Shown here: piece after piece, positions 1 through 64,000 of the stretch
How the letters are laid out: each line of letters begins with the position of its first letter
Numbering within the stretch: position 1 is the first letter of the stretch
From: Kalaharituber pfeilii
Lineage: Eukaryota; Ascomycota; Pezizomycetes; Pezizales; Pezizaceae
Length of the DNA: 64,000 nucleotides
Reading direction: 5' to 3'
Assembly: GCA_015179045.1 (NCBI GenBank)
Contig: WHUZ01000047.1
Location: 1 to 64,000 of the forward strand
Program-made: the position numbers and the translations under genes
The notes under the pieces: generated by a model
Told to the model about the DNA's origin: nothing
Databases searched by the model: none
The model's input: the letters and a program-made list of their open reading frames with translations, nothing else

Positions 1-314
1 TGTCGGTGGAGGCAGTTGACCTGAATATAGCAGCCTTCGTCGAAGGGTTTCTACAGCCGAACAAATTCTAGATCTCGTAGGATGGGAAGACCAGAGTCAG
101 AGGCAGGATGACAGATGGGACTCCCCAAGACTCCTCCCTACAGGGGCTGATGGATATGATGGAGGAGGACGGAGGGTGACTTCAGTTACATTTCAGTGTG
201 CCAGTATTTCATTTTCTCTATCTCATTTAGTTCCTGTTGATCACATGTACCTAACACATCGCCATAGCCCACAGGGCGGTAAGCGATAAATGATATAAAA
301 AAAAAAAAAAAAAA
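1..314 (+). mobile_element. LINE 3' end (hairpin family 2) with poly(A)
   Basis: This is the 3' part of a non-LTR retrotransposon that enters from the left edge. A coding tail ends in TGA near 180. An AT-rich 3' UTR follows, then a terminal hairpin (outer arms ATCGC 258-262 and GCGAT 283-287, inner arms GCCC-ACA-GGGC) and poly(A) to 314. The same end occurs at 27428, 32725, 4357 and 55170. The 5' part lies outside the window. Confidence 0.75.
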
Positions 315-384
315 TCCCTATCTCCGGTGCTTTTTCTTGTAGGGATAGCACTGGTAACAGAGAAGGCGGAGAAGCAAGAGTTTA
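315..384 (+). pseudogene. 5' piece of an older LINE reverse transcriptase, split by a younger LINE
   Basis: The frame running into the palm motif is interrupted at 385 and resumes at 2343 after the LINE at 386-2335. The 7-bp sequence AGTTTAC at 379-385 is repeated at 2336-2342 as the target duplication. Read across the insertion, the frame leads into YIDN, a decayed YVDD active site. Confidence 0.55.
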
Positions 385-398
385 CAGTCAAATAAGAG

Positions 399-2188
399 AT
401 GGAAACAAAGGTAGCTGCAGCAGTGAGAGACTGTGAGGTGGAGCTGCCCTCATTTGTAGATGATATGAACTGTGTCATTCTGGATTGGGAAGGAGAAAAG
501 GATATGAGAAGAGTTGGGGAGAGAATTGCAGGAGTAGTTAGGGAGGTTGCGGAAGCTCACGGTCTACCACTGGAGACCTCAAAGGAGGAGGTCCTAGTCA
601 TGGGCAAGAAGGCCAAGAGAAGGGCAGATGTTGAGAGGTGCAAGTGGCTAGGGGTGATTTGTGACAGTACTCTTGATTTCGACCTCCACTGGAAAAGCCG
701 GATCGAGAAAGCCAGAAAACTTATGGGCGCACTGTCTGGACTAGGCAACTCTCAATGGGGAATGAGTCCTATCTCATGGAGAAAGGCTTATACAGGCGGC
801 ATGCGAGTAATGAAATAAAAAAAAAAAAAAAAAAGGCTTATACAGGCATGGTAAGGGCAGTAGCCCTTTGGGGGTCCGAAATTGGGTGGAGAGGCCAGAA
901 GCAGTGGAGAGAGGAATTTGAGAGGTTGCAGTATCAAGCACTCCGCAAATGCACCGGTGCAGTTCAAGGGGCAGCGAGAGTAAAGGTCGAGGCCATTGCC
1001 GGAGTAGAGAGTGTAACGACGATCCTCGATCAAGGCCAAGCAAGGTATGCACTGAGATCAGTGAGGGACCCTACAGGAGTGGGGGACCTGTGGCCTGAAA
1101 GCTTCAGTGGAATGGTAGCCTCAGACCCAGACAGAGAGGGGGAGAGGGGGAGGGACTGGAGAGACTTCAGCTTGGGTTATGCTACAGACAAAAATGATGG
1201 ATTTGAGTCAGTAGCTGGAAAGATTGCCAGCACTCTCGAGGTCGATGAGGAGGAGAGAGTGTCCTGGGGACGAGATGTACACCTACTGCAGGCAGACATT
1301 GAGGTCATTGACCTCAAGCTGTGCAAGGAAGACACCCCAGCCAAATGGGAAAAGGCCATCAATGAGGCTAAGAGTGACTCGGTAGCTATTTTCACAGATG
1401 GCAGCCGCAGTGAGGAAGGCGGTGTTGGTGGCGGATGGTGCTGGAGGCAGGTGGTAGCAGGTGAGTCAGAAGGGTCCCGGTGGGTAGGCACAAAAGCAAC
1501 TGTGTGGGACGGCGAGGTCTCAGGAATGAAGAGTGCCCTTGAAGCAGTTGATGGCAGTGAAAAAGTGCTACTACTCGCAGACTCTCAGGCAGCTATCAGT
1601 GCAGTCCAGAAAGCAGGAAAAACTGGCAAGGCAAGGACTGCAGATCTAGCACGGGTGATAGAGCTGATTGTAGAGAGGCGGCAAAGGTTAAGGGAGGCGG
1701 ATGCAGTGAAGCTGGCATGGGTCAAGGCCCACGTAGGGATAGAAGGCAATGAGAAGGCAGATGAGTTGGCCAAAGAGGGGGCCAAGTGCATGAGGTATGA
1801 TGGGCAGGCCACTGAGGGCGGGCTGCGTCAAGAGTTAGTTCGAAAAAGAAAAGAGGAGAGGGAGCGTGCAGGGTTTGGGAAGGGCAAATTCGTGAAGTGG
1901 GGCAGGAGAGCACTCACAAATTACACATGGCTGCGGACTGGAAAAGGCGGAGCTATGTGGAGGAGGATGGTCAGTGGCGAGGAGGTACAATGTACATGTG
2001 GTGAGGCATGGAGTGCTGAGCATGTGGTGTTCAGGTTCACCGAACTGAAGCGACCCCAGAGGAAGGACAAAGATGGGGCGCATGCCACCTGGCAGTCCTG
2101 GGAGGACCTAGAGGAGAAAGGGTGGAAGCAAGAAGGTGTGGAGGGCGACCCGGTCGAGTACTGGTTTGCCTGCCTCGATCTGGGGTAG
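399..2188 (+). pseudogene. LINE ORF2 remnant: reverse transcriptase C-terminal half plus RNase H
   Basis: The protein would be the reverse transcriptase and RNase H part of a LINE ORF2. The first piece (399-797) holds the palm motif PSFVDD and the thumb. The second (848-2188) holds the connection and an RNase H with all catalytic positions visible: TDGS, the E of DGEVSG, the D of LADSQ, and HVGIEGNEKAD. The final CxC...H zinc-knuckle segment has Phe where the last Cys is expected. The two pieces are in different frames only because a 34-bp insertion plus its 16-bp target duplication (50 bp) interrupts them. Taking 50 bp away puts both in one frame (399 and 705 are both divisible by three). 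The N-terminal endonuclease and first half of the RT are missing. Confidence 0.85.
798..831 (+). mobile_element. Micro-insertion: last ~20 nt of a LINE plus poly(A), 16-bp target duplication
   Basis: The insert is GGCATGCGAGTAATGAAAT followed by A residues. It matches the extreme 3' end of the LINE relic ending at 4411. The sequence AAAGGCTTATACAGGC is present at 782-797 and again at 832-847. This is a severely 5'-truncated target-primed insertion that broke the LINE ORF around it. Confidence 0.9.
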
Positions 2189-2342
2189 CCGGGGACGGAG
2201 AGCACTGAGTGCTCAAGATGTGCAGGTAGATTCCGTAGTTAGGTGTTCCAAACCTGGCCCGGGTATATGGGTCCCTGCCATAGGCTGATAGCCTGTATGC
2301 GGGGTTACGTGAATAAAAAAAAAAAAAAAAAAAAAAGTTTAC

Positions 2343-2710
2343 CTGCTCCTACATTGACAACACTCACAGCGTTTTGTCTAACAAGTCGCTGAGACAACTA
2401 AAGCAGGACATACGGGAACATCACGTGAAGATGACCAAAGAGGCACTGGAGAAGGGGTTCGAACTGGATCACTGAAAGTTTGAAGCCCTCATCATAGGCA
2501 TAAAGAGGCGGAGCTACAGACAGGTGGGACTTTATGTCGACTGGGAGATGAAGTTTAATGACCACTTCGACAGAAGACTACAGCTGGGCAAGGTGGCATA
2601 GAAGGTGGTGTCCCGGTATAATGACAGCTAGATAGTATCCACTGTTTCACACGGGTACCGGTATCTAGAGCTGGCGGAACGAAGCCTCAAGGGTGTCCTC
2701 AATAATCAAA
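2343..2710 (+). pseudogene. 3' piece of the older LINE reverse transcriptase
   Basis: This continues the fragment at 315-384. The frame gives a YIDN version of the RT active-site box and a recognisable thumb region, interrupted by TGA and TAG codons near 2475 and 2600. It is a dead copy with no visible 3' end; similarity fades near 2710. Confidence 0.5.
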
Positions 2711-3120
2711 TGTTAAGAAAAGAGTCTTCAATTGTCTTGTCTGTACGTATCCATGTCTGTCCATGTCTGTATATCTCCGCGTATGTCTCCATATCCCTCC
2801 ATACAGTTCTATCTACATACAATTTATAGACCACCTTCGCCTTCCAACTGAGTCTGTACATATATATCTCGCTTCTTAATCATAATTTTCTTCCTCATCC
2901 TATGCATGTGTCATCATGTGGCCCTACTGCTGAGTACCGCTCCGGCCCGCATATGGCCTTATTCTTTCCATTGGTACCATGGTTACCACCACACCGGCTA
3001 GGTAAGGTACTACCAGCCAAAAGGAGGCAACTCTACACTGGCATTGCCAGGAATATAGCGACCTGGGGCAGCTAGGCGTAGGCGAGCTATGCACAAGGTA
3101 CACCAGCAGGACACAAACTC
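2711..3120. other. Gene-free spacer, probably decayed LINE sequence
   Basis: No coding frame is supported. 2740-2800 has a loose pyrimidine-rich repeat (tccatgtctg types). From about 3010 the sequence reads like LINE coding DNA full of stops. Nothing else is recognised. Confidence 0.4.
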
Positions 3121-3133
3121 AGACAGCTGGAAA

Positions 3134-3195
3134 GCCCTGCCATGGCGAACAGCTACAAGCGGGGTCACGTGAAAAAAAAAAAAAAAAAAAAAAAA
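3134..3195 (+). mobile_element. Solo hairpin retroposon (family 3), 13-bp target duplication
   Basis: The insert starts GCCCTGCCATGG, ends GTCACGTG plus about 25 A, and is flanked by AGACAGCTGGAAA at 3121-3133 and 3196-3208. The CCCTGC arm can pair with the GCGGGG arm. Its start coincides with those of the units at 42686, 53425, 60350 and 63649. Confidence 0.85.
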
Positions 3196-3208
3196 AGACA
3201 GCTGGAAA

Positions 3209-4411
3209 AATGGCAATACTTAGTAGCGAGAGAGATCACCGGGGTCCCCTAGGGGACAAGAAGAGATGTGGTTGAAGGGTTGATAAAACTGGAATTGGTC
3301 AAGGCATTTGTCAGTGGAGAGGTCGAGACTCGAGAGGGTAGAGGCCAGGGTATTGAGATTCAGAGACGAACTGATCAAAGACCCATTACCAGACATGAGA
3401 TACTTGAGGGGCTCACTTGAGCACTGCGAGCCCCTGCTACTCCACATTCACCCGTATCACTCTAGAGACCTTCCCAGAGAAGACTGAGAAGCTATCATTG
3501 CCAAAGAAGAAAACAAAGAGTAGACAAGCATATACACCAATAGGAGCAGGTTAGAAGTCAGAACAGGTGCTGGAGTCTATCATGGCAGCACAACAATACC
3601 TCCATATACCTGGGAATATGCTGTATGGTGAATGGCATAGAGATGATAGCCGTGGGAGAAGCTCTGGGAAAGGACGGGGAGATATTGATAGTCACTGACT
3701 CCAGGGTTACCATAACGAGAATGCAGGGGATAGCTAGGGGGGATCCAACTCCGGAGGGTCCTGCAAGATTGGTAAGGAGACGGTGGGAGGAGAGGACAGT
3801 CTGGGGTGATTGAGATATAGCGATATTATGGGTGAAGGCACACAAAGGCATCAAATGCAACACCGAGGTAGACATGGCGGCCAAGATTGGCATAGCACTG
3901 CAATACCAAGACGAGGTAGTTACTGAGGCAGGCATGAGGCAATACGCAAAGGCATGGAGGGCCAATAAGAGAAAAAGGCTATAGCTGTCGTACCAGCCTT
4001 TGGAATATCTGGGGAATAGGAGGAGGATAGCCGCCCTTGCAGGCATGCTGGGGAATAAGAGTCTGCGGTAGTGGAAGCACTAGATAAGGAGGGATGAATC
4101 ACCGAAGTGTAGGTGGTCCAGCAAAGCTCTCGAGAACTTTGCTCACATAATGAATGAATGCGAGGCGTGGAAGAAAAGACTCCCGAGGGAGGAGATGGGG
4201 TTGAAGCACCCAACGAAGCCAGGCGGGGAAGGAGACATGCTGGCGGAGGTCTTGGACTGGGCGGCGGAGTAGTTTTCCTTTAACATCGGGTTACATTTCG
4301 TTTTGTCTTTTGCTATTCTCCCATATTCTCCCTTCTGCTCATCATGTACTTAATCTCTCGCCATAGCCTGTCAGGCGGCATGCGAGTAATGAAATAAAAA
4401 CATAAAAAAAA
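3209..4411 (+). pseudogene. LINE relic: decayed RNase H, C-terminal Cys/His region and 3' end (family 2)
   Basis: Frames interrupted by several stops still show an RNase H start at 3520-3600 in which the catalytic TDGS has become TNRS, then VTDSRVTITR near 3695 and WVKAHKGIKCNTEVD near 3830. A C-terminal H...C segment (HIMNEC near 4145) follows, with a natural stop at about 4270. The 3' UTR ends in a hairpin (CTCGC 4357-4361, GCGAG 4382-4386, inner GCCT-GTC-AGGC) and an interrupted A-rich tail. The last ~180 bp recur inverted at 16438-16682. Confidence 0.75.
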
Positions 4412-4545
4412 TACCCGCAAGTCGGGTGGCAACCCGACGTCGGATGACTAGTTTCCTAGCATGCGGGCTACTTTAGTTCCAGACCAAGAGACAGGTTGCA
4501 AGAAATATTCGGCTTGGCAACCGGTCTCTGTAGGCTGGGTACGAG
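4412..4545 (+). repeat. Flanking repeat R, inverted copy at 16305-16437
   Basis: About 130 bp next to the LINE end (CCCGACGTCGG, ACCAAGAGACAGGTTGCAAG and neighbours) is nearly identical, in reverse orientation, to 16305-16437. With the LINE tail the inverted repeat is over 300 bp and brackets NLR block A. 4546-4952 holds no recognised feature. Confidence 0.8.
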
Positions 4546-5356
4546 AACAAATCAACTGTATCTCACCGCATTTTAGCTCGTAATCTGTAGTTTACTTCAA
4601 GAACAACCAAACTTTACTAAGTCTTGGCATGCAGCAGCACAAAACCAAAGCACGAGCTGTGAGGTACGAACTGGATCACCGGAAAGCGACGCATGTATGA
4701 CAAGTCCTTGGAGTATTATTGTTATATAGTACAGAGAGGTGCGCTGAAGTTTACGACGTTACCGCCTCGAAAGAAACTACCCGAGCCGTTCACTTATGTT
4801 CTACTCAGAACTTTACTATAGACACTCGTGTAGTTCACAACTGGTGGTTTAGTCACCGGGGCAGACAACGAGTGCTTCTGACCTGTGGTGAGCAGCATAT
4901 GCAACACTTAGCAAGAGTTTAATACTACACAAGTCAAACAATTCAGACGTGGTCACCTTGACTTGCATATGATACTTAGAACAAAAATGAAAAGGAAAGC
5001 TTCCTAGTGAATTCGGACTTACGTAGTTTCGGTCCGGATATTCCGAATTTCGTAAAATTGAAATTTTGGGAAAAATCCGAACGAAATCGTAATGTCCACA
5101 CAAATCTATTCCCATTTCACATATGAACGTAAGTACTTTATTTGTAGTCTGGACTACGGTACTTTATCCGAATTTTATCCGTGGAGAACGCAACCAGAGA
5201 AAATGTGAGAACTCCGACTAGCCCCTCTGGCAGCTATCATACGCAGCGTAGGCGGGGCAGGTTGTTAGTCAGCGTCTGGTTACGAGACTAGCAGATTGTA
5301 TTTCACTGCGCGAACTTCTTGGCAGCACCCAGCGTACTGTGTGGGAACCGAGTGTA

Positions 5357-5961
5357 CTCGTTACCAGCATTTAGTGATGCAGGTGGGGGCGGTGTTGGCA
5401 GACCGTGCGACAGGTCTGTGTTCAGGTGTGGTGAGATGCAATATCGAGTCGTAGAACTGTACAATTCCAATTAAATTCTTTCTACCAAGTAGAAAGTACA
5501 TATGCGAATTGCTGTCATGGAAGATGGTGCTTTTGCTCATACAGCGAAGCAAACACAATGGTTTCGGAATTGGTACAATATGCAGTCTTTGACATGGGCA
5601 CCTTCATCTCCGGATCTCAATCCTATTGAGGCTATCTTAGGGATAATGAAGAAGAGACTGAACAAGCGATCTCCTAGACCTCGTGGAGAACAGCTTGTTG
5701 CTAGAATACTGGAAGAGTGGGATAATATCACTGGTGAAGAGATATTAGAGTTGATAGATTCTATGCCTCAACGAGTGCAAGCTGTAATCATAACAAATGG
5801 TAGACATACATAATACTAATGCAATGTTGATATTATTCTCATGTTTAGTGAGTCAAATGCATTCAAGTTATTCAATATTGCATCTTACACACCTGAATAC
5901 AGACCTCTCGCACGGTCTGCCAACACCGCCCCCACCTGCATCACTAAATGCTGGTAACGAG
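5357..5961 (+). mobile_element. Internally deleted Tc1/mariner element with long TIRs, copy A
   Basis: The inverted repeats begin CTCGTTACCAGCATTTAG and extend about 65 bp (5357-5421 and 5880-5961). Both ends are flanked by TA (5355-5356 and 5962-5963), the Tc1/mariner target. It is 605 bp long, too short for a full element, and holds only the C-terminal half of a transposase. It lies about 420 bp upstream of NLR gene A and is shared with copy B, so it predates the duplication. Confidence 0.85.
5502..5813 (+). pseudogene. Tc1-type DD34E transposase, C-terminal fragment
   Basis: The 103-residue frame contains the second catalytic Asp in MEDGAFAH and the catalytic Glu in SPDLNPIE, with 34 residues between them, the DD34E spacing of Tc1 transposases. 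The N-terminal DNA-binding domain and first Asp are missing, so it cannot be an active transposase. The frame is still open in both duplicated copies. Confidence 0.85.
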
Positions 5962-6382
5962 TACTAGTAGTGCCAACTATAGCTACATATATCACATGAC
6001 TTTATCTTACAAGCTGATTTGAACTCTATCTCGAAACTCCAGAACTGGCGACCAGATATTCTACTACGTGCAGCGCCATAGGAGGCCTTGCTACTGAAAT
6101 CCCTAGGTCTAAGTACCCCTAAAAAATCAGAACAATCGGGGGCGCCAAGTCCAAGAATTCGTCTCATCCTGCGTACCCCGCTTTGTTGTGTAGAGCCGCA
6201 ACTCCCCTCGAGTCCCCTTATTCGCTCATAGTCTGAACCGCTTTATACATCTACGAACCTGCATTCATTCCGAAATCCACACTTGCCTCCGGCGCCGAGT
6301 CTCTAACGAAATTGACATATTTTATCAGTATATCTTCACAATACATTTTCCGAATTTGATCGCATATTCTTAGCATCGGGAA
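5962..6382 (+). promoter_or_regulatory. 5' flank of NLR gene A
   Basis: This 420-bp stretch between the Tc1 remnant and the NLR start codon is duplicated at 25385-25808. No clear TATA box or operator stands out. The start codon context is GGGAAATGG. The Tc1 remnant and, in copy B, the MULE lie directly next to this flank and may affect expression; that is inference. Confidence 0.4.
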
Positions 6383-9300
6383 ATGGATCCCTTTTCCATT
6401 TCGACTGGAGTTGCTGGCTTCCTCTCCTTAGCACTTGAGCTTGGGAAGATCCTAAGCAATTATACGAGCCAGGTCAATTCTGCTCCGAAGGATGCTCAGG
6501 ACTTACTCACTGAGATTACTGCACTGAGTCACACTCTCGAACAGCTGATTGCCTTTCTGAGAAAGGAAGATGTCAAAGGGAATTTTCACCAAACTTCTGC
6601 TCTTTATATCGTAATTGATATTTGTAAGAGCAAGATTGAAAGGCTTCACCCAAAAATAGTCAAGTTTCAAGTGTCAGGAGGATTTAGTGACCGCGTGAAA
6701 TGGCCATTCAAGAGAGAAGAGTGTGTAGAGATAGTCCAAACATTGCATCGCTGCACTCAAACAATTGAATTTTCATTGACTATTGCGAACTGGTATTTCT
6801 AATGCCCTTGACATTTGCATTTCCAAATACTAAGCGATCATAGTGAACTTCTATCGAAGACATCCGGAGAGGTCATGACTAGCTTATCACAGCAAAAGCA
6901 GCAAATAGACTCCGTTATGTCGTTGTTTCCTGTTATCCCAGATCAAATGTCAAAGATGAGCACAACCCTTGGTGAGGTCTTGGGTTTCGTCTCAACGCTC
7001 GATCAACTAGCTATCGATATACAGCAAATCAAGCTTAGTGTACAGAACTTGCAGCTGAATATGGACGGTGCGTGTACTTGCTACTATTTTCCTTTGATTT
7101 TCGGTGTGGGTTATATACTTACTGCCTTTTCAGTGGAGAACACCGAAAAACTCCTAGCATGGTTGTCACCACTTGAGCCACAGAAACGACATCAAGATGT
7201 CAAATCTAGCCGACTCAAAGATACGGGGACATGGATTCTTCAGACAGACCAATTTAAGTCTTGGCTGTCAAGCAGTATTGAAAGGCCAAGTGAACGCATT
7301 CTAGGTTGTTATGGAATGCCCGGGGCTGGGAAAACAGTCATTGCGTATATACCCCCAGCTGCTGTTTTGAATTTATTGCTGCCCATATGGCATTACAGCT
7401 TCACTAACGGCTCTTGAAGGTCTGTTGTCATTGATCATCTATCTCTCGAAGTCGAGCAACCAAGAGCAGCTATCGTCTACATCTACTGTGACTATCGGAA
7501 CCAGAAAGGCCAAGTTCCTCTACACCTTGCTGGAAGCCTCGTAAAGCAATTGGTACTGAGACTCTCCTCATCTTCTCAACCATTACCTGAGATGATCACC
7601 AAGAAGTTCGCATCTACTAGGACGTCAAGTGCAAGGCTACAACTTGATGATGCCAGAGCTATGCTGAAGGATCTTTTACAAAAGCTTGACATCACCTTTA
7701 TCTGCATTGACGCAATGGATGAGTTGGAAGACCAAACACGAATAGAGTTCCTCACATTGATCAAGGATATGTTGCACATGGAGCGTTCCAGTTCTGAAAC
7801 CCAATCTAACAGCATGGTACGGTTATTGTTCACTGGGCGGCCAAATGTTAAGGACCAAGTGTGTCAAGTTCTGGGGAGACAATTGAGGTCGTTAGAGATT
7901 GTGGCTAAGGATAACGACATCCGGAGATACCTTATGCATAAGATTGACAGCGATCCGTCACCTGACACTATGAATAGCAAGCTCAAGGATGAAGTATTAC
8001 AGGTGTTATTGGAAAAGTCTCAAGGAATGTAAGTTTTAAACGTGCCATATAAATCAAGTCGATATTAATCCTTTTTATCAGGTTTCTACTCCCTACGTTA
8101 CACATAAACATGATTCTGCACAAAACAACGATTAGGAAGCGACGAGATGCACTACACAATCTACCAACTGGTCTCTATGCCGCCTATGAGACAACTATAT
8201 CCAGAATTCAACAATCAGCCCGTAGAGCAGAGCTAGGTATGAAAGTGCTCATGTGGATATGCCTGGCCGAGAGACCATTAGAAGTGATAGAACTCCGCCA
8301 TGCATTAGCCGTGGAGGACGAAGATACAGCCCTTGATGAGGAAAACATTCCTTCAGAAAAGACGCTCCTTGACTGCTGCTATGGATTAGTCATTATTGAT
8401 GACGAGAGCTCCTCTGTGCGTCTAGTGCACTATACACTCCAAGAATATTTTAAGTCACACAGCGAAAATCACTTTCCAACTGGCCATATTTCCCTCGCGA
8501 GGACGTGTCTAACGTACCTGAATTTCAGTCCTTTAGCTTGTCCTTGTAAGTCAAGGAATGAACTCGATCAACTTAAAGCGGACTTCCCGTTGCTGAACTA
8601 TGCTTCTTGTCAGTGGGGCCACCACGCGCGAAAGCAGTGTGATGGGTCTGTAGTGGCACTGGCTACCAAGCTGCTTCAGCTACATCATCCTGCAGGAGTT
8701 CAGGAATTGAGCCGAGTTCTCAACTGGAACCGTCGCTACCATCCCAGTATCTACGGTGACAGGTGGGATAGTACCTTTTGCGGAATACATGCCGTAGCGT
8801 ACTTTGGAGTTGAGGGTATTCTGCAAGTGTTACCACAAGCTTCAAACCCAAATTTAACCGCCCAACGCAGAGATGGTGTCAGTCCGTTAGTTTATGCGAT
8901 CTGGTACTTCCGCAACGAGGCTGTAGTGCGCTTGCTCCTGGAGCGAGCTGATATTGAAGCCGACACAAAGGATAAAGAGGGCAGGACTCCGCTTTCATAT
9001 GCTGCTGAGAAAGGCCATGAGGCTGTAGTGCGCTTGCTTCTTGAACGAGCCGATGTCAAAGCCAATGCAAAGGATAGAGAGGGCAGGACTCCGCTTTCAT
9101 ATGCTGCTAGGGAAGGCCATGAGGCTGTAGTGCGCTTGCTTCTTGAACGAGCCGATGTCAAAGCCAATTTATGCAATAAAATGGGCAGGACTCCGCTGTC
9201 ATATGCTGCTGAGAGGAGAGGTAATGAGGTTGTAGTGCGCTTGCTTCTTGAACGAGCCGATGTCGAAGCCAATGCAAAGGATCAAGATGACAGGACTCCG

Positions 9301-10875
9301 CTTTTATATGCTGCTGCGGGAGGTCATGAGGCTGTAGTGCGCTTGCTTCTTGAACGAGCCGATGTCAAAGCCAATTTACGCGATAAAATTGGCAGGACTC
9401 CGCTGTCATATGCTGCTGAGAGGAGAGGTAATGAGGCTGTAGTGTGCTTGCTTCTTGAACGAGCCGATGTGGAAGCCAATTCACAGGATGCCAAGAGGAG
9501 GAATCCGCTTTCATATGCTGCTGAGACAGGCCATGAGGCTGGAGTGCGCTTGCTTCTTGAACGAGCCGATGTCAAAGCCAATTTACGCGATAAAATGGGC
9601 AGGACTCCGCTGTCATATGCTGCTGAGAGGAGAGGTAATGAGGCTGTAGTGTGCTTGCTTCTTGAACGAGCCGATGTGGAAGCCAATTCACAGGATGCCA
9701 ATAGGAGGTCTCCGCTTTCATATGCTGCTGAGAGAGGCCATGAGGCTGTAGTGCGCTTGCTGCTTGAACGAGCCGATGTCGAAGCCAATGCAAAGGATCA
9801 AGATGACAGGACTCCGCTTTCATATGCTGCTGCGGGAGGTCATGAGGCTGTAGTGCGCTTGCTTCTTGAACGAGCCGATGTCAAAGCCAATTCAAGCGAT
9901 AAAATGGGCAGGTCTCCGCTTTCATATGCTGCTGGGAGTGGCCAAGAGGCTGTAGTGCGTTTGCTGCTTACACGAGCCGATATTAATGTGAATGCAAGGG
10001 ATTACACTGCATCGATGATGGGATACGGTCGGTGGAGTGTATCGAGATCCACTTCAAAGTCTCCAAACAGCAGAGTTCCACTTTCATACGCTGCTGAGAA
10101 AGGCCATGAGGCTGTAGTGCGCTTGCTGCTTGAACGAGCCGATGTCGAAGCCAATTCACAGGATGCCAATAGGAGGACTCCGCTTTCATATGCTGCTGAG
10201 AGAGGCCATGAGGCTGTAGTGCGCTTGCTGCTTGAACGAGACGATGTCAAAGCCAATTCAAGCGATAAAATGGGCAGGACTCCGCTGTCATATGCTGCTG
10301 AGAGGAGAGGTAATGAGGCTGTAGTGTGCTTGCTTCTTGAACGAGCCGATGTGGAAGCCAATTCACAGGATGCCAATAGGAGGACTCCACTTTCATATGC
10401 TGCTGAGAGAGGCCATGAGGCTGTAGTGCGCTTGCTGCTTGAACGAGCCGATGTCGAAACCGATTTACGCGATAAAATGGGCAGGTCTCTGCTTTCATAT
10501 GCTGCTGAGAGCGGCAATGAGGCTGTAGTGCGCTTGCTTCTTGAACGAGCAGATGTCGAAGCCGACGCAAAGGATCAAGAGGGCAGGACTCCGCTTTCAT
10601 ATGCTGCTTGGAGAGGCCATGAGGCTGTAGTGCGCTTGCTTCTTGAACGAGCCGATGTCGAAGCCGACGCAAGGGATCAAGAGGGCAGGACTCCACTTTC
10701 ATATGCTGCTGAGAGCGGCTATGAGGCTGTTATAGCCTTGCTTATTGTGCGAGCCGAAGTGGATGTAAATTCCAGGGACTGCAATGGCAAGAGTCCACTT
10801 TTACATGTTGTTGAAGAGCCTTCCCATGGTGAGACTACAGTGAGTTACTCCTTGAGCGAACAGATATTGACGTAA
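6383..10875 (+). CDS. NLR-like STAND protein A: fungal N-terminal domain, NACHT, ankyrin repeats
   Basis: This is a predicted intracellular sensor of the fungal NLR type. Such proteins act in non-self recognition or heterokaryon incompatibility in other fungi; the ligand here is unknown. My model has exons 6383-6792, 6835-7067, 7134-7344, 7420-8028 and 8082-10875. The introns are 42, 66, 75 and 53 nt, all GT-AG, and the total is 1418 codons with frame kept at every joint. Residues 1-210 start MDPFSISTGVAGFLSLALEL, typical of the Helo-like N-terminal domain of fungal STAND proteins. Walker A GMPGAGKT is at about 275-282 and Walker B ICIDAMDE at about 379-386. A winged-helix-like region ends in RLVHYTLQEYF. 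Residues 750-1410 are about 18 ankyrin repeats. An irregular repeat with a ~20-residue insert lies near 10000-10080. A shared one-base loss near 10848 ends the frame early. Confidence 0.9.
8872..10830 (+). repeat. Ankyrin repeat array A (about 18 near-identical 99-102-bp units)
   Basis: Each unit encodes a version of GRTPLSYAA, three or four variable residues, EAVVRLLLERADVEA, then a variable stretch. The fixed parts are identical even at silent positions, which points to recent unequal exchange or gene conversion. Differences concentrate at the residues after YAA and at the six or so residues after ADVEA, positions that face ligands in ankyrin folds. Units with ERRGNE are one codon longer. 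Confidence 0.9.
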
Positions 10876-11108
10876 ATGCAGAGCCCACAAAATTTCTCCG
10901 TGCTAGTTATTTTCGGCCGGACGGACAGGGCCCTGAACATGTGATACGCAAGCTCCTTGAACGAGCTGACATCGACGTACACGCAAAAGATAACTTTGGC
11001 AACACTCCGCTTTCGCTCGCCAATAGGATACGGAATAATAAGACTATCGGGCGCCTACTTGCTGAGCGAGCAGCATTGAATGCAGAGGTAAAGTCATGCG
11101 GTGAATAG
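10876..11108 (+). pseudogene. Out-of-frame ankyrin tail of NLR gene A
   Basis: Past the stop, another frame continues with ankyrin-type sequence (LLERADIDVHAKDNFGNTPL near 10950) and ends ...SCGE-stop at 11106-11108. A single missing base near 10848 (AGTTACTCC where an extra T would keep LLLER in frame) explains the shift. The same lesion and the same open tail are in copy B. Confidence 0.75.
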
Positions 11109-13286
11109 CAGCGAAAGTCGCTGCCATACAGTACGTAGCAGGAGAAGGACACGGCGGGTGCCATAGTGCGCCACTTGCTCAATAGTATTCAGGTATGCAA
11201 ACCAAAGTCTACATATATAGGATAGTGCGGGAAACATCTCCTTAGGAATCCTATTCCTATCAAAGCGCGTTTGCGGAATGCGGGGGTCAATGTCTTGTTT
11301 TGCACGCGATGACTGATAAAAAAAAAAAAAAAAAAAAAAAAGGCTTGTTTAGTTATTTGTCTGCTTTTCCTATACCTGTTCTTTTATTAATGCGATGTGC
11401 TATTCAATCTTGATTGCCAATGATCGCTATTTCTGCATTCTTGTGTTTCTAGTAATACTTCGAAGTGAATTTTCTTGAGTACAGTAGAAGCGAGCGGCAT
11501 TTCAAGACGTACAGTATGCAAAGGCCAGCCACTTGTTCAACGTCGTCCCAGAGAGGGCGCGCGATTTCACTCGCTAGGTCTAAGATGGCCGGGTAGCGGC
11601 GCGTGACTTCGCCCTGGCTTTTTTCACCGTAAGAGTGGACTCTTTGAGAAGCCCCTCGTTCATTCTTCCCGGAGCCCTCCTTAAATACCTCTCCTTGCAT
11701 GACCCTTTCCAAGCTACTGTACCTCCACCCGCCGCCTCACAGTACACCGCTACCGAAGTGATTGCCAGCGACGGCGCCTACCACTCCAACACGTCACCAT
11801 GAGCACGTAGCTTAGTCCAGGCTGCGGCGAGTCCCCAGTGTATGTCCGGACAGCAGCTCGATGGGACGGGTACAGTACTGTCGCAAACGCGTCTGGGTGC
11901 GGTGGGGGGTCTTGGCATTTCCCGTGCCATGGTGAGGGAAGGCCGGAGGGGGAGGTAACTACTAGAACGGGAAGGGGGTACCGGGAAGGGAAGGGTATTT
12001 AATGAGGGGAGAAGAGGGGAGGCCTCAGAGGAAGAGCATCATCGTTACAAGGTTGAAGGAAGTGAGATCCATAGACCTCGATCAATTCCAGCTGCTTGCT
12101 CCTTCTTCCCTCTAGTCCACTTTCCTCCTCTACAGTACCAGAGCCCACCGTGACACAGCACTCGTCCCGCGAGAAGCAGCGGAACGAGCATCCACCAGGT
12201 ACCGTGTGGCGGCCACACGAAGCCCCCTTCCCAACTAGCCGCGCAGCGTACGCCTGCAAGTGCCAGCTAGCATGAGACCAGCACCCTCGCTCTTAGTCTA
12301 GTAGTCATGACCCCCGACCGAAGGGAGGGCTCCCTCTGCGTGGCCATGAGGGCCACACGGAGCCGCAACGTCCCCAGGACCATCCACACGGGCTCTCGTG
12401 CGACACCTCTCCTCTGCCATCCTGTCCAATTCCAGACCGCCGCTTTCACGCACAGTACAAACAGTTAAGTATATTTGCCAGCTTGAGGGGTTCGCGCCCT
12501 CAGCGCGCTCAAAATCACTGCTCAGGCGCTGTCCAGCATCGACGCCCCCGCCATAAATCACCCCTCCGCGTCTGCCACCATGCGCGCCAGCCAGCGGCAC
12601 CAGGGCCAAGAACAGGGCATCGCCGCACATAGTAGGCAACATTGGTTGTATTACCGAGCACCTTCTTCCCCGGAGAGTGTGGCAATGGTCGGTATCATGG
12701 TACCTACGTCCATCGCATACTTTTGCTGACCTAATTCCGCCAACAAGGAAAAGGTTTCAGAAATATCCTTTTATCTGCTAACGTGAAGTCAAATCACTCA
12801 ATTTCCCAGGATTCAGCAAGCTCGTACGTACGGTAATTTGATGCTATGAATGCCGAACATGGAGTTATAGACACTGGGTCTTGGATGGTTACAATCCCTC
12901 TTAGCCTATTCGCAGAATTCCAAAACAGTTCCCTAATTCTTGTGTCATAGGAGGTGTCGGAATGTTTATACACATGCGGCGTCTCTGCAGCGCGCACTTA
13001 AGGGTAAACGTTGACCAGTGGTTCAGTGGATTGCATGCAAGGAATTTCCGATTCGGATCCCCCATTGTAGCGAATTGAAGCTCGCGAGATTCGGATGTTG
13101 TAGAAGTGAGATTTGGAATTTGAAAGTAACAAGGTAGAACGAGCGCAAACTGCTATATAGTGTTTGCTGTAAGAATATGATGGTGTGTATTTACCCCTGA
13201 GGCACTGAAGCGGGTAGGTTGGTACGTGAGTACGTTGTCACTTGTGGGACATGGATACTGACAACCAATGAACACACGCCATCAAC
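11109..13286. other. 3' flank of NLR gene A, duplicated, no supported gene
   Basis: This is matched in copy B over 31606-35178. It holds an A-run at 11319-11341 shared by both copies. On the minus strand at 12298-12642 there is a frame starting MLPTMCGDALFLALVPLAGA with a signal-peptide-like beginning; the copy B version (34158-34535) shifts frame because of a 2-bp difference, which argues against a gene. I see no other coding signal. Confidence 0.5.
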
Positions 13287-14159
13287 TAACGCACACTACC
13301 GGGATATTGCGCACTACCGGGATATTGCGCATTTTCCGGATAAAGTTACTATGAGTGCAAATGGCCCTCAAGTGGCCTCAAATTGAAGCCAGAGCATGGG
13401 AGAGTATGTTAAATTATTCTTTATATATTTCCTAGGCTTATTTGTAGCACATAAGTGATGACTTATTTGATACATACAAAATTCTATGCTGGACATGTTT
13501 CAAGCTGCCATGTGTTAATGATTCTATCCCAGGACCTTATTGACCTCACTGTATACTCTACTACCTATTTTTATGAAGTATAGGATGTTTGGTAATGCTC
13601 AGGCTATTCTGTAAAGAATTGCACTATCATATTGAAGCATACATCTTTGCTTATGCATATGTACAGCAATTCTGAGCTTCTATACAGCATAAAAGCATTG
13701 TATGGAGAATCTCTGAGGCTATAAAATACAAACACATATATAATAAGGTACTTGCTGAACTGCTGGCAGCACCAGCTAATAGTTTTGAGCCATTAGGTAC
13801 TATTACGTGAATTTTATGCATAAATTATTCCAAGAATACTCACCAGCTCTCTATGTAGCTCTGTGGTATTTGCAACTATGGTGCCTGTTATTGCTATTAC
13901 TTATCTCATCACCTATAATCATCTATATCTAATGTATATATATGTGCCGGGCCATTCGTAACAAACGTTCCAGTGGCCACTGGCCCGGGCCACTCACCAC
14001 TGGCCCGGACCAGTGGCCACTAGCCCGGACTACTCAATGGAACGCTGGTTCGTGACTGGCCCGGGCCACTCAGAATTTGAATTTTCTCATTCTACCTACA
14101 ATTCACCCTCTCAAACTCACACACACACACTCGCGTATCCACACATCCACTATTTGATA

Positions 14160-14480
14160 AAACAGCGTCACTAAAGACCTCTCCCTGCCACAGGAAAACA
14201 CAGCTCTACCAAGGACCCCTCCGGCGACAGGAAAAAAACAGCTTCATTAAGGACCGTCTCCGGCGAAAAAAAAAAAAAACAGCAGCAGCAAGGACCCCTC
14301 CGGCGACAGGAAAACACAGCTTCATCAAGGACCCCCAGCGACAGGAAAAAAACAGCTTTATCAAGGACCTCTCCAGTGACAGGAAAAATCAGCTTCATCA
14401 AGGACCCCTCCGGCGACAGGGCAAAAAAAAATACAGCGTGATGAATGACCCCCTCCGGCGACAGGAAAAACAGCTTCAAG
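14160..14480. repeat. Tandem repeat, ~36-42-bp unit, about 8 copies
   Basis: The unit contains CTTCATCAAGGACCC, CTCCGGCGACAGG and a variable A-run. It replaces the downstream part of the integrase-like gene. Proline- and phenylalanine-rich frames through it are artefacts of the repeat. Confidence 0.85.
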
Positions 14481-14825
14481 ATTGCAATGAACATCTTGAA
14501 TAATGTCAAATGCTCGATCTTCTATAATAACCTCACGATGGTATTCGTTTTGGGGAGGATTCGCTTTGCGCATTAGAACGCCATCCTCATTAATAAAAAA
14601 TTTCTAATTTGTTAATATCTTATTAATCTCATTATAGGTTATACTTACCTTAGCAAGAGTTTTAACATTATTCTCAGCTGCTGAAGACACGGGCCGTTCT
14701 GGATCACGACAGAAAATTCGGATTTCACGTAACTTCTGAGGTTCCATTTGATATCTATTTGTATGATCCCGAGATTGAATATATAGCTCGAATTGATGGC
14801 GAATTTCGGGTGTAAAAGGCTCCAT
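14480..14825 (-). pseudogene. Integrase-like N-terminal fragment of the Ginger-like element
   Basis: Exon 1 is 14825-14649 (59 codons) and begins MEPFTPEIRHQFELYI. A 45-nt GT-AG intron occupies 14604-14648. Exon 2 begins KFFINEDGVLMRKA and reaches DIIQDVHCNL, where an H2C2 integrase zinc-binding domain would start, before running into the tandem repeat. The DGVLMRKA...H pattern resembles the region before the zinc-binding domain in Ginger/KRBA2-type integrases. The catalytic core is absent. The intron keeps frame 0 exactly, supporting the model. Confidence 0.6.
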
Positions 14826-15798
14826 AGGTAAAGATTGTTAAGGAATGAGGCTGAAAAGTAATTACCAGTTTAGGTAAATAAGATAGGCTTGGCGTTGTAT
14901 ACTAGAGAAGTGTATGGTACAGAATGCGATATATGTAGAATACATTCAAAATACCGACAGCATGGAAAAATATCAAGTTTAAATACTTGAGTAAATAAAA
15001 CAAAAAAATAAACAAATGATTTAGACAATTACAATTCCGAACCTTCTAGTATTTTAACAGCCACCAACATACCAACATTCTGTTGTAGTTCTGTGCGCAG
15101 AACAAAAAGGTCAATGCGTTGTACTAGTGTGTGATCACGAACCAGCGTTCCGTTGAGTAGTCCGGGCTAGTGGCCACTGGTCCGGGCCAGTGGCCACTGG
15201 AACGTTGTTACGAATGGCCCGGCACATATATATTAACATGCTCTCTTACTACATCCTGCATACCTCTCCACTCAAGTGGCCATATAACATCTAAATCCAT
15301 TAGCTGGTGCTGCTAGCAGTTTAGCAAGTACCTTATTATATGTGTTTCTATTATATAGTCTCAGAGATTCTCCATACAATGCTTTTATGCTGTATAGAAG
15401 CTCAGAATTGCTGTACATATGCATAAGCAAAGATGTATGCTTCAATATGACAGTGCAATTCTTTACAGAATAGCCTGAGCACCACCAAACATTCTATAAC
15501 TTCATGCAAATAGGCAGCAGAGTATACAGTGAGGTCAATAAGGTCCCGGGATAGAATCATTAACACATGGCAGCTTGAAACATGTCCAGCATAGGATTTT
15601 GTATGTACCAAATAAGTCATCACTTATGTGCTACAAATAAGCCTAGGACATATATAAAGAATAATTTAACATACTGTCCCATGCTCTGGCTTCAATTTGA
15701 GCCCACTTGAGGGCCATTTGCACTCATAGTAACTTTTTGTTGTGGTATCCGGAAGTGCGCAATATCCCGGTAATGCGCAATATCCCGGTAGCATGCAT

Positions 15799-16304
15799 TA
15801 CTGTAAGTGCTGTATTAGGTTTTTTAGCGGCATGCCTCCGTCTCATCTCAAAGGAGCTTAACTATAAAAAAAGTAGAGCATGGCTCAATTCGTTCGTTGT
15901 TGTTCTTTTCTCGAAAAGAGTTCTTCAAATTATTCCCTTGAATCGCGGCAAATTCTGTAGGCGACTACTGTGCTGCACTAAAGCACGTACCAGGGGACCC
16001 TTTCATTTCTTTCAATCGATATCCTGTTTGCTCGCATGGCGCCCAGGCGGCGGTAGTTAAAAGCGATTTGTGCGAAGTAGGAATTATGATGATCTCGTAA
16101 TCAGAATTGTGAGACTAGCAACCGGCAATCTTCAGCAGCGCGTTGGCATAATACATTTATGTAGTGAAGACGCCTGAGGTACTGTAGTCAGTGGTGCCAT
16201 TTTACATACCGTCGGATATCTTGACCCCTTAGCAACCCGGCATAGGATTATGCAAAACTGATCATAATCATGTATTCGGAAGGTCTGAATACAAGAACAG
16301 CGTA
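15799..16304. other. End of duplicated block A, no gene seen
   Basis: This matches 35178-35700 of copy B with one diverged stretch (about 15965-16045). No coding frame is conserved between the copies. Confidence 0.5.
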
Positions 16305-16682
16305 CCCAGCCTACAGAGACCGGTTGCCAAGCCGAATATTTCTTGCAACCTGTCTCTTGGTCTGGAACTAAAGTAGCCCGCATGCCAGAAAACTAGTCAC
16401 CCGACGTCGGGTTGCCACCCCGACCCACGGGTAGACTTTTTGTATTTATTTTTTATTTCATTACTCGCATGCCGCCTGACAGGCTATGGCGAGAGATTAG
16501 GTACATAATGAGCAGAAGGGAGAATATGGGAGAACAGTAAAAGACAAAACGAAATGTAACCCGATGTTAAAGGAAAACTACTCCGCCGCCCAGTCCAAGA
16601 CCTCCGCCAGCATGTCTCCTTCCCCGCCTGGCTTCGTTGGGTGCTTCAACCCCATCTCCTCCCCGGGAGTCTTTTCTTCTAG
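16305..16682 (-). mobile_element. Inverted copy of repeat R plus LINE 3' end
   Basis: 16305-16437 is repeat R and 16438-16682 the 3' end of the same LINE as at 4230-4411, both reversed. With 4230-4545 they form an inverted pair around NLR block A. The LINE part is cut at 16682 by the next element. Confidence 0.85.
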
Positions 16683-18641
16683 CCTCGTCCCCAGGCATTT
16701 GTAGAAGCCTGAGATTAGCTAATCGGGTGATCACGTGAGTGCCAAGAACTGTAAATATAATAAAAACTGTCATTTAAATATACAACCGCCTGGAGGCATT
16801 GTTGCAATTCTATCTCGAGCAAAACCACTTCGCGCCGGAGGTCGAAATCGTAATGGATTCGGAGCATGTATTATAGAACTGTAATATTCCGTATACTTTT
16901 TTATCAAATACATTACTTCCTATGGAGAGCTTGAGGGGTGCTGGAGGTGCCGCCCAGCTATGTAAGTCCAGTATTAAGTTCTTCTACTACCTCTGCATAG
17001 CCAATTAATTATAGGAACTTTTATCCGGAATTGTTCCTTATAGGTATAGCCTCGTTCCTTACAATTAAGTAACTAGTTAATTACTGGAGAATGGGGCTAA
17101 TATAGGTGGTAGGCAGTAACTAGTAACTGGTTAGCTACCTATAGCTAGCCAGTTAGACTAAACTTCAAGACAGAGAGAGTCGGACCTAAAAGAGTTGGAC
17201 TTACTGGAATTGAAGTTAATAATTCTTAGAATAATATACAGAAAGTTACTATCCACTAGGTCAAACAGACACTTGACTACCAATGCTTATATAGCACTTA
17301 TTTATGTAACTATGACACCATTCCAGCTTGTCGTATATTGCTTGTCACATATACATATTTTATACTACTCACTTCTGGATTATAATCAAAACTTTCAGAA
17401 ATGATATTTTCTATTTTGAGAAACTAATTCCGGATGCCAGCTATATTATATTCTACTCTAATTTGATTCTCAGTGCTACTATCATCTACTCCAATACTAT
17501 TATACTTATTAGTAAGGCCATTACTAAGTAGTTATATAGAACTACTTAGCTCCGGAGTATAGTAAAAATTTCAAAAATAGTATTCTTCATCATAAGGAAC
17601 TCATTCCGGATGCCGGCTACACTCCGCATTAGTTTGACTCTCAGTAGAAAGTAGTACTGCTATCCTCCACTGCCACTAGTACACCATTGGGCGAAGCCAT
17701 TGCCAGATAGCTGTATAGAACTACTCAGCTCCGGAGTATGATAAAACTCTTAGAAATAATATACTTCACCATGAGAAACTTATTCCGGACACCAGCTACA
17801 CTCCGTCCGCATTAGTTTGACTCTCTAGAAAGTTGTACTGCTATACTCTACCGCTACATACCACTGGGCAAGGCCATTGCCAGATAGGTGTATAGAACTA
17901 CTCAGCTCCGGAGTATGATAAAACTCTTGGAAATCATATGCTTCACCATGAGGAACTCATTCCGGATGCTACCGGCAGCTACACTCTGCATTAGTTTGAC
18001 TCTCAGTAGAAAGTTGTGCTGCTATACTCTGCCGCCATATACTACTTGGCAAGGCTATTGCTAGATAGTTGTATAAAACTACTCAGCTCCGGAGTATGAT
18101 AAAACTCTCGGAAATAATATGCTTCACCCTGAGAAACTCATTCCGGATGCCAGCTACACTCTACATTAGTTTAACTCTCAGTAGAAAGTTGTGCTGCTAT
18201 ACTCCACCACCATATACCACTTGGCAAGGCGATTGCCAGATAGTTGTATAAAACTACTCAGCTCCGGAGTATGATAAAACTCTTGGAAATAATATGCTTC
18301 ATCATGAGAAACTGATTCCGGATACCACCCACACTCTGCATTAGTTTGATTCTCAATGTATACCTTATTGACCATGTATAAATACTACCCACATTGGCTA
18401 ATAGAATCACAATGCGTGGTACCGGAATTGAAAAAAGACTACACTAACATATTCGGGCAAGTCGATAGTAGATAGGGCGAGAGTATTTGCAGGGGTTGGT
18501 TCGACTTTGCAGGGTTCGATAATTTTGGAGGGAAATACTCCAGGCGTTTAAATGACAGTTTTATTATATTTACAGTTCTTGGCACTCACGTGATCACCCG
18601 ATTAGCTAATCTCAGGCTTCTACAAACGCCTGGGGACGAGG
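16683..18641. mobile_element. Non-autonomous TIR element filled with a minisatellite
   Basis: The ends are inverted repeats of about 95 bp starting CCTCGTCCCCAGGC and including TAGCTAATCGGGTGATCACG. Both ends abut CTAG (16679-16682 and 18642-18645), a likely 4-bp target duplication, although CTAG is itself a palindrome and could belong to the TIR. It carries no transposase. It lies inside the reversed LINE tail and touches the start of duplicated block B. I do not recognise the superfamily. Confidence 0.8.
17370..18362. repeat. ~178-bp minisatellite, about 5.5 units
   Basis: The anchor CAGCTCCGGAGTATGATAAA (with variants) recurs with TCC at about 17373, 17551, 17730, 17907, 18088 and 18263, a spacing of 175-181 bp. 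The first unit is the most diverged and the later ones more alike. It makes up half of the TIR element around it. Confidence 0.9.
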
Positions 18642-18959
18642 CTAGGTCATCTTGACTTGCATATGATACTTAGAAAAAAAAAAGGAAAGGAAAGCTTCCT
18701 GGCAGTACTCAAAATTTTTGCGATCCGGATATTCCGAATTACGTAAAATTGAAATTTTGGGAAAAATCCGAATGCAATTGTAATGTCCACACAAATATAT
18801 TCCCATTTCACATATGAACGTAAGTACCTAATGGTCCTCGGCTACTTCGATTCGAAACAAACATGAATTGCTATGTGGAATACATGACAGAAAAAGACAA
18901 GGAAAACAAATGAGGAGGCGTCCTATCCATGCTCTTTAGGTTGCGGAAATCGGCTCAAG

Positions 18960-19023
18960 GGGTTTGTAGCCCCTAATGCCCATGCTTAGTCAGTCGTTTC
19001 GCTGACTAAGCAGGGGCAAACCG
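18960..19023. other. Strong stem-loop near the DIRS 3' end
   Basis: Perfect 10-bp arms GCTTAGTCAG (18984-18993) and CTGACTAAGC (19002-19011) enclose an 8-nt loop. Further out, GGTTTG...GCCCCT pairs with AGGGGCAAACC. It lies just downstream of the recombinase stop on the coding strand. It may be a 3'-end processing or replication structure of the element. Confidence 0.6.
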
Positions 19024-19080
19024 AAGGACCCCCAAACCGGACCCCAAAGGTGCTCACTGCCGCTGTGCGGTGGCAGGGAG

Positions 19081-20097
19081 CTACTGAGGGTGATGCAGTC
19101 GCCGTGCGAGTTGGAAAACGTGCTCCGGATGGACCTCGATATACCGCTGGTATGCCTCTGATTTCCATCTTCCTAGCAGCTGAATCTCTTCCTTCGATAG
19201 CCCTGCCCTCTGCGCTGAGGTTGCAGCCCCTCTACGGAAGGAGTGGCCTGAGTACTGGCCACCTATGCCTAGCTGACCCAGTATACGGCGGAGTGTATTC
19301 ACCACATGATCCCGTGTAAATGGAAGCCCGTTTTGACGAGAAAAGAGTGGGGCTTCTGGTGCTGCTGGTGCCAGCTGATACAGCCGTTGGAGGGAGGTTA
19401 CCGGGCATGCCGCATCTCCAGCTGCTGCAACTGTGAGGGTTATTCCGCGCCGGAAGGGGTCAGTCTTACTTGCCGGCAGAGTCACGTATACCCGTGACTC
19501 CGCGAATTGGATGGACCTGCGGGTGAGGTGCCATTGTGGGGCGTCCTGCTCCCAGGTTGACCAGGTGAATTCTCCAACCCGTAAGAACCCTGCGAAGGCT
19601 AAGCAAAAGGCGGCATGTAATGCTATATCGTCCAGTGATCGGCCGAACTGGTCCACTATCCGGAGGAGGAGGTCCCTCGTAATGGGTAGTCTCTCTCGAC
19701 GTGCCGGGGTTTCCCCATGAAAACGTTTGATACCCCTTAATATCCTTTGGAGCCTCAGGTCCTGGAAGGCTTCGACTGAGTGGCCTAGGTCCACATGCAG
19801 GGACCGCAGTCCAGTGAGGTATAGCTTCATAGTCTCTGTTTTGACTTTTCCTGCTAGAGAGGCGACCCACTCACAGAGCATCACTGCAGTTGCGGGGAAG
19901 GGGTTGGCACCGGAGAGGGCGCAAAAGAGTGCATATTCCCGTCTCGCGGTATGGTATGTTCGTCTGGTGGTTGCTGAGAGTCCCCACCAGAGGTATCTGG
20001 CTGCTCGTCGCGGGAGGTCTGGAACGTCGTTGTACCATGACTCTGGTGGGTCATATGTGACTTGGGCGTCTGTAACCTGGACAGCTGTGGTGCAAGG
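19081..20097 (-). CDS. Tyrosine recombinase of the DIRS-like element
   Basis: This enzyme should integrate the circular cDNA. From the in-frame GTG at 19884 it is 267 residues, with catalytic Arg at about 102 (FLRVGEF), Lys at about 140 (ASKTD), H-x-x-R at 214-217 (SGHSFRRGAA), Trp 240 and the nucleophile Tyr at about 248 (QRYIEV), all present. The same frame stays open upstream to 20097 and encodes typical N-terminal core-binding sequence (REYALFCALSGANPFP). The true protein therefore probably starts earlier, overlapping the RT frame by about 215 bp. No ATG is seen in that extension, so frameshifting from the RT or a non-AUG start is likely. Confidence 0.85.
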   Translation of the reverse strand, partial: PCTTAVQVTDAQVTYDPPESWYNDVPDLPRRAARYLWWGLSATTRRTYHTARREYALFCALSGANPFPATAVMLCEWVASLAGKVKTETMKLYLTGLRSLHVDLGHSVEAFQDLRLQRILRGIKRFHGETPARRERLPITRDLLLRIVDQFGRSLDDIALHAAFCLAFAGFLRVGEFTWSTWEQDAPQWHLTRRSIQFAESRVYVTLPASKTDPFRRGITLTVAAAGDAACPVTSLQRLYQLAPAAPEAPLFSRQNGLPFTRDHVVNTLRRILGQLGIGGQYSGHSFRRGAATSAQRAGLSKEEIQLLGRWKSEAYQRYIEVHPEHVFQLARRLHHPQ

Positions 20098-21656
20098 TTA
20101 GCTACTTTCTTGAACTCGAACCGGGATAAAGCATCTGCTAGTGTGTTTTCCCCTGTGGGTATCCAATGAACAATCAACTCAATATCCTCCTTTGCACTCA
20201 GAAGAGTGATTTTCCGGAGGGGGTCCATTGCGGCCCCTTTCATTGTTCGCCTAGCGAGGCCATTTACCACTGCGGTGTTGTCATTGTGGATGTGCACGCG
20301 AGCACCATGCCATATTTTTCCCCAACGCCGGAGGGAGTGGAGGACTGCGGCCATCTCCTTGAAGTTTATGTGCTTGTCCCGATGCCTGCGAGGCACTCTC
20401 GTGGAAAAGGCGTTTTCCAGTGGAATAGTCGTGAGGTCATACATTGAGTCTCCCTCTTTTGGTAGGTAATACCCCCCAATTCCTTTACGTCCTGAGGCGT
20501 CAGTCCAAAGAGCGAATTCTCGCCGATTGGCGTGAATAATTGACACTCCGTCCCAGGATGGGAGGAAATTTAGCCACCAGTGCAGATCTGCTCGCATGTC
20601 GGCGGTGATATGGCACCTTCGATTAGGTGCGGAGTAAGATGAAAGCGCATTATATAGGCGTCTCAGGAAGGTACGGCCCATAGGTACCACTTTTGCCGCG
20701 AACGATAGGAAACCCGTTAACGATTGAAGTTCGAGTAGGGTTAGTGACCGGCGTTTGAGGTAGAGCCTCAGGAGTAGGAGTGCCTTTGCGTGCTTATCTG
20801 ATGGCAGGCGTGCTTGCATGGCATTCGTGTCTATTAGAATTCCTAGGAATTCGGCTACTGTCGACCGTAGGCTTTTGGACTCCTTGATTTCGAATCCGAG
20901 ATCCCGGCAGATTTGTGCGAAATCTTGCTCATACTGACTTGCATCCGCATGTGGATCTAGCACCTTTAAGAAGTCGTCTAGGTATTGGAGTATGTCCTCC
21001 CAGCCTTTCTCGTTTTCCAGGATCCATCGTAGCCCTTTTGCGAATAGATCAAAAATGAAGGGCGAGGTCCGGAGGCCGAATGGTAGGTACTTGTCATACC
21101 ACCAGCTTCCTTCCCAGGAGAAGCCTAGTAGCCACCAGTCCTCGGGGGACACTGGGATGTGGCGGAATGCATTGGCTAAATCTCGTTTTACCAGAATGGC
21201 ACCCTTCCCTTTTTTTGCCACTGCCGCAAGTGCTTCGTCAAACTTGACATATACGAGGGTGCCCCACGAGGGTGGTATGTGGTCGTTGACTGAGTTGCCA
21301 TGTGGGTGTGATAGGTGGTGTATCCTCCGCCAGCCTCCATCAGCTTTTGGGACAAGGCCTAGGGGGGAGGAGATAAAATTCTCTGGTAGTACTGCGACCT
21401 GACCAACCCGTCCATGGGAAATCTGCTCTTGGAGGTCTTTCGTAAGGACCTGTGGGGCGTCGTTTGCGGATGGGAGGTTTTTGCTTAAGATCTGCTGGGC
21501 TGGCCCGGTGTAGCCTATCTTGGCCCCATATTGGATTATTCTTATGAGTGTATTAACATAATAGCGGTCTGGGTGGTTCTTTAGCCAGCGGGCCCAACCT
21601 TCGGCCTGAAGCGGGCCTGGGTCAATTTCTGCGGGATGGTCACTGCGGGACGTCAC
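19881..21656 (-). CDS. Reverse transcriptase-RNase H polyprotein of the DIRS-like element
   Basis: The product (591 aa) copies the element RNA into cDNA. RT motifs run from GLVPKADGGWRRIHHLSHP (about 100-118), through VKRDLANAFRHIPV and LPFGLRTSPF, to the active site YLDD at 225-228. RNase H follows, with Asp in LWTDASG (about 386), Glu in FKEMAA (about 434), Asp in IHNDNTAV (about 459) and a late Asp in LADALSRF (about 508). This RT lineage and the adjoining recombinase are diagnostic of DIRS elements. The C-terminal 80 residues are low-complexity and overlap the recombinase frame. It lies 84 bp after the gag-like ORF. Confidence 0.9.
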   Translation of the reverse strand: MTSRSDHPAEIDPGPLQAEGWARWLKNHPDRYYVNTLIRIIQYGAKIGYTGPAQQILSKNLPSANDAPQVLTKDLQEQISHGRVGQVAVLPENFISSPLGLVPKADGGWRRIHHLSHPHGNSVNDHIPPSWGTLVYVKFDEALAAVAKKGKGAILVKRDLANAFRHIPVSPEDWWLLGFSWEGSWWYDKYLPFGLRTSPFIFDLFAKGLRWILENEKGWEDILQYLDDFLKVLDPHADASQYEQDFAQICRDLGFEIKESKSLRSTVAEFLGILIDTNAMQARLPSDKHAKALLLLRLYLKRRSLTLLELQSLTGFLSFAAKVVPMGRTFLRRLYNALSSYSAPNRRCHITADMRADLHWWLNFLPSWDGVSIIHANRREFALWTDASGRKGIGGYYLPKEGDSMYDLTTIPLENAFSTRVPRRHRDKHINFKEMAAVLHSLRRWGKIWHGARVHIHNDNTAVVNGLARRTMKGAAMDPLRKITLLSAKEDIELIVHWIPTGENTLADALSRFEFKKVANLAPQLSRLQTPKSHMTHQSHGTTTFQTSRDEQPDTSGGDSQQPPDEHTIPRDGNMHSFAPSPVPTPSPQLQ

Positions 21657-21740
21657 GTGATATGGAAAATATACGGAGGATTCAGAGCTAGGATAATCAT
21701 TTGATTTAATTACTACCCCTAGTGATCCTCCCTCTAATTG

Positions 21741-22829
21741 CTACCTCGAGGCTTGGATGCGATCCGCAAATGATGTTGCATTTGCCCCCGTAGCCGGTGC
21801 ATTGGCACCTTGTTGGCAATTTGGGTGGGGTTTGGCGCACGAAATACAGATGTGTGCGTATCGGCAGTTTGGGCTTCTGCATGTGCCCTGATTGAAGCGG
21901 AAGCATGGGGTGGGGCTTGGGCCCTGTGACGGTGCTGCTGGTGCTCCCCATGATTTCTGGCGTTTTGCGTCGCTTGCCGGTAGGTGCTCTGTCGACATTC
22001 GTGGTAGGCGTCTCATTAACAGATGTTGCAGTGTGGGATCCTGTTCCCGCCAGCCTTGAGGGTCATAGACGTCGAGGAGGATCCTTTTTTGATGAAACGC
22101 CACGTGGAAAACCCGGATGCTTTCCCATGTGTGCAGATGGTAGAGGTCGTATAAGCGGTGCCTATAGAAGGCTAGAGCTGCGCTCAGGCGGAGCTTGACG
22201 CCCTGCGGGGCGAATTGGACCAGGGCCTGGCAATATACCTCGAAAGGCTGCATGAGCGTGTGAATTGAGCGGTATTCCTCGATCTCCACATCGCGGGTGG
22301 TTGTTGGGATTTCGTATGGTCCCAATGTCAAGGTTTCTTGTTTCCGCTTCCTTGCCGCGGTAAGGGGGTAGAAGGAGGCATTGATCTTTAAGAGGTTCTC
22401 CGCCTTGAAACGGCCCTCCAGTATCTCCCGCCAGATAGCCGGGTCTACCGCTGGGTATTCTGTGTGAAGGGGGAGGGTGCGGGGGTCATTACCCTCATTC
22501 TGTGATACCTCCGAGGCTGGTATTATTGGTCCTGCTGGGGTTGCCCGTTGCTGTGCAGCCAGGAGGCCCTGTAGCACCCGTTGTACGATTCTATCCTCGT
22601 CTATAGCCGCGGAGGGTGCTGCGGAGGGTGCTGTGGCGGGTGCTGCGTTCTGGTTTGCTGGTGGGGTTTCTGGGACTTGTTCGTCGAACAAACCCATTTG
22701 CCCAGCAGATGGCCCAGCGTGCATGGTGGATGTCGATATAGCGTTTGGTGTTTGTGAGCGAGAGGTTTGTGAGCGAGTTCTGTAGTTGCGACTGGTCATA
22801 AGGCACCGGGGCATATGTGTAGGAAACAA
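21741..22829 (-). CDS. Gag-like protein of the DIRS-like element
   Basis: This 362-residue protein lies first in the element, upstream of the RT on the same strand. The N-terminal 110 residues are low-complexity (Ala/Thr/Gln/Pro). The middle is a globular region (TEYPAVDPAIWREILEGRF and onwards). The C-terminus has two Cys/His clusters, CFRFNQGTCRSPNCRYAH and CISCAKPHPNC, the first being a CCCH finger. Position and zinc fingers fit a nucleocapsid-like Gag. The start at 22829 is the first Met of the frame. Confidence 0.8.
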   Translation of the reverse strand: MFPTHMPRCLMTSRNYRTRSQTSRSQTPNAISTSTMHAGPSAGQMGLFDEQVPETPPANQNAAPATAPSAAPSAAIDEDRIVQRVLQGLLAAQQRATPAGPIIPASEVSQNEGNDPRTLPLHTEYPAVDPAIWREILEGRFKAENLLKINASFYPLTAARKRKQETLTLGPYEIPTTTRDVEIEEYRSIHTLMQPFEVYCQALVQFAPQGVKLRLSAALAFYRHRLYDLYHLHTWESIRVFHVAFHQKRILLDVYDPQGWREQDPTLQHLLMRRLPRMSTEHLPASDAKRQKSWGAPAAPSQGPSPTPCFRFNQGTCRSPNCRYAHICISCAKPHPNCQQGANAPATGANATSFADRIQASR

Positions 22830-23431
22830 AGGTATGGGGGGTGATTTCGCAACTCACGCGGCTTGGAGAGGGAAGACCAGCGTCTCCCTCTCCCCTTCTA
22901 TATACTGAGCATCCCTTCGCTGCCTGCCCATGACTACCACAAAGGGATCACCCAAACGGGAAACCAACTAGAGAGGGACTGTGCTGTGGCTTGGTGGCGC
23001 CCACTAGTGGCTTGCCCTCTCTTCCGTGGTCTCGAGGGTTCTGGTGGCTGCTCTCGAGCCTCCCATTAGCTTGCGGTTGAACCGCCAAATTTTATTTGTC
23101 GTCTGGACTACGGTACTTTATCCGAATTTTATCCGTGGAGAACGCAACCAGAGAAAATATGAGAACTCCGACTAGCCCCTCTGGCAGCAGCGTAGGCGGG
23201 GCAGGTTGTTAGTCAGCGTCTGGTTACGAGACTAGCAGATTTATATTTCACTGCGCGAACTTCTTGGCAGCATCCAGCGTACTATGTGGGAACCGAGTGT
23301 ACGCATTTAGTGATGCAGGTGGGGGCGGTGTTGGCAGACCGTGCGACAGGTCTGTGTTCAGGTGTGGTGAGATGCAATATCGAGTCGTAGAACTGTACAA
23401 TTCCAATTAAATCCTTTCTACCAAGTAGAAA

Positions 23432-23755
23432 GTGCATATGCGAATTGCTGTCATGGAAGATGGTGCTTTTGCTCATACAGCGAAGCAAACACAATGGTTT
23501 CGGAATTGGTACAATATGCAGTCTTTGACATGGGCACCTTCATCTCCAGATCTCAATCCTATTGAGGCTATCTTAGGGATAATGAAGAAGAGACTGAACA
23601 AGCGATCTCCTAGACCTCGTGGAGAACAGCTTGTTGCTAGAATACTGGAAGAGTGGGATAATATCACTGGTGAAGAGATATTAGAGTTGATAGATTCTAT
23701 GCCTCAACGAGTGCAACCTGTAATCATAGCAAATGGTGGACATACACAATACTAA
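23432..23755 (+). pseudogene. Tc1-type transposase C-terminal fragment, copy B
   Basis: This is the same DD34E fragment as at 5502-5813, with Asp in MEDGAFAH, Glu in LNPIE, and only a few substitutions near the C-terminus. The N-terminal half is absent. Confidence 0.85.
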
Positions 23756-23859
23756 TGCAATGTAGATATTATTCTCATATTCAGAGAGTCAAATGCATTC
23801 AAGTTGTTCAATATTGCATCTTACACACCTGAATACAGACCTCTCGCACGGTCTGCCAA

Positions 23860-25337
23860 CCGGGATGACTCGGGACAGGTACTTTTTACCTGTCCGCTCA
23901 GGGACAGGTAGTTCCTTGTATGGTAAGCGGATCGCCAGTGGCGTGCGCTAATATGCAGAGTGTTCAAGGGTTACGATTCAGAGGTACCTAAGCTAGGATA
24001 TTATGTACAATACCTAAACAACTAAATAGATGCAGTGGAAGATTCATGGGACCTTGATGCGACAAGAATAACAGCCTACATAGCTTGCGTATCCTCTTCA
24101 AGCTCAACTACACCTGAGGAGCCTTCCCTATGGCGCTTTCTAGTATTTCTTGCAGCAGCTGTTCAGTCAGCCAACTCAACAGAGGCCATAGCATGCGTTT
24201 TAGCTTTTCCTTTGGTCTTTTTCCGACAAAATTGATTTACACCTGATGGTACAAATTGCTGGATAATTGGCTGAGCACCATGACTAGCAGGTGTGCTGGT
24301 GAACATTCGTTGCATGTGTCTGGTATGAGTATGCTGCAAACATACAAAAAGCTTTGCATATCATTGATCGCTTGCCGCCCATGGGGCTATGGCGATGCCT
24401 TCTCACCAGTAAGGGTACCGTATAACTGTTTTTGGTCATATAATGATGGCAGAAGGAGATGTCAGCCTTGATTAGTATATTTGTTCTGTGGCTGCTGTTG
24501 AGGTATTGTAATAGGTAGATCTGTAGGTACTTCTCTGTCAGTCATTGTCTATTTTATGGGTGCTATTGGACCTTTGATTTGGCAGTGTGGATAGAGAAGC
24601 TAAAGAGGAATCTGTTGATTTTCATAAACCACTAATACAAATCCAGTATCTAATGTATAGTCTTGAAGACGATGTAATACATCATTAATAAAAGTGTACT
24701 GCTCTTCAGTAATTGGAGTACTTCAATGAAGCACAGGAATATCATACCTATCACCCATATTGCCTATTTAGGTATAAAAAGATATGCACAGGGGATAGGT
24801 AATGCTAAGAAGAATAAGACCGAGATGATAGGTAATGCTGAGTGAGAGTGGGCATGGCAAGCTATTGAATAAGCAGAACATATATGCCAGAACAGTTTTC
24901 AAGAGCCTTATAAAGCTTTTCAGCCAAGTATTTACAAAATTGCGGTAAAAGCTTTTTTTTAATATTATTCGGCCATTTACTACAGTAGGGCGCAGCAACA
25001 ACACAAGTACATAATCCCTGGTCTATATTACTGGTAGACCTAAAGGATGTATGGTCAACTTCGGAGATAGTGGCAGTTGGCTTTGTTGAAAGACCACGCC
25101 TCCTGGCTATCAAGTGGTAACTAGTAAATGATTCCGCGACAGCAGATGCGAAAGAGAAAAGCTGTGAGTGGGTAGCATTCATATCTTCGATACACATGAA
25201 GTTGTATCGGGTACATGCGAGCTCGCCACCCTTGAGAACTCTGCATATTAGCGCACGCCACTGATGATCCGCTTACCATACAAGGAACTACCTGTCCCTG
25301 AGCGGACAGGTAAAAAGTACCTGTCCGGAGTCATCCC
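23860..25337 (-). mobile_element. MULE-like element with ~95-bp TIRs and ~10-bp target duplication
   Basis: The inverted repeats start GGGATGACTC and include ACAGGTACTTTTTACCTGTC and GGACAGGTAGTTCCTTG. GGTCTGCCAA is present on both sides (23850-23859 and 25338-25347). Long TIRs and a 9-11-bp duplication are typical of Mutator-like elements. Minus-strand coding scraps remain: a piece around 24640-24740 with EEQYTFINDVLHRLQDYTLD, a 112-codon frame at 24862-25197, and a basic C-terminal scrap near 24060-24150. No catalytic domain is visible, so it is non-autonomous. Confidence 0.7.
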
Positions 25338-25808
25338 GGTCTGCCAACACCGCCCCCACCTGCATCACTAAATGCTAGTAACGAGTACTAGTAGTGCCAA
25401 CTATAGCTACATATATCACCTGACTTCACCTTACAAGCTGACTTGAACTCTATCTCGAAACTCCAGAACTGGCGACCAGATATTCTACTACGTGCAGCGC
25501 CATAGGAGGCCTTGCTACCGAAAGCCTTAGGTCTAAGTACCTCTAAAAAATCAGAACAATCGGGGTAGGAATCGCCAAGAAGTCATCACATCCTGCGTAC
25601 CCCGCTTTGTTGTGTAGAGCCGCAACTCCCCTCGAGTCCCCTTACTCGCTCATAGTCTGAACCGCTCTATACATCTACGAATCTGCATTCATTCCAAAAT
25701 CCAAACTTACCCCCGGTGCCGAGTCTCTAACGGAATTGACATATCTTATTAGTATACCTTCACGATACATATCCCGAATCTGATCACATATTCTTACAGC
25801 ATCAGGAA

Positions 25809-28800
25809 ATGGATCCCTTTTCCATTTCGACTGGAGTTGCTGGCTTCCTCTCCTTAGCACTTGAGCTTGGGAAGATCCTAACCAATTATACGAGCCAGGT
25901 CAATTCTGCTACAAAGGATGCTCATGACTTACTCACTGAGATTACTGCACTGAGTCACACCCTCGAACAGCTGATAACCTTTCTGAGAAAGGAAGATGTC
26001 AAAGGGAATTTTTGCCAAACTTCTGCTCTTTGTATTGTAATTAAGATTTGTAAGAGCAAGATTGAAAGGCTTCACCCAAAATTACTCAAGTTTCAAGTGT
26101 CAGGGGGGTTTAGTGACCGCTTGAAATGGCCGTTCAAGAGAGAGGAGTGTGTTGAGATAGTCCAAATATTGCATCGCTGCACTCAAACAATCGAATTTTC
26201 GTTGACTATTGCGAACTGGTATTTCTAATTCCCTAGACATTTGCATTTCCAAATACTAAGTAATCATAGTGAACTGCTATCGAAGACATCCGGGGAGGTC
26301 ATGACTGGCTTGTCGCAGCAAAAGCAGCAAATAGACTCCGCTATGTCGTTGTTTCCTGTTATCCCAGATCAAATGTCAAAGATGAGCACAACCCTTGGTG
26401 AGGTCTTAGGTTTCGTCTCAACACTCGATCAACTAGCTATCAATATGCAGCAAATCAAGCTTGGTGTACAGAACTTGCAGCTGAATATGGACGGTACGTG
26501 TACTTACTACTATTTTCCTCTGATTTTCGGTGTGGCTTATATATATACTTACTGCCTTGCGAGGAGTATACCTCCACCACCACCACCGCCGCCACAGACA
26601 CTGGGGTTCAGCCCCATCACGTCGGTGGAGACGCCTCCGGTGGAGCCACCGCCACCGCCACCCCCACCGCCACCGCCACCACCGTCACAGACACCGCCGC
26701 CACTGCCACCGCCACCGCCACCTCCACCGCCTACGAAGAGGGGGGCTTCACCGCCAATTTCTACACGGACGAGAAAGAGAAAAGCGGCACGGCTTGGGGC
26801 ATCACCAATGCAGGCATCACCGGCACCGGCGCCACCCACGGAGACGCCGGCTCCGCCACCACCACCACCTACAACACCACCGACACCACCGACACCGACA
26901 CCACCACCACCGACACCAACACCGCCACCACCGCCACCGGCCAAGGGGAAGGGGAAGGAACGCGTCACCAAAACACCAGAGAGGGTCGATGCCAGGACGG
27001 GGGGCAGGCACGGCATCGTGGTGCATGGCGTTGCCCTGCGGAAGGATTTGGGGAAGGTTAGGGCATGGATGGAGGCTGCGAATCCGGAGATGGGGAAGAT
27101 AGGAGGGATTCGCTGGTTGAGAAAGAAGGCAATTTTGGTGGAGGAAGGGAAAAAGACGAGTTCGGTGGTTGTCTACCTGGGGAAGGAGATGGAGAAGGAG
27201 GGGAAGGTCAGGTTGAGTGGGAGATGGTTGAACGCGGTTCGGTATGAGCCGGGGAGGGGGAGGGAGTAGGGTTCATATCGGGCTCCACCCGCGCTACTGG
27301 AGAGCACGCGGGCAACACATGTACGTAGAAATGGAAAGGAGACAGGAGGGGGGATAGGCTTGGAGTTTTATTTAGGCGGATAGTTTCTGTCGGCGTTTTT
27401 TAACCTTCTTCTTTAGCTTATTACAACATCGCCATAGCCCATAGGGCGGCACGCGATTAATGATATAAAAAAAAAAAAAAAAAAAAAAAAACTTACTGCC
27501 TTTTCAGTGGAGAACACCGAAAAACTCCTGGCATGGTTGTCACCACTTGAGCCACAGAAACGACATCAAGATGTCAAATCTAGCCGACTCAAAGATACGG
27601 GGACATGGATTCTTCAGACAGACCAATTTAAGTCTTGGCTATCCAGCAGTGTTGAAAGACCAAGTGAACGCATTCTAGGTTGTTATGGGATGCCTGGAGC
27701 TGGGAAAACAGTCATTGCGTATATATCCCCAGCCGCTGCTTTAAATTTATTGCTACCCATATGGCATTACAGCTTTGCTAACGGTTCTTGAAGGTCTGTC
27801 ATCATTGATTATCTATCTCTCGAAGTCGAGCAACCAAGAGCAGCTATCGTCTACATCTACTGTGACTATCGAGACCAGAAAGACCAAGTTCCTCTACACC
27901 TTGTTGGAAGCCTCGTAAAGCAACTGGTACTGAGACTCTCCTCATCTTCTCAACCATTACCTGAGATGATCACCAAGAAGTTCGCATCTGCCAGGACGTC
28001 AAACGCAAGGCTACAACTTGATGATGCCAGAGCTATGCTGAAGGATCTTTTACAAAAACTTGACGTCATTATCTGTATTGACGCAATGGATGAGTTGGAA
28101 GACCAAACAAGAAAAGAGTTCCTCACATTGATTAAGGATATTTTGCACATGGAGCATTTCAGTTCTGAAACCCAATCTAATAGCATGGTACGGTTATTGT
28201 TCACTGGGCGGCCAAATGTTAAGGACCAAGTGTGTCGAGTTCTGGGGACAAAATTGAGGTCGTTAGAGATTGTGGCTAAGGATGACGACATCCGGAGATA
28301 CCTTACGCATAAGATTGACAGCGATCTGTCACCTGACGCTATGAATAGCAAGCTCAAGGATGAAGTATTACAGGTGTTATTGGGAAAGTCTCAAGGAATG
28401 TAAGTTTTAAAGGTGCCATATAAATCAAGTCGATGTTAATCCTTTTTATCAGGTTTCTACTCCCTGCGTTACATATAAATATGATTCTGCAAAAACCAAC
28501 GATTAGGAAGCGACGAGATGCACTACACAATCTACCAACTGGTCTCTATGCTGCCTATGAGATAACTATATCCAGAATTCAACAATCAGCCCGTAGAGCA
28601 GAGCTAGGTATGAAAGTGCTCATGTGGGTATGCCTGGCCGAGAGACCATTAAAAGTGATAGAACTCCGCCATGCATTAGCCGTGGAGGACGAAGATACAG
28701 CCCTTGATGAGGAAAACATTCCTTCAGAAAAGACGCTCCTTGACTGCTGCTATGGATTAGTCATTATTGATGACGAGAGCTCCTCTGTGCGTCTAGTGCA

Positions 28801-31375
28801 CTATACACTCCAAGAATACTTCAAGTCACACAGCGAAGATCACTTTCCTACTGGCCATATTTCCCTCGCGAGGACGTGTTTAACGTACCTGAATTTCAGT
28901 CCTTTAGCTTGTCCTTGTAGGTCGGTTACTGAGCTTGATGAACTTAAAGCAGACTTCCCATTGCTGGACTATGCTTCTTGTCAGTGGGGCCACCACGCGC
29001 GAAAGCAGTGTGATGGGTCTGTAGAGGCACTGGCTACCAAGCTGCTTCGGCTACATCATCCTGCAGGAGTTCAGCAATTAAGCCGAGTTCTCAGCCATGA
29101 CCTTCACTACCGTCTCGGTATCTACGATGACAGGTGGGATAGTACTTTTTGCGGGATACATGCCGTAGCGTACTTTGGAGTTGAGGGTATTCTGCAAATG
29201 TTACCACACGCTCCAAACCTAAATTCAACTGCCCAACGCAGAGGTGGTGTCAGCCCGTTGGTTTATGCGATCTGGTACTTCCGCAACGAGGCTGTAGTGC
29301 GCTTGCTTCTTGAACGAGCCGATATCGAAGCCAATTCACAGGATGCCAATAGGAGGACTCCGCTTTCATATGCTGCTGAGAAAGGTCATGAGTCTGTAGT
29401 GCGCTTGCTTCTTGAACGAGCCGATGTCGAAGCCGATTTACAGGATAGATGGGGCAGGTCTCCGCTTTCATATGCTGCTAGGAGTGGCGATGAGGCTGTA
29501 GTGCGCTTGCTTCTTGAACGGGCCGATGTCGAAGCCGACGCAAAGGATCAAGAGGGCAGGACTCCGCTTTCATTTGCTGCTGAGAGTGGCCATGAGACTG
29601 TAGTGCGCTTGCTTCTTGAACGAGCCGATGTCGAAGCCGACGCAAAGGATCAACAGGGCAGGACTCCGCTTTCATATGCTGCTGGGGATGGCCAAGAGGC
29701 TGTAGTGCGCTTGCTTCTTGGACGAGCAGATGTCGAAGCCGATGCAAAGGATGAAAAGGGCAGGACTCCGCTTTCATATGCTGCTGAGAGCAGCGATGAG
29801 GCTGTAGTGCGCTCGCTTCTTGAACGAGCCGATATCGAAGCCGACGCAAAGGATGGAGAGGGCAGGACTCCGCTTTCATATGCTGCTGAGAATAGCCAAG
29901 AGGCTGTAGTGCGCTTGCTTCTGGAACGATCCGATGTCGAGGCCGATTCACAGGATGACAAAAGCAGGACTCCGCTTTCATATGCTGCTAAGAGAGGCCA
30001 TGAGGCTGTAGTGCGCTTGCTCCTTGAGCGAGCTGATATTGAAGCCGACACAAAGGATAAAGGGGGCAGGACTCCGCTATCATATGCTGCTGAGGATAGC
30101 CAAGAGGCTGTAGTGCGCTTGCTTCTTGAACGAGCCGATATCGAAGCCAATTCACAGGATGCCAATAGGAGGACTCCGCTTTCATATGCTGCTGAGAGAG
30201 GCCATGAGGCTGTAGTGCGCTTGCTTCTTGAACGAGCCGATGTCGAAGCCGACGCAAAGGATCAAGAGGGCAGGACTCCGCTTTCATATGCTGCTGAAGG
30301 AGGCCATGAGGCTGTAGTGCGCTTGCTTGTTGAGCGAGCTGATATTGAAGCCGACACAAAGGATAAAGGGGGCAGGACTCCGCTTTCATATGCTGCTGAG
30401 AAAGGTCCTGAGGCTGTAGTGCGCTTGCTTCTGGAACGAGCCGATGTCGAAGCCGATTTACGCGATAAAATGGGCAGGTCTCCGCTTTCATATGCTGCTG
30501 GGAGTGGCCAAGAGGCTGTAGTGCGCTTGCTTCTTGAACGAGCCGATATCGAAGCCAATTCACAAGATGCCAATAGGAGGACTCCGCTTTCATATGCTGC
30601 TGAGAGACACAATGAGGCTATAGTGCGTTTGCTTCTTGAACGAGCCGATGTCGAAGCCGACGCAAAGGATCAAGAGGGCAGGACTCCGCTTTCATATGCT
30701 GCTGAAGGAGGCCATGAGGCTGTAGTGCGCTTGCTTCTTGAACGAGCCGATGTCGAAGCCAATGCAAAGGATGAAAAGGGCAGGACTCCGCTTTCATATG
30801 CTGCTGAGAGCTACAATGAGGCTATAGTGCGCTTGCTTCTTGAACGAGCAGATGTCGAAGCCGACGCAAAGGATCAAGAGGGCAGGATTCCGCTTTCATA
30901 TGCTGCTGGGAATAGCCAAGAGGCTGTAGTGCGCTTGCTTCTTGAACGAGCCGATGTCGAAGCCAATGCAAAGGATGAAAAGGGCAGGACTCCGCTTTCA
31001 TATGCTGCTGAGAGCTACAATGAGGCTATAGTGCGCTTGCTTCTTGAACGAGCCGATGTCGAAGCCGATGCAAAGGATCCTGAGGGCAGGACTCCGCTTT
31101 CATATGCTGCTGGGAGTGGCGATGAGGCTCTAGTGCGCTTGCTTCTTGAACGTGCCGATATCGAAGCCAATTCACAGGATGCCAATAGGAGAACTCCGCT
31201 TTCATATGCTGCTGAAAGCGGCAATGAGGCTGTTGTAGCCTTGCTTATTGTGCGAGCCGAAGTGGATGTAAATGCAAGGGACTGCAATGGCAAGAGTCCA
31301 CTTTTATATGCTGTTGAGGGTTTCCATGGTGAGACTACACTGAGTTACTCCTTGAGCGAACAGATATTGACGTAA
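25809..31375 (+). CDS. NLR-like STAND protein B: fungal N-terminal domain, NACHT, ankyrin repeats
   Basis: This is the paralogue of the gene at 6383. My model has exons 25809-26218, 26261-26493, 27508-27718, 27794-28399 and 28453-31375, for 1460 codons. All splice sites match copy A. Intron 2 is 1014 nt because a LINE sits in it (66 nt in copy A). Exon 4 is one codon shorter. Walker A (GMPGAGKT) and Walker B (ICIDAMDE) are intact, as is the RLVHYTLQEYF region. The ankyrin part has about 20 repeats and lacks the irregular insert of copy A. Both paralogues look translatable, so neither is an obvious pseudogene. The 3' end carries the same early stop as copy A. Confidence 0.88.
26559..27490 (+). 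mobile_element. LINE insertion in NLR B intron 2, carrying ORF1 sequence but no ORF2
   Basis: ACTTACTGCCTT is repeated at 26547-26558 and 27491-27502, and copy A has the single uninterrupted version, so the borders are exact. The insert begins inside a proline-rich ORF1, continues through a C-terminal ORF1 domain (HGIVVHGVALRKDLGKVRAW and IRWLRKKAILVEEGKK) to a stop at 27269, then a ~200-bp 3' UTR, the family 2 hairpin (ATCGC 27428-27432, GCGAT 27453-27457) and poly(A). A full LINE would have endonuclease-RT-RNase H between ORF1 and the 3' UTR; that is missing. The insert contains no AG that must disturb splicing. Confidence 0.9.
29245..31330 (+). repeat. Ankyrin repeat array B (about 20 near-identical 99-bp units)
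   Basis: The units share GRTPLSYAA and EAVVRLLLERADVEA. The variable positions after YAA (EKG, ESG, GDG, ENS, ESY and others) and after ADVEA (DAKDQE, NSQDAN, DTKDKG, DLRDKM, NAKDEK) appear in mixed combinations. Unit order does not align one-to-one with array A, so the arrays were reshuffled after the duplication. Confidence 0.9.
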
Positions 31376-31605
31376 CTGCAGATCCCGCAAAATTCCACTA
31401 TGCTTTTTCTCAGTGTGGCCCACAGGGCCCTGTGCATGTGATACGCAAGCTCCTTGAGCGAGCTGATATCGACGTACACGTAAAAGATAACTTTGGCAAC
31501 ACTCCGTTTTCGGTCGCCAATAAGGCAAGCTGGAGTCAGTTTATCGTGGGCTTACTTGCTGAGCGAGCAGCATTGAATGCAGAGGGAAAGTCATGCGGTG
31601 AATAG
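31376..31605 (+). pseudogene. Out-of-frame ankyrin tail of NLR gene B
   Basis: This has the same structure as 10876-11108: in the shifted frame VIRKLLERADIDVHVKDNFG is followed by an open frame to a stop at 31603-31605. Relative to copy A there is an in-frame 3-bp length difference near 31400 and no stop codon in either copy. Confidence 0.75.
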
Positions 31606-31825
31606 CGGCGAAAGTCGCTGCCATACAGTACGTAGCAGGAGACGCTCACGGTGAGTGCTATATTGCGCCACTTGCTCAATAGTATTCAGGGATGCAAATC
31701 AAAGTCTACAAATATAGGATAGTAAGTACGGGAAACATCTCCTTAGGAATCCTATTCCTACCGAAGTGCGTTTGCGCAATGCGGGGGTTCAATGTCTTGT
31801 TTTGCACGCGATCACTGAAATAAAC

Positions 31826-31857
<32 letters not shown>

Positions 31858-32142
31858 TTGTTTAGTTATTTGTCTGCTTTTCCTATACCTGTTCTTTTAT
31901 TATGCAATGCGCTATTGAGTCTTGATTCACCAATGATCGCTATTTCTGCATTCTTGTGTTTCTGGTAATACTTCGAAGTGAATTTTTTATGGCATACTTG
32001 AATTACAGTAGAAGCGAGGGGCACAGGAGGTACAGTATGCAAAGGCCAGTCACTTGTTCAACGTCGTACGATGGCCAGGTAGCGTCGCGTGACTTCGCCC
32101 TGGCTCTCCACCGTAAGAGTGGAGTCTTTGAGAAGCCTCTCG

Positions 32143-32778
32143 TCGCATTTACAAAATAGCCTATTCTGCGCATGTTAAATACGTTGAAAATGCCCTCCTC
32201 GCGCATGTAGAAAATAGACCATTGTGCACATGCTATATGCGTCAAAAATGCCCTTGTCGTGCATATGTGGAATGGACAATTTTGTGTATGTTAAATACAT
32301 CAGAAAATTCCCTCCTCGCACCCATGTGGAATGCACTCTTTTGCGCACCTCCGTATGTAGAAAATTGCCTCCTCGTGCATGCGTGGATAGGGCATTACTC
32401 CTCGCATATGCGCATGCTAAATGCGTTGAAAATGCCCTTGCGCACATGGGTGGAATCGGCCATTTTTTGCACGTTAAATTCATCAGAAAATTGCCTTCCC
32501 AAGCCGGCATAGAATAGGCCATTTTGCAGATACTAAAGGTGTCGAAAATGCCCTCGTGGCACATGTGCAGAATAAACCACTTTCCATGTTTTTTACCATG
32601 CGCAAAATGACCTATCTGCCACATGCGCGATGAGGGCATTTGTGACGTATTTACTATGCACAAAATAGCCTATTCCACGCATACGTGAGGAGGCAATTTC
32701 ATGACCATGTACCTAAATAAAGACCTCGCCATAGCCCATAGGGCGGTATGCGAGTATTGACATAAAAAAAAAAAAAAA
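32143..32778 (+). mobile_element. LINE 3' end attached to a ~58-bp degenerate satellite
   Basis: Copy A lacks this segment. The last 70 bp are a LINE end (CTCGC 32725-32729, GCGAG 32750-32754, inner GCCC-ATA-GGGC, poly(A) to 32778). The remaining ~550 bp are about 8-9 degenerate tandem units containing GTTAAATACGTTGAAAATGC-type sequence, phased at about 32174, 32231, 32290, 32345, 32415, 32474 and 32531. The target duplication could not be fixed. Confidence 0.7.
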
Positions 32779-33164
32779 TCCCGGAGCCCTCCTTAAATAC
32801 GTCTCCATGCATGACCCCTTTCAAGCTACTGTACATAACCACTTCGGTGTAGGAAGGGCACCTTACATCGGTGTTCCGGGTCCAGTCTACCTCAATAGGA
32901 AGGCATCTCCTTGCATGGCCCTTTCCAAGCTACTGTACATCCACCCGCCTCCTCACAGTACACCGCTACCGAAGTGATTGCCAGCGACTTGCGCCTACAA
33001 CTCCAGCACGTCACCATGAGCACGTAGCTTAGTCCAGGCTGCGGCGAGTCCCCAGTGTATGTCCTGGCAGCAGCTCGGTACTGTCGCAAACCCGTCTGGG
33101 TGCGGTGTGGGATCTTGGCATTTCTCGTGCCATGGTGAGGGAAGGCCGGAGGGAGAGGTAACTA

Positions 33165-33850
33165 CAGTCTACCCTTGCTATAACGAAAGCCAAAAATCTA
33201 GCACTTTTTTTCGTTATAGCAAGGTTTCGTTATAGAATATTGTGCCAAGATTAGTCCTGTCCTTGGCAGCTGAATTTAGAAGCCCGAGTACCTAAGGAAA
33301 TGGCAACAGATTTTAACTCTGTGATTTTCCTCCTCATGGAAATAACCGGAGAAGGAAAAAATGAATACAAAATTGAGAGTACAGAAGTATTGATCAGGTA
33401 CTATGCAGATGCAAAAATCAATCATGTTGTTGAAGCAAAATTACCTACAAAGCCGAACCTCAAGTTAGAAAAGCAGCAACTATGCAAAAAGAAGACTGGA
33501 GCCGCAAAAACAAAAAGAAACCCTAGACGCACTTCGAAAGCATTTCACAATGAATCCGGTACAATCCAAGCACAGTAGAATTGGGCCAAAAACTAACTAG
33601 AGAGTTTCTAGTTGTGCAATTGGGTGGTTCTTTATTGATCATGCATTCAACTAGCCATTTTTCGTTATAGCAAGAATTATTTGTATGTAGACAGAAATAA
33701 CTTTAACTCAATCTAATTTTTGTTTCGTTATTTGGTGGATTTTCGTTATATCAAGAGGTGTTTGAGTGTGAACGGAATAATGGCTCCGTTCAATTTTCGG
33801 TATAGCAAGGTTTTCGCTATAGCGAGTTTCGTTATAGCAAGGGTAGAGTG
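33165..33850. mobile_element. pogo-like non-autonomous element, TA target
   Basis: The ends CAGTCTACCCTTGCTATAAC and, as complement, CACTCTACCCTTGCTATAAC are flanked by TA (33163-33164 and 33851-33852). CAG-type ends, TA duplication and repeated TTCGTTATAGCAAG motifs inside both ends fit pogo/Tigger/Fot1 MITEs. It is absent from copy A. A 92-codon lysine-rich frame at 33300-33578 is not recognised. Confidence 0.8.
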
Positions 33851-35697
33851 TACGAGAAGGGGAAGGGGGTACCGGGAAGGGAAGGGTATTTAATGAGGGG
33901 AGAAGAGGGGAGGCCTCAGAGGAAGATCATCATCGTTACAAGGTTGAAGGAAGTGAGATCCATAGACCTCGATCAATTCCAGTTGCTTGCTCCTTCTTCC
34001 CTCTAGTCCACTTTCCTCCTCTACAGTACCAGAGCCCACCGTGACACAGCGCTCGTCCCGCGAGAAGCAGCGGAACGAGCATCCACCAGGTACCGTGTGG
34101 CGGCCACACGAAGCCCCTTCCCAAACTAGCCGCGCAGTGTACGCCCGCAAGTGCCAGCTAGCATGAGACCAGCACCCTCGCTCCTGGTCTAGTAGTCATG
34201 ACCCCCGCCCGAAGGGAGGGCTCCCTCTGCGCGGCCATGAGGGCCACACGGAGCCGCAACGTCCCCAGGACCATCCACACATGGGCTCTCGTGCGACACC
34301 TCTCCTCTGCCATCCTGTCCCATTCCAGACCGCCGCTTTCACGCACAGTGCAAACAGTTAAGTGTATTTGCCAGCCTGAGGGATCCGCGCCCTCCGCGCG
34401 CTCAAAATCACTGCTCAGGCGCTGTCCAGCATCGACGCCCCCGCCATAAATCACCCCTCCGCGTCTGCCACCATGCGCGCCAGCCAGCGGCACCAGGGCC
34501 AAGAACAGGGCATCGCCGCACATAGTAGTCAACATTGGTTGTATTACCGAGCACCTTCTTCCCCGGAGAGTGTGGCAATGGTCGGTATCATGGTACCTAC
34601 GTCCATCGCATACCTTTGCTGACCTAATTCCGCCAACAAGGGAAAAGTTTCAGAAATATCCTTTTATCTGCTAACGTGAAGTCAAATCACTCAACTTCCC
34701 AGGATTCAGCAAGCTCGTATGGTAATTTGATGCTATGAATGCCGAACATGGAGTTATAGACACTGGGTCTTGGATGGTTACAATCCCTCTTAGCCCATTC
34801 GCAGAATTCCAAAACAGTCCCCTGATTCTTGTGTCATAGGATGTGTCGGAATGTTTATACACATGCGGCGTCTCTGCAGCGCGCACTTAAGGGTAAACGT
34901 TGACCAGTGGTTCAGTGGATTGCATGCAAGGAATTTCCGATTCGGATCCCCCATTGTAGCGAATTGGAGCTCGCGAGATTCGGATGTTGTAGAAGTGAGA
35001 TTTGGAATTTGAAAGTAACAAGGTAGAACGAGCGCAAACTGCCATATAGTGTTTGCTGTAAGAATACGATGGTGTGTATTTACCCCTGAGGCACTGAAGC
35101 GGGTAGGTTGGTACGTGAGTACGTTGTCACTTGTGGGGCATGGATACTGACAGCCAATGAACACACGCCATCGACTACTGTAAGTGCTGTATTAGGTTTT
35201 TTAGCGGCATGCCTCCGTCTCATCTCAAAGGAGCTTAACTATAAAAAAAAGTAGAGCATGGCTCAATTCGTTCGTTGTTGTTCTTTTCTCGAAAAGAGTT
35301 ATTCCCGTGAATCGCGGCAAATCGATTTCTGTAGGCGACTACTACATTGTAGGCTTTAGGCCAAGTACCTACCCGGTGTTCTTTTCCACCAAGTAGATCT
35401 CTCATAAATCAATGTCATATTTCCTCGCATGCCGCCCAGAAGGTGGTAGTTAAAGCGATTTAACCTAAGTAGGAATTATGATGATCTCGTAATCAGAATT
35501 GTGAGACTAGCAATTCCGGCAATCTTCCGCAGAGCGTTGGTATAATACATGTATGTAGTGAAGACGCCTGAGGTACTGTAGTCAGTGGTGTCATTCTACA
35601 TACCGTCGGATATCTTGGTCCCCTTGGCAACCCGGCATAGGATTATGCAAATCTGATCATAATCATGTATTCGGAAGTTCTGAATACAAGAACAGCA

Positions 35698-36381
35698 TGT
35701 AGCTGACTGCATACATACGCCAGTAGCTAGTATTTTATCACTGGAAAATAACCACCAATCCTCTGAGTAACGTAGTCTCGGCACCAGTGCCTTCCATTGC
35801 CAGTGCTATTGCTTCCTTTCCCGTTGGATATGCATTCCCAGCCTATCCACCCAACCGCAGCAATTTTCCGCGTATCAATCCTTGCTGATGCATCATTCCG
35901 CATGTCCAGGGAAACGATGCAACCAGTATTGTGCTTGAGGAGCGTACGAACTGCAACCCTGTATCCTATGATGCCAAATACCTCCGTAGTTGCCTGCCAG
36001 CATAGGTACACGAAAGCTCCGCACAAATTCTGCAAGGTAACAAATTTTGCAAGGTATAGCTTCTTTTTGCAACATATAGGGAAAAATTCAAGAACCTCTC
36101 CAGGAGCTTGGACTGCACTAACACCGACTCATGTATTCTCGTCTGGGAAAATGCACAAAGTCGAATAGAGCCGCTGTAGCGGTTAATTTGTGCCGGTGGA
36201 CATCATGATGGGTCTCTTTGAGTTTCGTAACTGGCGAAAATGAAGTGTCTAATATTTGTTAGTATACATTTCAGAAGAGTAATGCAGTCATGACGCAGTC
36301 GCTGAGGAGGATTAGGAAAAACTCACAAGATATGTAAAGGCCTATTTATGAGCAAGTAATATCTGCAAGTTCATCCCTCCC
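35698..36381. other. Gene-poor stretch; possible small minus-strand exon
   Basis: The minus-strand frame 36035-35727 (about 100 codons, GYRVAVRTLLKHNTGCIVSL and Cys/Gly-rich C-terminus) looks protein-like and is preceded by possible acceptor AGs, but I do not recognise it and found no convincing first exon. An overlapping plus-strand frame (35797-36168) is less likely. Confidence 0.3.
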
Positions 36382-36963
36382 TTATAATACCCAACCATCT
36401 CCTTCATTCTCCTGCCTACCTACCGCATCCACACCTATCACCTCCCCACTCCCTATTACTCTCGCCACCCCGTCCAAAAACGCTCCCCATGACCGCTCCC
36501 CTACAACCACCAACTCCTTTTCCGACTGCATTCCCATTCCCATCCTCCACTTCGCTTCTCCCGACCCCATCGAATCCATTTCCAAGGTGCCAGACACCGC
36601 CCATTCGGCCACCGCCACCTTACCGCGGGATGCAATCACCAGAGACCAGGACGTGTTTGCCGGGAAAAGTGAGGCGAACGCCGGGTGCGGGAAGTCCTTG
36701 GCAAGGGATTGGTGGGGAGTGGGTTGGGGCGCGATGTAGAAGGCATAGAAGGAGGGATGGATTGTGGAGTTGCCCTGGCAGGGATGCAAGCGAAGATTGA
36801 TGAGGATAAGGTCGGCAGAGGTGGGATCGTGGTACTGTGTTGGGCTAGTTGTGTTTGTGCTGATGGTGCTTGTGGTTTGAGTAGAGCGGTTTGAGCAGAA
36901 TGGGCCACCACCCCTACGAAATCGAGCATTTGACGAGCCGGACGCCGACTGGCTGTTACCCAT
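36382..36963 (-). CDS. Hypothetical protein starting MGN (193 aa)
   Basis: A single uninterrupted frame starts MGNSQSASGSSNARFRRGGG, so an N-terminal glycine after Met could be myristoylated. It has Ser/Thr-rich residues 20-50 and a more ordered part (LILINLRLHP, FYAFYIAPQP, WSLVIASRGKVAVAEWAVSG) that looks like beta strands. I do not recognise the family. The GC content and codon pattern differ from the AT-rich transposon DNA around, supporting a host gene. Confidence 0.5.
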   Translation of the reverse strand: MGNSQSASGSSNARFRRGGGPFCSNRSTQTTSTISTNTTSPTQYHDPTSADLILINLRLHPCQGNSTIHPSFYAFYIAPQPTPHQSLAKDFPHPAFASLFPANTSWSLVIASRGKVAVAEWAVSGTLEMDSMGSGEAKWRMGMGMQSEKELVVVGERSWGAFLDGVARVIGSGEVIGVDAVGRQENEGDGWVL

Positions 36964-37453
36964 TGAGTATTTATAGGATCAGTTTGACGTATATAATGAT
37001 GGCCCGCAGAAGATGCTAGAACGTGTATCGCCCTGTATTGAAACTGAGGTGCTGTTAGCAATGTACACTCGCAGCCGTGTGTATACTTGATACTGCGAGA
37101 GTTTCAGCCGGCCACCTACGACTCCTCAAGCCTTGGATCGGGCTCAGCGATGCAAGGATACCGAGATATTCTAGGTCAATCGTACAGCAGAGAATGTAGG
37201 GTTGAAACCGGGCGCAGTTCGTGAGAACCAATTGTCCATATGTACGTTGCATGCGTTGTTTATATATTGATGGTATGGGTGAAAAAAAAAAAGGCTAATG
37301 AAAAACTTTAAATGGCCTTGGCCAGTCACGAACCCGCCCTTGGCCTGCCTCTATGAGTTTCGAAACTCATCCTGTCTTCTTGAAACGGCCTTGCATGTGG
37401 CTTGCAATTCAGGATTTTGTAGACCGTTCAACTAATATATATCATGCTTGTTT

Positions 37454-37879
37454 CTACGTGCGCTGCTCTCCGCCCGGGACTAAAACGGCCCCTTCTGAGT
37501 CTTTGAACATACCCAGACTCAAGTTGGCATCTCAAGTCACCCATGTAATATGTGTGCGCGGCGTCGATAATAGAAGGTACTTACTTAGGTTATATACTAG
37601 TCTCCAGGCCTTCTGGTACTCCGGCACCTCCCACTCAAAGCCTCTCATCCCGCGTGCTAAGTGCTCTGCAGCGGGCCGAAGTTCATGAACCCTGGCACTT
37701 TCTACACATGTACATATCCCCCGGCGCAATACTGGGACTGATACCATCGTATTAATGATCCATTTGTGTTTGCCGCCACTTGTCCAAGTCGGCAAGGGAT
37801 GATCTCCCGCTCCCCCAGGCCATGCTCGTCCACCGAGACTACCCACACACACAAGAATCAACAAACAACAACAACGCAC
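37454..37879 (-). CDS. Possible small secreted protein, two exons
   Basis: The frame from 37879 begins MRCCCLLILVCVGSLGGRAW, signal-peptide-like, and runs to a consensus donor GTAAGTAC at 37584. A 90-nt intron (37495-37584) ending CTCAG would join it to a short last exon ending at 37454. The piece FEWEVPEYQKAWRLVYNL before the donor looks like real protein. The family is unknown, and the first part may instead be untranslated. Confidence 0.3.
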
Positions 37880-38030
37880 CTACTGGTGCACCTAGGGTTT
37901 CAACTACACTGCCCCCATCCCCTCGCCCCTCCGACCTCCACCCACAAGCACCGTATCCATATCTAACCTTCATTTCCTCCCTCCCATAACGACAAGTACT
38001 TTAACCTTCCATATACCGCAAGCCGCAGCC

Positions 38031-38931
38031 ATGGGAAACCTTCTCTCCTGCTTATTCATCACCCGTCTTCTTACCCCGCCCTCTGTGGCGCCCTCTCACA
38101 CATAACAGTCTTTGCTGTTCTCCCGGTGACAGATGCCGTGCATCCAACGTAGTCCATCAGTCTATCCGACTTCTAGGCCAGTGCTTCACCCGCCCGCATC
38201 TCTTCTCCCCTTTGTCCCCCAACCCATCGGACTCCAACTCCGCTTCGCTCATCCCGGGCCCCAAATTCAGCCACTTCCTCGACACCCCCCACTGCATCAC
38301 CACTCCCACCACCGCCTCCTCCTCCTTGGAATCGCATCAACCCTCAAGGTTCTCTACCTCCATCTGCCTCCTTTCCTCCCTCTTTGGCCTCCCCGAAGGT
38401 GTCGAGCTCAAAGGACCCGTCCAAATCCTCATCCGCTGCATCAAATTCGACCTCTGGGACGTCTGCTTGAAGCTCAGCACCGGCCTCAGCGTCCAGGAGT
38501 ACCTTCTCGCCCCCGGAACCCTGGTCGCGGACGAGTTTGACTGGACCTTGTGGCTGCATAGGGTCGCGCAAGATCTGGAGCCAGGTGTGATAGTGGGCAT
38601 GGCGTTGATTAGGGAACAGCCGGAGAGTGATCACCCAATGGCCATAATAGCCGGCGCAAGAGGTTCAGACAGGGGCGACCAGAATATGGATGAGGGCGAG
38701 GGCAGTTTTGAGTGGAATAATCTGGATTCACAGTGGGACTCCGATAACGACTGGGTATACAACTATTACGAATATATCTACGTCAGTTGCGCGACCAAGT
38801 TGGTAGTGTTTTGTAATGAGACCAGTACTGTATGGGTAAGGCTTTCACAAATTCCCGGGCTACCATTAGGATTACGGGTTAGTTTGGGTACCGTTTGCAT
38901 ATCTTGGCATTGCATACAGCTTCATCATTAG
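38031..38931 (+). CDS. Hypothetical protein starting MGN, partly truncated by a transposon
   Basis: The start GCAGCCATGGG has a good context and encodes MGNLLSCLFITRLL. An intron from GT at 38085, with an acceptor at 38181 (or 38132 with a different donor), joins it to a long frame. That frame has conserved-looking sequence: VELKGPVQILIRCIKFDLWD, FDWTLWLHRVAQDLEPGVIV. A donor-like GGTAAGG at 38835 suggests a further intron. As it stands the frame stops at TAG 38929-38931, where the stop is completed by the first base of the Harbinger element. Domain unknown. Confidence 0.5.
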
Positions 38932-39167
38932 AGGGATTTTGCTGGCACCAGGGATGGTTTCCAGGAATTTCCAGGGATGACTGCGCCACGCGCTAGAGAA
39001 TTCTACGGGAGGAATTTCATCCCCGGGATCGGATTTCCAGGGCTGGATCCCTGGAAACCACTGCTTTTTGACTCCCATCTATCTTCACCAGTTTTTACTC
39101 AATTTTGATTCTGAAAGTTGAGATCGATTCTGCGAACTGATTCACACGGTTAACCACAAACCAGGGA

Positions 39168-40289
39168 ATGTCTGACGAGGTTGAGTTGCGATCAACGCAG
39201 TTGGAAGGTACTCCATTTTCATGGGAGGCTACGCCAACACCACAGCCCACATCGGCACTGCAACCTACCCCTACACCTACGCCGGCCCCAGTTTCAACGC
39301 GTACACCTACACCAGTACATCTACCTAGAGTCTCACGTTCTAAAGTCAATTTAACAGATGAGGACCGTCTAATACTTGTACGATTATGTGTGGAACACCA
39401 GAGCAAACATCGTCGTGGCAATAAAGAGAATTTCTGGAAGGACATTAAGGAATATTTTATTCATGCTACGGGTAAAAGACTTAGTGATCCTAGAGATGCA
39501 ATGTCTAGTCTCCTGATCCAACTCGAGGTTGATGATAGAAAAGAAGCAAAAGAATCAGGAACAGTACAGAATGATTCTGATCTTAAGCAAGTACTCCGGT
39601 TGTGGAAGGACCACATGGATGCGATAACAAAAGATACAGAGGATAAGAAGAAAGTGAAGGAGGAGCTGCAGGCAGAACAAGAGGCAGCATCCCAACGGCG
39701 CAATAATCTCCTCCTCACTAGGTCGCAAAAACGAAAAACTACATCACCTGTCAACCTAGACTCCTCAGATGATGAGGAATCTCCTAGCTCCATGGATTCC
39801 AGAAAGCGAGCAAAGCGGCACCGGCGACAAAGCTCTACTGAGCTAAACTTGCTTGTAAAAACAATTACGGATATGCGAAAGGATTCTCAAACATTTATTG
39901 AGAAGTTTGGCGATAAGATCAGTAATAGTTTACAAGCTTTAGCTACTAATTCGGCTCCTGAAAGACATCCTCAAGCTGACCCGAAAGCTTATGAATCACG
40001 ACTAACTACACTGGAAAATGAAGTCCGCTCTCAGACATCTGCTATGGGACAAATCCTAGCTATGTTGAATGATTTAAAGCAAAGCATACCAAATCAGAGC
40101 TCCCATCATACTCATATTCCCGATTCTGCGGCTCCCAATTCTGCAGCTCCTAATTCTACAACTTCCGGTTCTGCGACATCCGGTTCTGCGGCTTCTGTTT
40201 CTGCGACATCCGATTCTGCGCCTGCTGTTTCTGCGACTTCTGATTCTGCAGCTCCCGTTTCTGCAACTTCTGATTCTATGGCTCAATAA
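39168..40289 (+). CDS. Harbinger accessory protein, Myb/SANT-like DNA-binding type
   Basis: This 373-residue protein has an N-terminal Thr/Pro-rich stretch, then a helical domain (DEDRLILVRLCVEHQSKHR, then FWKDIKEYFIHATGKRL and LRLWKDHMDAI) of the trihelix or Myb/SANT-like kind usual for the second Harbinger protein, which recruits transposase to the ends. A basic segment SRKRAKRHRRQ is a likely nuclear signal. The last 60 residues are a repeated Ser/Ala/Pro tail from a GAYTCTGCG-type codon repeat. The frame is intact. Confidence 0.7.
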   Translation: MSDEVELRSTQLEGTPFSWEATPTPQPTSALQPTPTPTPAPVSTRTPTPVHLPRVSRSKVNLTDEDRLILVRLCVEHQSKHRRGNKENFWKDIKEYFIHATGKRLSDPRDAMSSLLIQLEVDDRKEAKESGTVQNDSDLKQVLRLWKDHMDAITKDTEDKKKVKEELQAEQEAASQRRNNLLLTRSQKRKTTSPVNLDSSDDEESPSSMDSRKRAKRHRRQSSTELNLLVKTITDMRKDSQTFIEKFGDKISNSLQALATNSAPERHPQADPKAYESRLTTLENEVRSQTSAMGQILAMLNDLKQSIPNQSSHHTHIPDSAAPNSAAPNSTTSGSATSGSAASVSATSDSAPAVSATSDSAAPVSATSDSMAQ

Positions 40290-40303
40290 CTTTCGAATGG
40301 TTT

Positions 40304-41436
40304 CTAGAGGTCCAGGTACTCATTGATTGTAGGAGGGTCTAGGTCGAATTTTTTGCTTGTTTGTGATCCATTAAAGCATGTATGAATGTTAGTTAATAGA
40401 ATAGCAACCTTATAGTAGCTTGCCACCGGAGATATTCCAATCTTGAGATTGTCTTTCTGACGATTGAATCCCCATAGATTTGTGACTTTGCTGAAACCGT
40501 GCTCCACACTGATTCGGGAACTAGACATAACTGTATTCACTTTCTGCTTTTCCGGAGGTAGAACTGTATTTGGCTCTGCTTTATAACTGCCGATTATTCC
40601 AAATGAAGTTCCATAGGCTGGATCCCCATATAGATACAGTCTATCTCTTGTTCGAACACCAATATGCATATCTCTAAGCTTTTGTTGTAAACCAGATTTA
40701 TGAAAGACTAACCAATCCCCATTGGTCCTTCATAAGGTCCGCCGAAATGTGAAATAATTCCATCAGGTGTCATAACTGCTTGGAACTTAATAGCATGTAC
40801 TTTTTTATAACCTGAATACCATAGTCTTTGATCTTCACTAGGCCTACAAATCGGTCTCAAAGTTCCATCAATAAATCCCCAAACTCCATTCACTCCTCCA
40901 ATATCTCGTATAGCTCGTGCATAACGTTTGAGTTGTATCCGATTAAGACGTTTCTCATCCCAAAATAGCTTTGTACTATATCGAGAATCCAAATACTGTA
41001 CACAAGTATTGAATATTGTAGATTGCCATGATGTAGATCTTCCAAACCACCAGAAATTATCCTTATAACGATTTGGACTAGCAAGGCGATATAAGACAAG
41101 ACAAAAAGCAACCTCTGGTGAAGGCTTATACTTAGTTGGATATTTGATCATATCCACCCGAAGCTTTGGAAGTAGCTCTCGAATTTGATCCTTAGTGAAC
41201 CGAAGATATGCTAGGCATTGCTCATCTGTCAAGTTATCTAGAGAAAACTGAGTTCGATGAGGCATATCTAATGGCTTCCGGTAGCGTGAGCGTTTCTTTC
41301 GCTTAAGACGAAGGTATAGAGTAATCAATAATGCTGTATCCGACATAGTGGTCAGAATTTCGGTAGCAGTAGTCATAGCAGTAGTGGCTACACCTGTAGC
41401 AATAGCTATAGTAAGCTTAGGATTGAGTGTTGCCAT
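40304..41436 (-). pseudogene. PIF/Harbinger transposase (DDE_Tnp_4) with one frameshift
   Basis: The first frame (41436-40708) has an N-terminal hydrophobic stretch, the helix-turn-helix region near RTQFSLDNLTDEQCLAYLRF, and the first catalytic Asp in GFIDGT (about 190). The frame breaks after GGPYEG and resumes in another frame at 40704 (GLQQKLRDMHIG), with the second Asp in YGDPAYG and the Glu in SVEHGFSK. A single lost base near 40705 explains the break. All three catalytic residues are present, so this is a recently inactivated copy. Confidence 0.85.
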
Positions 41437-41620
41437 CGCGAAGTTGATGGTGTTGTAGGTATATCACGTTGTGGTTGACAAACAAAGGGAGAAACCCTGG
41501 AATATCCCTGGTGTAGCAAAAACTCAATTACATTTTTTGTTATTTCCAGGGTTGTGCCACGCGCTAAATGCTTTATCCCTGATAAATCCCTGGTGACAGC
41601 AAAATCCCTCTATTGTAATT

Positions 41621-41690
41621 TTTTTTTTTATTTTTTTTTTCTTGGGTCATGTAACCCTGCATACAGGCTACTGGCCTATGGCAGGGAATC
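41621..41690 (-). mobile_element. Solo hairpin retroposon (family 1), 9-bp target duplication
   Basis: On the minus strand it begins GATTCCCTGCCATAGG and ends in poly(A) (T-run on the plus strand). ATTGTAATT is at 41612-41620 and 41691-41699. The outer arms are CCCTGC and GCAGGG, a fully Watson-Crick version of the CCCTGC/GCGGGG pair in the LINE at 2273-2304. It lies immediately beside the Harbinger end. Confidence 0.85.
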
Positions 41691-41741
41691 ATTGTAATTA
41701 ACCATGCTCTCAAAAAGCTAATCGCAAGCCCTATTCTACTA

Positions 41742-42595
41742 CAGTACACTCTCGATATAAGAATATCATCAGGCAACAGGCAAATATCGAATGTTTTCTT
41801 ATATTAAGTATAGTGAAGATTCAGCCATAAACTATACATGAAGCTAGCTATATCGACCACCAAATGTCTACAATCAATCATCGCCATAGCCCACGGGGCG
41901 GCACGCGATTAATGATATCAAAAAAAAAAAAAAAAAAAATATCTACATAAACTCGCACATGCCATACTAAATTCTACTCAATCACTAGTTCTCTTTTGCT
42001 TTGTTATACAGGCAATCAGTATCTGTTTTTCAACTGGGAGTGTAGGTATACATACAAGAAAGAAAGTTTTTGATTCTTGTCACCTTGGTACATTGCCTCA
42101 CTGGTTTGAGAGCTTCATGTCTTATCCAAATACTTTTGCTCATACCATCCTTTAATTGCCTGCCAACCACAGTTCCGATTTTGTGCTGCATATTCTTGTA
42201 TATCTTGATGCTTAGCTTGGGTCCAATTTTGATGTTTAGGAGCTCCAGCAGGAGGCATGATGAGTGTATAAATTGAATTAGGTGGTTCACTCAGGTAAAT
42301 TCCATACTCAAAGAATTCTACAGCTGATTATAATGATGAATTACATATAGATCAAGTGTATGTATATATGATATATGGAAATGATGCTGAGAAGTGGGGT
42401 ATCTCTTATCGATAAGCACCCTAATTTGTATTAATGCACATTCAATATAAGAATATATACATGACTATGCAAGAAAAAATTAAGAATACAGTATTCTTAT
42501 AACTAAAAAATCCTTAATTTGTATGGGGGCGGCCAGTCATATTCTTATAATGAACATATTCTTATATCACGTATTCTTATATCGCGAGTATACTG
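41742..42595. mobile_element. pogo-like element with ATATAAGAATA repeats, TA target
   Basis: The ends CAGTACACTCTCGATATAAG and, as complement, CAGTATACTCGCGATATAAG are flanked by TA at 41740-41741 and 42596-42597. Many TTCTTATA motifs lie near both ends. A minus-strand scrap at about 42258-42100 (QDIQEYAAQNRNCGWQAIKG) resembles the start of a CENP-B-type helix-turn-helix of pogo transposases. It is interrupted by the LINE tail at 41873-41936. Confidence 0.75.
41873..41936 (+). mobile_element. Solo LINE tail (family 2), 11-bp target duplication
   Basis: The insert contains ATCGCCATAGCCCACGGGGC, then GCGATTAATGATATC and poly(A). The flanks are AAATGTCTACA (41862-41872) and AAATATCTACA (41937-41947), with one mismatch. 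Confidence 0.75.
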
Positions 42596-42685
42596 TAGCA
42601 GATAGTATCTCCCATTCCAGAAGACGCGGGTGTGAGACGATTTTATATGTCAGATATAGATGATAATATGTGTATGAAAATAGTA

Positions 42686-42753
42686 CCCTGCCATGGCTTG
42701 GCGCTGCAAGCGAGGTTATGTGTTTTTTTTTTAAAAAAAAAAAAAAAAAAAAA
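42686..42753 (+). mobile_element. Solo hairpin retroposon (family 3 variant), 15-bp target duplication
   Basis: TGTATGAAAATAGTA is repeated exactly at 42671-42685 and 42754-42768. The insert begins CCCTGCCATGG, has a variant inner part (CTTGGCGCTGCAAG, itself a hairpin), then GGTTATGTG, a run of T and a run of A. Confidence 0.9.
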
Positions 42754-42768
42754 TGTATGAAAATAGTA

Positions 42769-43786
42769 ACCGCAGCAGCGAGCTCCATGTTTGCAAGTGC
42801 AACAAAGAGCGGATAAATATCCTTAGTAGTCTTTATATATAAAATATACATGATAGTGCCCAATGGCACAATCCATCAGCTAGTGCTGCTAGCAGTTCAG
42901 AAAATATCTTACTCTGGGGGCTTCTCGTCCAGTGGTCGATGTCGAAGCAATTACCCTAATTATTTCCTAGCTGTTTCCCTGTATTATAGGAAGCACTGAT
43001 ATAGCTGGACGTCGAGTTCAACAGGTTTTACCCAATTTTTCTCTGTGGATTAGTAATTACGGATCGAAGCTTTTGTCCCCGATTTAGATTTTGTTACCAG
43101 TTGAGCAATCGATTCTTTACTTGGTGCCTTATGGCGAGCTGCATGCCGTAGAGCATACACTCTGCCGTACTGCTGCCGCTGTGTTTTGGGAGGTTGGCAT
43201 CGAAATGAGCGAACAATCGAGAAGTTAGAACGCAGCAATATTCTTAACCAGCACATCACAACATTACTTCTGCCCGCACATGTATCGGTGCGAGAAAAAT
43301 CTAACCAAAGCCTGAATTCCAGTAACAGAACAAGATCTCTGGAAGCAATCTTGTCCCATTCAATTCAGCAAGGCGAGCGATTCACCAAACGTTTGAACTC
43401 TCGAGCTGCCGAGCAATATGACGAATGAGTGGCTCGGCCAAGTGTGCTTGAACAATTCAGCAGTGTGACGAGATCCAGCAACAGGGCGAATTGGAAGAAT
43501 TAGTAAGTCGTCTGCCTCAACAACTCAACAATGCGATATACTGCATCGGCTGACTGATTATGGCGGTGGTGGTGGTGTAGAGAGCCAGCTCGTTACCCCC
43601 ACGCCGCTCGTTACCTCTACGGGACTGGCAGCGTATCTACATCATATTGCTGTATCGTCCGAACGACTGTCAATGATAACTGAATCGTTTACCCTGTGAC
43701 TGATCTGTGCGCCATTGGTGAGTCGTTCGAATTCCACCCATTTGAATGATTCAGCAATATTGCTAGATAGTTCCAACACCTAGTGA
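42769..43786. other. Gene-free stretch
   Basis: No supported gene. 42870-42895 resembles the inner foldback-element sequence CAGCTAGTGCTGCTAGCAG (compare 15300), a likely relic. Nothing else is recognised. Confidence 0.4.
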
Positions 43787-43794
43787 ATCGCTAG

Positions 43795-45109
43795 TAGTGA
43801 GCGGCACGAGCTAGTTCGAGCCGAGCCGGAGGGTGAGCTCGAGCCAGCTCGTGGGTAAGTGAGCTCGGCTCGAGCCGAGCTCGTCAAATAGAAGGTGGGC
43901 GCGAGCCAGCGAGGCTTGATTACATGATATTGATAACTAATCTAAACTATTCTACAGCTTCATCCTCTTCGCCGCTATCCGCTAAATTCAGTATTTCTTC
44001 TACATTTACTTCGATAAAGTGGCAAGTAATAGCTAAGTAAGGACTAAAATTGCTAACATCAATAGTAAAACTAAAGCGCCCTTGTGACTCTATGTGTGTA
44101 CGTAAAAGTTGAATGAGACCTTCATGAGTTTTGTTATAGAGTTTCAGAATATCTCTATGTATAGTACGAGCTGAGATTTTCTGAACTTTGGGATTGCAAT
44201 GTTGGAGGAGCTCTAGAAATGATGCCTTTTCTGCTAGTTTGATTGGTGAATTTGTTGAGACAAGAAAGCGGCAAAGGAGTTCACAATACTGTGTATCGGA
44301 AAAGCCCTCTGGTTTAGCTCGCATTGTTGGAACCATCATGTCAAATGGTGTTCGTTGCTTCAATTCTGTGGCGTTACTAGTTGACGCCACAAGTTCTGAA
44401 AGGTGACTCAGTTGTAGAAAGTGGAAGTGATGCATATAACTTCCGAAAATGGTGAAGTAACATGGATGTGGTTGTTCTATGGCTTTTGACTTGCCAAGTC
44501 TGGAACTGCATACATAAAATTTCATGCTTATTTTTTGCCACAAAGTCATACATCTTTCATACAGGTAACTATGATGATGAGAGTTTAAAACAGTATGCTG
44601 ATCTTTAGCTGAAGAATATTGGCTAGCTAGGCTGGTAAGAAAGGTATCACGAATAGATGTAGATTTGGTTGTCATATTGATAAATTGCTAATGTAGTATA
44701 AGGAACAAGAATCTTGAAATGTAGTATGAGGATTAAGGGCCTCGAAGCGTAGTATGAGTCTCGAAGTCTTGAAATTGGGTAGTAGTAAAGAGAAAAGAAT
44801 TTCAAGAGGATAGAGAGAATAGAGAGCCCTATATATACACTCTTAAAATGTGCAACTTACCTTCTAGAGACCTTGAGAGAATCAAACATAAAAGACGATA
44901 TAGGTCTATGTAATTGAACCGCTTTTGATATTTATAGAAGTTGTTGGCAGGTTGGAATAAGCTCCGAGTCTCTGATTTATTACCATATTAGGTATTTACA
45001 GTTTATGAAACCCTGCGCTGGCTGAGCATTTCAGCGAGCTGTTAAGAGAAACACTAGCGTGATCTTGGCTGTCTTAAACTCGAGCTGGCTCGGCTCGTGC
45101 CGCTCACTA
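43795..45109 (-). mobile_element. Non-autonomous hAT element, 8-bp target duplication
   Basis: The ends are TAGTGAGCGGCACGAGC and GCTCGTGCCGCTCACTA. ATCGCTAG is repeated at 43787-43794 and 45110-45117, the 8-bp duplication diagnostic of hAT elements. GAGCTCGGCTCGAGCC motifs crowd the left end. Only a short piece of transposase remains. Confidence 0.93.
43947..44675 (-). pseudogene. hAT transposase N-terminal part fused to an acidic C-terminal tail
   Basis: This 242-residue frame has the middle helical region (CNPKVQKISARTIHRDI) and RFSFTIDVSNFSPYLAITCH, which contains the first catalytic Asp but lacks the usual Trp-Thr-Ser after it. It ends shortly afterwards with an acidic tail (DSGEEDEAVE), as if an internal deletion joined the front to the normal end. 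The RNase H-like core and dimerisation domain are missing. Confidence 0.75.
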
Positions 45110-45117
45110 ATCGCTAG

Positions 45118-45550
45118 CCTTGCTCAACCGTACAGAATAGTCTCGAGATCGCAAGGATATCTAGCATCACACTTGGCAGAAGACGTTAGAGCAGGGCACA
45201 CAGGATTGGAGCAAACCTATATCGCAATCTAAAACCCTAAGTTTGTGTATAGTAGACGACTAGCTGCCACATAATAAGTCTCCTAACACCTATATTAAAT
45301 TTGGTGATTCAGTGCTTAATCCCGACTAGCAATAAGACCGCTCATATTTACGCATTGCTGTAACGGGAAGTCCTGTGAGTACATGTATCTACCTAAAGGA
45401 AGGGCCACCTGTGACATCCTGAGCCGTAAAAGCGACAGTGGCCATGTGACTTGATCAACCACCAATTTCAGTAACTTCAGTCGGTCGCTTATAGTTGATG
45501 GAACGGTGTTTGGCACACGGAAAAGCTACACAGTATGTAGTCTGGTTGAC
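45118..45550. other. Gene-free stretch
   Basis: No coding frame, repeat or element end is supported between the hAT duplication and the next TIR. Confidence 0.4.
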
Positions 45551-46763
45551 TACTGTACCAAAAAGTGTGGTGTTATTGCTATAGTTTTGATCTGGTTGTG
45601 ATAAGGTTATCATGCTAATCGGGTATTAATTGACTTTCACGATTTAATCCACGTATTGGTACAATAATTTCTTGGCAAGAATCTTGTATCTTGTGAGTAC
45701 GTATTTCATGAATTAGTATAGGCTGATACTATAATCCCAACAATTCCATTTGAATCCTGTAATGGTTGGAATACGTACATGTGTAACTTTGGTATCTATT
45801 CTGGATGTACCTTAGGTTGTATCATTCATTTTACATTCTCTACTTCCACATACATATGGTATTCTTCTCGCTTTAAGTACATTACCCATTGGCAAGTATA
45901 TGGTTAGTCTGAACTTCGTTTAATTTCAACTATAGCAAAATGACAATACATTTAGTAAAGAATACGTTTGAGCATGAATACATATAGTGTAGTATGCGGG
46001 CTCAGGTTCAATACATATATTGGCTCGGGGAGAGATATATAATGCATATATCGGATATACTGCAAATTATACATTGTAGGTTTGTTGTATTGGATTTTCA
46101 ATTGTATTAATGTATTAAGATATAGCATACATATAAATAATGAGGTATAAGCAAGCAAAGCTGATACTAATCATACAATAATTGGGTATATGCTTATTCA
46201 CATATTAACATTCATCGTTATAACCAGCTTCATTTCTATTATGCATGCATAGGAATCTCCTAAAGTTTGGTTACCTAAATAGAACTCAGTAGTTAGAAAG
46301 GATAGAACAACTCACCGTTATCTTTAGATTACAAGTTTTATGCATGCTGGGGCTACACTTTTTTTGGAACGATGTTATTCTGGCCTCTCATCCATGCATG
46401 ACTGTAGAAGTTATGGAAGAATAGTTGCACCATTTGATAGTGGAGAGAAGGCGATGGGGAGAATGGTTGCGCCAACGGACAGTTGAGAGAAGGTGATGGG
46501 GAGATAAATGGGCTGACGGGGAGGGGATGGACTCCAGTGTGAAGCAAAGAACTCTTATATATCCTGTGCAGTAGAATTAGTTAGTTGGAATCTTTCATTG
46601 CAGTAATGATGTACTTACGTGCCAGAGTCTTTTTGCTAGAATAAGATAGAAAGGATCTAAAAGTTATATAGAATGAGATAATTATTAGCTATTGTATAGA
46701 ACATCATTGCAGAGCAAAAACTTACTCAAATTTGCTCAATGACATTGGCTATTTGGCTTAAAT

Positions 46764-47015
46764 AGTAGGCTCAGAACGGAGGGTCTGTAATAGGCTCAGA
46801 ACGTAGGGTGATAGACTTAGAACGTAGGCCTATAATAGGCTCAGAATGGAGGGCTGTGATAGGCTCAGAATGTAGGGGGATAGGCTCAGAATAGAGGAGG
46901 ATAGACTCAGAACGGAGGGCTGTAATAGGCTTCAGAATAGAGGAGGATAGACTCAGAACGGAGGGCTGTAATAGGCTTCAGAATAGAGGAGGATAGGCTC
47001 AGAACGGAGGCCTAT
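46764..47015. repeat. ~29-bp tandem repeat, about 9 units
   Basis: Variants of ATAGGCTCAGAACGGAGGG and TTCAGAATAGAGGAGGATAG alternate. Two consecutive ~60-bp double units (from about 46890) are identical, indicating recent expansion. Confidence 0.85.
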
Positions 47016-47404
47016 AATCTTATTAGTGGTATATTCTTGAGAATAGTGATGAAGATACCTCACAGAATGATTGGAACCTTTATAATTTCAATATCCGTTA
47101 AGCTAACACCTCAAGGACTAAAGGATAGAAAGACTGTTATAGGCTCACTGCAACTGTAGACAGAGTAGTCGGTAGATGCAGGCGATATGCGACAGTCAAG
47201 GAACCCTAAATGAGTATCATGACTTGTTGTTAGTTTAATTTATAAAAAGTATAAAGGGATGAGTAAAATAAAGGCCAACTGCTCATTTCTTATGAATCTT
47301 TCATATAGGACACTTTTTGTGAAGAAGGTTTGTTGAGGAGAAGTGCTGAATGAAAGAGGCATTGGAAGGCCTTATAAGCGGGTATGAAAGCCCTGTAGAT
47401 TGAT

Positions 47405-48380
47405 ATGGTAGTCTATTGGCCTGTGGAATGTATATTACCGCCAGTCATTTTCCTGATATGGCTGGCGCCGATGCTAGAGGATTTGGAGGAGACGCTGAGG
47501 AGGGAGTGCCCGGGGGTAGAGTGCGAAGTCCCGTCGTACGTAGACGACATCAATGTGACGGCATGGGACTGGGAGGGGGAGGTGGATTAAGAGAGACTGA
47601 GAGTGAAGTTGGGTGGTATAACGGGAAGAGTGGCAGAAAAATGGGGAGTACCGCTGGAGAAAACGAAACACGAAGATATAGTCTTCGGCAAGGGGAAGAG
47701 AAGAAGAAAGGAGGTGGAGAGAGTGAAATGGCTAGGAGTAATTTTCGACTCGACTCTAGACTTCGACTTCCATTGGAAGGCGAGGATAGAGAAGGCGAGA
47801 AAGCTCACGGGAGCCATGATGGGGGTGGGCGCGGGACAGTGGGGGATGAGCCCACGGAGCTGGCGACAGCTATACACGGGGATGATCAGAGCGGTGATGA
47901 TGTGGGGGTCGGAGATAGGATGGAGGGGACAGAAAGACTGGAGAAGGGAGATGGAGAAGATTCAGTACCAGGTACTGAAGAAAGCCACGGGCGCTGTCCA
48001 CGGGGCAGCAATTCACAGAAGGGGGGCTGCGGCAGAAGTGGAAACGACTGCGCGCGGCGGAGAGGAAAGAAAGGGGGTATGGGGGGGGCGTGGTGATGGA
48101 GTGGAGAAGGGGAGCGGCAACGGCGTTCACGAGGTTGAGAATGGGAAAGGGGATGGGGAAGGAGTGGGAAGTGGGGATTGGGAAAGCGATGGAGGGGAGT
48201 GTATGTGGGTGCGGGGAAAAACAAACAGCGGACCACCTGGCGTTCAGGTGTGAGGAGGTGGAGTACCTGGAAGGATGGGGAAGGTGGGAGGATATCGATG
48301 ATAAGAAATGGAGGGTAGAGCAGGAGAACGGGGAGGTGGTGAACGTGCTAGGGGAGTTCTTCGGATCGCTGAAGGTGTAG
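47405..48380 (+). pseudogene. LINE relic: reverse transcriptase palm to C-terminus, RNase H deleted
   Basis: Three frames together give the RT active site YVDD (near 47540), WLGVIFDSTLDFDFHWKARI, then GSEIGWRGQKDWRREMEKIQ up to GAVHGAA near 48008. In the LINE at 399-2188 the next ~1 kb encodes RNase H. Here the sequence passes directly to C-terminal material ending in a Cys/His cluster (VCGCGEKQTADHLAFRC) and a stop at 48380. An internal deletion is therefore likely. No poly(A) or hairpin end is seen. Confidence 0.75.
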
Positions 48381-49104
48381 GGGAGGGGGTGTTTTTTCGT
48401 TTGTTCGAAGGTGGCGGGGAAGAAAGATGTAGCTATTTTTATTGCCTCGAGGAGGTGGGGCGGGGAGGGGTCGAGGATTTCGTTTGTAGAGATGGCGGGG
48501 GAAGAAGTACTTAGTAAGTACTATAAAGTTTCGTTCTTATTCTATTCTTATGTGCTATTATAATTCTGGATACTTGTCTATAGAGATTGCATAGCAAAGC
48601 GTATGAATACCATATGTAATAATGATAATATTCAATTTAGTATAGAGCACATTACGAAATGGCTATGGTTGTGCTAGCACTATAAGATTTGGGCATATTC
48701 TACAAACTGCACAGTATGTAATGCAGACAATACCGGATAAATTCGGGGAAAGTGTATGTACGCCAAGTCGGCATTATTTATAGCTGGCAATTTTTGAATT
48801 TGAAATTCACTAATGTAATATGGTAGTTCCGTTAAGCTACGATGCATACCGAAGTAATAACACCACACTTTTTGGTACTGTACACAGTATGGCGCCGTGA
48901 AAGAACAATTGGACAAAAACTCAGTTGCAACTCCCGCACCACAACAACTACCGTCACCGTATGGGTAACTGAAGCAACATATATAAAATGCGCAGGGATA
49001 CGTATTGTATTAGTCTCTCTTATTCTCACTCTCGCTCTCTCCAACTTTTCCACACCTTCAGCATAAAAGCCACGTACAATATGCGCTCCTAACACCCATT
49101 TAAA

Positions 49105-49840
49105 TGTTCGGGGCCAGTCATCTTAACAGGCCACTCATGACTGGCCCGGGCTGCTCGTCCGGATTCCGAATACATACCCTGCATACTGGAGTGTTTTGCA
49201 TTTATCGCCGCCCTACAGGCGTAGCCGCTCTTGTTGTATGTCTTGGCGAATATACTGATTAAGTATATAAGACCCTAATCAGGTACAGGACATCCTGTAT
49301 TTACTACACTCCTCCACCACGCCTCCTCTCATTACTCTCCCTCCTTAACCTTATTCAAGATGCCTCCTTAACATGTTGGATGATCCTTCTTTGGCATCAA
49401 TAGCATTACTGACTGCCTGGTTTGATGTGATAACAACTGCTCAAGTTGGCGAATTATTCTCAGGAAACTGTTTCTGTCAAGCAGGATGTATAACCCATCG
49501 GTGTAGCTGCAGAAAGCGCCTACGTACCTGTTCATTCTCTTGTGATCCTGATGTGGAATGCCAAAATTTGGCTACAGAAGAGTCAAATGATGATGTTCAT
49601 AGTACTATTCATGTCAGTTAAGAACTCATGTACTGTAAACGGAGTGATGCTTCTAGCACTACAAGTATGCATGTCAGATAAGAAGGATGTACTATAAAGC
49701 GGCAACATCTCCACTCATGTATCTAATTATGCATCGTGGCTCGTTTTTGGTCTTTTATTTGTGAATTTATCAGTGGCCCGCTTTAGTGATGAGTAGCCCA
49801 GTTTACCGACTGGCCCGGATAAGATGGCTGGCCCCGAACA
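49105..49840 (+). mobile_element. Second Ginger-like element remnant
   Basis: The ends are TGTTCGGGGCCAGTCATCTT and, as complement, TGTTCGGGGCCAGCCATCTT (TGT...ACA type). Internal ACTGGCCCGG motifs resemble those of the element at 13944. The flanking four bases are TAAA and TATA, not an exact duplication. It carries a short Cys-rich gene on the plus strand. Confidence 0.65.
49374..49621 (+). pseudogene. Cys-rich C-terminal segment of a Ginger/KRBA2-type transposase
   Basis: The 82-residue frame contains CFCQAGCITHRCSCRKRLR followed by TCSFSC and CQN. This Cys spacing resembles the C-terminal Cys-rich domain I know from KRBA2/Ginger-related integrases. A TATA-like AGTATATAAGACC lies at about 49264, 110 bp upstream. 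The integrase core is missing, so the element is non-autonomous. Confidence 0.55.
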
Positions 49841-50394
49841 TATATAGACATGAGCTGCCAGCAACTTGGTGCCAGCATGACATTACTAATTCCTACAACG
49901 AGCGTATCCAGAACTTTCTAGATATCTCATCACGTGGAATCATCTCATACCACGACTCGGCTCATGGGCTCCTTCACACTTGACACCCTCACATGATATT
50001 TCCCGTGATGCTCGCTGCATAATATTCAACAGTAACGACGTGCACACCGGTAACGCTGAGCACCTTGGCGCCGGTTTTGCACCCTCCTCCACACGCAAAT
50101 GTCAGGAATATCTCACATATTTATATGAGTTAATTATAGACTATATTGGCTGCGTGGATTCTGAATTTGAAGGAAAAGCAGCAAAATTGCTACACCTGTA
50201 GCATCTACAATTGTATCACCTCCGTATCGTGTGAAATAACCCCCTCCAGTGCCCACTAGCACATAGCCACTCTCTGCAACACTCCACCTGCTCATGCAGT
50301 ATTGGCAATAGTACTATTAGTGCTATACTATAATACATGTTTAGTAAAGCTTGAGATCTACAACATAGCACTGTATGTTCCCGTACTAGTATAT
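49841..50394. other. Gene-free stretch
   Basis: Short frames (49980-50201 and others) show no recognisable domain. No repeat ends are seen. Confidence 0.35.
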
Positions 50395-50705
50395 TGCACG
50401 TACTGTAACCGAGATGTTGGGCATTTTCCGGATGCCAGAACTAAACATTCCTGCCAGTGCAAACAGTCCTCAAGAAACCTCTAATTGAGGCCAGAGCATG
50501 GTAGAATATATGGAATTATCTTCTGTATATTCATTAGGCCAATTTTGAGGATATGAGTAGAGACCTATTTGGCATATACCAAATTCTATGCTAGATATAC
50601 TTTGAGCTACCAAGTGTCAACGATCCTACCTGAGATCTTATCCATCTTGATGTATACTCTATTGACTTTTCTGAGGAAGTATAGCAAGTTTGATCATGTC
50701 ATTGG
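50395..50705 (+). repeat. Diverged single arm of the foldback element
   Basis: GGCATTTTCCGGAT, GAGGCCAGAGCATGG, ACCAAATTCTATGCTAG and TGTATACTCTATTGA match the arm at 13320-13570 in order. Its inverted partner is not nearby. It is an old, solo arm. Confidence 0.75.
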
Positions 50706-52532
50706 GTCACCATGACCATAGAGTGAGCAGCTATGTCAAATATGCAGTGTCACACGCATACGATCACAATGGTGAAGTACAACCTAATTGCTAACATTTA
50801 TCGCAGTTGCATTGCGGTGATTTATCGTACTCTAAACCCACATTGGAGGCTGGGTACGTCGGGAGCAGATTGTATGTTGTTCTGCGCTTCGTGACCAAGG
50901 GTAAGGGCCCATCTCTCTACGAGTGCAGCCCTACCCACTTCATGCACCCTAGTCAATCCAGGCAGCCATGTGCTGCTACCACGTGATATGCTCGCCCCAT
51001 AATGCCAATTACGCCGCTCAAGTATATCGAATCAGGCTCTGCATCCGGTGCCCGTGGCTGCGAGGCATTTCCACTTGGCCCTGTAACGAAATCTGAATTG
51101 TCTGTGGCTGCTTGTCAAAGTTGTCATGGTGATAAGCGGGGAGGCAAAAGCTATCAATGCGGATTTCAGACTGTCTAAGTGTAGACTAGGGACTGATTTC
51201 TAGACAGCATGAGGTCGGGCAGTTACGTTGGGAGCAGTAATAGTAGACTTCATGTGCCAGCATCCCGGACTGCCGGGACTGGGGTAGTACGTCCGAAAGC
51301 TAATCTCAGCCTCGGGGAATGGGAATAGCACTAGTAGACTGAAATTTTTGAGCAGGTGGCGCTGGAAACGTTTGAAATCTGTGCGAGCAGCAGAGGAAGA
51401 GATGCGGGAGCTAATGAGGTCGCAACCCCTTTGAGTTCCTGGTACGATGTGTAAAAAAATAGGACGCTTTCGAGCGGAATGGTAGAAACGAATCAATTGA
51501 CAATAACGGTAATCGCCCAGAACAAGACGTACAAGAGCTGCCGCTTATATGCCGCACACCGCCGCCTAACAATCTTCCGAGTACAAGGAAACAAGGAACA
51601 ATCATTCACATATCATCCCAATGTAATTATCCGCTCCGAGTTAAGCTCCTGTCATTTAGCACAGGGATTACCTGCCGGTCGGTACCAGGCTAGTTCAAAC
51701 AAGATGAGTCGGAAGTGGCATTGTGGTCGTAACGAGGCGCATTCAGCGTCTATGCTCAATAAAGGCGGGGACAATCGACTTGTTGTCAGAAACGTCTCCT
51801 GGAGAAGATCACCGAAAAGCAATGTCTTATTCCAATTGCACTTCATTAAAGACCGCCGGGATATATATACCTATGAAGGTGTAAGCCTCTGTATCTTTAT
51901 GATTGAGGGGATGCGGACGAATATTTTGGAACTCCCATTTCATCCCACCTGGTGCAGTCCCGTATAGCGGAACAATCCCATCGAGAAGAGAAACATCGCG
52001 CCGCCGCCCAGCTTTGTTTGACAATCGGCCCTGGAATTCTTTTCTTCCCAGAAGCATAGCTGCCCAGGTGTTACTAATTTGAAATTGTGGCGGAGAGGAG
52101 TCGAATGATTTCTGTGGTGGTGAGTTTGTCGCATTCGTGTCACTGAAGGGCCCTGCATCTTTGAAGGGTTAATGCGTGGATCCGCGGGAATATCTGTTAT
52201 GATATCAACCAGCTTTCAGGCGTTGATCATGACGCCTCGAGTGGATATGTGTGGGGTTATGGGGCTGGAAGGGTGTGAAGGCCTGGACAATTAAAGTTGA
52301 GGGTGATAGATTAGCACCAGTAGAGGAACATAACCGACGAGCTGTCCAACACATAATCGATAAACACCTATCCCGCTCTCCAATGGACAGTGGGGTGATA
52401 TGCGTTTACTGTAATAGACAAATAATATCGAAAAATGTACATGAAGGATTTTAGCTGAAGCATAACTAGTGAAAAATATAAAATGACGGAACATGAGAAT
52501 CAAATGTGAAAAGGAGAGGGGAATAAAGAAGG

Positions 52533-52564
<32 letters not shown>

Positions 52565-53412
52565 TTTCCCTGATCTCCTAGGGGAGGGGAGGGGTATCAG
52601 AGGTCTTCCGTTCCTTGGCATGGGCGTGGAAGAAAGTCCACAATTCTGCCACTTTATCAAGCAAGCTTGTTCATTCTCATAACGCTCGCCGACCATGGAG
52701 GTGCGCGGAATTTGCTCTCGCGATGCGCACGTAGCGTATAGGCCACCGTTTTCTGTCGTGGCATCCCAAGCATAGAGGCTCTTCCCCTGAGCACCTGGGA
52801 AAGGTGCATACCGTTATCGATCCCGAAATTCAACGTGGGATGCGAGAAGTTCAAACCATTAAAGGTGACGTGCCAAAATAGAGAGATGATAGCGAAGTGC
52901 CATCTTACTGCATTGGCACTGCGGTAATTTATTTATACTCTAGATACACATCGAAGCCGGACACTAGAGTAAAAGCACATCTTATGTTTCCATGTCAAGG
53001 CTGGCACAAAGTCTGCGCCAAGCCTGTCTTAAACTCTCGTGCAACTGCACACCGTCGGTCATCACGAGGCACCTAAGAGTGAACAAGATGATGACATGTT
53101 TCTCCACCAAGAGTAGCTGTTTGATGGTAACAGTGAAAATGAGCTGGTGGAAATTGTATGCCATGTCATCTTGCACTTGCCTTTCTTCACTTTTTTGTTT
53201 TGTTTTATTTTTGGTTCATTGCCCCTATGTAGACTTTCTGGGCTATAACGCACAGAGGGCAATATGGATATCGATAAAAAATTTCTAAAAATCTCCCATC
53301 TCTCACTGCAAAGCCTCTCTCTGCAATGGGCATCTACTTTCCAGCCAATACTTTCCGTTTAGCTATGTTCTAGCATACAAAACAACTATATACTAGGAAT
53401 CAGTCATGTTAC
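50706..53412. other. Gene-poor stretch with one unexplained ORF
   Basis: The plus-strand frame 51479-51967 (162 codons, starts MVETNQLTITVIAQNKTYKS) has no recognised domain and could be chance. An A-run of about 33 (52530-52562) has no LINE hairpin in front of it. 52917-53290 has short frames only. No RNA gene is seen. Confidence 0.35.
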
Positions 53413-53424
53413 GAAAAACTCATG

Positions 53425-53485
53425 GCCCTACCATGGCGAGTAGCTGTAAGCGGGGTTATGTGTTTTTTTTTTTAGAATAAAAAAA
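53425..53485 (+). mobile_element. Solo hairpin retroposon (family 3), imperfect target duplication
   Basis: The insert begins GCCCTACCATGG and contains GTAAGCGGGGTTATGTG, a T-run, then an A-rich tail. Flanks GAAAAACTCATG and GGAAAATTCATG (53486-53497) are a decayed duplication. The A in CCCTAC opens one pair of the outer stem. Confidence 0.75.
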
Positions 53486-53497
53486 GGAAAATTCATG

Positions 53498-54800
53498 TTT
53501 AACCTAGGACTATATCTATGTATACTTAGTCTCATCCCCGACTATACTTGATGATGGAATCGTAAGCGAACTGAAGGTAGAATACGCGAATGTAGACCAC
53601 CCTAGCTTTCCCTAGTCTATTTATTAGAAACATGAGAGCGAGAACAAATAGATCATTCAGAGATCACGTGCTACGGTCGCTGTAGATAGACAATGCCTAA
53701 CTGGGGGTTCATGAAGGGTGATCCATCAATAATGTAAACTCGATGAACATTACGGAGATACTAGCTATGACCGTTTCATATACTTAATACAATTGATCAA
53801 ACACATACTCATGTAGCAACTGCAGGGTGAAGGAACACTGCAGGACTACGAAGACGCCTTTCAAATTCTCACTAAATCCCTACACCCCTTCCACGGCTCC
53901 CTTCTGGGTTATCGGCGTCATGTCCTTCTGCCAACACTGTGATCTACTCCATTGTAGCATTTCCTAACGCCAAACGTTTTTTGTGCGTACCTGCTCCCCA
54001 AATGACGCTGGTTACTCACGTATGCATGCTCGACCTTTCTCCGTTATCACCTGATTGATACTCTTTTACGGTTTTGCGGGAGACATATACCGCCTTGCTT
54101 CTAACACTAACAGGCGCTAAAGGCGGTGTTAGAGGTGTCTGCTGGCAATCAAGTGGGAGAAAAAATAGTAGACAGAAAGTGGTTGGCGTGCATTCCGCGC
54201 GAGGAAGGGCAAGAGGAAGACTAAAGAAGTGAGACCGCAGGTTGTTATCAGGCGCTAGATGGACTTTGTTACTGATTGAGCTCTGTTAATTGGTGCTGGT
54301 AGTACTGCGGTTATCAACTGTGGCCGCAATTATCGCAAGACGTTCGACGTGAGATTAGCGAGATCAACTTGCGGGCGTTGCAAATTAAAGTGGCGTAATG
54401 ATCAGCGATGACGCTAGCAGCCTAATGGCCCAGACGGGAAGCCAACCAGACTAGCAGGAAGCAAGGACTTGACATCATTTCAGGAACCAGACTACATTTT
54501 AGGTTCGTTTGAGAATCTGCAAAAACGCTAGTCTGGTTGCACTACAGTACCTCCGTAGGGGCAAAAACGCCACTTGCAGGAACGGAGAAATCGGGGCGTG
54601 CCGCGTACTGTAAGAACGTTATGCTACCAAGCATCCCCTACTGTTGACGCCAATTCCAACCTTACAGATTACAGTTCGTATAGTTAAGGATCCTAGAGAT
54701 CTTTGATTATCTCGCCGTTAATACATCAACTAAGCACAAGGCATTTATTGATAATGAATATTGTGCTATGGCCGTAAGGCATTGTTGGCCTCACCTTACT
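53498..54800. other. Gene-free stretch
   Basis: No coding frame above background, element end or RNA gene is supported. Confidence 0.35.
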
Positions 54801-54840
54801 TCTAATCAGGCAGCAGATTGCAGGGCCGAAAAGAAGCAGA

Positions 54841-55232
54841 TTGCTACACAGCGGATGTATTAGCACAGTTATACACACATATGCAGGGTGCTGGCAAGGC
54901 GAGTCGTTAGCAGACGGACCGAATTGCAGGTGGTGCGGGGAGGAGGAGGAGACCAGTGATCACGTTCTGAACAAATGCGATGGCCGGGGGGAGAGAAGCA
55001 CTGCTCACACCCCCGGAAGGGGGCGAAGCGGAAGAAGACCCACTGACGGCGCTGATGGACTGGATGGAACGATAAGAGACCTATTTTATTATTTCTATTT
55101 CGGAGAGCGCGGGGATGGTTCAGTTCTCTTTCCCAAGAATGAATTTATTTCTTCTTAATGTGCCTAATCTCACCATAGCGCACAGGGCGGCACGCGAGTA
55201 ATGATATTTTTTTTAAAAAAAAAAAAAAAAAA
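54841..55232 (+). mobile_element. 5'-truncated LINE 3' end (family 2)
   Basis: The coding tail has the C-terminal zinc-knuckle pattern CRWCGEEEETSDHVLNKC. The 3' UTR ends CTCACCATAGCGCACAGGGC, GCGAGTAATGATA, then a T-run and A-run to 55232. The 5' break is uncertain (perhaps near 54815), and no target duplication was found. Confidence 0.75.
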
Positions 55233-56284
55233 GGCCAGTCGTTGCAAGGCTGCGTGGTCTGGAGTGCTGTCAACAGGTTGCCATAGCAGCATCGCGTACT
55301 GTTTATCTTGATGCGCTTGTGGCGTTCGCAGTCGCGGAAGTCTGGTATAAGATACTGCAGCTGGACCGGACCGGACCTTCCTCCCCTCCTCCAACGCCTC
55401 TCCGGCTATTTCCTTGGTCTTGTACTGAAGGCTTACCTTCGTTTGATTTGTATGCATTATTATACATATACAAGACTTCAGCCTTGTTTACAAGACGTCT
55501 GGGCGCTCGACGAAAGTTAACGCTATATTGCGCTGTAAGCTTGAAAAACCTTAATTTTGGCGCGAAGTACGACAAACTTAATCAATAAAGCAGTCCCACA
55601 CACACTGTACGTTCGCGCCTACGGCCCCCCTACGGTACTCATTCGTTCATTGTTTGTTGTCCTTTTCCTTTCGACACACTTACTCAGCTTACAACTTCTG
55701 CCGCATCGCGAATGCGCACCAATACACAACAACACACCAAAGCCACAGCAACACAACTCAGCTAGTACAGGGTTAGTGATATTGCTGTCCGCCATACTAT
55801 ACAACAAACTTGCAGAAAGTGCGTACTTGTCCCTCTGCACCAAAATAGAAGGGAAGAATTGGAATATACACTGTTAGATCAAAATCATAGAAGCCTCTGG
55901 CTTTGACTGTTGGTGCGACTTTGGGAGTCTTCGGTTTTAGTGATACTTAGAGGGCTCGGTAAAGGTCTGTCTTTCTAGTTGAGCATGTGCCGTGTGGTGT
56001 CACTAGCTAATCAATCCCTAAGAAGCCTTTCTACAAATTTAATTACCCAAACACCATCCTGGATCCTTTTGCTTGTAAATTTGAGACAGCCTCGAACTTT
56101 TTTCATCCAGAGGCATGTGGTGATCCAAGATAGGCTGGCCGGTCGCTTCTCTTTCTATTTTGCACAGATCGAAGGGAATCCGTAAAGTGTTTATTCCTCC
56201 GTTCTTAATAGTTTTTGTACCACATAATATATACGGGCACTGACCAGAGTATCTATCTGCTCTGACTAGCTTTCCCCCAAGACC
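55233..56284. other. Upstream region of the GGCT-like gene
   Basis: Several overlapping short frames on both strands lack domains. A TATA-like ATAATATATACG occurs at about 56225, some 60 bp before the next start codon. Nothing else is supported. Confidence 0.35.
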
Positions 56285-58061
56285 ATGAAATCAACACAAA
56301 AGAGACTAAGAAGACCATTTCCAGAGTCATACGAAATGGATACATCCGACCATTGGCACGGCCCACCCACCCTACCCATCTTTCTTCACGGATCCTTAAT
56401 GGTGCCCGAGGTGCTCAACATCTATCTAAACCAGGATCTCGACGGCTCAGACCCACCTACGACAAGAGGCCATCCAGGTTCAAATAACGGACGCCATGAC
56501 GCCAATGAGCCATTGGTGGTGTGCCCAGCTACGCTCCACGGGTACCATAGACGGCAGTACAATTGCGCTAGCAAGACGACTGGATGTGCTGGGCCGGCAG
56601 GATCTGAGCAATCATCTCCACAACCACAGCAACCCAGGCGAAAAAAATCATTCATCATACTCGAAAGGAGGAAGACGTTTTGGCGGGGGTATGGCCATAA
56701 TCAACATAACATGACTCCAGTTCTTCCGCCAACACCACAAGACCTCCATACTCCAAATCGGGGTGTACATACCCAAAAAACGCAGGAACAGGAGAAACTC
56801 TCCGCTCTTTTATTCCCTTACATCCTGCCTGGTCCTACCTTTGATTCAAAGGTGGATGGAATCCTGTTCTATCCTAGAAGCAAAGTTGAATTCGAGCACT
56901 TCATTCGCAAGGTTGATCTTAATGCCGTGGATGACGTGGATGGGCTGGTGAAAGTTGGTGCCAGGGTATTGGATGTAGAGGTTTTTGTGGATGCCGGTCG
57001 GAACAGTAAAGAAGCACATAAATGCTGGCGGCTCATCAAGGCGTTCGACGAACGACAGAGACGACGCTCAGTGTTAGGTGAAGGGATGTGGGCTGGAGAC
57101 GCAGACCCGGAGAAGAAGGTACCAGCAGAGGCGAGAGAGTGGGTGCGCAAGAGTCCCGGGGCAAGAAGTGGGGTGGTGATTGAGAGGCTGGTGTGGCCAG
57201 AGGGATATGATGCTGGCGAGGGGGTTGAGGATGCGAATGGGGAAACGATGAGGGCGCCCTGGTGGAGAGCTGGGAATGCAGAGGGAATTGGAGAACAGGG
57301 AGCTGTGATCGTCAAGGCGGTTGTGTTTGTGGCAGGGACCATGCCCGTGAGTGAGGTGGAGCGGAAGAGGGAGTTGGAGTCAACTGGTTTGGTTACAAAT
57401 GGTAAGTCGTACAGCATTCTCCTTGGCTTGGTATCATATCGGTCAGGCTTACGTTAGAGGTTTACTCACAAACGACATAGCTGTCCTGATAGCCCCAATT
57501 CAAGGGGAAGACCTTGACTTCGAGACCTTCGAGAAAAGACGAAAGGTCGCAGCGTACCGCACAGGCCTCCTGCAGGGTGGGGAGAAATGGAGGCTCCAGG
57601 GCTTTCTTCGGGGCGCGCTACCAGGCTTGGTAAAGGGCGTGGAGGAATACTGGGAGAAGAGGAGGGTTGAGGAAAATATATTAAGGATGAGGAGATGGAA
57701 GTCGGACGAAGAGGTCGGGCAAGATGAAATATATAAAGAAAACAGTGAAAAAATAAATGAAGAGAACGAGCATGAAGGAGAGGCTATTAGAGTGCTTGGA
57801 AGAGCTGCTGCAGATGGTGGCAGCTGGCCGAACTGGGCGAGATATTTTTGGGGATCCGGAAGAGGAATGGAGGTTGAGGTGAAAGATGCAGAGAAGGGGG
57901 TTGTGGTGGATGGGAAGGTCAGTGTTTCCGCGGATAAGAAGGGAAGGTATGAATGTAACGTTAATCATGTTGGCGAAAGTGGGGGTGCCAGCGGGTGTGG
58001 GGAGAAATGGGGGACGTTGAGAGGGAGGGGGTGGATGGGCAGTTGGAGAGGTCGAGGGTGA
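56285..58061 (+). CDS. Gamma-glutamylcyclotransferase (AIG2)-like protein, extended
   Basis: The family folds around a G-S-L-M-type loop and includes enzymes that release 5-oxoproline from gamma-glutamyl peptides. The model has exons 56285-57401 and 57481-58061 joined over a 79-nt GT-AG intron (565 codons, frame kept). LPIFLHGSLMVPEVL (about 30-45) matches the (F/V)YGTLM opening of GGCT-like folds. ATLHGYHRRQYNC (about 82-94) matches the strand and loop that follow, and VDGILFYPRS (about 190) the later strand. The usual length is 150-250 aa. Here a ~95-residue insert (95-185) and a charged, coiled C-terminus enlarge it. Another splice between 56580 and 56780 could remove part of the insert. 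Enzyme activity is not assured. Confidence 0.6.
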
Positions 58062-59519
58062 GGTGGTAGTGTCCGTGATGCTTTCTTAACATAAATTGTG
58101 CATTTTTGATGGCGTTTGGCGTCAGTTGCTGCAATTCCCGGAATTGGCTTATAATAATAGTTGCAATTTGGAGATAAAAGGGTAGGAAGCAAGGGAAACA
58201 CAGAATCGGTAGAGATAATGAAACACACTAAATATATTTTTTTCTCGATTATCTTTCTCTAGACTCCGCAACGAATATTTTCGCAACAACTTTCGACAGA
58301 CATGTCGGCAACACTTTTTTTTTATCAATTTTTCCTTTGCTTTTTACTTGATTGGAGATTACATGGCGTTTAGGTTGCTTCAGCTTTTGACCTCCTGACA
58401 CGTAGCGCATGTGTGTTCGGGGCTAGATATTTTTGATTCGATACTTTTGATTCATTCAAAGGGCTCGAGCTCGTAGTCATACTGTTGTGTCTAGGTCATA
58501 ATCTCGTGAGCAATAACTAAGTACTTATCAAATGCTAACAATTTACAGTTACATTCACATCAAGTGTGTGCCAGAAGATATGTGTCTCGCCCCCAGTTTC
58601 TGGCGAACTCTCCCTCATCAAGCCCTACGTAGCCCCCTTTCTTTACTCCACCCCTCTCTACCTGGGGTGTCGTAGCCATCGTACATTCATCGCCTTTACT
58701 GTATTGAATTGAACGTGTTCGCCTATGATCTGCTCGATTCTCCTACCGCTCAATAGGTACCCTAAGAATTGATAAGAAAATTATCACCAACGCAAAAAGC
58801 AAAAGCGAATACAAAGTCCCAATACAAACAAATATAAAAATCAGGAAGCAGAGAAGGAACGCGATCTTCACTGCGAGATCAACATTTCCCACTCCCCATA
58901 CCCCTTGCCTCCCTTTTTAATTAAGGTGAGGAGCGAGCAAGAGAGAAAACACCAGGGGCCCAACCCAGCGCAGAACTGGGATTTTCCTCTTTCATTAGCC
59001 GCTGTAGTCCTGCTAATCACAGCTAGCTGGAATGCTGCAGTCGTTTAGGAGTTTTGAACAAGGTGGGTCGTAGTGATTGCTACCTGTTACCTGTTCTGTT
59101 GTGCCCAGACATTTAATTACTGGATTTGGACACCTGGGATGGAGTCACTACAATAAAATGTAAAACAACTGTAAGTCGCCATAAACCTCCACTTCAGCTA
59201 TGCAGCAAGTGACTGTTATATTTATTACAAGCGATGGAGCGGCCTCCGGCCGGTGTGTCTTGGTGTAGTGCTAGCTGCTGCTCTTTGTTTTTTTTTGATC
59301 CATGCCATCCCACTGCGGCACTTCGGCCTCCAATTCCGCCTGTACTTCCGCCTGCGTTTTTGCCTGCATTTTCGCCACCAGTTTGACCTGTATTTCGGCC
59401 TCTACATACTGGGTTTCCTATAGCACTGCTCCCTACAGTGCCACTTTTTACAATACCACTTTTACACCATAGTTCGTACCGCCGAGATCAGCTAGAAATA
59501 ACTAGCAAAACAATGATAT
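58062..59519. other. Gene-free stretch
   Basis: 59335-59400 is a loose repeat of TTCCGCCTGTACTTCCG-like units. No gene, element end or RNA gene is supported in the rest. Confidence 0.35.
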
Positions 59520-59720
59520 AGCGAGTAGTGATAGCGAGTAGTGAGTAGCAAGTAGTGAGTAGTGAATAGTGAGTAGCGAGTAGCGAGTAGTGAATAGGGA
59601 GTAGTGAGTAGTGATCAGCAAGTAATAAGTAATGAATAGGAATCAATAAAGAGAAATGAGCTAGAAATAACTACCAATCAATGATCTAGCGAGTAGCAAA
59701 GCATGAGTAGCAAGTAGCGA
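59520..59720. repeat. GAGTAGTGAGTAGC-type microsatellite region
   Basis: Short units of the form AGTAGTG, AGTAGCG and AATAGTG repeat irregularly for about 200 bp, directly before the LINE relic. Similar units recur at 60630-60660 just after it, so the relic is embedded in this simple repeat. Confidence 0.8.
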
Positions 59721-60600
59721 ATATAGAGCAGTGATAGCCATATTTACAGATGGTTGTCGTAGTGAGGAAACAGGAATTGAAGGCAGATGGTACTGGAGAC
59801 AGGTAGTAGCAGGTGAGTTAGAAGGGTCCCAGTTGGTAGGTATGAAAGCTACTATATAGGATGGCAAGGTCACAGGCATGAGGAGTACCCTTAAAGCTAT
59901 AGAGATAGGAAGTGAAGGTGTTGCTGCTTGCAGACTCTCCGGCAGCCATTAGTGCAGTCAAGAGAGTAGGAAAATCCGGTAAGTAGAAGACTGCAGATCT
60001 AGCATGCATGATAGAGCTTATAGTAGAAAGGTGGCAGAGGCTGAGGGAGGCTGGGACTGTGAAGGTTGTATAGGTCAACGTCCATATGAGAATAAAACAC
60101 AATGAGAAGGAAAATGAGAAGGCCAAAGAGAGTGCCAGGTAGCTAAGGTATGATGGGCAGGTCATTAAGGGTGGACTACACCAGGAGTTAGTTCAAAAGA
60201 GAAGAGAGAAGAGAGAGTAAGCCAGGTTTGGGAACAGTAGGTTTGTGACAAATTACACCTGCGTGCGAACTGGAAAATTGAGGGGGAAAATTAGTGGAGA
60301 GGAGGTGCAATACACCTGTGGAGAGGCTTAGAATGCTGAGCATATAGTGTGCCCTGCCATGGCGAACAGCTACAAGCGGAGTCACGTGAAATAAAAAAAA
60401 AAAAAAAAAAAAGAGCATCTAGTGTTCAGGTATGCTGAGCTGGAGTGCAAATAACCTGGCAGTGCTGGGAGTGCAAATCACCTAGCAGTGCTGGAAGGAC
60501 TTAGAAGAGAAAGGATGGAGGCAGGAGGAATAGTTCGCCCGCCTCGAACTGGGCTAGCCGAAGGTCGATACAAAATGGTGTGAGTAGGATAGATAGGTAG
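59721..60600 (+). pseudogene. Decayed LINE (family 1 type): RNase H and C-terminal region
   Basis: AIFTDGCRSEETGIEGRWYW (about 59735) starts an RNase H homologous to the one at 1385-1790. WDGEVSGM has become DGKVTGM after a stop, and many stops follow. The C-terminal part (GEAxNAEH) is cut by the solo retroposon at 60350. An end resembling the family 1 coding end is near 60560. There is no poly(A) of its own. Confidence 0.75.
60350..60412 (+). mobile_element. Solo hairpin retroposon (family 3), 13-bp target duplication
   Basis: It begins GCCCTGCCATGGCGAACAGC and ends AGTCACGTGAAAT plus A-run. GAGCATATAGTGT (60337-60349) and GAGCATCTAGTGT (60413-60425) flank it. The uninterrupted target, GAGCATGTGGTGTTCAGG, is visible in the related LINE at about 2017-2035, confirming the borders. 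Confidence 0.9.
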
Positions 60601-63381
60601 TTACTTCAACCTGACTCGGATGAGTAATGGGCAGCGAGCAGCGAGCAGTAAGTAGTGAGTGATGAGACTGCTAGTGATAGTAAAGACGATTGTGATAAAA
60701 GAAGACTAGTAGTGATAGTTAAAGCTATGGAATCTATTAGTAATAGAAATTTACGACGTAAAACATGTTTTTTCCCAAGAAATTAAGAGTTGAAATCAAG
60801 AAATAATATCACTATACGATATCAGGAAAGAATTGTCCACTCACTTTTTGGAACCGAATCGGATGAACTCCAGGCTTCACTTTTATTACCGAGAAAGGGA
60901 AAGTGGCATGAAGGAAGAATTATATACTTATTTATATAAGTACGATGGCTGTTCAACAATCACGCATCGACGTCAAAGATTACATACTTATGTTGGAAAC
61001 TCCTATTCAAAATGTACCGGGCCGCTAGCTATAGGAGGAATGAGTTGCCATATTGGGGTTTGGGCTTGATGGCAGCTGTCTAGTTTAGCGAGTCACTGGG
61101 CTGTGCAAAGAATAAAGACCCTCCCTGCGCTCGGCGTTGCCTAATGCCAGTAGCCGTGGTAATGGAAGCTCTTGAATATCGCAAGGCGAAGTCCAATCAA
61201 GGCTACTAATTAATGAACGTAGACATACTAAGTGACAGCACCTGCGGATCCGACGTCACAAATCCACAATGCCACACTCCCTAACAAAATGTCCGGACAA
61301 ATCCAAAAGCAAAGAATTGCTTAGACACCAGAGAAAAATTGTAGAAAAAATATAATATCTTAAGCTTTATACTACTTATTATTATATACCTAAGTAGTGA
61401 CTCTATTAAATAAATCGTTAACATAGACGTAAAGAGGTAAGAAGGGAAATAGATAATTTATAGAAGTTTCAAATTTAAGTGACATCACAGTAAAAGAGTA
61501 ATATGAAATATTCTCCCGTCATGATTTATTTTCTTACCCTTTAATATTATTTCGACTAGTAGTAGTGGGATGTACTCGAGTACAATTTTTGTGTATCTCT
61601 AGTCCCATTATCAAGGCAACCAGAGACGGTTGTCATGACGAGTACTTGTCTGAAGCGCATACAATGTGACAGGGATAGTTGCTAGGATAGAGTCCACCTG
61701 TTCGTTATGAATACGGTCCTTGTTACTCTACAGGCATTTCCTACATGCTTGGCATAGCTACACGCTTTAATGTTTGTTTTCAACCAACTGCATTTCCCAG
61801 TCACAGCCCGCTAAAGCCTCGTACAGTGGCGAAATGAAAATCCGAGCTCGGTACGCAAAGATTTTGGTCATGGAACCCACAATCAAGAAACTACTTGAGT
61901 TGTGCATTATTACTTTACGTGATGAATGCACAAATGAGGTAGAAGAGCTTCAAAAGAGTGGGATAAAATGATAAAAGAAAGCTCCTGTCATTAGTCAGAA
62001 GTGTGCTGGATCAGCTTCGCTATTATGGTAGTCAAATGGGAATTATGCAACACCTTTCAACTTGTATGCAGTTAAAAAATACATGTGTCGTATTTTTGTG
62101 TGTCAATCCCATACAAAAGTTCTGAAGACTTTTCGACAAAAAAGTCATACCTTATTCACTTTTGACCCCCCTGTCGAGTGGCGTACATTAATACATGCAT
62201 AGCGCTTCTAAGTATTTCCCCTACCCCACATCCCAACGCTCGTTTTACACCAAAACTAACCACTCGCGACAACAAATATCTCAACAGCCAGAATAGAATT
62301 TTGTATGCAAGTTGTAGACTGGTTAAATTAAGGACTATTCTTCATATTACACACCTTACCTTCTTCAGATATGCTGCGTTGAAGGGATTTATCATTCATG
62401 AAATTCGCACCATAAATTGGCATAGGCTTGGCATATATTTTTCACTGTGATATCACTAGTATTGAATTCCACTTACTACACCTGAATTATTTTTGATAAA
62501 AATAGTAGGACACTTGAATATCAATATTTTATCTCATTCAAAGTTGTGAGAAGAACCAAAATTCATATTCTCATAGAAATTGTATGCAATAACTGTATAA
62601 AAAAACTACTGGAAATGGCAATTTGATGTATAAAATAGGCATTAAACAACATCAAGTCAGTCAAAGCACTAATTATCAAGAGGTCTGTTGGGGAGACTCT
62701 CTAGCCACAATTCTATAGCCATTATAGTAAGCATTGACAGGAAGTAGTGCATCCTACCCTCCAGTTGGACTTTGTATGGGGATTCCATATAAATGCATGC
62801 CAAGATTTCAATGAAAAATTCATGGTGCCATTAATCGACCACAATGTCTTTTCAGTGCAAATGGAGGTATTAACAGTGAAGAATAACCCTTTATTTATTT
62901 TCCCTGAAAAGGGTGTACAAAATTCTGTTCTGGTGGTTGAGATATATATATGTTGTCGTGCACAGTCAGTTTTGGTGTACAACGTGCATCGGGACATGGT
63001 GCACATCGGGTTGTGGTGAAAGACAGTACCTGAGACAAGCTCTGACCTCAAGGAATTTATTATGGAATCCGCAGTCTAGGCTACTAGTATGCAAGCAATC
63101 CCGGGCAATTAAGGACCGACAGGTTGACCATGAAGCAACTTTATGCTAGAACGCTTCTGCGCAGCGAAACTAAGGTCATACCTACGACTACACCGCACGT
63201 TATACTCTAGGTATTGCGACTAGGTACCAAGGTCAGATTAAAAGTTTGCACTCGCTTTTGCAAAATTCATCACATCGGAAGTTTAAGAAAAACCTGCACG
63301 CAATTGCTTACTAACTTCAGCTTTTTCAGTATGTACTAGCTGCAGGGAGGCTCTACACACAATAAGAGACCAACCAAAATA
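60601..63381. other. AT-rich gene-free stretch
   Basis: Short frames (60833-61069, 61774-61971, 62178-62450, 62722-63051) have no recognised domain and no splice pattern linking them. No element ends were found. Confidence 0.35.
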
Positions 63382-63574
63382 ATCGTTACCAGCATTTAGC
63401 GATGCAGGTGGGGGCCAAGTTATAGGTCAGTGGTCTGTTCATAAGCAGGTGAGGCTAAGGCCTGATTTTGGGTATGGAAAATACCCGTCAGTAGCAATTT
63501 CCATCCCCGATCCAGTAGACTTTTCTCGCACGGCCATAACAGCCCCACCTGCATCACAAGATACCAGTAACGAG
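63382..63574. mobile_element. 193-bp Tc1-type MITE
   Basis: The left end ATCGTTACCAGCATTTAGCG and the right end, as complement CTCGTTACTGGTATCTTG, are diverged versions of the TIR of the Tc1 remnant at 5357. TA flanks it at 63380-63381 and 63575-63576. It has no coding content. Confidence 0.75.
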
Positions 63575-63648
63575 TACTATCACCTGGCGGGACACGGTGT
63601 TCTGGGACGAGAAAAGGTTTTTTATACCCTGAAATTAACACGAACATT

Positions 63649-63711
63649 TGCCCTGCCATGGCGAACAGCTACAAGCGGGGTCACGTGAAATTAAAAAAAA
63701 AAAAAAAAAAA
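63649..63711 (+). mobile_element. Solo hairpin retroposon (family 3), 12-bp target duplication
   Basis: It begins TGCCCTGCCATGGCGAACAG, contains GCGGGGTCACGTGAAATT and an A-run, and is flanked by AACACGAACATT at 63637-63648 and 63712-63723. The core is almost identical to the units at 3134 and 60350. Confidence 0.92.
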
Positions 63712-63723
63712 AACACGAACATT

Positions 63724-64000
63724 CTTGAAATACCCATCTAGTTTTTTTAGTAAGTATGTCTTCGCCACAACAACACTGACTAGCCTACTTAGTGACACTA
63801 CAGCATGTTAAAACACGTGACCAGAAAGTATCACCCTTGAATTCTCATTATTGTATATAAGAATTATTGTGAAGGGTGTATCCTATATATATAAGTATAA
63901 ACAAAATGAACTATATCATTATTTGACAGAGATCTGTATGTATTTTATACATTATTTATTTAGTATATATAGAGGTCATAGATGTTAACTACGTGTAGAA
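63724..64000. other. AT-rich window end
   Basis: No feature is supported to the right edge. Confidence 0.3.

Follow-up and report, generated by a model that had tools for sequence, protein, structure and literature searches.

Truncated LINE copies are described as 100–1,000 bp long with various 5′ ends (PMC3747384, available portion). The short insertions reported here share their LINE 3′ end, poly(A) tail and target duplications (TSDs), but their 5′ ends, as a class, converge sharply on a single point, at the terminal hairpin. Stringent-type LINE/SINE pairs (UnaL2/UnaSINE1, ZfL2, plant and algal L1) carry a conserved 3′ terminal hairpin in both parent and short element, as here; their SINEs have a separate head, often tRNA-derived (available portions of PMC5135761 and PMC3747384), whereas the present unit is hairpin and tail alone. 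Tailless retropseudogenes from truncated tRNAs are likewise retroposed small structured RNA fragments, given as derived from tRNA or SINE RNA and without poly(A) in the available portion of PMC3747384. The MINE chimeras of Magnaporthe (MGL/WEIRD) likewise involve a fungal LINE reverse transcriptase (RT) and position-specific breaks near hairpins. In those chimeras the break is followed by template switching at GCC*A/U (PMC2104539, available portion), while the present copies simply end at the hairpin foot, and the junction of the main family, F1 (GGG followed by R CCCTGCC), lacks GCC*A/U. A literature search, drawing on partial texts and with subscription papers mostly outside its scope, found no report of such a hairpin-only unit.

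We analysed a 64,000-nt stretch (the window) within the 78-Mb Kalaharituber pfeilii genome. The initial annotation had listed six insertions of hairpin plus poly(A), with clear 9–15-bp target duplications at five; all six are present, and the duplications are borne out, that of the sixth (53425) being imperfect (Table 1). A second hairpin family, F2, is also represented in the window, and a related F2 fragment stands in frame within an open reading frame. The long copy of a third family, F3 (to 2336), ends in the same kind of hairpin as the short copies.

Table 1. Copies of the hairpin unit and related pieces in the window.
Feature	Position	Strand	Details
3′ part of F3 LINE	677..2336	+	Open frame 677–2188 with RNase H, 3′ UTR, terminal hairpin from 2273, poly(A)
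F2 copy, 5′ end inside own hairpin	798..834	+	TSD GGCTTATACAGGC; nested in LINE open frame 677–2188
Short F1 copy, class G	3134..3195	+	Hairpin 3134–3165, 3′ end, poly(A); TSD GACAGCTGGAAA; 5′ end at −1 (G)
Short F3-type copy	41621..41690	-	TSD AATTACAAT, 9 nt; then four extra nt GATT preceding CCCTGCCATAGG (CCCTGCC)
Candidate short F2 copy	41873..41939	+	Weak TSD AAAT(G/A)TCTACA, with ATCAAT as six additional nt
Short F1 copy, class D, CTTGGCGC loop	42686..42753	+	T-run ahead of A tail; TSD TGTATGAAAATAGTA, its final A being the −1 base
Short F1-like copy (CCCTACCATGG)	53425..53485	+	T-run tail; TSD imperfect, gap needed, by eye
Short F1 copy, class G stem with one change	60350..60412	+	TSD GAGCAT(A/C)TAGTGT, 12/13, includes T at 60350; G(−1) at 60351
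Short F1 copy, class G	63649..63711	+	TSD (A)ACACGAACATT; single untemplated T at 63649, then G(−1)

The unit is composed of a terminal hairpin (R-CCCUGC ... GCGGGG-U), about 8 further nt and a poly(A) tail. Folding places the −1 base in the bottom stem pair, R with the U following GCGGGG, a pairing possible in 33 of 34 distinct F1 rows. The F1 stem is retained and nearly invariant; that of F2 shows compensatory changes (C-G 25/A-T 11 and C-G 31/T-A 7, of 39 distinct rows), giving the conserved stem-loop expected of a stringent-type LINE 3′ tail. A candidate CAU-(A/G)UG pairing, located 3′ of the outer stem, varies too little for such a test.

Long copies of F1 and F3 encode an RNase H domain, so that in these two families the 38-mer represents the hairpin with which RNase H-domain LINEs end at their 3′ side; a Pfam search with the F2 frame returned no match. 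The whole unit, −1 base included, matches LINE 3′ ends, with an identical 3′ terminus and no 5′ part foreign to the LINE. Copies whose 5′ end is at −1 have the same base there as LINE-flanked copies of their class: A for class C, G for class G. The "SINE-like unit" of the initial annotation stands as regards its TSDs, its poly(A) and a length far below that of an ordinary SINE, but is only partly borne out as a unit of its own, being the LINE 3′ terminal hairpin.

Genome-wide, CCCTGCCATRG has 2,382 + 2,293 matches and its letter-reversed pattern 12 + 12, so the abundance of the motif is not due to chance. Intact hairpins number 2,948, of which 921 bear the F1 LINE flank, 200 the F3 flank and 1,827 (62%) neither of the two tested, as counted genome-wide by flank pattern. 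Among 25 flankless copies readable in our sample, a duplication sits at the base of the hairpin in 21 (weak in one); the other four are two tandem dimers, one LINE-flanked copy with a substitution and one that is cut off. The sharp-ended short class therefore comprises some 1,500–1,800 copies (1,827 by flank pattern, 21/25 checked as true). One exact class G 38-mer has 368 genomic occurrences: the LINE flank accompanies 41 of them, and 327 have no CAGGGG flank. The F1 flank CAGGGR is found on 1,191 copies, 961 of which have CTCCGGG 20–32 nt 5′ of CCCTGCC; since some of the remaining 230 are sequence variants, the share that can end between CTCCGGG and that flank is no more than 19%.

To locate 5′ ends we used target duplications, which are 7–15 nt long (median 12). 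The sampled sequence amounts to 281,625 nt, with 59 F1 copies. Of 120 sampled copies from the three families, 42 have a duplication with a score of at least 9 in the zone −8..+26 of the hairpin base, versus 0.5% of 1,781 swapped-flank trials. Placed F1 ends cluster tightly: 29/38 lie at −5..+5 and 16 exactly at −1, the first paired base. Five others fall at −154 to −887. F1, F2 and F3 have unlike upstream sequences, yet each has ends at the hairpin base, F2 and F3 showing a similar but weaker end class than the sharp one of F1. The fixed 5′ end proposed for the window holds genome-wide, and the even spread of ends along the LINE 3′ UTR that would have spoken for chance clustering is refuted.

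Our preferred reading, to which we assign a probability of roughly 55%, is that the LINE would reverse-transcribe a discrete ~40-nt RNA fragment from its 3′ end, and that trimming or cleavage would fix the 5′ terminus of this fragment at the foot of the hairpin. LINE transcripts would be shortened from the 5′ side, either by 5′-to-3′ decay that stops at the hairpin's 5′ foot, perhaps at a LINE protein holding the hairpin, or by cleavage there. The leftover ~40-nt RNA could suffice for target-primed reverse transcription, with poly(A) priming and the 3′ hairpin being recognized. The LINE RT would copy the fragment to its true 5′ end, at times add a few untemplated bases, and insert the copy. 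Of seven F1 copies at offset −2, five by hand tally have an added base other than the G found in the LINE.

The alternative needing no new RNA species is abortive reverse transcription, which we consider possible but doubtful. Here the RT would begin at the poly(A) of full LINE RNA, copy the bound hairpin and drop off at its 5′ foot, making the short copies extreme 5′ truncations from a hot spot. 5′ truncation is usually explained in this way, and for a fungal LINE hot spots of RT switching have been reported next to hairpins (both PMC2104539, available portion); three F2 copies that begin inside the hairpin (+15, +19 and +22; a fourth, at +25, is probably spurious) are compatible with drop-off, and F1, with GC-rich stems immediately upstream, exceeds F2 in short share. 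Against this, an RT that has already copied a hairpin is not expected to pause at its 5′ foot. If it stopped instead at the small upstream hairpin, ends would be predicted near −5 and would include AGGG, whereas placed F1 ends lie mostly at −1/−2 and the −5 end is not clearly seen among placed ends; AGGG is clearly kept in none, C1:415182 being ambiguous as its target itself ends in AGGG. The M. grisea switching consensus is absent at the F1 junction. There is also no clear excess of microhomology there, since, of 16 F1 copies at offset −1, 5 have a final TSD base identical to the base that comes next in the LINE (hand tally).

Upstream lies a stronger, 7-bp hairpin with AAGCCTG at its 5′ foot. 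All 18 sampled LINE-flanked F1 copies extend at least to its position, which also argues against drop-off, and the sole two placed F1 ends in −6 to −100 both start exactly at AAGCCTG. These ends mark a structure foot met from the 5′ side, opposite to the side that RT reaches first. The GTT before AAGCCTG is missing in 32/240 copies.

Several results weaken the processing model. The second hairpin foot is marked by only those two ends, and some F2 ends lie inside the hairpin, with only 5/21 placed ends at its base. Long copies of the hairpin families have scattered 5′ ends, and their starts are not clearly hairpin-anchored (7/19, the two AAGCCTG ends included, versus 165/906 in the background; distant TSDs gave 2 control hits in 231 trials); as a general rule for long copies, hairpin-foot ends are weak. 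When long copies were folded together with 60 upstream nt, another structure took the place of the terminal hairpin at minimum energy in 5/16 (F1 2/5, F3 1/4, F2 2/7), a further mark against the model. Clearly reduced pairing of F2 upstream RNA is confined to −20..−11 and does not extend to −10..−2.

Short copies are unevenly distributed among five hairpin subclasses: 34/39 (class G), 10/19, 7/22 (class C), 5/11 and 1/9 in the first 100 intact copies, with short defined by flank pattern and two in truth LINE-flanked (chi-square 28.7, p 9e-6). Processing alone does not predict such a class difference, which thus counts against it. The presence of short copies in every subclass indicates that they derive from LINE RNA and that no single SINE master explains them. 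A promoterless SINE, in which genomic short copies would be the source and read-through transcripts would be trimmed to the hairpin and retroposed, class G spreading largely without a LINE body, accounts for the mostly short class G (34/39 listed; 327/368 exact 38-mers without CAGGGG) beside class C (only 7/22). We judge it quite unlikely: all five classes make short copies, and a single active LINE with efficient processing accounts for the same skew. The sole variant tested as diagnostic of short copies, CCTTGG, occurs in two of them but also in 44 LINE-flanked ones. A minimal promoterless retroposon, where a 38-nt hairpin plus A-tract in any transcript would be freed by 5′-to-3′ decay stalled at the foot and recopied by the LINE, is unlikely.

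TSDs, an A-rich 3′ tail, a LINE 3′ end, shortness and high number are as in many SINEs, and mobilization in trans by a LINE is inferred. A conventional SINE driven by an internal Pol III promoter is nonetheless extremely unlikely, there being no head distinct from the LINE. ARAGORN found no tRNA in the window. Scanning with A-box and B-box motifs gave five B-box mismatches in all three units tested, worse than shuffled sequence, and A-box mismatches of 4 (class G), 2 (class C) and 2 (F2) against a shuffled mean of ~3; neither scan supports such a promoter. An HDV-like ribozyme at the 5′ end likewise found no Rfam match in the window at gathering, nor at E up to 10 around 3100–3250. Of the RT stop, promoter or processing site offered in the initial annotation, the promoter thus lacks Pol III support, a plain RT pause predicts ends near −5 with AGGG, and processing fits best.

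The many scattered ~40-nt hairpin copies, mostly with the same start base, suggest from sequence that a tiny trimmed RNA is copied back into DNA. Structured, A-tailed ~60-nt inserts are scattered in a fungal genome by LINE ends, not SINEs alone. Their sharp 5′ end in ~1,500–1,800 copies offers a direct way to test whether 5′ truncation is set by RNA ends or by pauses of the RT. The minimal promoterless retroposon, if true, would be near the smallest unit able to spread by retroposition. The processing reading, if true, would mean that some of a LINE's copying machinery serves a ~40-nt product of the decay of that LINE's RNA. It would then show how short a sequence such machinery can work with, and would tie RNA decay to the origin of short retroposons.

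The six hairpin insertions reported in the initial annotation are all present in the window (contig C303 of a 78,031,657-base genome) as described, and five have clear target duplications, that of the sixth, at 53425, being imperfect. In each unit, CCCT(G/A)CCAT(A/G)G is followed by an inner loop, then GCGGGG or a variant of it, then some eight further bases and an A tail, which a T-run precedes in two of the six. T-runs directly 5′ of the A tail also occur on two other contigs, C1 (C1:91931, C1:211660, C1:423374) and C2 (C2:27293). When the unit is folded alone, position −1 (A or G; offsets are counted from the hairpin base) faces the U after GCGGGG, so copies of the main family, F1, start at the first paired base.

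Features in the window
Feature	Position	Strand	Remarks
Short copy	3134-3195
Short copy	41621-41690	−
Short copy	42686-42753		T-run directly 5′ of A tail
Short copy	53425-53485		T-run directly 5′ of A tail
Short copy	60350-60412
Short copy	63649-63711
T-run before A tail	55168-55228
LINE	677-2188 (open frame); hairpin from 2273, then A	+	RNase H domain in frame; same hairpin kind as short insertions
F2 insertion	798-834 (site 785-850)		Target duplication GGCTTATACAGGC; 5′ end inside own hairpin; in frame within LINE open frame (EIKKKKKK)
Frame preceding an F2 end	26229-27426	+	Proline-rich; similar frame ahead of F2 end at C1:390721
ORFs	19081-22853	−	RT domain by Pfam; element presumably DIRS-like, with recombinase; ORF at C1:40499 matches one of its ORFs in length and start
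Direct duplication	5367-13126 and 23303-35015		Long; 95-99% among pieces listed; includes two proteins with many repeats, in 102-nt arrays, taken to be ankyrin-like
ORF	40708-41463	−	DDE_Tnp_4 transposase domain

Copies were collected from 38 sampled blocks, together 281,625 distinct bases, by the hairpin 3′ half plus an A run, a search that leaves the 5′ end free, alongside pattern counts over the whole genome; the first 20 tiles were picked for CCCTGCCATRG content, a mild bias. The resulting 120 copies comprise 59 of F1 (three being fragments behind another copy), 11 of F3, a related LINE-ending type, and 50 of F2, a second hairpin family. Ends were placed by target duplication at a threshold of 9 (0.5% false matches in 1,781 swapped-flank trials), and the 59 copies without a placed end count neither for nor against. 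For F1, 29 of 38 placed ends lie at −5 to +5, with 16 at −1 and seven at −2; two lie at −36/−38, five at −154 to −887 (−234, C1:267651, is doubtful) and two at +23, both tandem dimers in a duplicated segment. The tandem partial hairpins at C1:178198-178292 and C1:213797-213889, in a duplicated segment, look like template jumps. F2 has 21 placed ends (12 at −101 to −1139, five at −1 to +2 and four at +15 to +25, the +25 end probably being spurious), besides one base start judged by eye only (C1:307861); the two placed in F3 are at −2 and −4. Twenty C2 stretches picked by the 3′ motif alone gave 20 F1/F3 rows: seven with target duplications at the hairpin base, one start at −36, ten otherwise LINE-flanked and two unclear.

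Genome-wide, the 3′ motif has 4,368 matches, 2,948 with an intact CCCTGCCATRG; 921 of these carry the F1 LINE flank CAGGGR, 200 the F3 flank ATGGRT and 1,827 neither, an upper estimate because altered flanks score as absent. Among 25 flankless copies within the sample, 21 have a target duplication at the hairpin base (one weak), the others being two tandem dimers, one LINE-flanked copy (C1:397640) and one cut off. Without requiring the 3′ motif, CAGGGR copies number 1,191, with CTCCGGG further upstream in 961, and all 18 LINE-flanked F1 copies outside dimers in the sample extend at least to the AAGCCTG hairpin position. The fixed 5′ end proposed initially is real, and the case for it is stronger than the initial annotation could make it.

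The short copies derive from LINE RNA. When intact copies are taken in contig order and the first 100 classed by hand on flank pattern only, short to LINE-flanked ratios differ among the five hairpin subclasses (G 34:5, B 10:9, C 7:15, D 5:6, F3 1:8; chi-square 28.7, p 9e-6); two 'short' rows, C1:397640 (B) and C2:330335 (D, with AAGCCTG 36 nt upstream), are in truth LINE-flanked with CAGGGR altered. This origin follows from three observations: every class has at least one short copy placed by target duplication; the −1 base tracks class where clear (A in C, G in G; A or G in class B LINE copies); and a variant common to two short copies occurs 44 times with the LINE flank. Exact matches to the class G 38-mer number 368 in the genome, 41 of them carrying CAGGGG. 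The RNase H segment of the window LINE reaches up to 95% identity to Kalaharituber pfeilii proteins, and a long F1 copy on C1 encodes the end of the domain (28 bits, cut-off 25.8). F2 (CNTCGCCATAGCC...GGGCGG...GCGA) is also in the window, where a Pfam search of the frame preceding one F2 end gave no match; F2 may be the terminus of an element without RT.

We put the probability that a short RNA exists before insertion, and is then inserted, at roughly 55%. A discrete RNA with its 5′ end at the hairpin foot would be present ahead of insertion. The exact start at that foot favours this reading, as do extra untemplated bases (five of seven F1 copies at −2), the fact that microhomology is not clearly in excess (5/16), a second foot start at AAGCCTG, and base ends in F2 and F3 despite differing upstream sequences. 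Passages of PMC4117753 and PMC10830420 describe R2 RT adding up to five untemplated bases at an RNA end, and L1 ORF2p likewise. Going upstream from the F1 hairpin, one meets first a small hairpin (GGGCTTGCCC and variants) and further out AAGCCTG...CGGGCTT; the 5′ ends of two independent insertions fall precisely at AAGCCTG. Were RT instead to fall off at the hairpin during copying, a simpler model that we hold less likely, F2 ends inside the hairpin would be accounted for, and part of PMC2104539 offers a fungal precedent in position-specific breaks near hairpins; with the small upstream hairpin as the block, F1 ends are predicted at −5, which is not clearly seen. F2 upstream RNA is clearly less paired than that of F1 only at −20 to −11, not at −10 to −2, which, with the putative LINE status of F2, slightly lowers the odds of a pre-existing short RNA and raises those of drop-off. 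Predicted folds also speak against a simple hairpin picture, another minimum-energy structure being preferred in 5 of 16 long copies folded with 60 nt upstream. In the F2 stem, compensatory changes are found among 39 distinct rows (C-G 25/A-T 11; C-G 31/T-A 7).

Among the papers that the literature search covered, none concerned a retroposon reduced to a hairpin whose 5′ end is fixed. The genome paper covering Kalaharituber (PMC7550596) treats transposable elements in general terms, and looking for the term SINE in its main text gave no match. SINEs paired with stringent LINEs have a 3′ stem-loop common to both and heads of their own, according to sections of PMC3747384 and PMC5135761. By analogy with stringent-type LINEs, as portions of PMC5135761 and PMC4176376 present them, we infer that the LINE RT may recognize the terminal hairpin. 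The unit is best filed as a novel variant of LINE-derived retroposon.
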